A stretch of DNA of 40,102 nucleotides from Nostoc sp. NOS(2021) (lineage in GTDB: Bacteria > Cyanobacteriota > Cyanobacteriia > Cyanobacteriales > Nostocaceae), in contig NZ_JABXKM010000179.1 of NCBI RefSeq assembly GCF_017115025.1, forward strand, positions 1 through 40,102, given 5' to 3'. This document shows, piece by piece, positions 1 through 40,102 of the stretch. How positions within the stretch are numbered: position 1 is the stretch's first letter; the number at the start of each line of letters is the position of its first letter. Both the position numbers and the translations under genes were made by a program. The notes under the pieces are model-generated. The model was not told where the DNA came from. It saw only the letters and a list, made by a program, of their open reading frames with translations, and ran no database searches.

Positions 1-348
1 TCAATTGTCACACCGCGATGGATAGTTGATACTTATGGAGCCAGAAATTGGGTAGAAGTTTTCTATCGGGAAGCCAAGGGGTGGTTAGGACTGAAAGAAT
101 ATCAAGTCCGAGATAAAAGAAGTTTACTTCGACATTTTATCTTGGTTTTTTGTGCCTATACTTTTATTCTTTGGCATCAGATGACAGGAGGCTTGAGACG
201 TAGGTGGGCAAGCAAACCTTTGAACACCTTTACTGAAGCCTTAGAAGCCTTTAGAACGGCTATGTCTTATCGATTTTTCGATTGGTTGACCCTCAACCGT
301 GATGTATTTGCTGCTTACAAAGCCAGTTTGGGCTTTATTTGGGCTTAA
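1..348 (+). pseudogene. IS4/IS701-like DDE transposase, C-terminal part (cut by window edge)
   Basis: The frame is open from base 1 to the TAA at 346-348, so this is the last 115 residues of a longer gene whose 5' part lies outside the window. The visible part reads WVEVFYREAKGWLGL followed by KEYQVRD and a hydrophobic stretch around LVFCAYTFILW. This is the usual surroundings of the last catalytic Glu and C-terminus in IS4/IS701-type DDE transposases (family knowledge). An ATG at 142 also opens this frame, but it is internal and not a real start. The gene points towards the biosynthetic cluster, opposite to all cluster genes. Whether the full transposase is intact cannot be judged here. The family call is fairly safe; the IS subgroup is not. 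No terminal inverted repeat could be paired because the other end is missing. Confidence 0.75.
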
Positions 349-384
349 TTTTTGTTTAAGTCCCGCTAATAACTTTGGCAAGAG

Positions 385-514
385 TAAGTAGGTGGGTGAG
401 AAAATTTATAACTATGTCATTGCGAACGCAACGAAGTGGAGTGAAGCAATCGCAAGGTTTTCACCGCTTTTACTTTTTGTTACATAGTTAGTTTTATTTG
501 TGCCTACCTACTTA
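385..514. repeat. 130-bp imperfect palindrome, MITE-like
   Basis: The left arm 385-417 and right arm 482-514 are inverted copies. The outer 9 bp (taagtaggt) and inner 9 bp (taactatgt) match perfectly, and the whole 33-bp arms match at about 23 positions. Between the arms lies a short repeat (419-455). There is no ORF. The size, the terminal inverted arms and the position just behind a transposase gene fit a non-autonomous miniature element or a dispersed cyanobacterial repeat. No clear target-site duplication is visible. Confidence 0.5.
419..455. repeat. Short interspersed repeat of the attgcgaac...gaagcaatcgcaa type
   Basis: The unit begins attgcgaacgcaacgaag and ends gaagcaatcgcaa, with a terminal ttgcga/tcgcaa inverted pair. 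From memory, similar units (attgcga...aagcaatcgca) are scattered between genes in many bacterial genomes, including cyanobacteria. It sits in the centre of the 130-bp palindrome. Only this one copy was seen in the window. Confidence 0.45.
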
Positions 515-641
515 TTTCTCGCTTCGCAGCAATAGCCGTCTAAATTTGACCTCAAAGAATTCGCCAACAAAGTCGTTTCCATCGCGAATTATTTTTCCTT
601 TCTTTGGTCTTCTTGCCAAATTGGGATGCTCCCCAGAACGG
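515..641. other. Non-coding stretch between the repeat and the O-methyltransferase stop
   Basis: No supported ORF is present. With 349-514 it makes a gene-free gap of 293 bp separating the transposase from the last cluster gene, where transcripts from the two sides converge. I looked for a hairpin followed by a T-run after the methyltransferase stop and saw only a 4-bp TGGG/CCCA stem, too weak to call a terminator. Confidence 0.5.
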
Positions 642-1679
642 TTACGGTTTAACTCCTTCAAATAGACTAAATCGAGAATTTTTTATTGGGATAATTTTAG
701 TCAGTTTGAATCCGGCAGATTTAAACAACTCTTTGAACTCTGTTTCAGTACGCTCTCGCCCACGAGAGCATACTACCAACATATGAACATCTTCAAGCTT
801 GACATTAGAAAACTCATTTCCAGAAGGCATTATGCATTCTATCACTAACAATCGCCCTTGTTCTTTCATGGCTTGATGACAGTGCTTAAGAATGTTGATC
901 GCTTGTTCATCATCCCAGAGGTGAATAACTTCCTTGAGCAAATAAACGTCTCCACCTTCTGGTATACCCTCAAAAAAGCTACCTCCAATGAGTTGACAGC
1001 GATTATGGACAGATGCTCGTTCACCTAAATTCTTAACTCTATCAATTGATTTTGGGAGATCGAATAACACACCTGTCATGGTGGGGTTAGCTTCGAGGAT
1101 AGCAGTAAGCAAATTACCCGTGCCACCACCAATATCAACCAGCTTGCCTATTGACGAAAAATCATAAGCCTCCAAGTATGGAGCATATAGCTCTAGTGAC
1201 GGATTACTAGCATATTTATGAAACATTTCTCCTGCAACAGGATTTTGCTCATAATACTGAAATAAATCTACGCCATACAAATGCTCAAAGGCGCTTTCCC
1301 CAGTCTGTACGCTATACATCAAATTTTCCCAGGGTTTATAGTAAAACTCCTCGCCTCGGAGGATTGCATCCTTACGCACTGAACCCGGAACATCGCTCTG
1401 CAAGGATTCTGCTTGTGGAGTTAGTTCAAAGCATCGGGGTTGTGTCTCAGCAAAAATTCCAAAACCCGCAAGAGATCGTAACACTCGATAAAGAGAATCG
1501 CTGTGGGTATTTGTTGCAGAAGCTAAAGCATCGCAGTGCTGAGAACCATCTTTGAGCAAATCTGCAATGCCAAGTTTTGCAACAACATAGATCATCCGTG
1601 AAATCCAGTAAGCATATACCAACTCTCCTGTAGTTAATGAAAGCTCAATCTTGCTAGGCTTAGAGTTTAATAAAACCAC
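642..1679 (-). CDS. SAM-dependent O-methyltransferase
   Basis: At 345 aa this is the normal length for the family with an N-terminal winged-helix dimerisation domain (about residues 20-100) and a C-terminal Rossmann methyltransferase domain. SAM-binding motif I is seen as LVDIGGGTGN (180-189), followed by the acidic FDLP segment (206-209). His253 in KEVIHLWDDE is at the place of the catalytic base of plant-type and CrtF-like O-methyltransferases. The GRERTETEF segment near the C-terminus is also typical. The likely reaction is transfer of methyl from SAM to a hydroxyl of the pathway product; the acceptor is unknown. The start is GTG at 1677-1679, with GGGAG seven bases upstream. It is the last gene of the minus-strand series, 105 bp after the dehydrogenase, so it is probably a late tailoring enzyme. 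Confidence 0.85.
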   Translation of the reverse strand: MVLLNSKPSKIELSLTTGELVYAYWISRMIYVVAKLGIADLLKDGSQHCDALASATNTHSDSLYRVLRSLAGFGIFAETQPRCFELTPQAESLQSDVPGSVRKDAILRGEEFYYKPWENLMYSVQTGESAFEHLYGVDLFQYYEQNPVAGEMFHKYASNPSLELYAPYLEAYDFSSIGKLVDIGGGTGNLLTAILEANPTMTGVLFDLPKSIDRVKNLGERASVHNRCQLIGGSFFEGIPEGGDVYLLKEVIHLWDDEQAINILKHCHQAMKEQGRLLVIECIMPSGNEFSNVKLEDVHMLVVCSRGRERTETEFKELFKSAGFKLTKIIPIKNSRFSLFEGVKP

Positions 1680-1784
1680 GATTTTTCTCCCTTTTTCTTG
1701 AGTATTAGTACTTTGAAAGCATTGCAGTTGAAGAATCTACCTGAGTTTTGAGTATTCAGTTGGATATAAGACAAAAAGATAGCT

Positions 1785-2663
1785 TCAATTTGGATTTTTT
1801 AACTTCCAATTCCCTAGTATCCTTGCATCAAAACTTCGATCCGATAGAAACTTTTTAAGTATCAAATTAAGCTTTAAAGAAGTTTGATGCTTAGATAAGA
1901 AATAACGTGTTTTGGGTTTGCTAACTTCCAAAGCCTCTATAATTGTATATGCAACTTGTTCAGGTTGCATTCCTGTGCGATTTGATCTAATCAAACCCTC
2001 TACAAAAAATTTGTATGCATCACCATACATAGCTTTAGCTTCAGATGACATATTGGCAAAGTTTTTCCGAAAGCTCTCTTCAACTTTATCTGGTGCTGCT
2101 GAAGCAATTGATCCCGGTTCAACCAAAATGACTTCAATACCCCAAGGATCTAATTCCATTCTTAAAGCATCTGTAAATGCCTCCAATGCAAACTTGGAAG
2201 CACACAAGGAAGAGATAAATGGCGAGGAAATTTTACCACCAACTGAACCAATATTAACTATCCGACCTTTAGCTTTTCTAATTAATGGCAAAAATGCCTG
2301 TGTAACAGCTATTTGCCCAAAGACATTGACTTCAAATTGCCATCTCAGGTCTTCAATGGCAACGTACTCTACTGGTCCATCCAGTAACAGACCTGCATTA
2401 TTTACTAATCCAATCAGTCCTTCATTCTCAAGAGCTTTTGATACAATGTCTGCGGCAAATTTAATTTCTTCTGTTTTGGTAACATCCATCAAGATTGTTG
2501 TCAAATTCTCAGATGCATTATGCTTAAGTGATTCAGCATCTTTTTCTTTACGAACTGCTGCAAAGACACGATATCCTTTTTTGTCAAGTAGGAGCGCTGT
2601 TGCTTGACCAACGCCTGTAGACGTCCCTGTAATCAATACAGCACCTTTTTGATTATCAACCAT
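1785..2663 (-). CDS. Short-chain dehydrogenase/reductase lacking the catalytic Tyr
   Basis: The 292-aa protein has the classical SDR plan. The NAD(P)-binding motif is TGTSTGVG (13-20), the structural motif is NNAG (88-91), and the catalytic Ser is S140 in NIGSVGG. The active-site segment reads SSLCASKFALEAF. The usual YxxxK has Lys at 157, but position 153, exactly 13 residues after Ser140, is Leu (codon TTG) instead of Tyr. In normal SDRs that Tyr is the acid/base, so activity is doubtful or unusual. The sequence resembles retinol/estradiol-type SDRs with a C-terminal substrate lid. It lies 59 bp after the MATE gene and 105 bp before the methyltransferase. An AGGG precedes the ATG at 7 bases. 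A redox or binding role on the pathway product is inference. Confidence 0.85.
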   Translation of the reverse strand: MVDNQKGAVLITGTSTGVGQATALLLDKKGYRVFAAVRKEKDAESLKHNASENLTTILMDVTKTEEIKFAADIVSKALENEGLIGLVNNAGLLLDGPVEYVAIEDLRWQFEVNVFGQIAVTQAFLPLIRKAKGRIVNIGSVGGKISSPFISSLCASKFALEAFTDALRMELDPWGIEVILVEPGSIASAAPDKVEESFRKNFANMSSEAKAMYGDAYKFFVEGLIRSNRTGMQPEQVAYTIIEALEVSKPKTRYFLSKHQTSLKLNLILKKFLSDRSFDARILGNWKLKNPN

Positions 2664-2722
2664 TTTTTAACCCTTATGTTCAACAGAAATTAATTTGCGA
2701 TTCAAATCTGAATAAGTTGTTT

Positions 2723-4099
2723 TTAACCTGTCATTTTTTCAACTTCCATTTTTTCTAAAGACTTAAATTCTTTCACAGTCAATAATATAACAATTAAGAC
2801 AAAGAAAATATTAGTAAATATTATTCCGTAGTAAATGCCATTTACACCTAGTAGTCTAGAGAATAAAAACACTAATGGAACGAAGATAAGTAGACTCTTG
2901 AAAAGGAGTACTGTTGCAACTATTTTTTCTTTCCCTGTATATATAAATAGATTCCCAGTAAATCCAATAAAAGGCATAATTGGTATTAATAAATTTAGAA
3001 TTTGAAAGTTAAACAAATCATTTTGAGTAAAGTTAACATCTGGCAAGAGTAAGTTTAGAAATGTTTTTGGTAATAATTGTAGAGGCAACCAAAGTAATGT
3101 CAGTGTAGTAATTGCACCAATAATAAAAATAAAATAAGCTTTCTTAAGTCTTTTATAATTTCTAGCTCCATAATTTATACCGATTACAGGTTGTAAGCCA
3201 ATTATGAAGCCACTTAAAGGAAGAAATGCTAATGAACTCAATCTTTCTGTTGCTCCAAAGAAAGCTATATCTTGAGATGTTCCATAAATAGATATTGATT
3301 TAAAAGTTACAAAGTCCTGAACTAAACTTGTAACTGGAACTAGTATTAGTGATAGACCTATTGACAAAATACTAGGAAGTAAATCTATCGCTAGGGCAAA
3401 CTTTTTATAATTAACTGGAAAAGAACTTTTACCACAGAAGAAGTAAGTTAAGTTGAGAATACTATAAATAACCATCGCAAAAACTGTAGAAAGAGCTAAT
3501 CCTCGAACTCCCCAGCCTAGAATAGCAGTAAAAATATAATTTAATGTAATATCACTTATAGCAAAAACCCCAGCAGATATCATAGCCAATTTGACTTTGC
3601 CTTCTGATTTAATAATTTGACTAGAAGCTATTGCCAGCATAAAAAATAGTGAACCTAGTATATAAGTCTTAAAATAGTCGGCTCCAGCAGAAGCAAGCTC
3701 ACCTCTTGCTCCCATAAACATAATTAATTGTTCACCAAAACTATAGCCAATGATTGTTATCAAAGAAGCAATAATAATTATTATTACTATTAAGTTGCCA
3801 AATATTCTCGACTGATTTTTAATATCTCCAGAACCAATAGCTCGACTGAGAAGAGAAGCAGAACCTACTCCAATGATTTCAGCAGATCCACCAATAATAA
3901 AAGTAAGTGGTGCAGAAATAGATATAGCAGCAACAGCAGTTGTACCAATATATTGACCTGCAAAGAAAGCATTAATAAAACTGTTCAAGCCAGTTACTAG
4001 CATTCCTAACATACCAGGTATTACTAACTTGAACATCAATTTAATGAGATTGCCTTGGAGAATCTCATTCGTCATTTGAGATTGTTTTTGTGAAGTCAT
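2723..4099 (-). CDS. MATE family efflux transporter
   Basis: At 458 aa it is the usual length of multidrug and toxic compound extrusion proteins. About 12 hydrophobic segments run along the protein in two similar halves. The N-terminal signature is PGMLGMLVTGLNSFINAFFAG, and the second half repeats the pattern (ATERLSSLAFLPLSGFIIG and QPVIGINYGAR). MATE proteins are Na+ or H+ antiporters in the cytoplasmic membrane. In this setting it most likely exports the NRPS/PKS product. It lies 23 bp after the 2Fe-2S protein gene and 59 bp before the SDR gene, so co-transcription is likely. An alternative in-frame ATG occurs at codon 9. No strong ribosome binding site is visible. Closer assignment within DinF, NorM or MepA subfamilies is not attempted. 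Confidence 0.9.
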   Translation of the reverse strand: MTSQKQSQMTNEILQGNLIKLMFKLVIPGMLGMLVTGLNSFINAFFAGQYIGTTAVAAISISAPLTFIIGGSAEIIGVGSASLLSRAIGSGDIKNQSRIFGNLIVIIIIIASLITIIGYSFGEQLIMFMGARGELASAGADYFKTYILGSLFFMLAIASSQIIKSEGKVKLAMISAGVFAISDITLNYIFTAILGWGVRGLALSTVFAMVIYSILNLTYFFCGKSSFPVNYKKFALAIDLLPSILSIGLSLILVPVTSLVQDFVTFKSISIYGTSQDIAFFGATERLSSLAFLPLSGFIIGLQPVIGINYGARNYKRLKKAYFIFIIGAITTLTLLWLPLQLLPKTFLNLLLPDVNFTQNDLFNFQILNLLIPIMPFIGFTGNLFIYTGKEKIVATVLLFKSLLIFVPLVFLFSRLLGVNGIYYGIIFTNIFFVLIVILLTVKEFKSLEKMEVEKMTG

Positions 4100-4122
4100 T
4101 TTTAGGTTCTTGGCTTGTTTAT

Positions 4123-5154
4123 TTACTGGATCTTGACTAGATGGCTAACGTGATACTGCTTTACTGGTTTTAACTCCATTTGTTTTGCTGAATTTAATGC
4201 ACTCATAACTTCACCGCTAACTTCTACTCTGGCTTCATAAACACCTGATATACTTCCATCTGTAACTGCATAATCAATACGTACTTCAGCCCAATCAGCA
4301 TTTTCTTCTTCCTCACCTTCTTGAATAGCAACTACTTTGCCAGCTTTTAAATAGTTGAGCCAAGTCCAACCTAACTGCATCCAAATTTCGCACTCGGCAA
4401 TTTGCTCAAATTTGGTTAAACCCGCCCATCCCCGATAAAATTGACGCAAGTCAGAGACTGAGCCATGTTTGTTTACCAGTAAATCAAGGACTTCTGGTTC
4501 CAAATGTCCCCATAAGCATCCTTGAGGTAAATCAACTAGGGTAGGAGCAAACTGATGACCACCAAAGTGAGTTGTTTGCCAGACTCGTAATTTTCCATTG
4601 GAAATGGGCGCGTATTCCTTGCGTAATCGACGATATATAGGAGTCCCGAATCTGCCACAGGCAAGGTCAACTTGAGCATGGGTGCAAACCATGAGTTCGC
4701 GGATGTGATTGCTTTGTTGCTGATACTGCTGAAACTTTGATAAATCATTGGGCTGTTGGATTAACTGCTTGAGTATTGCCGTAACCAAGGCAGTTGCTTC
4801 CCCCTCTGGAACGACAAACTCCTGTTTCTCAAACTTAGAAAACAGCTTTGCAGGACGATAGTAGTATAGGACGCGGGTAAAGCCAGGGTAAGAGTATTCG
4901 CGGTCAGGAGCAATCAACATTGGTCTCAGGTTGACCCCATGTTTGACAATTAACTCTTGGAACAAACCTATCAATGGCTTAATTGTAGGATTTTCCTGAA
5001 AGAGGTCTTGAGACCAAGGTTGTGGAATTTCCATAATCAACCAATGGTCGCAAGTACCTGCTGTACCAATTGGGTCTTCTTTGTTGGTTTTGGAAACCAC
5101 GGAGCAAAAACGACAATCTGTCAGGGAAAGTAGATTTGTCTGTTGATTTTGCAA
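4123..5154 (-). CDS. Apd1/sucrase-ferredoxin-like 2Fe-2S protein
   Basis: This 343-aa protein resembles the sucrase/ferredoxin-like (Suc_Fer, Apd1) family, whose thioredoxin-fold C-terminal part binds a 2Fe-2S cluster through two Cys and two His. The expected ligands are visible. Cys157 and Cys166 are nine apart in CTHAQVDLACG. His196 and His200 are four apart in HFGGHQFAP. The same spacing is known for yeast Apd1. An N-terminal cluster CRFC occurs at residues 14-17. The gene starts with TTG at 5152-5154, fixed by a perfect AGGAGG eight bases upstream. It follows two P450 genes and a dioxygenase, so a redox-partner role is reasonable inference, but no partner domain is fused to it. It lies upstream of the MATE gene with a 23-bp gap. 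Confidence 0.85.
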   Translation of the reverse strand: MQNQQTNLLSLTDCRFCSVVSKTNKEDPIGTAGTCDHWLIMEIPQPWSQDLFQENPTIKPLIGLFQELIVKHGVNLRPMLIAPDREYSYPGFTRVLYYYRPAKLFSKFEKQEFVVPEGEATALVTAILKQLIQQPNDLSKFQQYQQQSNHIRELMVCTHAQVDLACGRFGTPIYRRLRKEYAPISNGKLRVWQTTHFGGHQFAPTLVDLPQGCLWGHLEPEVLDLLVNKHGSVSDLRQFYRGWAGLTKFEQIAECEIWMQLGWTWLNYLKAGKVVAIQEGEEEENADWAEVRIDYAVTDGSISGVYEARVEVSGEVMSALNSAKQMELKPVKQYHVSHLVKIQ

Positions 5155-5388
5155 TTCAAACCCCTCCTGAAAAAAAGCTATGAGGCAGCAGGGTTCTTAA
5201 ACCCAAACACTTAGAATTCATCATTTATCATTTCAGATAAATTACTCATTGAATCAAACTCAATCTATTTCTTACTCAAGTCCTAATCTCTTTCGCAAAC
5301 GACTATAACAAAGAGTGTCATAAAAATACTGAGTTGGCATTATTTTTTTACTATACCCCAAATTTAATGCCCCACTTTGATTTTGTAA
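5155..5388. other. 234-bp intergenic region, possible internal promoter zone
   Basis: This is the longest gap inside the minus-strand series, between the dioxygenase and the 2Fe-2S protein gene. Two TATAGT hexamers read on the minus strand (5350-5355 and 5302-5307) could be -10 boxes, but neither has a convincing -35 at the right distance. A 7-bp inverted pair (5336-5342 and 5365-5371) has a 22-base loop and no T-run. A promoter for the last four genes is plausible but not proven. Confidence 0.3.
5163..5168 (-). promoter_or_regulatory. Strong ribosome binding site AGGAGG before a TTG start
   Basis: On the minus strand AGGAGG is followed after 8 bases by TTG (5154-5152), which begins the 2Fe-2S protein frame. 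This is the best Shine-Dalgarno in the tailoring region and justifies the non-ATG start. Confidence 0.7.
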
Positions 5389-6258
5389 TTAGTCTAAACT
5401 CAAGTTAGTTAAGGTAGTGAATACCTCCCGTTGATTATCTTTGAATTCGCGCCGACCGTGCATAAATCTCGAATTATCTATCATCACTAGATCACCAGCT
5501 TGCCACGAGATTTCTTCCGTAAATTTGTCGTAAAGTTTCTGTATTTCGTCGGCAACTTCGTCAGGAAGCTTTGAACCATCTTCAAAAATCTCAAGTCCAT
5601 TTGCAAGAGGTCCCGAAAGGCTGTTAGCAAATGCATCTTGATTCTCATACTTTGTTTTTACTACTGCTGAACAAATATATTTGCAAGAAAGGGTCGAATC
5701 TTCATTTATCTGATAACTCAATCCCTCAATTTTATCCAATATTGGCTTGCAATTATCAAGGGTTTCACCTAAAACAAGAAAATTCTTTAAATCATCAAAT
5801 TCCACACTCTCAAAATCAAACTTTAGTTTTTTGTCAAGAAATAACTGTTTCGTATGTTTGCTCATTTCCTTCCATATTTGGACACCGTCTGCAAATAGAG
5901 TTTCGCCTCCTTGTACAGGCGTTTTACAGCAAAACCAAATAGCATCAGGTCGAAAAGGACTAAAACCATGCTCAACATGAAGAGAAATAGCATTCATTTC
6001 AGCATCTACGAAGTTAACAAAATCAACCGAGTCAAAACTTGTTTTTGTGGGGTCTCCAATGTAGCTAGAACTGAATTTTTCTGAAAAAGCTTTCATCTGG
6101 ATAGGAGTTACCCCAAAACCTCGAAAAAGAACAACTCCAGATGACTTGAATAGTTCAATATTTTCCGCTTTAGAAAAGCAGAAAATATCTTCATAATCGT
6201 TAGTACTATATACTATTTTTCCCGTTCCTATTCCAAATGACTCAATTTTATTCCTCAT
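5389..6258 (-). CDS. Fe(II)/2-oxoglutarate dioxygenase, TauD/SyrP-like
   Basis: The 289-aa protein has the TauD/TfdA fold signature. Iron ligands are seen as His94-Val-Glu96 in LHVEHGFSPFRP and a distal His267 in DNSRFMHGRREF. Arg277 (QREVF) is placed to bind the carboxylate of 2-oxoglutarate. The acidic ligand is Glu rather than the commoner Asp, as in SyrP-like enzymes that hydroxylate carrier-bound amino acids (family knowledge from memory). The segment FCCKTPVQGGETLFADG is typical of this group. The likely role is hydroxylation of an unactivated carbon of the growing or released product, perhaps next to the amino-acid units; the substrate is inferred only. It follows the second P450 after 61 bp. 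The ATG start has no good ribosome binding site. Confidence 0.85.
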   Translation of the reverse strand: MRNKIESFGIGTGKIVYSTNDYEDIFCFSKAENIELFKSSGVVLFRGFGVTPIQMKAFSEKFSSSYIGDPTKTSFDSVDFVNFVDAEMNAISLHVEHGFSPFRPDAIWFCCKTPVQGGETLFADGVQIWKEMSKHTKQLFLDKKLKFDFESVEFDDLKNFLVLGETLDNCKPILDKIEGLSYQINEDSTLSCKYICSAVVKTKYENQDAFANSLSGPLANGLEIFEDGSKLPDEVADEIQKLYDKFTEEISWQAGDLVMIDNSRFMHGRREFKDNQREVFTTLTNLSLD

Positions 6259-6319
6259 TGCTTTTATTTGAGATTTTTTGCATTAAGTTTGTAACTGCTT
6301 ACCGCAATAAAAACGCATC

Positions 6320-7702
6320 TTACGCTGAATTAGCAACGAACTGCTGTGGCTGCTCTTGGTCTAAACGCTGATCAAGCATTACCATTTTCAAGCCACTAGC
6401 AGGAGGATAGTTAACACCACGAGCTTTGGGCTTTTCTACTCTTTTTTCATCCGCTAATACTAGTTGATAGTGTGAAATAATCGTTGCTAAAACCAGCTTC
6501 ATTTCAAAAAGTGCTAATGCCTCGCCCGGACAGCGACGAGCACCACCACCAAATGGTAGAAATTCATAGGGAGAATATTGTCGCTCCAGAAAGCGCTCTG
6601 GCTTGAATTGCTTTGGTTGTGGGTATAAGTCCTGACGTTGGTGTGTCAGATAAATAGAGCCTCTGACCACTGTACCTGGACTTAACTCGTAGCCCATCAC
6701 CTCAATTGGTGATTCTACGAGTCGTGGAAATGTGACTACCTGAGTTGGATAAATTCGTAGTGCTTCATTACAGACAGCGCTGAGGTAGGGTAGCGCAACG
6801 ATGCTCATAGGATCTGGGGATTCACCGAGGGTATCGAGTTCTTCTAGCAATCGTTCGCGAACAGCAGGTAAACTATGAATCCAGTACAATGACCAAGTTA
6901 TGGCAGTAGCTGACGCATCCTGACCACCCAATAGCAATGATGGGAATAAATCCCGCATATCCTCATCGGTCATTGGTTGACCAGTTTCATCGCGAGCAAA
7001 TATTAGTTCGGAGAGGACATCGGTGCGGGAGGGATCTGCTTGCGATCGCCGTTCTGCAATTTCAGTGTAGAGTAGTTTATCAAATTGTCGTTGGAGGTTC
7101 TGCCAGTATCCCCACGGACTCCACCGACCTAAATCTCGTCGGAGAAAGGGATAAGACAGGGATAATCCCAGCCAGCGAGACCGGGCAAAACTTAATAACT
7201 TGGAAAAGAGTAGCCTAAATTGTTCGTAACGCTCTCCCTCATGCAAACCAAACAAAGCTTGCAATATCACCTCTAGAGTAATCTTTTGCACGGTAGGGTA
7301 GGCATAAAAAGATTCGCCGATCGCTAGATCGTTCATGACTTTTTCTGCAACTTGACAGATACGCTGCCCGTATGCTTTTACCCTAGTTCCATGCAGGGGA
7401 GGCATTAACAACTGACGGCGATGTTTGTGACGCAAGCCATCAAGCATGAGTAATCCATTGTTTCCAACTAAGGGTGCGCCACCTTGGTTCAGCTTACCAG
7501 AAGCTGTGATCTCTTTGGCACTTGTAAAAATCTGCTTCATTCCTTGCGGGTTACTTACGATCACTAAAGGTGTATCACCACCTAGAATGGTGAAAATGTC
7601 ACCATAGCGATCGCTCATAGCATCCATGAAGCCAAGAGGATCGGTCTTAAAATGATGACTCAGCGATCGAGGAGAATCTTTTGGTCCTTCAGGTAATTTC
7701 AT
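6320..7702 (-). CDS. Cytochrome P450, CYP110-like (second of a tandem pair)
   Basis: This is a soluble 460-aa P450. It shows the haem-binding loop FGGGARRCPG with Cys391, the ExxR motif in CNEALRIYP, and the I-helix oxygen-activation segment GGQDASAT. The N-terminus (LPEGP..., DPLGFMDAMSDRYGDIFT) matches the style of the cyanobacterial CYP110 family (recalled, not searched). It has no N-terminal membrane anchor. P450s hydroxylate or otherwise oxidise substrates using two electrons from a redox partner, and none is fused here. It is a paralogue of the upstream P450, with the same length and Cys position and long identical stretches such as the ESPDPMSIVALPYLSAVCNE region, so it arose by tandem duplication. 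The gap to the upstream P450 is 39 bp. Oxidation of the peptide-polyketide is the expected job. Confidence 0.93.
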   Translation of the reverse strand: MKLPEGPKDSPRSLSHHFKTDPLGFMDAMSDRYGDIFTILGGDTPLVIVSNPQGMKQIFTSAKEITASGKLNQGGAPLVGNNGLLMLDGLRHKHRRQLLMPPLHGTRVKAYGQRICQVAEKVMNDLAIGESFYAYPTVQKITLEVILQALFGLHEGERYEQFRLLFSKLLSFARSRWLGLSLSYPFLRRDLGRWSPWGYWQNLQRQFDKLLYTEIAERRSQADPSRTDVLSELIFARDETGQPMTDEDMRDLFPSLLLGGQDASATAITWSLYWIHSLPAVRERLLEELDTLGESPDPMSIVALPYLSAVCNEALRIYPTQVVTFPRLVESPIEVMGYELSPGTVVRGSIYLTHQRQDLYPQPKQFKPERFLERQYSPYEFLPFGGGARRCPGEALALFEMKLVLATIISHYQLVLADEKRVEKPKARGVNYPPASGLKMVMLDQRLDQEQPQQFVANSA

Positions 7703-7741
7703 TACTATTTTTTTTAATGATTGTTTAATTATCGATAGCTA

Positions 7742-9121
7742 TTAAATTGAACCAACAACCAATGGCTGCGACTGTCCTTGATGCTGACGCCGACTCTGCA
7801 TAAGCATTTTCACGCCACTATCTGGGTAACAAATCAGACCTCCAAATTTTGGCTTTTCTGGTCGCTTGTCAACCAGCCCTAATTGATAACGTGAAAGAAT
7901 TGTCGCCAACACAAGCTTCATTTCAAATAAGGCAAAAGCCCCACCAATACAAGTACGAGCACCGCCGCCAAAGGGAAGAAATTCATAGGGAGAGTATTGT
8001 TTTTCCAAAAAGCGCTCTGGCCTAAATTGTTTTGGTTCTGGGTATAAATCTTCACGCTGATGCGTCAAATAAATATTCCCAAGTAGTACTGTTCCTGGAC
8101 TTAACTCATAACCCATCACATTAACTGGGGACTCTACCAACCTTGGAAATGTGAATAACTGAGTCGGGTAAATTCGCAAAACTTCGTTACAAACAGCACT
8201 AAGGTAGGGCAATGCAACAATGCTCATGGGATCTGGGGATTCACCAAGACAATCAAGTTCCTCAAGGAGTCGTTCGCGAACGCCAGGTAAATGGTGAATC
8301 CAATATAAAGACCAAGCGATCGCAGTTCCTGAAGCATCTTGAGCTGCAAATATAGGCGATAATAGGAGGTCGCGCACCTCTTCATTACTTAATGATTCAC
8401 CCGTTTCATCATGAGCAAATATGAGATCAGAGAGGATGTCAGTGCGTGAGGGATCTGCTTGCTCACGGCGTTCTTCGACTTCAGCATATAGCAATTGGAA
8501 AAGTTCTCGCTGGAGATGAAGTATGTATCCCCTTGGACTCCACTGACCTAGATCCCGTTGTCCAAAGGGAAGTTGTGTAACGATCTCATATAGAGGAGAT
8601 TGCTGATATTTGATGATAGAAGCAAAGAGATGCTTGATTTTGTCATAGCGCTCTCCCTCACGCAATCCCATTACAACCTCTATACCCACCCGCAGGGTGA
8701 TATCTTCGATAGTAGGGTAGGCAATAAAAGGTTTTCCAATCGCCTGTTGACTCATAATTTTTTCTGTGAGTTCGCAGATACGTCGCCCACAGGCTTGCAT
8801 CCGTTCTCCGTGAAAAGCCTGCATTAAGAGCTTACGCCGATGTTTGTGACGGAACCCATCGAGTTGAAGCACTCCTTGGTTTCCTGTACCCCCAGCGAAA
8901 TTGCTGTTCAATGCACCCCTAGCGATAATTTCTTTCGTGTTGGTGAAAATCTGCTTTATACCGGAGGGATTGCTGACATGCACTATTGGCGTAGAATCAG
9001 ACATTATGGTGACAATATCACCATAGCGTTTGCAAACGGCGTCCATATAGCCAAAAGGGTCAGCCTGGAATTGCTGGTTTAGCAGCCAATTAGGGATTTT
9101 CGGTCCTGCGGGTAGGTTCAT
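7742..9121 (-). CDS. Cytochrome P450, CYP110-like (first of a tandem pair)
   Basis: This is a 459-aa P450 with Cys391 in FGGGARTCIG, ExxR in CNEVLRIYP and the I-helix segment AAQDASGT. Compared with its neighbour, the I-helix begins AAQD instead of GGQD and the substrate-recognition regions differ more than the C-terminal half. This suggests the two copies now oxidise different positions. It begins 22 bp after the stop of the thioesterase-containing NRPS and is therefore the first tailoring gene after the assembly line. No clear Shine-Dalgarno precedes the ATG, and translation may rely on coupling. The substrate is unknown. Confidence 0.93.
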   Translation of the reverse strand: MNLPAGPKIPNWLLNQQFQADPFGYMDAVCKRYGDIVTIMSDSTPIVHVSNPSGIKQIFTNTKEIIARGALNSNFAGGTGNQGVLQLDGFRHKHRRKLLMQAFHGERMQACGRRICELTEKIMSQQAIGKPFIAYPTIEDITLRVGIEVVMGLREGERYDKIKHLFASIIKYQQSPLYEIVTQLPFGQRDLGQWSPRGYILHLQRELFQLLYAEVEERREQADPSRTDILSDLIFAHDETGESLSNEEVRDLLLSPIFAAQDASGTAIAWSLYWIHHLPGVRERLLEELDCLGESPDPMSIVALPYLSAVCNEVLRIYPTQLFTFPRLVESPVNVMGYELSPGTVLLGNIYLTHQREDLYPEPKQFRPERFLEKQYSPYEFLPFGGGARTCIGGAFALFEMKLVLATILSRYQLGLVDKRPEKPKFGGLICYPDSGVKMLMQSRRQHQGQSQPLVVGSI

Positions 9122-9143
9122 CAGTCTTGTTTACTGCGATTTT

Positions 9144-12100
9144 CTATTTTACACTGTACTGAGCATTATCGATATAAATTCTCAATAGTTTAACTAATTC
9201 CTGAATATTCGGTTCGACTAACATCGAGAAATGATCTCCAGAGACTTCAATGACATCAATAGGTTGACTGGAACATTTACCCCAACCTAGTAAAGGGTCA
9301 TCAGTATGAAATTCTGGACTTTCAAAGTCATGAATAATTTCCTCTTTTGCTCGAAAGAGAGTGATGGAGTCAGGATAAAGGAGCGGAACATAATCTCGCA
9401 TGGCTTGGACATGAGCTTTGAAAAGTTTGTAATAGCGGAGAAAATCCTTAATCTCTGTATCGTTCAAGATGAAGTTTGCTCTTTTATTTACTAAATGAAA
9501 TTGCTCATCTAGTTGCAAATCTCGCAGTTCCTCAAAAGGAACAGAAAAGTTGATGTTGTTGTTAGTTTTTATCGATTCAGCCATGCGGAGTAAGAATTTG
9601 GCATCATCATCGTCTGCTACTTTTACGGCTGTTTCTGGTAATATGGCGTCGATGACAACTAGCAAACCTACTTTTTCACCCTGCCTTTGCAATTGTTGTG
9701 CCATTTCAAAAGCAATCACACCACCGTAACAAAAACCTCCTAAAAGATAAGGACCATTCGGTTGTACCTGACGAATTTCTTGGAGGTAGCGAGTTGCTGT
9801 TTCCTCCACGGAAATAATTTCAGGTTCCTCTTGATCAGGGGTATGTTGCAAGCCATAAAATGGATAGTCTTCACCAAGTCTTCTGGACAAATTAAAGTAT
9901 TGACGAATACCTCCACCAGCGCCATGCATACAGAAGAAAGGAATTTTGTTACCAGAAGACTGAATTGCTACTAGAGGAGAATTGGATATCTCACGGACTG
10001 GTTGACTAACAATTTGAGCTAGTTTTTCAATCGTCTGATTTTCAAAAAGAGTAGACAAGGGAAGATTGTGTCCAAATCGGTCTTGTATTTGAGCCATTAA
10101 GCGTACAGCTAAAAACGATTGACCACCCAAGTCAAAGAAGTTATCTGTGACTCCTATCGGACTAGTCTTCAGGAGATTTTCCCAAGTTTTCACTAAAGCC
10201 AATTCTATAAAATTGTGGGGAGCAACGAAGGATTGAGTGGCGTTTGGTCGGATAACGTCGTCAGTAGGAAGTGCTTGCTTGTCTACTTTGCCATTGGATG
10301 TCAGTGGAAGCACATCTAGTAACACAAAAGTAGACGGTAGCATGTAATTTGGTAGCTTTTGCTGTAAGTCGGCGTTTAACTGTGGCACTATGTCTTGGTT
10401 ATCTGTTACGACATAAGCGATGAGACGCCGATCGCCTTGAGCATCATCTCGGACAATGACGATAGATTCTTTCACCTCTGGATGTTGTGCGATCGCATCT
10501 GCAATTTCTCCCAGTTCCACGCGGAAGCCACGGATTTTCACTTGGTCATCACGGCGACCGAAAAACTCAAGATTACCATCGTTGAGATAACGCACCAAGT
10601 CACCAGTTTTGTAAAGTTTGCTCCCTGGAACAAAGGGGTTATTAATAAAACGTTCTTGAGTTAATTCAGGACGATGCAAATATCCCTTTGCCAATCCATC
10701 ACCACCAATATAGAGTTCACCAATAACTCCTACAGGCGTTAGTTGCAAATGGCTATTCAACACATAAACTTGCGTATTATCAATCGGGCGACCAATGGGA
10801 ACGCTGTTCGGTTGTTCTGGCAATAAACTAGTGTCATAGTAAGTGACATTGGCAGAAACTTCCGATGAGCCATAAAAGTTGATTAGTTTTGCAGATGGCA
10901 TCACTTCTCGGAAGTTTTGAGCTAACTTAACAGATAATGCTTCCCCACTTGTTATCCAGAGTTTAAGATGCGACAAATTCTTGATCAGATAACTGTAGTT
11001 ATCTAAAAGTAAGCGCAGCAGTGAAGGCACAAGTACAATACGCGTAACTTTGTGGTGTGCCAGAGTTTCTATAAACAATTGAGGGTCTTTAGCAATGGCA
11101 TCGGGAATAATGACAGTGGGAATGCCTTGTAGTAAGGGAGCAAAAATCTCCCATACTGAGTCTACAAAGCTAATAGCTGTTTTCTGGCAACAAACCTCCT
11201 CTTTTGTGAAGGGATAGGTTTTCCACAACCAGTGCAAGCCATTGACTGTACCGCGATGAGTACCAAGGACGCCTTTAGGAGTTCCAGTAGAGCCGGAAGT
11301 GTATATAATATAAGCGAGATTATCACCTGAAGAGATACTAACTGGGTTATCTTGACTTTCTTGCTTGATAAATTCCCATTCATTGTCTAGGAAGATTACC
11401 GTCATTTGTGAGGCAGTGCGATCTTGAGGAGCAACTGCTGAAGCTCGAAAAGGTTCTTTGTCATTTGTGATTTGTTTGAAGCTATTAACTAATGACGAAT
11501 GACTAATAATCAATGACACTTGGGAATCAGAAAGCATGAAGCCAAGGCGATCAACTGGATAACTTGGGTCAATGGGAATGTATGCACCGCCAGCTTTGAG
11601 GACAGCTAAAATTCCCACGACCATTTCTACTGAACGTTCTAGACAAATAGCAACGAGAGTTTCTTTTGTTACACCCTGTTTTTGTAAATAATGGGCAAGC
11701 TGATTAACTCTCTGATTTAGTTGACGATAAGTCAGTTGTTCTGTTTGGCTAATTAACGCTAATGATTCAGGAGAATGCTGAAGTTGCTGCTCAAATAACT
11801 GATGAAGGGAGGCATCTTGGGGATAATCTGCGCTTTGCTGATTCCACTCGAATAATAATTGCTCTCGCTCTTGATCTGTCAGTGGTAACAATTCTGAAAT
11901 GCGCTGTTCCTCATTAGCAACAATGCTTTCCAATAAAGCTTGGAAATTACTAATAAATCGAGTAATTGTTGCAGAGTTAAAAATGTCTGTGTTGTACTCT
12001 AAAAACCCTGTTAATCCTTGCTGAGATTCAGATATTGACAGGTAAATATCCAACTGAGCTGTGCCGCTATCGAACTGCAAAGAACGCACGGTTAAACTAG

Positions 12101-13298
12101 AAGCTTCCTGTGCAGATACTGGGGTGTTTTGCAGCACAAACATCACTTCATAAAGTGGATTCCGGCTCAAGTCTCGCTCAGGTTGCAATTCTTCTACAAG
12201 CATCTCAAAAGGCAAATCTTGATGTGCATAAGCATCAATAGTTACCTGACGCACGCGGTGTAGTAGATCCCGGAAGCTGGGATTGCCACTAAGGTTATTA
12301 CGTAACACCAAAGTATTCACGAACAAACCCAGCATCTCCTCTAATTCGGCTCGATTCCGATTTGCAATTGGAGAACCAATTAGGATGTCTTCTTGGTCTG
12401 TGTAGTGGTACAGCAATGTATTTAATGCTGCCAACAAAGTCATAAATAAAGTGGCGTCTTCTCGTTGACTGAATTGATTCAGTGCATCAGTCAGAGTTTT
12501 TGAAAATGTAAAGTATTGCTTGGCACCAGTAAAAGTAATGGCGGCCGGTCGGGGACGATCTACGGGTAACTGTAGTATAGGAAGTTCACCGCTAAGTTGT
12601 TGCTTCCAGTAATTAAGTTGGGTTGCTAAGACTTCACCTTGCAAGCGATCGCGCTGCCAACCTGCAAAATCTGCATACTGAATAGGGAGTTCAGGTAAGG
12701 GAGAAGGCTGATTTGACAAGAAAGCTGTATATAACGTTGCCAACTCCCGCATGAACACACCAATAGACCATCCATCCGTAATAATGTGGTGTATGGTCAA
12801 AAGAAAAACGTGTTCTTCCTCACCCAAGCGCAGTAAAGTTGCTCTGACTAGAGGTCCTTTAGCTAAGTTGAAGGGTTTTTTGGCTTCCTCAACTGCAAGT
12901 TTTTTAATCTCAGGTTCCCAATCTTTTCCAAATAAATGCTCAAAATTAATAATGGGTAAATCCCAAGTTAATTGGGGTGCAATCTGTTGCACTGGTTCTC
13001 CATTTACCAGCCTAAAAGTTGTGCGCCAAACTTCATGACGCCTGAGAATCTCATTAAGACTTTGCTGGAGTGCCGTAATATTAAGCACTCCGGTTAAATG
13101 AAAGGCACTCGAAATATTGTAGAAGGGACTGTTGTGGTAAAGTTGGTCAATAAACCATAGTCTTTGTTGGGAGAAAGACAAGGGAATACTGTTGGATGTT
13201 TGTCGCTTGGGAATTGTATTAGCTTGAAATTTTCCTCGCTTCCATTTTTCCAGAAGAGCTTTTTTGGCGGGTGATAAATGAGAGTGTTTTTTATCCAT
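9144..13298 (-). CDS. NRPS, C-A-PCP-TE, predicted beta-alanine module with Cys thioesterase
   Basis: This 1384-aa protein is the terminal module. The condensation domain (about 40-480) has an intact HHIITDG (170-176). The adenylation domain (about 500-1010) has YTSGSTGTPKG near 665. Its specificity region reads SFVDSVWEIF instead of the usual FD-x-S-V-W, with the binding-pocket Asp shifted by one. My reading of the ten code positions is V-D-W-V-I-S-F-A-N-K, close to the remembered beta-alanine type VDWVISLADK. The PCP has GGQS near 1063. The thioesterase (about 1110-1375) carries GGFCYGG, placing Cys1190 at the nucleophile position normally held by Ser, and GDH near 1355. The aspartate decarboxylase upstream would provide the substrate. 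It presumably couples beta-alanine to the PKS-4 chain and releases the product by hydrolysis or cyclisation. Confidence 0.93.
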   Translation of the reverse strand: MDKKHSHLSPAKKALLEKWKRGKFQANTIPKRQTSNSIPLSFSQQRLWFIDQLYHNSPFYNISSAFHLTGVLNITALQQSLNEILRRHEVWRTTFRLVNGEPVQQIAPQLTWDLPIINFEHLFGKDWEPEIKKLAVEEAKKPFNLAKGPLVRATLLRLGEEEHVFLLTIHHIITDGWSIGVFMRELATLYTAFLSNQPSPLPELPIQYADFAGWQRDRLQGEVLATQLNYWKQQLSGELPILQLPVDRPRPAAITFTGAKQYFTFSKTLTDALNQFSQREDATLFMTLLAALNTLLYHYTDQEDILIGSPIANRNRAELEEMLGLFVNTLVLRNNLSGNPSFRDLLHRVRQVTIDAYAHQDLPFEMLVEELQPERDLSRNPLYEVMFVLQNTPVSAQEASSLTVRSLQFDSGTAQLDIYLSISESQQGLTGFLEYNTDIFNSATITRFISNFQALLESIVANEEQRISELLPLTDQEREQLLFEWNQQSADYPQDASLHQLFEQQLQHSPESLALISQTEQLTYRQLNQRVNQLAHYLQKQGVTKETLVAICLERSVEMVVGILAVLKAGGAYIPIDPSYPVDRLGFMLSDSQVSLIISHSSLVNSFKQITNDKEPFRASAVAPQDRTASQMTVIFLDNEWEFIKQESQDNPVSISSGDNLAYIIYTSGSTGTPKGVLGTHRGTVNGLHWLWKTYPFTKEEVCCQKTAISFVDSVWEIFAPLLQGIPTVIIPDAIAKDPQLFIETLAHHKVTRIVLVPSLLRLLLDNYSYLIKNLSHLKLWITSGEALSVKLAQNFREVMPSAKLINFYGSSEVSANVTYYDTSLLPEQPNSVPIGRPIDNTQVYVLNSHLQLTPVGVIGELYIGGDGLAKGYLHRPELTQERFINNPFVPGSKLYKTGDLVRYLNDGNLEFFGRRDDQVKIRGFRVELGEIADAIAQHPEVKESIVIVRDDAQGDRRLIAYVVTDNQDIVPQLNADLQQKLPNYMLPSTFVLLDVLPLTSNGKVDKQALPTDDVIRPNATQSFVAPHNFIELALVKTWENLLKTSPIGVTDNFFDLGGQSFLAVRLMAQIQDRFGHNLPLSTLFENQTIEKLAQIVSQPVREISNSPLVAIQSSGNKIPFFCMHGAGGGIRQYFNLSRRLGEDYPFYGLQHTPDQEEPEIISVEETATRYLQEIRQVQPNGPYLLGGFCYGGVIAFEMAQQLQRQGEKVGLLVVIDAILPETAVKVADDDDAKFLLRMAESIKTNNNINFSVPFEELRDLQLDEQFHLVNKRANFILNDTEIKDFLRYYKLFKAHVQAMRDYVPLLYPDSITLFRAKEEIIHDFESPEFHTDDPLLGWGKCSSQPIDVIEVSGDHFSMLVEPNIQELVKLLRIYIDNAQYSVK

Positions 13299-13485
13299 TG
13301 CTAATACCTTTTTAATATTTACTAATATTTATTTGATGAGGAATTAGTAATTACAAGTAAATCTTTGAAAATTCATTCTGGAATAGAGATACTTATGCAA
13401 AGTCAATCCTGAATAGCCTAAAATCCTGTGGTTTTACCTCAGATAATGGATGGTTTTTGACAAACAAAGTAAGCGTCATCTATTC
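13299..13485. other. 187-bp intergenic region before the terminal NRPS
   Basis: This gap separates PKS-4 from the terminal NRPS. On the minus strand a TTGACT hexamer (13401-13406) could be a -35 box, but no good -10 lies 15-19 bases downstream. An AAGG sits about 9 bases before the NRPS ATG. I see no terminator hairpin. It may hold a secondary promoter or simply be a spacer within a long operon. Confidence 0.3.
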
Positions 13486-16400
13486 CTAATCTGCGCGATT
13501 AGCGAAAAACATTTCTACCTCCTCTTCAGAAAATTCTTCAATTTTTTCTAACAGAAGTTGCTCAATCATTTCTGCCTGCTTGATAGGTATCATAGCTTGC
13601 AGAAAAAGGTCACGTAGTGATAGCTCTACTGGGAACTTTGCTTGCAATCGAGAAACTAGTCGAGTTGCAATGAGAGAGTCTCCTCCCAACTCATAGAAAT
13701 TATCGTAAATACCAACTTCTGCGATTCCCAGAACTTCTTGCCATATTTCGGCAATTTGTTTTTCTAACTCGTTAGTCGGAGCAACATAGGAATTATTAAG
13801 GTTAGGTCTGGAGTAGCGTGGAGATGAGTCTACTTGACTAGAAGATTTTGAATCTAGTAGAGAATCTAGGTTAAATGTGCGATCGCTCCAGGCTTTGATA
13901 TCTACTGGTGAAACAATAAACTGAGTTCCTTGTCTTAAAGAGAATATGCGTTTAAAGACTTCTACACTTTCTGCCTCAGTGATGGCTAATTCCACTCCAG
14001 ATGCCTGTCCAAGAGTTTTTTGCTTTTGGGTTGTATTCAGTTGTAATTTATGCCAATTTATGCAAACCCAAGGCAAAGAGTTATTTTGATTATGCCTCTG
14101 GGTAAAAGTATCTATTAACTGGTTAACTCCTGAGTATAAAGATAATCCAATTCCTCCAAAAATGGAAGCTGAGGAAGAAATAATGACACAAAAATCTATT
14201 TTTATACTCTGTAAGACTTGTTCTAATACAGTCATCTTATGAAGTTGAGAGTCAAGGAGTTTTCCTAACTCTGTCTTACCAATTTCTGGTATCGAGCATA
14301 ATATATTTTCGCGGGTTGTTACAGTTGAATAGATAACTCCGTCAATTTGACAAATTCTCTCAGGTGCAAGGCTATAGTGCATTTGTTCATAATTAGTTCT
14401 ATCTGCACACACCACCAAAAATTTTACACCTAATTTTTCTAATTCCATCAGTTCTTGGATTTTGCAACTCACTTCATCTTCTTGAGCATGAGTTTCTAGC
14501 CATTGCGAGTATTCGTCCTTATGTGGGAAAGTTGAATCCTCAATGAATATGAGTGTTGCTTGTAAAGTTTTCGCCAGATATTTCGCTAGCCCAACTCCAA
14601 AACTTTCTAGTCCACCAGGAAACAGGTAAACGCCCTGTTTTCTCAGTGGAGTTTTTTCTTCAACTGCTGACTCTAGGCGCACTGACTCGAACGTTTGTAC
14701 CCAGCGGTAGCGATCGCGATATGCAATAACCAAATCAGGCGACAAAACTGCAAACTCACTAATGATTTGGTCTACGATATAACTGCGATCATCTCCTGCT
14801 CTTCCCTCTGCACCCTTGGCATCTGGGCGGTTCGTTAAAACAAAATCTATACTCCGACAAACAATATTAGGAAACTCGTGAGAAATAACCTTACATAACC
14901 CTAATACGGTTGCCTTTTCTGGGTCGAGAGTTTCATTCCCATTAACTTCTTGGGTCTGGTTTGATACAACCCAGATTTGCAGGCGTTCGCTAATTTTTAA
15001 CTGACTAAAACTCTGTGTTAAAAGCAGCAAACTGTTGAATTCTAGATAATCACCCGTTTGTCGATTTTCAAAGGTATTCAAACTCCATAAATAAGCAATA
15101 TTTTGAGGAATTTTACCAAGTGTAATCAGTTCTTTGAGCAATGCATCATAGTCATCTCGACTTTGCGGATTAATCGCATAAACATGCTGACTTAGTTTGC
15201 TAAAGTGCTGTCCCAGCTTCACCACAATGACATTTTTACCATTCTGTTCCAGTTTGTTAACTAACTGTGAACCCACGCCACACTCATCAACAAACAAAAG
15301 CCATTGTTCATCCTCTAATTCTGGGCGAGATGGAGGTAATAAAGAACGTTTCCATGAAGGGGTATAAAACCAGTTAGCAATGTCTTGTTTTTTATCTAAA
15401 GTTAGAGAGTTGCTATTTGTAGAAAGTGATGGTGATTTTGCATCAATCCAGTATCTTTGTCGCTCAAAAGGATAAGTAGGCAAAGGCAGACGATGACGCT
15501 GCTCGTGAGTATAAAATCCTGACCAATCTATTTCTACTCCAAATAGCCACAGCCGACCTAATGTCTGTAACAAAAAGCTAACATCTGATTGTTGTTCTTT
15601 AGGATGGCGTAAACAAGTCAACACTACTTGTTTCGCTTCTGGCAAGAGATGTTGCGTTGTTAATGTGCTTAATGTCCGCCCCGGACCAATCTCCAGAAAA
15701 ACACCTTCAAATTGCAACAATTGAGATATTCCATCTGAAAATCTGACAGTTTGTCGTAAATGCTGGCCCCAGTAGTTGGGATTTGTAGCTTGTTCATCGG
15801 TAATCCACGTACCAGTGACGTTGGAAATGAAGCGAATACGTGGTGGATTTAGCTTCACTTTTTTCACGGCTTGCACGAATGCTTCCAATATCGGTTCCAT
15901 CATTACAGAATGAAACGCATGAGATGTATGCAACAGCCGAGATTCTATTTCTTTGGAAGATAATTGATTTTGGAGTGTGGCGATCGCTTCCACAGTACCA
16001 GAAACCACGCACGAAGATGGACTGTTAATCGCTGCTACTTCGACCAATGACTGTGCATCTAAAAGGGATTGCACATCTTTGTGTGGCAGTGGAATTGCCA
16101 GCATACTTCCTGGTGGCAATTGTTGCATTAGTTTTCCTCGTGTTGCCACCACTTCTATTGCATCTTCTAGGGAAAATACACCTGCAATGGTTGCGGCGAC
16201 ATATTCCCCAATGCTGTGCCCAATCATCGCTTCTGGACGCACTCCCCATGACATTAATAACTGAGCCAGGCCGTACTCGATGACAAATAATGCGCTTTGG
16301 GTGAACGCTGTTTGTTGGAGTTGTTGGGTAGCAGTTTCAATTTGTTCTTCTTTGGAGAAGAGTATATGGCGGATATCTAGATTAAGGTGGGTTTGAAGAA

Positions 16401-18102
16401 TCTGAGCGCAAGTATCTATATGTTTTCTAAAGGTGGGTTCAACTTGGTATAATTCTCGCGCCATATTCACATATTGCGCTCCTTGTCCGGAAAACATGAA
16501 GATGACTGGAGAATGAGTAGGCTTTTGGTGATAAGTGAAAACACGTTGTGGCTCAAGGAATGTCAGTACTTTCACTACATCATCTTGATTATGACAAACC
16601 ACCATACGGCGATGGTCAAATGCCCTACGACCTAATTGTAGAGTATGAGCTACATCAGGGAGATTCAAATCAGGATGATGCTGAAGGTGAGCAACTAGAG
16701 AAGCTGTAGTTGTTTCCAGTGCTGTACTGGTTTTGGCTGAAAGCAGCAACAATTGCCAAGGGCGAGAAGTACTAGAGGGTTGAACAATTGGGGCTTCTTC
16801 CAAAATAACATGAGCATTAGTGCCTCCAACTCCAAAAGAACTGACACCAGCTCTGCGGGGAGTCCCGTTGGTCTTCCACTCCGATAACTTGGTATTAACG
16901 TAAAAAGGACTATTAGCGAAGTCTATCTCTGGATTAGGTTGTTCAAAGTGTAAGCTGGGAGGCATCAAGTTATGTTTGAGCGCCATAACCGTTTTGATTA
17001 AGCCAGTTACACCAGAAGCTATATTCAAATGTCCAATATTAGGCTTTACCGAGCCGATGGCACAGAATTGCTTCTTGTTAGTGCGAGCTTCAAACGTCTT
17101 CTTGAGAGCACTGATTTCAATTGGGTCTCCTAAGGTTGTACCGGTTCCATGAGTCTCAATATAGGTTATTGTCTCCGGATTAAACCCAGCATTCGCCTGA
17201 GCCTCAACAATCACTTTGGTTTGGCCACCCACACTAGGAGCTGTGTAACCCACTTTGGCTGCACCATCGTTATTGATGGCTGAACTTTTAATTACTGCAT
17301 GAATGCAGTCGCCATCTGCAAAAGCATCTTCTAATCTCTTGAGGACGACAATGCCTATCCCGTCGCCGAAAATAGTTCCTTGTCCTTTAGCATCAAAGGC
17401 GCGACAACGACCATCAGGAGAAGTAATCCCCCCTTCTTGATAGAAATAACCTTGCTTTTGCAGAGACTGTATCGAAACGCCACCTGCCAAAGCCAGATCG
17501 CACTCGTAGTTTAGCAATCCTTGGCACGCTAAATGAACAGCTACCAATGAGGTGGAACAAGCCGTGCTTATGTTAATACTTGGGCCTTTCAGGTTCAATT
17601 TATATGAAACTCGTGTGGCGGCAAAATCTTGAACATTACTAAAGAAAATTGAGGAACCCATTGATTTGATTATATCTGGATTTGAACCCAGCTTACTAAG
17701 CATATAGATACTCAGGTTGGTTCCTACGTAAATACCAGTCAAGCCTTTAGCTGCTCCAGGATCATAACCAGCGTTTTCTAGTGCTTCCCAAGCACATTCG
17801 AGAAGAAAACGATGTTGGGGGTCTATGATTTCAGCTTCCCTTGGTGAGACATCAAAGAAGGAAGCATCAAACATTTCAATATCTGACAAACGAGCGCCAG
17901 CTTTTACATACTGAGGGTCATGCAACGATGCTGGGTCTATACCTGAATCTTCTAATTCTTTATCACTGAAGAAAGAAATCGACTCCTGTCCATTACACAG
18001 ATTATGCCAAAATTCATCAATATTTTTGGCTTTTGGAAAACGACCAGACATCCCGATTACAGCTATGCCTTTCATGGAATCATGGATTTGTTGGTTATCC
18101 AT
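13486..18102 (-). CDS. Type I PKS module PKS-4: KS-AT-(dead KR)-ACP
   Basis: The protein is 1538 aa. KS (about 10-435) has the active Cys near 179 in TACSTS, plus HGTGT and the NIGH motif. AT (about 535-850) has GHSIGEY near 627 and HAFH near 728, which indicates malonyl-CoA. The KR (about 1160-1390) keeps Ser and Tyr (SSSASIFGG..LYSGVN). However, its NADPH loop TGGLGGIG has become PGGLESFG, the following arginine is lost (IFIEDS), HAAG has become YSTV, and the Lys position appears as Gln (LLDSQLHKM). The KR is therefore probably inactive and the beta-keto group stays. The ACP has GGDS near 1474. It has no DH or ER. The AT region is almost identical to that of PKS-3. The ATG overlaps the end of PKS-3 by 8 bp, with AGGAGG ahead. 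The last malonate before beta-alanine is its likely contribution. Confidence 0.93.
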   Translation of the reverse strand: MDNQQIHDSMKGIAVIGMSGRFPKAKNIDEFWHNLCNGQESISFFSDKELEDSGIDPASLHDPQYVKAGARLSDIEMFDASFFDVSPREAEIIDPQHRFLLECAWEALENAGYDPGAAKGLTGIYVGTNLSIYMLSKLGSNPDIIKSMGSSIFFSNVQDFAATRVSYKLNLKGPSINISTACSTSLVAVHLACQGLLNYECDLALAGGVSIQSLQKQGYFYQEGGITSPDGRCRAFDAKGQGTIFGDGIGIVVLKRLEDAFADGDCIHAVIKSSAINNDGAAKVGYTAPSVGGQTKVIVEAQANAGFNPETITYIETHGTGTTLGDPIEISALKKTFEARTNKKQFCAIGSVKPNIGHLNIASGVTGLIKTVMALKHNLMPPSLHFEQPNPEIDFANSPFYVNTKLSEWKTNGTPRRAGVSSFGVGGTNAHVILEEAPIVQPSSTSRPWQLLLLSAKTSTALETTTASLVAHLQHHPDLNLPDVAHTLQLGRRAFDHRRMVVCHNQDDVVKVLTFLEPQRVFTYHQKPTHSPVIFMFSGQGAQYVNMARELYQVEPTFRKHIDTCAQILQTHLNLDIRHILFSKEEQIETATQQLQQTAFTQSALFVIEYGLAQLLMSWGVRPEAMIGHSIGEYVAATIAGVFSLEDAIEVVATRGKLMQQLPPGSMLAIPLPHKDVQSLLDAQSLVEVAAINSPSSCVVSGTVEAIATLQNQLSSKEIESRLLHTSHAFHSVMMEPILEAFVQAVKKVKLNPPRIRFISNVTGTWITDEQATNPNYWGQHLRQTVRFSDGISQLLQFEGVFLEIGPGRTLSTLTTQHLLPEAKQVVLTCLRHPKEQQSDVSFLLQTLGRLWLFGVEIDWSGFYTHEQRHRLPLPTYPFERQRYWIDAKSPSLSTNSNSLTLDKKQDIANWFYTPSWKRSLLPPSRPELEDEQWLLFVDECGVGSQLVNKLEQNGKNVIVVKLGQHFSKLSQHVYAINPQSRDDYDALLKELITLGKIPQNIAYLWSLNTFENRQTGDYLEFNSLLLLTQSFSQLKISERLQIWVVSNQTQEVNGNETLDPEKATVLGLCKVISHEFPNIVCRSIDFVLTNRPDAKGAEGRAGDDRSYIVDQIISEFAVLSPDLVIAYRDRYRWVQTFESVRLESAVEEKTPLRKQGVYLFPGGLESFGVGLAKYLAKTLQATLIFIEDSTFPHKDEYSQWLETHAQEDEVSCKIQELMELEKLGVKFLVVCADRTNYEQMHYSLAPERICQIDGVIYSTVTTRENILCSIPEIGKTELGKLLDSQLHKMTVLEQVLQSIKIDFCVIISSSASIFGGIGLSLYSGVNQLIDTFTQRHNQNNSLPWVCINWHKLQLNTTQKQKTLGQASGVELAITEAESVEVFKRIFSLRQGTQFIVSPVDIKAWSDRTFNLDSLLDSKSSSQVDSSPRYSRPNLNNSYVAPTNELEKQIAEIWQEVLGIAEVGIYDNFYELGGDSLIATRLVSRLQAKFPVELSLRDLFLQAMIPIKQAEMIEQLLLEKIEEFSEEEVEMFFANRAD
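15443..16506. repeat. 1,064-bp AT-domain repeat, copy in PKS-4
   Basis: This copy aligns without gaps to 20103-21166 at a constant offset of 4,660. My line-by-line reading found 10 mismatches, all between 15877 and 15991 (15877, 15882, 15889, 15904, 15907-15909, 15916, 15958, 15991). The left 434 bp and right 515 bp are identical. Outside the block the two genes diverge sharply. The translated block differs by a single residue (EAF versus EPF). Confidence 0.95.
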
Positions 18103-21100
18103 CTGCCTTCCTCCTTTGTTTCATTAATTGTCTTTTTTCTTGCATAGCTGCTTCTTTTCTGCTGGCACGTTCATCAGCTTGCTGAAATGTTGGTTGTTCA
18201 ACCTGTTGTCCATCAAGATATTCTGCCAAGGCATTTATAGTTGAATACTCAAATAGGTCAGCGATTAATAAATTTTTATTTAATGTTTTTATAAGTTTAC
18301 TGCGAACCTGAATTATGAGTAGTGAATCTCCACCTAATTCAAAGAAATTATCATGGAGACCTACATCTTTTATCCCAAGAACTTCTTGCCAGATGTTAGC
18401 AATCGTTTGTTCAATTTCGTTTTCAGGAGCAACATATAAATTCTGTAAATCAGGTCTGGTATGGAGTGATAATGAATTTACTGGTTGGGTAGCTACTTTT
18501 TCTTGAAAAGATTCAAAGTTAATCCATTGGTCAATTCTCGCTTGAAGTTCTCCAGTCGAGACAACTACATGATTGAATTCACTATAGTTCAAAATCCTTT
18601 GAAAAGCTTCTAAACCTTCTTTAGGGTCAAACGCAAATTCAGTCACACTTGTGCCAACAGATGTACTTTGTTTGTTTTCTTTTTCAAGTTGCCAGCTATC
18701 CCAGCTTACACTTATCCAAGAGACGGGATGGCTCTGATTATGTTGGTGTACAAAAGCGTCCATAAAGATATTCGCTGCTGAGTAGGCAACAAATCCTAAT
18801 CCTCCTAAAACGGATGATAAGGAAGACAGCAGTAAACAAAAATCAAGCTCTCTATCTTGTAAAACCTTATCTAATACTAAGAGTCCGTGTACTTTTGGTT
18901 GAAATTGCCGATCGCAATCAGTTTTACTTATCTTTTCAATAGCTCCAGAAGACTTGCCTCCAAGTATTCCAGCAGCATGAACCACACCGTTGAGTTTACC
19001 AAACCTTGACTCTGCTTGAGCGATCGCCAAATGCATTTGTTCTGTGTTGCTCACATCAGCACTCACTACCAAAACTTCTGCACCCAACTGTTCGAGTTGT
19101 CGGATTTTGAGAATCTTACGGCTAGTGCTATCTGTCTCATCATGAGTCAGCAACCATTGTTCCCACTCGTCTTTTTTGGGCAAAGCTGTTCGTCCGGTCA
19201 ACAGCAGTTTTGCTTGCACAGTTTCAGCTAAGTATTCTGCCACAACAAGTCCAATCCCTCCGAGTCCACCTGTAATTAGATAGACTCCCCTTTGCCTTAA
19301 TCGCGGCTTGACAATTTTCGCTTTATCAAAGCGCACTGGCTGAAAAGATTGCACCCAGCGATTGATACCTCGATAGGCAATCATTTGGTCACAGGTAGAA
19401 ACTGTCAGTTCCGTCAGTAATTTTTCTACGAGTTGTTCTTCTTGCCAGCTTCCACATTCAGGAAGAATAACATCGATACTACGACAGATGATATTTGAGT
19501 ATTCTTGAGATATTACTTTAATTGGTCCAAGTAAAGTTGCTTTTTCTGGACATAGCTCCTCAGTTGCTGTTACTGGCTGTAGGTTGTTAGAAATGGCTGC
19601 TATTTGTACTTCATCAGCCATTTCCCGTCTTCCCAAAGCTTGGGCAAGAAATAGCAGACTGTAAAATCCGATGAATTGGGCTTTATCAACTTCTTCGAGT
19701 TCTAATTCTTTGCCATTGACAGGTGTGACACTCCACAAATGAGCTATTGTCTTTGGCAACTTCTGTTGTATTGACAGTTCCTTGATTAAGGCATCGTAAT
19801 TATTGGGTTGTTGAGGATTTATAATATACTGGCACTCATTGAGCTTGGTGAACTCACTTCCAACTGTTACGGTAATAACATCCCGATTTTGTTGTTGGAG
19901 TTGTTTGACTAGTTTGGTACCCAAGCCACACTCATCGATAAATACCAAAATACAAGATAATTGCTCTACTAATTCCTTGTGTTCGAGTTGTGGTGCAGTT
20001 AAGGATGGTTTCCAGAAAGGGATGTAGAACCAATCAGCAATGTCGGGCTTTTTGCCTAATGATACTAGTGTTGCATGGTCATCAATTCCTTGTTTTTTAG
20101 GTTCAATCCAGTATCTTTGTCGCTCAAAAGGATAAGTAGGCAAAGGCAGACGATGACGCTGCTCGTGAGTATAAAATCCTGACCAATCTATTTCTACTCC
20201 AAATAGCCACAGCCGACCTAATGTCTGTAACAAAAAGCTAACATCTGATTGTTGTTCTTTAGGATGGCGTAAACAAGTCAACACTACTTGTTTCGCTTCT
20301 GGCAAGAGATGTTGCGTTGTTAATGTGCTTAATGTCCGCCCCGGACCAATCTCCAGAAAAACACCTTCAAATTGCAACAATTGAGATATTCCATCTGAAA
20401 ATCTGACAGTTTGTCGTAAATGCTGGCCCCAGTAGTTGGGATTTGTAGCTTGTTCATCGGTAATCCACGTACCAGTGACGTTGGAAATGAAGCGAATACG
20501 TGGTGGATTTAGCTTCACTTTTTTCACGGCTTGCACAAATGGTTCCAAGATCGGTTCCATCATCACGCTATGAAATGCATGAGATGTATGCAACAGCCGA
20601 GATTCTATTTCTTTGGAGGATAATTGATTTTGGAGTGTGGCGATCGCTTCAACAGTACCAGAAACCACGCACGAAGATGGACTGTTAATCGCTGCTACTT
20701 CGACCAATGACTGTGCATCTAAAAGGGATTGCACATCTTTGTGTGGCAGTGGAATTGCCAGCATACTTCCTGGTGGCAATTGTTGCATTAGTTTTCCTCG
20801 TGTTGCCACCACTTCTATTGCATCTTCTAGGGAAAATACACCTGCAATGGTTGCGGCGACATATTCCCCAATGCTGTGCCCAATCATCGCTTCTGGACGC
20901 ACTCCCCATGACATTAATAACTGAGCCAGGCCGTACTCGATGACAAATAATGCGCTTTGGGTGAACGCTGTTTGTTGGAGTTGTTGGGTAGCAGTTTCAA
21001 TTTGTTCTTCTTTGGAGAAGAGTATATGGCGGATATCTAGATTAAGGTGGGTTTGAAGAATCTGAGCGCAAGTATCTATATGTTTTCTAAAGGTGGGTTC

Positions 21101-22759
21101 AACTTGGTATAATTCTCGCGCCATATTCACATATTGCGCTCCTTGTCCGGAAAACATGAAGATGACAGGCTGTTCTCTATGATCCTGGTATGTAGTAAAA
21201 ACCCGTATGAGATCGTGTGTTTCCAAGGCGGTTACAGCATCCTTAATGTTCTGACAAACCAACACTCGGCGATGGTTAAAAGCCCGACGACCTACTTGTA
21301 GAGTATGAGCCACATTGGCTAGATTTATATCCGGATGCTGTTTTAAATACGCAACCAAATTTGCAGTTGCAGTTTCAAGTGCTGAACTAGTTTTGGCTGA
21401 TAATAAAAGCAAATGCCAAGGTCTTAATTCTTCAAAATGTTTGATTTCAGGGGCTTCTTCAAGAATAATGTGGGCATTAGTTCCACCAAATCCCAAAGAA
21501 CTAACTCCAGCCCGACGGGGAGTACCGTTCGCTTTCCACTCTACAAGTTCAGTATTAACATAGAAAGGGCTGTTAACAAAATCTATCTGAGGATTGGGAA
21601 CTTCAAAATTTATGCTAGGAGGTATTTGTTTGTATTTCAATGCCAAGACAGTCTTGATGAGACTTGCTACACCAGATGCTGTATCTAGATGTCCAATATT
21701 TGGTTTGACTGAACCGATAGCGCAGAAGCCATTTTTCTTTGTAAAGGTACGAAAAGCCTTAGTTAGCGCTGCAATTTCCACTGGATCGCCAGTAGCTGTT
21801 CCAGTTCCATGTGTTTCTATATACGAGATATCATCAGCATCTATTCCAGCATTTCCTAGAGCCTCTACGACTACTTCTGCTTGACCATCTACACTCGGTG
21901 CTGTATAACTAACTTTCAAAGAACCGTCGTTGTTAATTGCTGAACCCTTAATAACTGCATGAATGTAGTCTCTATCCGCAATAGCATCTTTTAACCTTTT
22001 TAATACGATAATTCCAAGCCCACTGCCAAAAATGGTACCTTGCGCTTTAGCATCAAAGGCACGACAGTGACCATCAGGAGAATAAATTCCATCTTCTTGA
22101 TAGAAATAGCCTGATTTTTGTGGAACTGCGATCGCAACCCCACCTGCTAAAGCAATATCACACTCTTCATCTAGTAAACTTTTGCAGGCTAAGTGTACAG
22201 CAACTAATGAAGTAGAGCAGTAAGTTTGGATACCTATACTTGGTCCTTTTAGATTTAGTTTGTATGAGATATTTGTGCTAATAAAATCTTTATTAAAAGT
22301 ATGTTTATTTGAAAAATTTATCAAATTAGAGTTGGAAAAAATATTGTTAAGAAAGTAACTGTTTGTGCTTGTTCCAGCATAAACCCCAATCAACCCGTCA
22401 TAGGTTTCTGGATCATATCCAGCGTTTTCAAGAGCTTCCCAGGCACACTCCATGAAGAAGCGTTGTTGGGGGTCTATAACTTCAGCTTCTTTAGGGCTAA
22501 AGCCAAAAAACCTAGCATCAAAACCCTCAATATTTTCTAGTACAGGTGCTGCCTTAACATAATTTGGGTCATTTAAAACAGCCTTTTCAATATTTAAATC
22601 TACTAAATCATCATTTGAGAAAAATGAAACAGACTCAACTCCATTTTGTAAATTATGCCAAAAATCATCGATATTTTTTGCGCCAGGAAACCGACCAGAC
22701 ATTCCCACTAATGCTATATCTAAATCTGCTGTTTGTTCTAATATTGTATTGATGCTCAT
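18095..22759 (-). CDS. Type I PKS module PKS-3: KS-AT-KR-ACP
   Basis: The protein is 1554 aa. KS (about 14-440) has the active Cys near 180, in the unusual context TYCSTSL rather than TACSTSL, and HGTGT and NIGH are intact. AT (about 535-850) has GHSIGEY near 626 and HAFH near 727, which points to malonyl-CoA. The KR (about 1160-1390) looks functional: TGGLGGIG near 1165, LTGR, SADV, HAAG, the Lys in QFQPKVHG, and SSLSSVLGG..AYSAAN with catalytic Ser, Tyr and Asn. It should leave a beta-hydroxyl. The ACP has GGDS near 1477. The C-terminal tail is short and basic (KRQLMKQRRK), as in docking segments. It starts 38 bp after PKS-2 and ends inside the start of PKS-4. It appears mosaic: its AT is shared with PKS-4, its post-AT linker and first KR half with PKS-2. 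Confidence 0.94.
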   Translation of the reverse strand: MSINTILEQTADLDIALVGMSGRFPGAKNIDDFWHNLQNGVESVSFFSNDDLVDLNIEKAVLNDPNYVKAAPVLENIEGFDARFFGFSPKEAEVIDPQQRFFMECAWEALENAGYDPETYDGLIGVYAGTSTNSYFLNNIFSNSNLINFSNKHTFNKDFISTNISYKLNLKGPSIGIQTYCSTSLVAVHLACKSLLDEECDIALAGGVAIAVPQKSGYFYQEDGIYSPDGHCRAFDAKAQGTIFGSGLGIIVLKRLKDAIADRDYIHAVIKGSAINNDGSLKVSYTAPSVDGQAEVVVEALGNAGIDADDISYIETHGTGTATGDPVEIAALTKAFRTFTKKNGFCAIGSVKPNIGHLDTASGVASLIKTVLALKYKQIPPSINFEVPNPQIDFVNSPFYVNTELVEWKANGTPRRAGVSSLGFGGTNAHIILEEAPEIKHFEELRPWHLLLLSAKTSSALETATANLVAYLKQHPDINLANVAHTLQVGRRAFNHRRVLVCQNIKDAVTALETHDLIRVFTTYQDHREQPVIFMFSGQGAQYVNMARELYQVEPTFRKHIDTCAQILQTHLNLDIRHILFSKEEQIETATQQLQQTAFTQSALFVIEYGLAQLLMSWGVRPEAMIGHSIGEYVAATIAGVFSLEDAIEVVATRGKLMQQLPPGSMLAIPLPHKDVQSLLDAQSLVEVAAINSPSSCVVSGTVEAIATLQNQLSSKEIESRLLHTSHAFHSVMMEPILEPFVQAVKKVKLNPPRIRFISNVTGTWITDEQATNPNYWGQHLRQTVRFSDGISQLLQFEGVFLEIGPGRTLSTLTTQHLLPEAKQVVLTCLRHPKEQQSDVSFLLQTLGRLWLFGVEIDWSGFYTHEQRHRLPLPTYPFERQRYWIEPKKQGIDDHATLVSLGKKPDIADWFYIPFWKPSLTAPQLEHKELVEQLSCILVFIDECGLGTKLVKQLQQQNRDVITVTVGSEFTKLNECQYIINPQQPNNYDALIKELSIQQKLPKTIAHLWSVTPVNGKELELEEVDKAQFIGFYSLLFLAQALGRREMADEVQIAAISNNLQPVTATEELCPEKATLLGPIKVISQEYSNIICRSIDVILPECGSWQEEQLVEKLLTELTVSTCDQMIAYRGINRWVQSFQPVRFDKAKIVKPRLRQRGVYLITGGLGGIGLVVAEYLAETVQAKLLLTGRTALPKKDEWEQWLLTHDETDSTSRKILKIRQLEQLGAEVLVVSADVSNTEQMHLAIAQAESRFGKLNGVVHAAGILGGKSSGAIEKISKTDCDRQFQPKVHGLLVLDKVLQDRELDFCLLLSSLSSVLGGLGFVAYSAANIFMDAFVHQHNQSHPVSWISVSWDSWQLEKENKQSTSVGTSVTEFAFDPKEGLEAFQRILNYSEFNHVVVSTGELQARIDQWINFESFQEKVATQPVNSLSLHTRPDLQNLYVAPENEIEQTIANIWQEVLGIKDVGLHDNFFELGGDSLLIIQVRSKLIKTLNKNLLIADLFEYSTINALAEYLDGQQVEQPTFQQADERASRKEAAMQEKRQLMKQRRKADG
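18110..18115 (-). promoter_or_regulatory. Ribosome binding site AGGAGG of PKS-4, inside the PKS-3 coding end
   Basis: On the minus strand AGGAGG lies 7 bases before the PKS-4 ATG (18102-18100). It also encodes part of the last codons of PKS-3, whose TAA is at 18097-18095. The 8-bp overlap implies coupled translation and roughly equal amounts of the two modules. Confidence 0.75.
20103..21166. repeat. 1,064-bp AT-domain repeat, copy in PKS-3
   Basis: Partner of 15443-16506. The identity begins at the codons for the post-AT RYWI segment and ends just upstream of the VIFMFSGQG start of the AT. The repeat therefore coincides with the whole AT domain plus the short C-terminal linker. That is what a gene conversion or natural AT replacement would leave. 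Confidence 0.95.
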
Positions 22760-22797
22760 TATGTTTTTTGTAAGTCAATCTAAGCTAACTGATTTTT

Positions 22798-25700
22798 CTA
22801 GTTTTTTAGAATTTTTATTTGCCTTCTTTTTTGTCCTCGACTTAGCCTTTGTTCAAAAGTATTTTTCTCGGATTCTTCAGGCATTAAAATCTTTGCCATC
22901 GAGCCTACGTTTGGACATTCATAAAGTGTTGCAACAGAAATATTTAAATCAAATTCCCTATTTAAATGGGCAATAACTTGAATACCTATAAGTGAATCAC
23001 CGCCAAGTTCAAAAAAATTGTCATGGATTCCTATCTTTTCAATTCCAAGATTATTTTGCCAAATACCCACAAGCTTTCGCTCAATTTCATTTCTAGGTGC
23101 AATATAATCATTACTCAGTTCAGGTCTGGGATATTTTGAGTTTAATTCATTGACGGTTTCTAAAAATTCTAGAACTTCTGCTGCATTATAAGAATTGTAT
23201 TGCTCTAGTGAATTCAGGAAGTCAGAGGGGGATACTACAACTTGGGTTATTGTACTTCCTAAAATACGCATAAAAGCATCTACACCCTCATGAGGTGACA
23301 TTCCTTGTTGTTTAACATTTTCTGCACGCAATTCTTGAATCTTTTGGGGACGTGCTGTGTTCACTCCCATCCCAACTTCTTGCCAAGCTCCCCAGTTTAT
23401 ACTTGTGATCAATCTGCCACTTTTCGAGGTATTACAGTGAGCAAAGGCGTCAAGAAAAGCATTCGCCCCACAATAGTCTACCTGTCCAAATCCCCCTATA
23501 ATTGAACTCATTGATGATGCCAGGATAAAGAAATCCAATTGCATATCCTTAACAATAGAATCAAGAATTAGTGTGCCCTTGACTTTGGGAGCCAAAATAC
23601 TTTCTGCTTCTGACTGCGTTTTTCGCTGAATTACGCCGACTCCAGGAACTCCAGCAGTATGGATAACACCGTTTAACTGACCAAACTGTGACTGAGCTTG
23701 AGCGATCGCCAAATGCATTTGTTCTGTGTTAGTCACATCAGCGCTCATCACCAAAACTTCTGCACCCAACTGTTCGAGTTCTTGCACTTTGAGAATCTTG
23801 CGGCTGGTACTATCAGTCTGATCATGAGTGACTAACCACTGTTCCCAGTCGTCTCGGTTGGGGAAAGCTGAACGTCCGAGCAACAGCAGTTTTGCTTGTA
23901 CAGTTCGAGCTAAGTATTCTGCGATCACAAGTCCAATACCTCCAAGTCCACCTGTAATCAGATAGACTCCTCCTTCCCTTAATCGCGGTGTTTCTATCTT
24001 AGCTTCATCAAAGCGTACTGGCTCAAAACTTTGCACCCAGCGATTCAGACCTCGATAGGCAATTACTTTGTCAGAGTTAGAAACTGTCAATTCCGTCAGC
24101 AATTTTTCTACGAGTTTTTCTTCTTGCCGACTTCCTGGTGAGGGAAGAATAACATCAATACTACGACAGCTAATATTTGAGTATTCTTGGGATATGACTT
24201 TAATTGGCCCGAGTAAAGTTGCTTTTTCTGGACACAGCACCTCAGTTCCTGTAACTGGCTGTAGGTTGTTAGAAATAACTGTAATTTGTACTTCAGAAGA
24301 TGTTTCTTGTCTTCCCAGAGCTTGGGCAAGAAATAGCAGACTGTAAAATCCCCTTATTTGCGCTGTTTCAACTTTTTCAATTTCTAATTCTTGCTTATTG
24401 ATTGGTGTAACATTCCACAAATGAACAATCGTTTTTGGGAATTTCTGTTGTGTTAATAGTTCATTAATTAGGGTATTGTAATCATAATTGTGTTGAGGAT
24501 TGAGAGTATATTGATTATCGTTCAGCTTTGTGAACTCTGTGCCAACTTTTACAATAATAAGATGCTGATTTTTTTGTTCCAGTTCTTTGACTAGTTTGTT
24601 ACCCAAGCCACACTCATCGATAAACACTAAAATACAAGATTGTTGAGACGCTTGTTCGAGAGATGCTGAAGGTAAAGATGGTTTCCAAAAAGGGATATAG
24701 AACCAGTCAGCAATGTCGGGCTTTTTGCCTAGTGACACTGGAGTAGGATGGTCATAAATTCCTTGTTTTTTGGGTTCAATCCAATATCTTTGATGTTCAA
24801 AGGGATAAGTAGGCAAAGGAAGACGATGACGCCGTTCATGAGTATAAAATCCTGACCAATCTATTTCCACACCAGCCAACCATACCCGACCTAATGTCTG
24901 CAATAAATAAGCAACATCAGACTGTTGTTCTTTGACATGGCGTACACAACTCAACACTATCTGTTTGGCATTAGGCTGTAAATGCTGTGTTGTGATTGTA
25001 CTTAATGTCCGCCCAGGACCAAGCTCCAAGAAAACGCCTTCAAACTGCTGTAATAGTTGCGATATTCCAGCAGAAAATTGCACAGTTTGTCGCAAATGTT
25101 GACTCCAGTAGCCGGGATTGGTAGCATCATCATCTGTAATCCAGTTGCCTGTGACATTGGATATGAAGCGAATACGCGGCGGATTTAGCTTCATTTTTTT
25201 CACAGCCTGAGTGAATGATTCCAAGATTGGTGCCATCATCACAGAATGAAATGCATGAGATGTATGCAACAGGCGACATTCAATTCCTTTGGAGGATAAT
25301 TGATTTTGGAGTGTGGCGATCGCTTCCACAGTACCAGAAACCACGCACGAAGATGGAGTGTTAATCGCTGCTACTTCGACCAATGGCTGTGTGTTTAAAA
25401 CAGACTGCACATCTTTGTGCGGCAGTGGAATCGCCAGCATACTCCCTGTGGGCAACTGTTGCATCAGTTGTCCCCGCTTTGCCACCACTTCTATTGCATC
25501 TTCTAGGGAAAACACACCTGCAATGCTGGCCGCAACATATTCCCCAATGCTATGACCAATCATCGCCTCTGGACGCACTCCCCATTCCATCCACAACTGA
25601 GCCAGGGCATACTCGATAACAAATATTGCTGGTTGGGTAATTGCTGTTTGTTGCAGGTGTAGGGTAGCAATTTCAATTTGTTGTTCTTTAGGGAAGAGTA

Positions 25701-27450
25701 TATGGCGGATATCAAGATTGAGCAGCGGTTGGAGAATGTCAGCACAAACATCCACATGTCTGCGAAATGTAGGTTCTACCTCGTACAGTTCTCGCGCCAT
25801 ATCCACATATTGCGCCCCTTGCCCAGAAAACATAAAAATGACTGAACGGTGACTGGGTTTGTGGTGATTAGTGAAAACACGTTGCGGGTCTTGGGAATTT
25901 AGCACTTTTACTGCATCATCTTGGTCATGGCAAACCACTATGCGGCGATAGTCAAAAGCCCCACGACCTAATTGTAGGGTATGAGCTACATCAGCGAGTT
26001 TTAAATCAGGATGTTGCTGAAGGTAAGCACCCAGTTGCGCTGTAATAGTTTCTAGGGCTGTAGTGGTTTTGGCCGAAAGTAGCAATAATTGACAGGGACG
26101 GGAAGCACTAGACTTTTCAACAACTGGGGCTTCTTCTAAGATCACATGGGCATTAGTCCCGCCAATGCCAAAAGAACTAACACCTGCTCTACGAGGGGTT
26201 CCGTTGGTTTTCCACTCCGATAACTTAGTATTGACATAGAAGGGACTGTTGGCGAAATCTATTTGGGGATTAGGTTGCTCAAAGTGTAAGCTGGGGGGTA
26301 TCTGTTGATGTTTCAGGGCCTGTACTGTTTTGATTAACCCTGTGACTCCGGCTGCTGTATTCAAATGTCCGATGTTGGTTTTTACTGATGCGATCGCACA
26401 AAATCCTTTTTTGTTTGTGCTAGCACGAAAAGCCTGTGTCAGAGCCTCAATTTCAATAGGGTCTCCTAACGGAGTTGCAGTACCATGTGTTTCTATGTAT
26501 GTAATAGTCTCAGGTTCGAGTCCAGCTAAGGCCAGCGCTTCTAAAATCACTTCTCTTTGACCGTCCACACTGGGGGCTGTATATCCAACCTTTAAAGAAC
26601 CATCGTTATTGACAGCCGAACCTTTGATAACCGCATGAATTAAATCCCCATCTGCGATCGCATCCTCTAATCTTTTCAAGACTACTACGCCCAAACCACT
26701 GCCACCATTAGTGCCTTTAGCCTTTGTATCAAAAGCTCGGCAGTGTCCATCAGGAGAGTGAATTCCGCTTTCTTGATATTGATAACCAGATATTTGCGGC
26801 ACTCCTATCGAAACGCCACCAGCCAAAGCCATATCACTTTCACCATTTAGTAAACTTTGGCAGGCTAAATGGACAGCAACCAACGAGGTAGAGCAGGCAG
26901 TCTGAATATTGATGCTAGGCCCCTTCAGGTTTAACTTGTAAGAAACTTGTGTGGGCAAGAAATCCTTATCGTTTCCAATCAAAAGTTGGAAGCTGTCTAC
27001 TGATTCCATAAAGTCCCGGTTGGAATATAAATTTGCAAGCAGATAGCTACTCGCAGCTACACCAGCGAAAAGACCAATTTGACCATTATAGGTTTGGGAG
27101 TTGTAGCCAGCATTTTCTAAAGCTTCCCAAACACATTCTAGGAAAAGACGGTGTTGTGGGTCTGTAATTTCAGCTTCTTTAGGAGAAAAGTTAAAAAATG
27201 AAGCATCAAACAACTCTATATTTTCTAATACACCGCCTGCTTTTACGTACAGAGGGTCATTCAGCAATGTTGGATTTACTCCAGCAGATACTAGCTCCTC
27301 ATCCGTGAAAAAAGAAATAGATTCTACACCATCTCGGATATTTTGCCAAAAACTCTCAACGTTTTTAGCTCCTGGAAAACGACCTGCCGTACCGATGATA
27401 GCTATTTCTTCTTGAGCATTTAAGTTATTAATACCATTTAACATATTCAT
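22798..27450 (-). CDS. Type I PKS module PKS-2: KS-AT-KR-ACP
   Basis: The protein is about 1550 aa from the ATG at 27450. KS (about 15-440) has the catalytic Cys near 184 in TACSTS, HGTAT (the fourth residue is Ala where others have Gly) and TNIGH. AT has GHSIGEY near 633 and HAFH near 732, suggesting malonyl-CoA. The KR appears active: TGGLGGIG near 1167, LLGR, SADV, HTAG, the Lys in LAPKVKG, and SSMSSIIGG..DYCGAN. The product keeps a beta-hydroxyl, as no DH or ER is present. The ACP has GGDS near 1483. The tail is basic (RGQKRRQIKILKN). The frame also extends to a TTG at 27486 without a ribosome binding site; I prefer the ATG because the KS begins soon after it. It probably extends the seryl unit from the preceding NRPS. 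Confidence 0.93.
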   Translation of the reverse strand: MNMLNGINNLNAQEEIAIIGTAGRFPGAKNVESFWQNIRDGVESISFFTDEELVSAGVNPTLLNDPLYVKAGGVLENIELFDASFFNFSPKEAEITDPQHRLFLECVWEALENAGYNSQTYNGQIGLFAGVAASSYLLANLYSNRDFMESVDSFQLLIGNDKDFLPTQVSYKLNLKGPSINIQTACSTSLVAVHLACQSLLNGESDMALAGGVSIGVPQISGYQYQESGIHSPDGHCRAFDTKAKGTNGGSGLGVVVLKRLEDAIADGDLIHAVIKGSAVNNDGSLKVGYTAPSVDGQREVILEALALAGLEPETITYIETHGTATPLGDPIEIEALTQAFRASTNKKGFCAIASVKTNIGHLNTAAGVTGLIKTVQALKHQQIPPSLHFEQPNPQIDFANSPFYVNTKLSEWKTNGTPRRAGVSSFGIGGTNAHVILEEAPVVEKSSASRPCQLLLLSAKTTTALETITAQLGAYLQQHPDLKLADVAHTLQLGRGAFDYRRIVVCHDQDDAVKVLNSQDPQRVFTNHHKPSHRSVIFMFSGQGAQYVDMARELYEVEPTFRRHVDVCADILQPLLNLDIRHILFPKEQQIEIATLHLQQTAITQPAIFVIEYALAQLWMEWGVRPEAMIGHSIGEYVAASIAGVFSLEDAIEVVAKRGQLMQQLPTGSMLAIPLPHKDVQSVLNTQPLVEVAAINTPSSCVVSGTVEAIATLQNQLSSKGIECRLLHTSHAFHSVMMAPILESFTQAVKKMKLNPPRIRFISNVTGNWITDDDATNPGYWSQHLRQTVQFSAGISQLLQQFEGVFLELGPGRTLSTITTQHLQPNAKQIVLSCVRHVKEQQSDVAYLLQTLGRVWLAGVEIDWSGFYTHERRHRLPLPTYPFEHQRYWIEPKKQGIYDHPTPVSLGKKPDIADWFYIPFWKPSLPSASLEQASQQSCILVFIDECGLGNKLVKELEQKNQHLIIVKVGTEFTKLNDNQYTLNPQHNYDYNTLINELLTQQKFPKTIVHLWNVTPINKQELEIEKVETAQIRGFYSLLFLAQALGRQETSSEVQITVISNNLQPVTGTEVLCPEKATLLGPIKVISQEYSNISCRSIDVILPSPGSRQEEKLVEKLLTELTVSNSDKVIAYRGLNRWVQSFEPVRFDEAKIETPRLREGGVYLITGGLGGIGLVIAEYLARTVQAKLLLLGRSAFPNRDDWEQWLVTHDQTDSTSRKILKVQELEQLGAEVLVMSADVTNTEQMHLAIAQAQSQFGQLNGVIHTAGVPGVGVIQRKTQSEAESILAPKVKGTLILDSIVKDMQLDFFILASSMSSIIGGFGQVDYCGANAFLDAFAHCNTSKSGRLITSINWGAWQEVGMGVNTARPQKIQELRAENVKQQGMSPHEGVDAFMRILGSTITQVVVSPSDFLNSLEQYNSYNAAEVLEFLETVNELNSKYPRPELSNDYIAPRNEIERKLVGIWQNNLGIEKIGIHDNFFELGGDSLIGIQVIAHLNREFDLNISVATLYECPNVGSMAKILMPEESEKNTFEQRLSRGQKRRQIKILKN

Positions 27451-27504
27451 CAGAGAAAACGGTTTTAAATTACCAAACAGAATCAAGGTGTCAGTTGCCA
27501 GAAT

Positions 27505-29145
27505 TCAGATTGAAATTTTTGCAGCAATTTGAATCTGGTCATTTAAAACTGCATCAATATCTTCTTCTTTAGTTAACGGATTGGCAATCACTGCACGCAG
27601 AGCAAGGATCGGAATTTCTTTGCCAAAACTGGTGATTGATTTTGTCGTTCTTGAAATAAACGTATGACCAATTTGGCGCTGGAGTTTCTGCAAGCATTCA
27701 TTAAATTTATTGATTAGTTGATTGTCGATTTCGGTTAACTGATTTTTGATAACAAGCTCTCTGAATGGCTCTGGAATGTAGCGATAGACAAGCAGGTTAG
27801 TATTAGGTTTTGCTAACAACTCAAACTCAGGCATGGTACAGATCCGATCTGCCATATATTCAGTTTTCCGAATACCTTCATCAATCAAAAATTCATATCC
27901 CTTAAGTCCGATTAGATTTAGCCCAGCATGTAAAAATAAAGCCATACCTGGCCTAGACCCTTCTAAGGCACGTTTACCTAAATCAAATGACCCTTTACGC
28001 ATGGTGTAGCTAGCTTGCTTTTCGATCGCTGTCGCCAGATGCGGATCGCGCAGAAAGACCATACCAATGCCCATTGGCAAGTAGAGTTGTTTATGTCCGT
28101 CAATAGTTACTGAATCAGCCCGTTCGATGCCAGCAAGCTTATGCCGATGTTGTTCAGAAAAAATGAGTGGCCCGCCCCAAGCAGCATCTACATGAAAATG
28201 AACGTGAGCTTCTTGTGCAATCTCGGCAATATCGAAGAGTGAATCCACCCCACCTGAGTCTGTAGTGCCTGCAATGCCTACAATAGCAATGATTAACAAG
28301 TTTTGAGCACGACACTCCACAACAGCTTGGCGTAGTGCTTGGATGTCAACTCGATTGTTGCTGTCAGTAGGAATTCTAATTAAACTCTGTGTACCAATTC
28401 CCATCAAATCCGCAGCTTTATCAAAAGAGTAATGCATCAAGTCAGAGCCAATAATCACTGCTCCTTTGTAGCCGTAGAAATCTAGAGCTGCGGCTAAACC
28501 TTCTTTTTCTACACCAAGAAACTCATCTTTCGCTCCCAAAATCGCATTTCGGGCGCACCAAAGCGCCGTGATATTTGCCACTGTCCCACCGGAAACCAAA
28601 ATTCCCAGTGTACTCAGGTTATTTTGAATGTGCTGACCATAGAAATTATCAGAAAAGTTGTAAATTAGTCGATGCAACATCGCCAAAGCTTCGCGTTCAC
28701 AGAAGCTTAGGGCTTTAGCAGTCTCTATTTTGACAACATTTTGATTCATTGCCGTCATCAATTTTGCCAGAGGACGCACAAAGGAAGGAAGCGCCGAGGT
28801 CATGTGACCGATAAATCGTGGCGAGGATGTATGTATTGAATGAGCAACAACATTGTTGCCTAAGCATTTGAGATAGCTCTCAAAATCAATAGGTTGAACA
28901 GGTATTTGACTATCAGAAAAATTTCCTAATAAAGAATCTAAATCAATGCGAGTGTTGGTGTCAATCGTGTTTAAAAAATCTTCAGAAAAATTATCAAACA
29001 TTTTATCTATTTCTTTCTCAATAGATGTTGTTTGACTGGATGAAGCAAACATTTGCATTACTTGTTTTTGAATATCAGAATTTAATGCTTGTTCCGTCTC
29101 CAAAAAGTAATTTTTGCTCGATATTTCTTGTTTACTTAATGTCAT
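27505..29145 (-). CDS. panP: PLP-dependent aspartate 1-decarboxylase, PanP-like
   Basis: The protein is 546 aa, the length of Vibrio-type PanP. It is a fold-type I group II decarboxylase. The PLP lysine is Lys352 in TIDGHKQLYLP, and Asp320 in HVDAAWGGP binds the pyridine nitrogen. The surroundings (TDSGGVDSLFDIAEIA, RKGSFDLGKRALEGSRP) are characteristic of pyridoxal-dependent aspartate decarboxylases that form beta-alanine, as I recall them. It is less like glutamate or aromatic decarboxylases, and diaminobutyrate decarboxylase is the main alternative. The ATG is preceded by AGGA at 6 bases. It lies between the serine NRPS (43-bp gap) and PKS-2, within the assembly-line operon. The likely job is making beta-alanine from aspartate for the terminal NRPS, whose pocket code fits that substrate. 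Confidence 0.88.
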   Translation of the reverse strand: MTLSKQEISSKNYFLETEQALNSDIQKQVMQMFASSSQTTSIEKEIDKMFDNFSEDFLNTIDTNTRIDLDSLLGNFSDSQIPVQPIDFESYLKCLGNNVVAHSIHTSSPRFIGHMTSALPSFVRPLAKLMTAMNQNVVKIETAKALSFCEREALAMLHRLIYNFSDNFYGQHIQNNLSTLGILVSGGTVANITALWCARNAILGAKDEFLGVEKEGLAAALDFYGYKGAVIIGSDLMHYSFDKAADLMGIGTQSLIRIPTDSNNRVDIQALRQAVVECRAQNLLIIAIVGIAGTTDSGGVDSLFDIAEIAQEAHVHFHVDAAWGGPLIFSEQHRHKLAGIERADSVTIDGHKQLYLPMGIGMVFLRDPHLATAIEKQASYTMRKGSFDLGKRALEGSRPGMALFLHAGLNLIGLKGYEFLIDEGIRKTEYMADRICTMPEFELLAKPNTNLLVYRYIPEPFRELVIKNQLTEIDNQLINKFNECLQKLQRQIGHTFISRTTKSITSFGKEIPILALRAVIANPLTKEEDIDAVLNDQIQIAAKISI

Positions 29146-29188
29146 ATTGCATCCTAGAATAATTTTGTTTTTTACTTTATTTTTGTGA

Positions 29189-32100
29189 TTAAATATCCTT
29201 GTTTTTTGTCGCTGAACGATGTTCTTTTCTAGCTTGTTTGCGTTGTTGTACTGACGCTGTTCTGCTTTCAGGACGACGAGAATGTTGTGTAAAAGACGGT
29301 TGTTCGCTTGATTCCTGACTAAGATATTTAGCTAGATGGCTGATAGTCGGATATTGAAACATTTCCACCAATGGGAAATTTAGCTCAAATATTTTTTGCA
29401 ACTTGCTATGAACCTGAACCAAGAGCAATGAATGACCACCGAGTTCAAAGAAGTTATCATGAATTCCTAAATCTTCAAGATGAAGTACTTCTTGCCAGAT
29501 ATTAGCAATAGTTTTTTCTACTTCAGTTTGGGGTGGCTGAGAAACTGTTTCTAATTCCGGACGTGTTGTATCAGGTGCAGGCAGCGCTTTGCGATCAACT
29601 TTACCATTAGGAGTGAGGGGTAGTGCCTCTAGCATCACAAAAGCTGCTGGAATCATAAAATATGGCAGCTTTTCTTTCAGGAAATTGCGTAGATTATTAA
29701 GTGTTGGCTTTTCATAACTGTAGGTAATATAAGCGATGAGTTGCTTTTGGACTACTTGATCAGAATGAGTAATTACTACAGCTTCTCGCACTTGTGGATG
29801 TGCAGATAAAACATTTTCAATTTCTCCAATTTCAATTCGATAGCCCCGGATTTTTACTTGATAGTCCGCTCTTCCGACGTATTCAATATTCCCATCAGAT
29901 AAATAACGTCCTAAATCCCCAGTTTTATAAAGCCGATCAAATTTTGAATTTTGAATTTTGAATTTTGAATTATTAAAGCAATTAGGAATAAACTTCTCAT
30001 TAGTTAATTCTTTCTGGTTTAGATAACCGCGAGCCACTCCCACACCGCCAATATAAATTTCACCTGTAACACCTACAGGAACTGGTTGCAAATAAGCATC
30101 CAGAATGTAGATTTGGGTATTGGCAATAGGACGACCGATAGGTACTATTTTCAGGTTACTATTTTTTTTACATTGCCAGAAAGTCACATCAATAGCTGCT
30201 TCTGTGGGGCCATAGAGGTTATGCAATTCGCAACCCAAATGCTCAAAGAATCTGTTTTGTAAGTCAATTGGCAAAGCTTCACCACTACAAATAACTCTTT
30301 TAATTGAAGTACATTTTTCTACACCGCGACTTTCAATAAAGACTTGTAGCATTGACGGAACAAAATGTAAGGTAGTAATTTGCTCAACAGCAATCAAATT
30401 GATCAGGTAAGCACTATCTCGATGTCCTCCCGGTTTAGCAATTACCAAACGTGCGCCATTTATCAAAGTCCAAAAGAATTCCCAAACAGAAACATCGAAG
30501 CTAAAAGGGGTTTTTTGTAGTACGCTATCTGTAGAATTTATTTGGTAAGCTTCTTCCATCCACAGCAAACGATTGCATATCCCTTGATGGGTGTTCATTG
30601 CACCCTTTGGTTTTCCGGTTGATCCTGATGTATAAATTACATAAGCTAAGTTCAAGGATACAACACTACTAACGGGGTTTTTCTCAGTTTCTTGTGAGAT
30701 TACCACCCAGTCGGTGTCGAGGTAAACTGCGTGTGCATTATGATTGACAAGTCTAGACACCAACTTTTGCTGAGTGAGTAGCACTACCACTTGAGCATCT
30801 TTTAGTATAAAAGATAATCGCTCTTGGGGATAAGTGGGGTCTAGCGGTACATATACACCACCTGCTTTGAGGATGCCCAACAGTCCGATGACCATATGGA
30901 GCGATCGCTCCACACAAATCCCGACTAATACTTCTGGTTTTACTCCTAGCTTTATCAGGTATTGTCCTAGCTGATTAGCTCTGGCATTCAGTTCCCGGTA
31001 GGTTAGCTGCTCATCTTCAAAGACCACTGCCACAGCATCTGGCGTGCGTTCAACCTGAGCTTCAAACAACTGATGGATGCATTGGTCTGATGGGTACTCA
31101 GCCTGAGTATCATTCCACTCTACCAGCAGAGTCTGCCGCTCAGATTGTGTTAACAATGGTAACTCCGAGAGTCGCTGCTCTGGATTGGCAACAATGCCCT
31201 CCAGCAAGGTCTGAAAATGCCCTAGCATCCGAGTAATAGTGGTGGCATCAAATAGAACAGTACTGTACTCCACCAGTACTGTTAGTCCTTGATCTGTCTC
31301 CTTGAGATTAAAGCGCAGTTCAAACTTTGTTGTCTCGTTGTCAACAGTCAAAGGACTGATGGTTAGATCCAAAAGCTCTAAAGGTTCTACTTGTGCTAAT
31401 TGAAGATCAAATTTGACCTGAAACAAGGGTGACATTTGGCTCAGGTTCCGCTCTGGTTTCAGAACCTCAACTAGTTTCTCAAACGGCAAGTCTTGATGAG
31501 CATAAGCCCCCCGCATTACCTCGCGCACCCGACTGAGCAACTCGCGAAAAGCAGGATTCCCAGACACATTGGTACGTAACACCAAGGTGTTAATTATAAA
31601 ACCAATTAATCCCTCTATCTCAACTCGATTGCGATTGGCAATATCTGTACCTACAACAATGTCATCCTGGCTGGTGTACCTATGCAGCAGAACCTTAAAT
31701 GCTGCCAACAATAATGTAAACAGTGTAACCCCTTCTTTTGCACTCAAAGCCTTAAGAGCATCAGATAGAGATTTAGATAATACAAAAGGTTGCCGTGTGC
31801 CTTGGTATGTTGCAACAGCTGGTCGAGGTCTGTCTGTTGGCAGTTCTAAAACAGGAAGATTAGCCAACTGCTGTTTCCAGTAAGCCACCTGAGTTTCCAG
31901 CACCTCTCCCTCTAGCCATTGGCGTTGCCAAGCTGCCCAATCTGCATACTGGATTGGAAGTTCGGGTAAGGGGGAAGACTTCCCACTAGCAAAAGCTTCG
32001 TAAAGTACTTTCATCTCCCGAACAAATATCCCCAGAGACCAGTTGTCAGAAATAATGTGATGTATTGTCAAGAACAGCACAGATTCTGTCTCTCTCAACT

Positions 32101-32584
32101 GTAAAAGAGTAAACCGCAATAATGGTTTCGTTAAGTCAAAGGGTCGGTGAGCTTCTTCTTTAGCGAGGCGCTGAATCTCCCGCTCTGTTATAGGTGTATC
32201 CCTCAAATCCACTATCGGTAATTTTAATAGCTGGGTTAAACCAATAACCTGGATTGGTTGCCCTTCTGAATTACTAATAAAAGTTGTTCGCAAGTTTTCA
32301 TGACGCCTGACAATCTCTGTAAATACCTGTTCTAGCAATGTGGCATTAAGCTGACCCTCAAGACGTAAGGCACTAAAAACATTGTAAGTACTGTTGTCAG
32401 GGTCTAATTGCTGGACAAACCATAGCCGTTGCTGGGAAAAGGATAAAGGTAAAGCGTTAGAATCTTTTCTTTTATAAATTTCTGACGTTTTTAGAGAACT
32501 CAAACCTCTCTGCTTGAGTCGCTTTTCCAATAGTTCCCGTTGCTCTGGAGAAAGAGCAACAATTTGTTGAGCTAAATCACTCAT
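29189..32584 (-). CDS. NRPS, C-A-PCP, predicted serine module
   Basis: The protein is 1131 aa. The condensation domain (about 45-480) has HHIISDNWS near 177, where the usual final Gly of HHxxxDG is Asn. The adenylation domain (about 500-1020) has YTSGSTGKPKG, FDVSVWEFF near 697, NLYGPTE and NGKVDRKALP. My code reading is D-V-W-H-I-S-L-I-D-K, close to the remembered serine code DVWHLSLIDK. The PCP has GGHS near 1050, then a basic tail ending KEHRSATKNKDI. No epimerase or methyltransferase is present. An extra loop (NSKFKIQNSKF) between the A6 and A7 motifs is encoded by a heptanucleotide repeat. It follows the monooxygenase gene after 58 bp. It should join serine to the PKS-1 product and pass it to PKS-2. 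Confidence 0.93.
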   Translation of the reverse strand: MSDLAQQIVALSPEQRELLEKRLKQRGLSSLKTSEIYKRKDSNALPLSFSQQRLWFVQQLDPDNSTYNVFSALRLEGQLNATLLEQVFTEIVRRHENLRTTFISNSEGQPIQVIGLTQLLKLPIVDLRDTPITEREIQRLAKEEAHRPFDLTKPLLRFTLLQLRETESVLFLTIHHIISDNWSLGIFVREMKVLYEAFASGKSSPLPELPIQYADWAAWQRQWLEGEVLETQVAYWKQQLANLPVLELPTDRPRPAVATYQGTRQPFVLSKSLSDALKALSAKEGVTLFTLLLAAFKVLLHRYTSQDDIVVGTDIANRNRVEIEGLIGFIINTLVLRTNVSGNPAFRELLSRVREVMRGAYAHQDLPFEKLVEVLKPERNLSQMSPLFQVKFDLQLAQVEPLELLDLTISPLTVDNETTKFELRFNLKETDQGLTVLVEYSTVLFDATTITRMLGHFQTLLEGIVANPEQRLSELPLLTQSERQTLLVEWNDTQAEYPSDQCIHQLFEAQVERTPDAVAVVFEDEQLTYRELNARANQLGQYLIKLGVKPEVLVGICVERSLHMVIGLLGILKAGGVYVPLDPTYPQERLSFILKDAQVVVLLTQQKLVSRLVNHNAHAVYLDTDWVVISQETEKNPVSSVVSLNLAYVIYTSGSTGKPKGAMNTHQGICNRLLWMEEAYQINSTDSVLQKTPFSFDVSVWEFFWTLINGARLVIAKPGGHRDSAYLINLIAVEQITTLHFVPSMLQVFIESRGVEKCTSIKRVICSGEALPIDLQNRFFEHLGCELHNLYGPTEAAIDVTFWQCKKNSNLKIVPIGRPIANTQIYILDAYLQPVPVGVTGEIYIGGVGVARGYLNQKELTNEKFIPNCFNNSKFKIQNSKFDRLYKTGDLGRYLSDGNIEYVGRADYQVKIRGYRIEIGEIENVLSAHPQVREAVVITHSDQVVQKQLIAYITYSYEKPTLNNLRNFLKEKLPYFMIPAAFVMLEALPLTPNGKVDRKALPAPDTTRPELETVSQPPQTEVEKTIANIWQEVLHLEDLGIHDNFFELGGHSLLLVQVHSKLQKIFELNFPLVEMFQYPTISHLAKYLSQESSEQPSFTQHSRRPESRTASVQQRKQARKEHRSATKNKDI
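29941..29971. repeat. Heptanucleotide tandem repeat (attttga x4) inside the serine NRPS gene
   Basis: Four perfect attttga units (29941-29968) are followed by a partial att. On the coding strand they encode part of the repeated residues NSKF..QNSKF. Short tandem heptamers are common in filamentous cyanobacteria but usually lie between genes; this one is in a coding frame. Confidence 0.9.
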
Positions 32585-32642
32585 TAATTTCTACCAAAAT
32601 TAAATTAATACTTGAAACTGAGCATTCGTAGCAACGAAATTA

Positions 32643-33713
32643 TCAGCTAAGTGAGACCAAATTTTCCTGATTAAGGCTACAGAGATCCTTCAAATCTTTG
32701 AGGTAAGGCAAACTTGCCATGACTGCATCAAAATTTGGGTTGAAATCAATTAAACAAGCGACTTCATCAACACCAACCTGTTTTAAACGCTCAATCATTT
32801 GCATACAAGTCGTTTTTGACCCAATCAGAGTTCTTCCTTTTAGCCAACCTTCATAGGCAAACCGTAAAAGACTATTGATGTCTGCTTCGGTAAATTTCTC
32901 TAAATTTACATTTATACCAGCATTCTTAGCTAAATTTTCAAGTAAGTCAATATGTGTTTTTAAGTAATTGCAAAAAGGTTCCCTTGCTTGTTCTTTTACT
33001 GTGTTGAAGTCTTCTCCTACAAACGTATGTATCATCATTGCTACTTTCCCTGCTTTAGGGTCATGACCGTATTTTGCTAAAGATTGTCGATACAGTGATA
33101 TTTGTGGAGCGACTTCTTCTATAGTTCCTCCCAACAAAGAAGTGAGTACGTTAGCACCTATTTTGCCAGCTTCAATAAATGTTGCGTTTGATTGACACAC
33201 AATCCAAGTAGGGAGTTTGTGCTGTATTGGTCGTGGAAATGTCCTCACTTTGAAAGTGTTTCCTGTTGCATCTTTGAGTTCAACTTGTTCACCTTCCCAA
33301 AGCTTATGGACTATCTGGATTCCACTCCACATACTTTCTTTCCGGTTGGCATGAATTTCGCTAGAAAGTACAAAGTCATCTATCGTCCAACCTGAGGCAA
33401 AAGCAAGGGCAACTCTACCGTTTGAAAGATTATCAACCACAGACCATTCTTCAGCAACACGTGCTGGATTATGAAGTGGCATGACAATACTGCCAGAGCG
33501 CAATTGAATTCGCTCAGTTATCATAGCCAGTGCTGCACTTGTCAACGATGGGTTAGGATAAAGTCCTCCAAACGGGTGAAAATGACGTTCCGGAGTCCAC
33601 AGTGCGGAAAAACCATTTTGATCGGCAAATTTTGCACTTTCTATTAATAGATTATACTTGTTCGTTTGAGTTTTTAAACCATCGCCGGAAAAATAAAATA
33701 GACTAAATTCCAT
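32643..33713 (-). CDS. Luciferase-like FMN monooxygenase, MupA/Atu3671 type
   Basis: The protein is about 356 aa from the ATG at 33713-33711. The N-terminus MEFSLFYFSGD, followed by FSALWTPERHFHPFGGLYPNPS, ITERIQLRSGSIVMPLHNPARVAEEW and VALAFASGW, is typical of the bacterial luciferase-like family found in natural product clusters (MupA/Atu3671). These use reduced FMN and oxygen. Family members occur free-standing or fused within NRPS/PKS proteins, and their exact reactions differ. The frame extends upstream to a TTG at 33737, but GGAGG at 33727-33723, nine bases before the ATG, decides the start. It sits alone between PKS-1 (136 bp from the ATG) and the serine NRPS, suggesting it oxidises the Ala-malonate intermediate on the carrier. 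That substrate is inference. A separate flavin reductase is not visible in the window. Confidence 0.87.
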   Translation of the reverse strand: MEFSLFYFSGDGLKTQTNKYNLLIESAKFADQNGFSALWTPERHFHPFGGLYPNPSLTSAALAMITERIQLRSGSIVMPLHNPARVAEEWSVVDNLSNGRVALAFASGWTIDDFVLSSEIHANRKESMWSGIQIVHKLWEGEQVELKDATGNTFKVRTFPRPIQHKLPTWIVCQSNATFIEAGKIGANVLTSLLGGTIEEVAPQISLYRQSLAKYGHDPKAGKVAMMIHTFVGEDFNTVKEQAREPFCNYLKTHIDLLENLAKNAGINVNLEKFTEADINSLLRFAYEGWLKGRTLIGSKTTCMQMIERLKQVGVDEVACLIDFNPNFDAVMASLPYLKDLKDLCSLNQENLVSLS

Positions 33714-33722
33714 TTCTAAAAT

Positions 33723-33727
33723 CCTCC
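33723..33727 (-). promoter_or_regulatory. Ribosome binding site GGAGG of the luciferase-like monooxygenase
   Basis: GGAGG on the minus strand lies 9 bases before the ATG at 33713. It supports the shorter start over the upstream TTG at 33737. Confidence 0.65.
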
Positions 33728-33849
33728 ATTTGTACAAAACAGGTATTAATTTTTTGATTATCTTATTAGCAACATTAAAGAGTTCCTAATTCCTGGGGTT
33801 TGGAAATTAAAATCTTGACAACATCCAAACCAATTTTATGGTGAGTCTA

Positions 33850-36800
33850 CTAAGAATCTGTCACTAGTTCTTGTTGAATTTCTTCTGCTGAGAGGCTTTT
33901 TATCTCTTGTAATAAAGCCGCAATTTCTTGATTTTCTTCTTGATTAGGTTGTGTTTCAGCAATGATAACAGCAAGCCCAGCCACTGTAGGAGCATCAAAA
34001 AGAATACTTTGTAGAGGCAATTCCACTTGAAAATTTTCTCGCAGACGTGAAGTCACCTGAACAGCTAGCAAAGAGTGTCCTCCTAACTCAAAAAAGTTAT
34101 CATGAATGCCCACTAATTCAGTACCAAGAAGCTCTTGCCAAATATTTGCAATCTTTTGCTCAATCTCGTTACTAGGAGCTATGTAGGCAGTTTGCAGATT
34201 TGGTCTTGAGTGCTGCGAGAGTTGGTCTTCTTGGGAATTCTTCGTACTGTGTAGAGATTCACGCTTGATCCATGTGTTAAGCCTGACTTGCAAATCTCCT
34301 GGTGAAACAATGAATTGACCTGCTGAACCCATTGATAAAACGCGCACAGAAACATCCCATACTTCTTTGGGTGTCATTGCCAATTCATTCAAATCTGCTC
34401 CAAACCCAATATTTTCTTCTTGTTTCTCTTCATACTTTACGGCATCCCAATTGATGCTGAACCATGAAATGGAGCTTGTCTGATTACGTTTGTTTACAAA
34501 AGCATCAATGAAGAGATTAGCTGCGGAATAGGCAACAAGTCCAAGTCCTCCCACAACAGACGATAATGAGGATTGCAACAGATAAAAATCAAGTTCTCTG
34601 CCTTGTAAGACTTTTTCTATGACATAGAGTCCGTGAACTTTTGAGTGGAATTGCGACTCACTCTCAGTTCGACCAATCTCTTGAATAGAGAAAGCTGACT
34701 TCTCGTTACTCATTGGTGTTACGTAGAACACCCCATGAATCTGACCAAAGTATTCATATGCTTGAGTAATTGCTGCTTGCACTTGTTCAAAATTTGCAAT
34801 ATCAGCCTCAATAATGAGAAATTTTGTACCTAACTCTTCTAACGCAAGTATTTTTCGGATGTAGCAACTAATTGCATCCTGTTCATCATGAGTTACTAGC
34901 CATTGCGACCATTCATTTCTTTGGGGAAGCCCTATATTACCAATCAGGATGATTTTAGCTTGTACTGTTTGAGCTAAATGCTCTGAAAACACTAAACCAA
35001 GACTTCCCATCAGATCGCCTGCAATTAAGTAAATTCCCCCTTCTCTGAGTCTAATTGTTTCTTCTTCAACTTCTTTTAATTGTGCAGGCTCAAAGGTTTG
35101 TACCCATCTATGACTAGCACGGTAAGCAACAACCAAGTCAGATAACTGGGTCGTCAGTTCTGCCATGAGTTGGTTTATGAGTTGATTTTCCTGGGAAGTC
35201 CCCGATTCCGGAATAACGATATCAATGTTACGGCAGGTAATATTTGGGTACTCTTGGGGAATTACCTTACATGGCCCTAATACTGTCCCCTTTTCTGGAA
35301 TCAAATCCTCTTGCCCAATAGTATCATAAAGATTGTTGGTCACAATCATTATTTGAACAGAAGTCGTAACATTCTGTTCAAATAATGATTGTGCTATGAA
35401 GAGTAAACTGTAAAAACCTAAATTCTGATGCTTTTCAAAGCTTGAAATTGCTGATTGTGTCTGCTCGAACAAGGTTTGATTTTGGGATTGAATATTTGCT
35501 GTGACACCCCAAAAATGAGCAATGGTTTGTGGAATTTTATCTATTGTATGTAATGTTTGGAATAGGGCATCATAGTCATGTCGCTGTTGAGGATTGATTG
35601 CGTAGGTGCGATCGCTCAGTTGAGTAAATTTCTCTCCTACGGTTACAGTAATAATTTCTTGCCCTTCTTGCTCCAGTTGTTGAACAATTTGTGCGCCTAG
35701 TTTAGATGAATCCACAAAGACCAGCCAACACAGCTTTTGCTTTACCAACCTTCTTTTTTGGAAGGGTTCAAGTAACTTTACTTGTTTCCAGCTAGGAAGA
35801 TAAAACCAGTCGCCAATATTTGGTTTTTTGCTGAGTTGAATTTGACGATTATTGCTAATATCTATTGTTTGCGACTCAATCCAATAACGCTGGCGCTCAA
35901 AAGGGTATGTTGGCAATGGCATTCGATGTCTTTGCTCGGTAACATAAAAGCCATCCCAATCTACCTGTACTCCTGCTAGCCAAAGTCGCCCTAAAGTATT
36001 GAGTAAAAATGCTACATCCGACTTTTTCTCTTTTGGATGGCGCATTGAACTCAACACTATTGACTGATTAGTTTGTTGTTTTACAAAAGTGTTTAAAGTT
36101 TGCCCAGGGCCAACTTCTAGCAATATTTGGTCTGATTCTTTAATTAACTCAGCAATGCCTGTACGAAAGCGCACGGTGTGCCGCAGATGTCTTGCCCAGT
36201 AAGTGGGATTGGTTGCTTCATTATTAGTAATCCAAGCTCCTGTTAAGTTGGAGATAAATGGAATTTGAGGAGGATTTAAGTTAAATTTTTCAACTTGCTT
36301 GGTAAATGGTTCCAGGATAGAATCCATAATTTGGGAATGAAAAGCGTGGGAAGTATGCAATCGACGACACTCTACACCTTGTTGTGTTAAGCGATTTTGC
36401 AAACTGGCGATCGCTTCTTCACAACCTGATACAACACATAGTGATGGTGCGTTAATTCCAGCAAGAGTTAGTTCTTCATTCAGCCAAGGTTGTATCTCCT
36501 CCTCAGAAAGTGAAACGGAAAGCATAGCACCCGTTGGGAGTTGTTGCATGAGTTGTCCACGGGCAGCAACAAGTGCTAAAGCATCTTCTAGAGAGAAAAC
36601 ACCTGCCAAACAAGCAGCGACATACTCTCCTATACTGTGACCAATCATTGCTGTAGGAGATATGCCCCATGCCATCCACAACTGAGCTAAGGCATAGTCA
36701 ATAACAAATAGTGCTGGCTGAGTGATATGAGTTTGTTGCAGTTGCTCTGCTGCTGCTTGTGAGTGTTCTTCATCTGGGTATAGAATAGTGCATAAATCAA

Positions 36801-38529
36801 TACTTAAGTGAGATTTGAGTATTTCACAGCATTTATCAATATGTTTCCGAAATACGGACTCAGTTTCGTATAATTCCCGACCCATATTCACATACTGTGA
36901 ACCTTGACCAGGAAACATTAACACAACCTGTCGGTTACACGGTTCTTGAAAGTGGGTGAAAATTCTTTGTGGGTCTAGAGTCTCTAGGGTTTTTACTGCA
37001 TCATCAGAGTTCTGACATACTACCATTCGACGATGGTCAAATGCTCGACGACCAACTTCAAGAGTATATGCTACATCAGCCAGGTTTAAGTCAGGATGCT
37101 GCTTGAAGTGGGTAACTAAATTTGCCGTCGCAGTTTCTAGTGCCGAGTCTGTTTTTGCAGAAAGCAGCAATAACTGCCAAGGGCGAGAAGGACTTGAAGG
37201 TTCAACAGATGGGGCTTCTTCGAGTATTACATGGGCATTGGTTCCACCAATACCAAAAGAACTGACTCCAGCGCGACGGGGAGTACCGTTTGTCTTCCAT
37301 TCTGAAAGTGTGGTATTGACGTAAAAGGGGCTGTTATCAAAGTCTATTTCAGGATTAGGCTGCTCAAAGTGCAAGCTAGGCGGTATTTGTTGATGCTTAA
37401 GAGCTAAAACAGTCTTGATTAATCCTGCAACACCAGCCGCAGTATCTAGGTGTCCAATATTCGTTTTGAGTGAACCGATCGCACAGAAACTTTTTTTCTG
37501 GGTATCGGCATGAAACGCTTGTGTCAGTGCTGCGATTTCAATTGGATCTCCCAAAGATGTTCCTGTTCCGTGTGCCTCAATATAAGTTATTGTTTCTGGG
37601 TCAACCTCAGCCATAACTTGAGCTGCTCTAATCACCTTTGCTTGTGTATCAATACGGGGAGCCGTGTAGCTAACTTTAAGAGCGCCATCGTTGTTGATAG
37701 CTGAACCTTTAATGACAGCATGAATGCGATCGCCATCAGCAAGAGCATCCTCTAATCGCTTCAATACCACAATGCCTAGACCATTACCAAAAACGGTTCC
37801 CTGTGCTTTAGCATCAAAGGCACGGCAATGACCGTCTGGAGATAAAATTCCCCCTTCTTGATATAAATATCCAGCTTTTTGTGATGAACTGATTGCAACA
37901 CCACCAGCTAAGACAATATCACATTCACCACCTAGCAAACTTCGACAGGCTAGATGTACAGCAACTAATGAAGTTGAACAGGCCGTTTGAATGTCTATTG
38001 AAGGCCCTTCTAACTCTAATTTGTAGGATACTCGTGTCGTTAGGAAATCTTTGTCATTTCCAAATACCAACTGTTGATTATCAATAGAATTTATAAGATT
38101 TTGATTTGAATAAATGTTAATTAGATAACTATTAATACTTGTACCACCATAAATCCCAATCAATCCTTTGTACTTTTGAGAATCGTAGCCAGCGCTTTCA
38201 AGAGCCTCCCAAGCGCACTCTAAGAAAAGACGTTGTTGGGGATCGATGATTTCTGCTTCTCTTGGATTGAAGCCAAAGAATGAAGCATCAAATAATTCCA
38301 CATCTTCTAATGCAGCTCTAGATTTTACATACTGAGGGTGATTCAGCATAGCAGAATCTATTCCTGAAGATATCAGTTCTTCATCTGTGAAAGAAGCTAT
38401 TGACTCCACCCCATTTTGCAGATTTTGCCAAAATTCATCAAGATTTTTGGCACCAGGAAAACGACCAGCCATGCCAATTATGGCTACTTCTAACCCATTT
38501 TGACTGAATTCTGCGGAAGTACTCATCAT
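33850..38529 (-). CDS. Type I PKS module PKS-1: KS-AT-(degenerate KR)-ACP
   Basis: The protein is 1559 aa. KS (about 12-440) has the active Cys near 183 in TACSTS, HGTGT and TNIGH. AT (about 540-850) has GHSIGEY near 631 and HAFH near 727, pointing to malonyl-CoA. The KR keeps Lys, Ser, Tyr and Asn (FHSKVHG, SSLSSVVGG, AYSAAN near 1333). Its nucleotide-binding loop is broken: TGGLGGIG is replaced by AGDLMGSLG near 1171 with one extra residue, LxGR is LIGN, and HAAG is VTPM. NADPH binding is probably lost and the beta-keto group kept. The ACP has GGHS near 1485, a peptidyl-carrier-like variant. The ATG lies 5 bp after the stop of the preceding NRPS. It should add malonate to the alanyl unit. 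A 112-bp gap follows before the longest monooxygenase frame. Confidence 0.93.
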   Translation of the reverse strand: MMSTSAEFSQNGLEVAIIGMAGRFPGAKNLDEFWQNLQNGVESIASFTDEELISSGIDSAMLNHPQYVKSRAALEDVELFDASFFGFNPREAEIIDPQQRLFLECAWEALESAGYDSQKYKGLIGIYGGTSINSYLINIYSNQNLINSIDNQQLVFGNDKDFLTTRVSYKLELEGPSIDIQTACSTSLVAVHLACRSLLGGECDIVLAGGVAISSSQKAGYLYQEGGILSPDGHCRAFDAKAQGTVFGNGLGIVVLKRLEDALADGDRIHAVIKGSAINNDGALKVSYTAPRIDTQAKVIRAAQVMAEVDPETITYIEAHGTGTSLGDPIEIAALTQAFHADTQKKSFCAIGSLKTNIGHLDTAAGVAGLIKTVLALKHQQIPPSLHFEQPNPEIDFDNSPFYVNTTLSEWKTNGTPRRAGVSSFGIGGTNAHVILEEAPSVEPSSPSRPWQLLLLSAKTDSALETATANLVTHFKQHPDLNLADVAYTLEVGRRAFDHRRMVVCQNSDDAVKTLETLDPQRIFTHFQEPCNRQVVLMFPGQGSQYVNMGRELYETESVFRKHIDKCCEILKSHLSIDLCTILYPDEEHSQAAAEQLQQTHITQPALFVIDYALAQLWMAWGISPTAMIGHSIGEYVAACLAGVFSLEDALALVAARGQLMQQLPTGAMLSVSLSEEEIQPWLNEELTLAGINAPSLCVVSGCEEAIASLQNRLTQQGVECRRLHTSHAFHSQIMDSILEPFTKQVEKFNLNPPQIPFISNLTGAWITNNEATNPTYWARHLRHTVRFRTGIAELIKESDQILLEVGPGQTLNTFVKQQTNQSIVLSSMRHPKEKKSDVAFLLNTLGRLWLAGVQVDWDGFYVTEQRHRMPLPTYPFERQRYWIESQTIDISNNRQIQLSKKPNIGDWFYLPSWKQVKLLEPFQKRRLVKQKLCWLVFVDSSKLGAQIVQQLEQEGQEIITVTVGEKFTQLSDRTYAINPQQRHDYDALFQTLHTIDKIPQTIAHFWGVTANIQSQNQTLFEQTQSAISSFEKHQNLGFYSLLFIAQSLFEQNVTTSVQIMIVTNNLYDTIGQEDLIPEKGTVLGPCKVIPQEYPNITCRNIDIVIPESGTSQENQLINQLMAELTTQLSDLVVAYRASHRWVQTFEPAQLKEVEEETIRLREGGIYLIAGDLMGSLGLVFSEHLAQTVQAKIILIGNIGLPQRNEWSQWLVTHDEQDAISCYIRKILALEELGTKFLIIEADIANFEQVQAAITQAYEYFGQIHGVFYVTPMSNEKSAFSIQEIGRTESESQFHSKVHGLYVIEKVLQGRELDFYLLQSSLSSVVGGLGLVAYSAANLFIDAFVNKRNQTSSISWFSINWDAVKYEEKQEENIGFGADLNELAMTPKEVWDVSVRVLSMGSAGQFIVSPGDLQVRLNTWIKRESLHSTKNSQEDQLSQHSRPNLQTAYIAPSNEIEQKIANIWQELLGTELVGIHDNFFELGGHSLLAVQVTSRLRENFQVELPLQSILFDAPTVAGLAVIIAETQPNQEENQEIAALLQEIKSLSAEEIQQELVTDS

Positions 38530-38534
38530 GTTTA

Positions 38535-40102
38535 TTAAACTCTCTTACTAATTGTCAAAAATTGTTTGAGCCGAGATTTACCATCTTTGATCTGTTCAGT
38601 TCTAGTATCAGTTTGATTAATAGATAATGGTTTATTTGTGTTTGTTTTATTGAGGAACTCTGCCAAATAACTGATAGTTGGATATCTAAACATTTCAAGC
38701 ATTGATAAATTTGCTGGGAATATTTGACGCAACTGGTTATGAACCTGAACTATCAGCAATGAATGTCCACCAAGCTCAAAAAAGTTATCGTGAATACCTA
38801 CTTTTTCTAGGTTGAGTGCCTTCTGCCAAACAGTCGCGATCGCTTTTTCCAAATCAGTTTGTGGTTTGATGTAAGTCGCTTCCAACTGTAGACGAAGATT
38901 ATCCGGTGCTGGCAATGCTTGACGATTGACCTTGCCATTGGGTGTCAATGGCAGAGCCTTCATCGGCACAAAGACCATAGGTACCATATAATCAGGCAAA
39001 TTTTCTTTTAAGAAGCTCCGTAACTCGCTGAGTGTAGGAGTAAACTCCTGTTCAGACACCACATAAGCCACTAGCCGTTTATCCTCAGGTACATCCTCTC
39101 GGACAACAACTACAGCCTCTCGAACGGTAGGATATTCAGTTAATCGTGCTTCAATCTCTCCAAGTTCAATGCGGAAGCCACGAATTTTAACTTGGTGGTC
39201 GATACGACCAATGTACTCTATCTCTCCATTAGGCAGATAGCGGGCTAAATCTCCTGTTTTGTAAAGGCGTGCGGCTGATTTGTCACTAAAATGGTTGGGG
39301 ATGAATTTTTCTGCTGTCAGCTCGGGGCGGTTTAAGTAGCCACGAGCCAGTCCATCTCCACCTATGTGCAGTTCTCCAGGTACACCAACAGGAACGGGTT
39401 GTAAATCTTGATCCAATAAATAAATCTGCGTATTGTTAATAGGACGACCAATAGGTGGGATATTGCTAGCATTCTTCTGTATCCAAGCAAACGTCGAATA
39501 AGTTGTATCTTCAGAAGGACCGTACAGGTTGAAAACTTGCTGTATATTTTCCCACTGATAGAGTTGCTGTACAAGTTTGTTTTGGAGTGGTTCACCAGCT
39601 ATATTAATTGTCTGCACTGAAGTTGGAATGCCGTCAGTCCTTAATAACTCCGCAATCACGCTGGGAACAGTGTTGATTAAAGATACGTTTTTAGCTGCGG
39701 GTAAAGTTGGTAAATGTAGTATATTGTCGATCAAGATGACCTTACCTCCATAGCACAGAGGAACAAACATCTCGAAGGTTGAAAGGTCAAAACAAATCGA
39801 CGTTGACGCCAAAACTCCTTCCCTAGCTTCAGCAGCAAAGATTTTTTTTGCCCAATCCAACATCGCAACTGTACTATGGTGTTTGATCATTACACCCTTG
39901 GGTTGTCCAGTCGAGCCAGAGGTATAGATGACATATGCTAGGTTGCTAGTAGTTACCTCAGTTACGGAATTTTCCTTATTTTCTTGAGCAATAAGCAGCC
40001 AATCAGTATCTAAACAAACGACTTGGGCTTGGTGTTGGGGCATGGCTTCCAGTAGCCGCGCTTGAGTAAGCAGCACTGGTACTTGGGAGTCTTTTAGTAT
40101 AA
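38535..40102 (-). CDS. NRPS, A-PCP part, predicted alanine module (5' part outside window)
   Basis: The frame is open through the right edge. The residues before the apparent GTG start (ILKDSQVPV) continue a normal A-domain, so the start is beyond 40102. Visible are YTSGSTGQPKG, FDLSTFEMF, NLYGPSEDTTY, GELHIGGDGLARGYL, YKTGDLARYL, KIRGFRIELGEIE and NGKVNRQALP. A PCP with GGHS near 38760 follows, then a basic tail ending KSRLKQFLTISKRV. My reading of the code positions is D-L-F-N-N-A-L-T-Y-K, which I remember as an alanine code in cyanobacterial NRPSs. A condensation or loading domain must lie upstream. The stop is 5 bp from the PKS-1 start, so the two are in one operon. It delivers an alanyl (or upstream-extended) thioester to PKS-1. 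Confidence 0.92.
   Translation of the reverse strand, partial: ILKDSQVPVLLTQARLLEAMPQHQAQVVCLDTDWLLIAQENKENSVTEVTTSNLAYVIYTSGSTGQPKGVMIKHHSTVAMLDWAKKIFAAEAREGVLASTSICFDLSTFEMFVPLCYGGKVILIDNILHLPTLPAAKNVSLINTVPSVIAELLRTDGIPTSVQTINIAGEPLQNKLVQQLYQWENIQQVFNLYGPSEDTTYSTFAWIQKNASNIPPIGRPINNTQIYLLDQDLQPVPVGVPGELHIGGDGLARGYLNRPELTAEKFIPNHFSDKSAARLYKTGDLARYLPNGEIEYIGRIDHQVKIRGFRIELGEIEARLTEYPTVREAVVVVREDVPEDKRLVAYVVSEQEFTPTLSELRSFLKENLPDYMVPMVFVPMKALPLTPNGKVNRQALPAPDNLRLQLEATYIKPQTDLEKAIATVWQKALNLEKVGIHDNFFELGGHSLLIVQVHNQLRQIFPANLSMLEMFRYPTISYLAEFLNKTNTNKPLSINQTDTRTEQIKDGKSRLKQFLTISKRV

Follow-up and report, generated by a model that had tools for sequence, protein, structure and literature searches.

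A FAAL-started hybrid NRPS-PKS assembly line in Nostoc sp. NOS(2021): a probable lipopeptide siderophore pathway with a putative Dieckmann-type end

What does the hybrid NRPS/PKS locus of Nostoc sp. NOS(2021) build, and does the stretch analyzed here hold the whole pathway? The window (the whole stretch of DNA that was analyzed, 40,102 nucleotides of contig NZ_JABXKM010000179.1) carries 16 NRPS/PKS and tailoring genes between positions 642 and 40102 (g05b-g20, Table 1), all on the minus strand according to the ORF listing; the sole plus-strand ORF of at least 120 amino acids (1912-2607) lies antisense to the short-chain dehydrogenase gene and was set aside in the gene count. The 16 genes make up the final two-thirds of a longer assembly line, and their unit layout is the second half of its whole order. 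The line, which is started by a fatty-acyl-AMP ligase (FAAL), probably produces a lipopeptide siderophore (metallophore).

Table 1. Genes of the assembly line within the window, with predicted functions and the basis of each assignment.
Gene	Position	Strand	Assignment	Basis
g05b	38535..40102	-	A(Ala, DLFNNALTYK)-PCP, 3' part of gap-cut NRPS	Pfam, code alignment
g06	33850..38529	-	PKS KS-AT(malonyl)-KR(motif broken)-ACP; leaves beta-keto; LLM partner	motifs
g07	32643..33737	-	MupA/Atu3671-family FMN luciferase-like monooxygenase (LLM); predicted alpha-hydroxylase of the g06 beta-keto intermediate	
g08	29189..32584	-	C-A(Ser, DVWHISLIDK)-PCP	Pfam, code
g09	27505..29145	-	PanP aspartate 1-decarboxylase; predicted beta-alanine supply	
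g10	22798..27486	-	PKS KS-AT-KR(intact)-ACP	Pfam, motifs
g11	18095..22759	-	PKS KS-AT-KR(intact)-ACP	Pfam, motifs
g12	13486..18102	-	PKS KS-AT-KR(motif broken, PGGLESFG)-ACP; leaves beta-keto beside beta-Ala	motif
g13	9144..13298	-	C-A(beta-Ala type)-PCP-TE, Cys nucleophile (GGFCYGG); predicted Dieckmann release	
g14	7742..9121	-	Cytochrome P450, conserved near g13	Pfam
g15	6320..7702	-	Second cytochrome P450	Pfam
g16	5389..6258	-	TauD-family Fe/2OG dioxygenase	Pfam
g17	4123..5154	-	Sucrase/ferredoxin-like protein	Pfam
g18	2723..4099	-	MATE exporter	Pfam
g19	1785..2663	-	Short-chain dehydrogenase (SDR)	Pfam
g20	642..1679	-	O-methyltransferase	Pfam Methyltransf_2

Most of what a sequence-only reading had said about the window enzymes was borne out. 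Pfam domains agree with its single-strand row of enzymes, including the two P450s, the SyrP-like oxygenase (TauD) and the methyltransferase, and the codes extracted from the A domains by alignment (Ala DLFNNALTYK, Ser DVWHISLIDK, beta-Ala-type VDWVISFANK) give the amino acids that it had named, with substrate names and A-domain position rules that we take to apply here. The Cys-His-His residues are present in all KS domains, and the GHSIG/HAFH motifs in all four window PKS fit its malonyl ATs; with two KR motifs broken (g06 and g12) and two intact (g10 and g11), its series of keto, OH, OH, keto was recovered as well. The MupA-type monooxygenase and PanP both scored above the family cut-offs, g07 with 501.7 bits against TIGR04020 (cut-off 244.45) and g09 by a narrow margin against TIGR03799 (611.8 bits, cut-off 606.1).

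Relatives of g07 adjoin a g06-like PKS in two other genomes, G134 and G240 (84% and 82%), which also carry g17 relatives (74-76%), while LLM fragments in a further genome, G119, taught us nothing more. A rule placing the LLM invariably after a dead KR proved not to be general: among 29 LLM-relative loci examined, 10 have no KR-like sequence and 19 have one, the nucleotide-binding motif being off in five of these (L067, L068, L069, L071, L079) and near TGGxGxxG in 14. All 17 g09 relatives having a locus (L097-L113) have NRPS/PKS sequence as a neighbor on one or both sides. The best plasmid match of g16 (48.9%) lies within a siderophore-type cluster of Nostoc sp. NIES-3756, and a g20 relative (69%) occurs in Nostoc sp. 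UHCC 0926. It is possible that g17 serves as electron donor to a P450.

The end of the line, a PKS with a broken or missing KR followed by a beta-Ala-type module with a Cys TE, was found as a cassette at no fewer than 20 loci in at least 17 of 388 genomes, a lower bound for that sample since at most five candidates were scored per genome, in sampled order. In all 20 loci the last PKS is without an intact KR (motif broken in 14, no KR found in six) and the TE carries Cys. A contig search with the Ser NRPS gave 53 loci, which were mostly unspecific NRPS; with the TE alone as query, only one of them, the Spirirestis locus L013, was close (77%, partial).

How the chain is released from g13 can be read in two ways. 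By aligned positions, its TE has a Cys-Asp-His triad as in the NcmC/TrdC Dieckmann cyclases, for which such a triad has been reported. Kirromycin builds its pyridone by the same logic, and on that ground a Dieckmann release to a 3-acyl-piperidinedione or pyridone is proposed; we give such ring closure by g13 somewhat less than an even chance. The competing reading, which deserves about the same weight, keeps the lipopeptide siderophore but lets the TE merely hydrolyze (or macrolactonize) the chain, leaving a beta-alanine end and no acyl-piperidinedione/pyridone, and simple hydrolysis is a possible activity of this domain. Its nearest relatives in sequence and fold are ordinary type I TEs: in the structure model (mean pLDDT 82) the best match is 4zxh, itself a Cys enzyme by sequence, and NcmC (6E6Y) is absent among the best 50 structural matches listed, so that membership of the NcmC group is unsupported. 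A Cys nucleophile is found in unrelated TEs too (2 of 15 other TE rows), and in-line TE domains with Dieckmann activity have been reported with Ser-Asp-His, hence Cys is neither needed nor diagnostic. Moreover, a g14-like P450 accompanies 15 of the 20 cassettes and is absent from the fetched stretch in five, which also suits hydrolysis. Against it, KR loss falls in every cassette locus exactly where a Dieckmann nucleophile requires a beta-ketone, and Cys is fixed in 20/20 TEs of the cassette whereas all 13 of the next-nearest TEs that were read have Ser as nucleophile.

The siderophore setting of the line is found outside the window. Upstream, the contig runs on for 21 kb, where the starter (FAAL-ACP-C-A-PCP) is accompanied by a PKS, a C domain on its own, a TauD dioxygenase and an Asx/beta-Ala/(Ala) NRPS; this part has one PKS and three amino-acid A domains (DTEDIGSIV, DLTKIGEVG, VDWVISLGD) in addition to those of the window. 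Beside the starter is a TonB-dependent siderophore receptor (TIGR01783, 438.7 bits, cut-off 223.5), and the FAAL gene also has as neighbors a PepSY_TM protein and a short HTH_18 protein that scores slightly below its cut-off (32.8 against 33.6 bits). The interface-type C domain that precedes the Asx A domain has SLPALCAD in place of HHxxxDG; the corresponding motifs in UHCC 0926 are SLPAICAD and SLPALYAD by alignment. The order C-TauD-interface-Asx is common to this line, the cyanochelin B line, UHCC 0926 and the NIES-3756 cluster, the last of which includes iron-siderophore uptake genes. The TauD of the Asx unit is 49.7% identical to its match in AP017310. The Asx code, DLTKIGEVG against DLTKIGHVG in cyanochelin B, is presumably the nearer of the two to Asn, a point against the siderophore reading.

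The line could instead make an antibiotic or membrane-active lipopeptide-polyketide, the TonB receptor then being a chance or passenger neighbor; we regard this as unlikely. FAAL-started lipopeptides such as puwainaphycins and microginins are common in cyanobacteria, kirromycin is an antibiotic, and a scan of proteins from the remainder of the contig recognized no iron-siderophore ABC importer; the ABC pair at the distal end is of the ABC-2 type. Seven of the 20 cassette loci have no TonB plug receptor on their contig. However, such a receptor occurs within 80 kb of the cassette at 13 of the 20 loci, where 2.44 would be expected; UHCC 0926 holds a TonB receptor, a FAAL start, TauD and a matching end cassette in one row, with the divergent receptor adjoining the FAAL gene there too; and the interface/TauD unit is of the cyanochelin type. 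These observations favor the siderophore reading.

A 100-N scaffold gap at contig positions 40103-40202 marks where the window ends, and the contig finishes 641 bases past g20. Beyond the gap the NRPS of g05b reads C*-A(Asx)-PCP-C-A(beta-Ala)-PCP-C-A(cut), so one NRPS is left incomplete by the gap; the cut in the A domain is this scaffold gap, and a biological break there was rejected. The 1976 bp immediately upstream of the gap duplicate the C-domain region of the preceding module at 98.8%, hence the module count there is provisional; beta-Ala is followed by Ala likewise in L013. The FAAL gene (55849-61305) is the first in the same-strand row, its domain scoring 482-537 bits against NCBIfam fatty-acyl-AMP ligase models, all under those models' own cut-offs, and against structures 314 bits with the FadD32 FAAL chain 5ey9 and 626 bits with the best chain, 7r7g. 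A stand-alone, lipid-free product of Ala, malonate, Ser, triketide and beta-Ala made by the window genes alone is thus very improbable: these genes are contiguous and their first visible A domain is that for Ala, but this domain is the 3' end of a gap-interrupted gene, with C*-A-PCP-C-A-PCP-C and the FAAL gene ahead of it on that strand. Both the Ala start and the small lipid-free peptide-polyketide of the sequence-only reading therefore fall at the level of assembly; a later acylase could remove the lipid, and the sole PF01804 match in the genome lies on a different contig. Within the literature searched, its claim of an unrecognized layout stands for the order as a whole, but both ends can be recognized: the 5' part is similar to siderophore lines of the cyanochelin type, and the module at the 3' end occurs in at least 17 of the 388 genomes.

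Taken together, the units read FAAL-ACP, X (DTEDIGSIV), malonate (KR intact), Asx (free C, TauD, interface-type C, A), beta-Ala and Ala, then malonate (beta-keto, with the LLM), Ser, two malonates (beta-OH), malonate (beta-keto), beta-Ala and TE. The modules presumably act colinearly; TauD would beta-hydroxylate Asx, the LLM would hydroxylate the carbon alpha to the g06 ketone, and PanP would supply beta-alanine. The Cys TE may then release the beta-ketoacyl-beta-alanyl thioester by Dieckmann closure as a 3-acyl-2,4-piperidinedione, and dehydrogenation of this ring by a P450 may yield a kirromycin-like 4-hydroxy-2-pyridone; the product would be exported by the MATE protein, and its metal complex would re-enter via the adjacent TonB receptor.

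We tentatively propose, at much longer odds than the siderophore assignment and slightly longer ones than the ring closure itself, a widespread cyanobacterial siderophore family whose chelating head is a 3-acyl-piperidine-2,4-dione or 3-acyl-4-hydroxy-2-pyridone, made from beta-alanine via an in-line Cys-nucleophile TE acting as a Dieckmann cyclase, which together with beta-hydroxy-Asx and the LLM-made alpha-hydroxy-beta-ketone would form a mixed-donor iron site. The ring may bind metal, and the group would stand outside the published list of chelating groups for peptide metallophores; no beta-alanine end appears in the passages available from the papers on fatuamide, lusichelin and the leptochelin-A bioassay. 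If this reading is right, a large cluster family in Nostoc and other cyanobacteria could be assigned a role in acquiring iron or another metal, together with a chemical prediction open to test; the beta-tricarbonyl/pyridone chelator would join a short list of metallophore groups; the co-occurrence of the Cys TE with loss of the last KR would be explained; and PanP, a KR-less PKS and the beta-Ala Cys-TE module would provide a new genome-mining marker for metallophores.

Among known systems, the clusters on Gloeocapsopsis dulcis AAB1 plasmid NZ_CP119970 and UHCC 0926 plasmid pn1 share the FAAL start, TonB receptor, PanP, KR-broken PKS, beta-Ala Cys-TE module, P450, SDR, sucrase/ferredoxin-like protein and MATE exporter. 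They differ in their middle modules, which include Gly and Thr codes, and in having 3-hydroxyacyl-CoA/acyl-CoA dehydrogenase genes of the ACP-bound extender type, which this line is without. The alpha-hydroxylation bimodule of mupirocin likewise uses a free-standing LLM of the same NCBI family, and MupA requires a beta-keto ACP substrate (PMC10953402); here, in contrast, the PKS is cis-AT with a broken KR, and an NRPS module comes next where mupirocin has a KS0.

The kirromycin terminus (KirD, KirB, KirHI, KirOI) resembles the present one in its aspartate decarboxylase, in a last beta-Ala NRPS module following a beta-keto PKS unit (read here from motifs and codes), and in a P450, which tailors the ring in kirromycin and lies near g13 here. 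Unlike it, this line has a PLP-dependent PanP and a C-terminal Cys TE, whereas kirromycin has no TE and the free-standing cyclase KirHI; no separate cyclase was recognized among the genes scanned at this locus. Because of that C-terminal TE, the end may work like a kirromycin terminus but is not one.

The cyanochelin B line (Leptolyngbya sp. NIES-3755, AP017310), whose product has two NMR-proven beta-OH-Asp units, is likewise described in its figure legend as a FAAL-started hybrid PKS-NRPS. It has a TauD beta-hydroxylase, an interface-type C domain ahead of an Asx A domain, and an adjoining receptor gene of the iron-siderophore type. It is unlike this line in the H of its Asx code, where E stands here, in its Gly, Ser, Phe and thiazoline units, and, as far as the legend and the product description go, in a thioester reductase domain and an ethanolamine end. 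In those stretches of it that were examined, neither PanP nor an LLM gene of its own is named, although its PKS bears an 'Ox' flavin monooxygenase domain.

The end cassette of this pathway combines a last PKS with a broken or missing KR and a β-Ala-type module with a Cys TE (g13), accompanied by the aspartate decarboxylase PanP and a P450 (g14). When its PCP-TE stretch was used as a query against 388 genomes of the same order, with up to five candidates scored per genome, it was found at 20 places or more in at least 17 genomes, our own included, at 58-83% identity (own, 100%), and the next matches among the 388 genomes reach only 45-46%. All 20 places were read individually. The last PKS before the β-Ala module has a broken TGGxGxxG motif at 14 of them, and KR-like sequence was not found at the other six. 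All 20 TEs have Cys as nucleophile; the next-nearest TEs for which a locus exists (40-43% identity, 13 of 13) have Ser. Among the best nine PF00975 loci of our own genome, seven carry Ser, ours carries Cys, and one was not read. The β-Ala-type A5 motif is kept in 18 of the 20 terminal A domains (the loci G003b and G295c deviate), 15 of the 20 stretches continue with a g14-like P450, and 13 of the 20 fetched stretches include PanP, certain ones being too short to decide. Moreover, NRPS/PKS sequence flanks all 17 PanP relatives of at least 45% identity with a locus (243 genomes) on one side or more.

Spirirestis rafaelensis WJT71-NPBG6 (L013) is a further member, with 83% identity for PanP, 68% for the last PKS and 77% for the β-Ala module. 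The same β-Ala Cys-TE end is also present on other hybrid lines in three genomes, G056, G074 and G166 (loci L145-L153); the G056 line, which opens with a chorismate-binding gene of the salicylate type and Cys-type module(s), is possibly related to salicylate-type cyanobacterial metallophores. As well, the codes of the terminal β-Ala-type A domains, in g13 and its relatives, have AN at the last two positions, whereas internal β-Ala A domains have AD or GD, a contrast that is constant and may point to another β-amino acid.

A gene for a TonB plug receptor occurs on the same contig within 80 kb at 13 of the 20 cassette loci (2.44 expected) and within 60 kb at 11 (1.88 expected), at distances that were picked after the data were seen. 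The expected values follow from how many receptors the genomes have and how large they are, and a simple model that treats the loci as independent and ignores relatedness and contig ends puts P for the excess at about 6e-9 and 9e-8, respectively. The contigs of the other seven loci carry no TonB plug receptor, and two of these contigs are shorter than 45 kb. On plasmid pn1 of Nostoc sp. UHCC 0926, a TonB receptor gene is divergent from a FAAL gene, and TauD, Asx modules of the interface type and the complete end cassette stand in the same row.

The 16 window genes include four PKS, two complete NRPS and one cut NRPS gene, together with PanP, an LLM (monooxygenase) of the MupA/Atu3671 family, two P450s, TauD, Suc_Fer, MATE, SDR and an O-methyltransferase (Pfam, NCBIfam). 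The domain calls, A-domain codes and KR states that the sequence-only reading had made by eye were borne out by Pfam, NCBIfam, alignment and KR motifs: aligned codes are DLFNNALTYK (Ala), DVWHISLIDK (Ser) and VDWVISFANK (β-Ala type), the KS and AT motifs of the PKSs are intact, and the motifs predict keto, OH, OH and keto. The sucrase/ferredoxin-like Suc_Fer gene is 74-76% conserved, with two copies in the Gloeocapsopsis plasmid stretch, and its product is possibly a dedicated P450 electron donor.

Positions of features on contig C324 (83,513 bases, of which the window is 1-40102) and elsewhere in the genome
Feature	Position	Strand
Biosynthetic row	C324:~642-61305	
Suc_Fer gene	window 4123-5154	minus, as all window genes
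g13 A domain	window 10287-11795	minus
Scaffold gap (100 N)	C324:40103-40202	
Upstream NRPS C*-A(DLTKIGEVG)-PCP-C-A(VDWVISLGD)-PCP-C-A(cut)	past gap	same as window genes
Upstream TauD, free C domain, PKS KS-AT-KR-ACP		same as window genes
FAAL-ACP-C-A(DTEDIGSIV)-PCP	C324:55849-61305	same as window genes
TonB-dependent siderophore receptor	ends C324:65,282	divergent from FAAL gene
Penicillin-amidase-type match (PF01804; L173)	G000:C329:16654-18603	

The contig stops 641 bases past the O-methyltransferase gene g20. At the other end of the window, the scaffold gap falls inside an NRPS gene, and it is possible that this region is a collapsed or mis-joined repeat, because 1976 bp past the gap are 98.8% identical to the preceding module. 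The FAAL domain scores 482-537 bits against fatty-acyl-AMP ligase models (NCBIfam), every one below its own cut-off; the best PDB chain is 7r7g ('Polyketide synthase', 626 bits), with FadD32 FAAL chains at 312-323 bits. Divergent from this gene are the receptor (TIGR01783, 438.7 bits, cut-off 223.5), a PepSY_TM gene and a gene for a short AraC-type protein (HTH_18, 32.8, slightly under the Pfam cut-off of 33.6). The starter code DTEDIGSIV reads DAEDIGSIV in Nostoc NIES-3756 and DAEDIGSVV in Spirirestis; the acidic residues in this code may point to a basic amino acid as substrate. The penicillin-amidase-type match is the only one in the genome. Since an annotated acylase lies near the clusters of Gloeocapsopsis and Nostoc NIES-3756, the fatty chain might be cleaved off once assembly is complete, as it is in pyoverdine.

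In the upstream NRPS, the first C domain has SLPALCAD in place of HHxxxDG. The same kind of motif is carried by both β-OH-Asp modules of the cyanochelin B line (TLPALCAD, NLPSLCAD), which is described in PMC12628792, and by two modules each of the Nostoc NIES-3756 cluster, genome G113 and Nostoc UHCC 0926 (SLPAICAD, SLPALYAD). Eight of these nine modules, ours included, have an Asx-type A code (DLTK-G-VG), the exception being one G113 module (SSRDVAMGI). The NIES-3756 cluster, which has the identical gene order PKS, C, TauD, interface-A, is annotated with genes for a TonB receptor, a ferric reductase and an iron-siderophore ABC system. Its TauD shares 65.7% identity with ours, and one on the cyanochelin B plasmid 49.7%. 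Asn is a possible substrate of our Asx domain, since its code carries E at the position of H in cyanochelin B.

The PKS g06, with its broken KR, and the LLM g07 travel together: the LLMs of the Gloeocapsopsis dulcis AAB1 plasmid (NZ_CP119970) and genome G240 are 84% and 82% identical to ours, respectively, and each follows a PKS with a broken KR motif. MupA hydroxylates solely a β-keto ACP thioester (PMC10953402), and, given both observations, the LLM likely α-hydroxylates the Ala-derived β-ketoacyl chain. A general rule of a broken KR before an LLM was ruled out, as the motif is broken at 5 of 19 readable loci.

Dieckmann closure at the g13 TE would give a 3-acyl-piperidinedione or pyridone. 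An eLife list of the chelating groups of nearly all peptide metallophores includes neither acyl-piperidinediones nor acyl-pyridones (PMC12971057), and fungal 2-pyridones that chelate iron have been reported (PMC8669486). No published description of the end cassette was found among the open-licence papers searched. Ring closure by this TE is a well-motivated prediction and stays one, because Ser is reported for in-line TE domains that act as Dieckmann cyclases (PMC10956176), the fold is that of an ordinary TE, and Cys also occurs in other TEs (two of the 15 others in alignment A1). In the AlphaFold model (mean pLDDT 82), the closest structures are ordinary TEs, with 4zxh, also Cys by sequence, ranked first, and NcmC is absent among the 50 structural matches listed.

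According to previous studies, the kirromycin pyridone arises when a Dieckmann cyclase acts on an N-β-ketoacyl-β-alanyl thioester; an aspartate decarboxylase supplies the β-alanine, and the P450 KirOI is required for the ring double bond (PMC5818483, PMC4979870). The window has the same substrate type, β-alanine supplier and P450. In free-standing Dieckmann cyclases the catalytic triad is Cys-Asp-His, and production was not restored by BpdE with its Cys changed to Ser (PMC10956176); the same triad is present in our pathway, but within a C-terminal TE.
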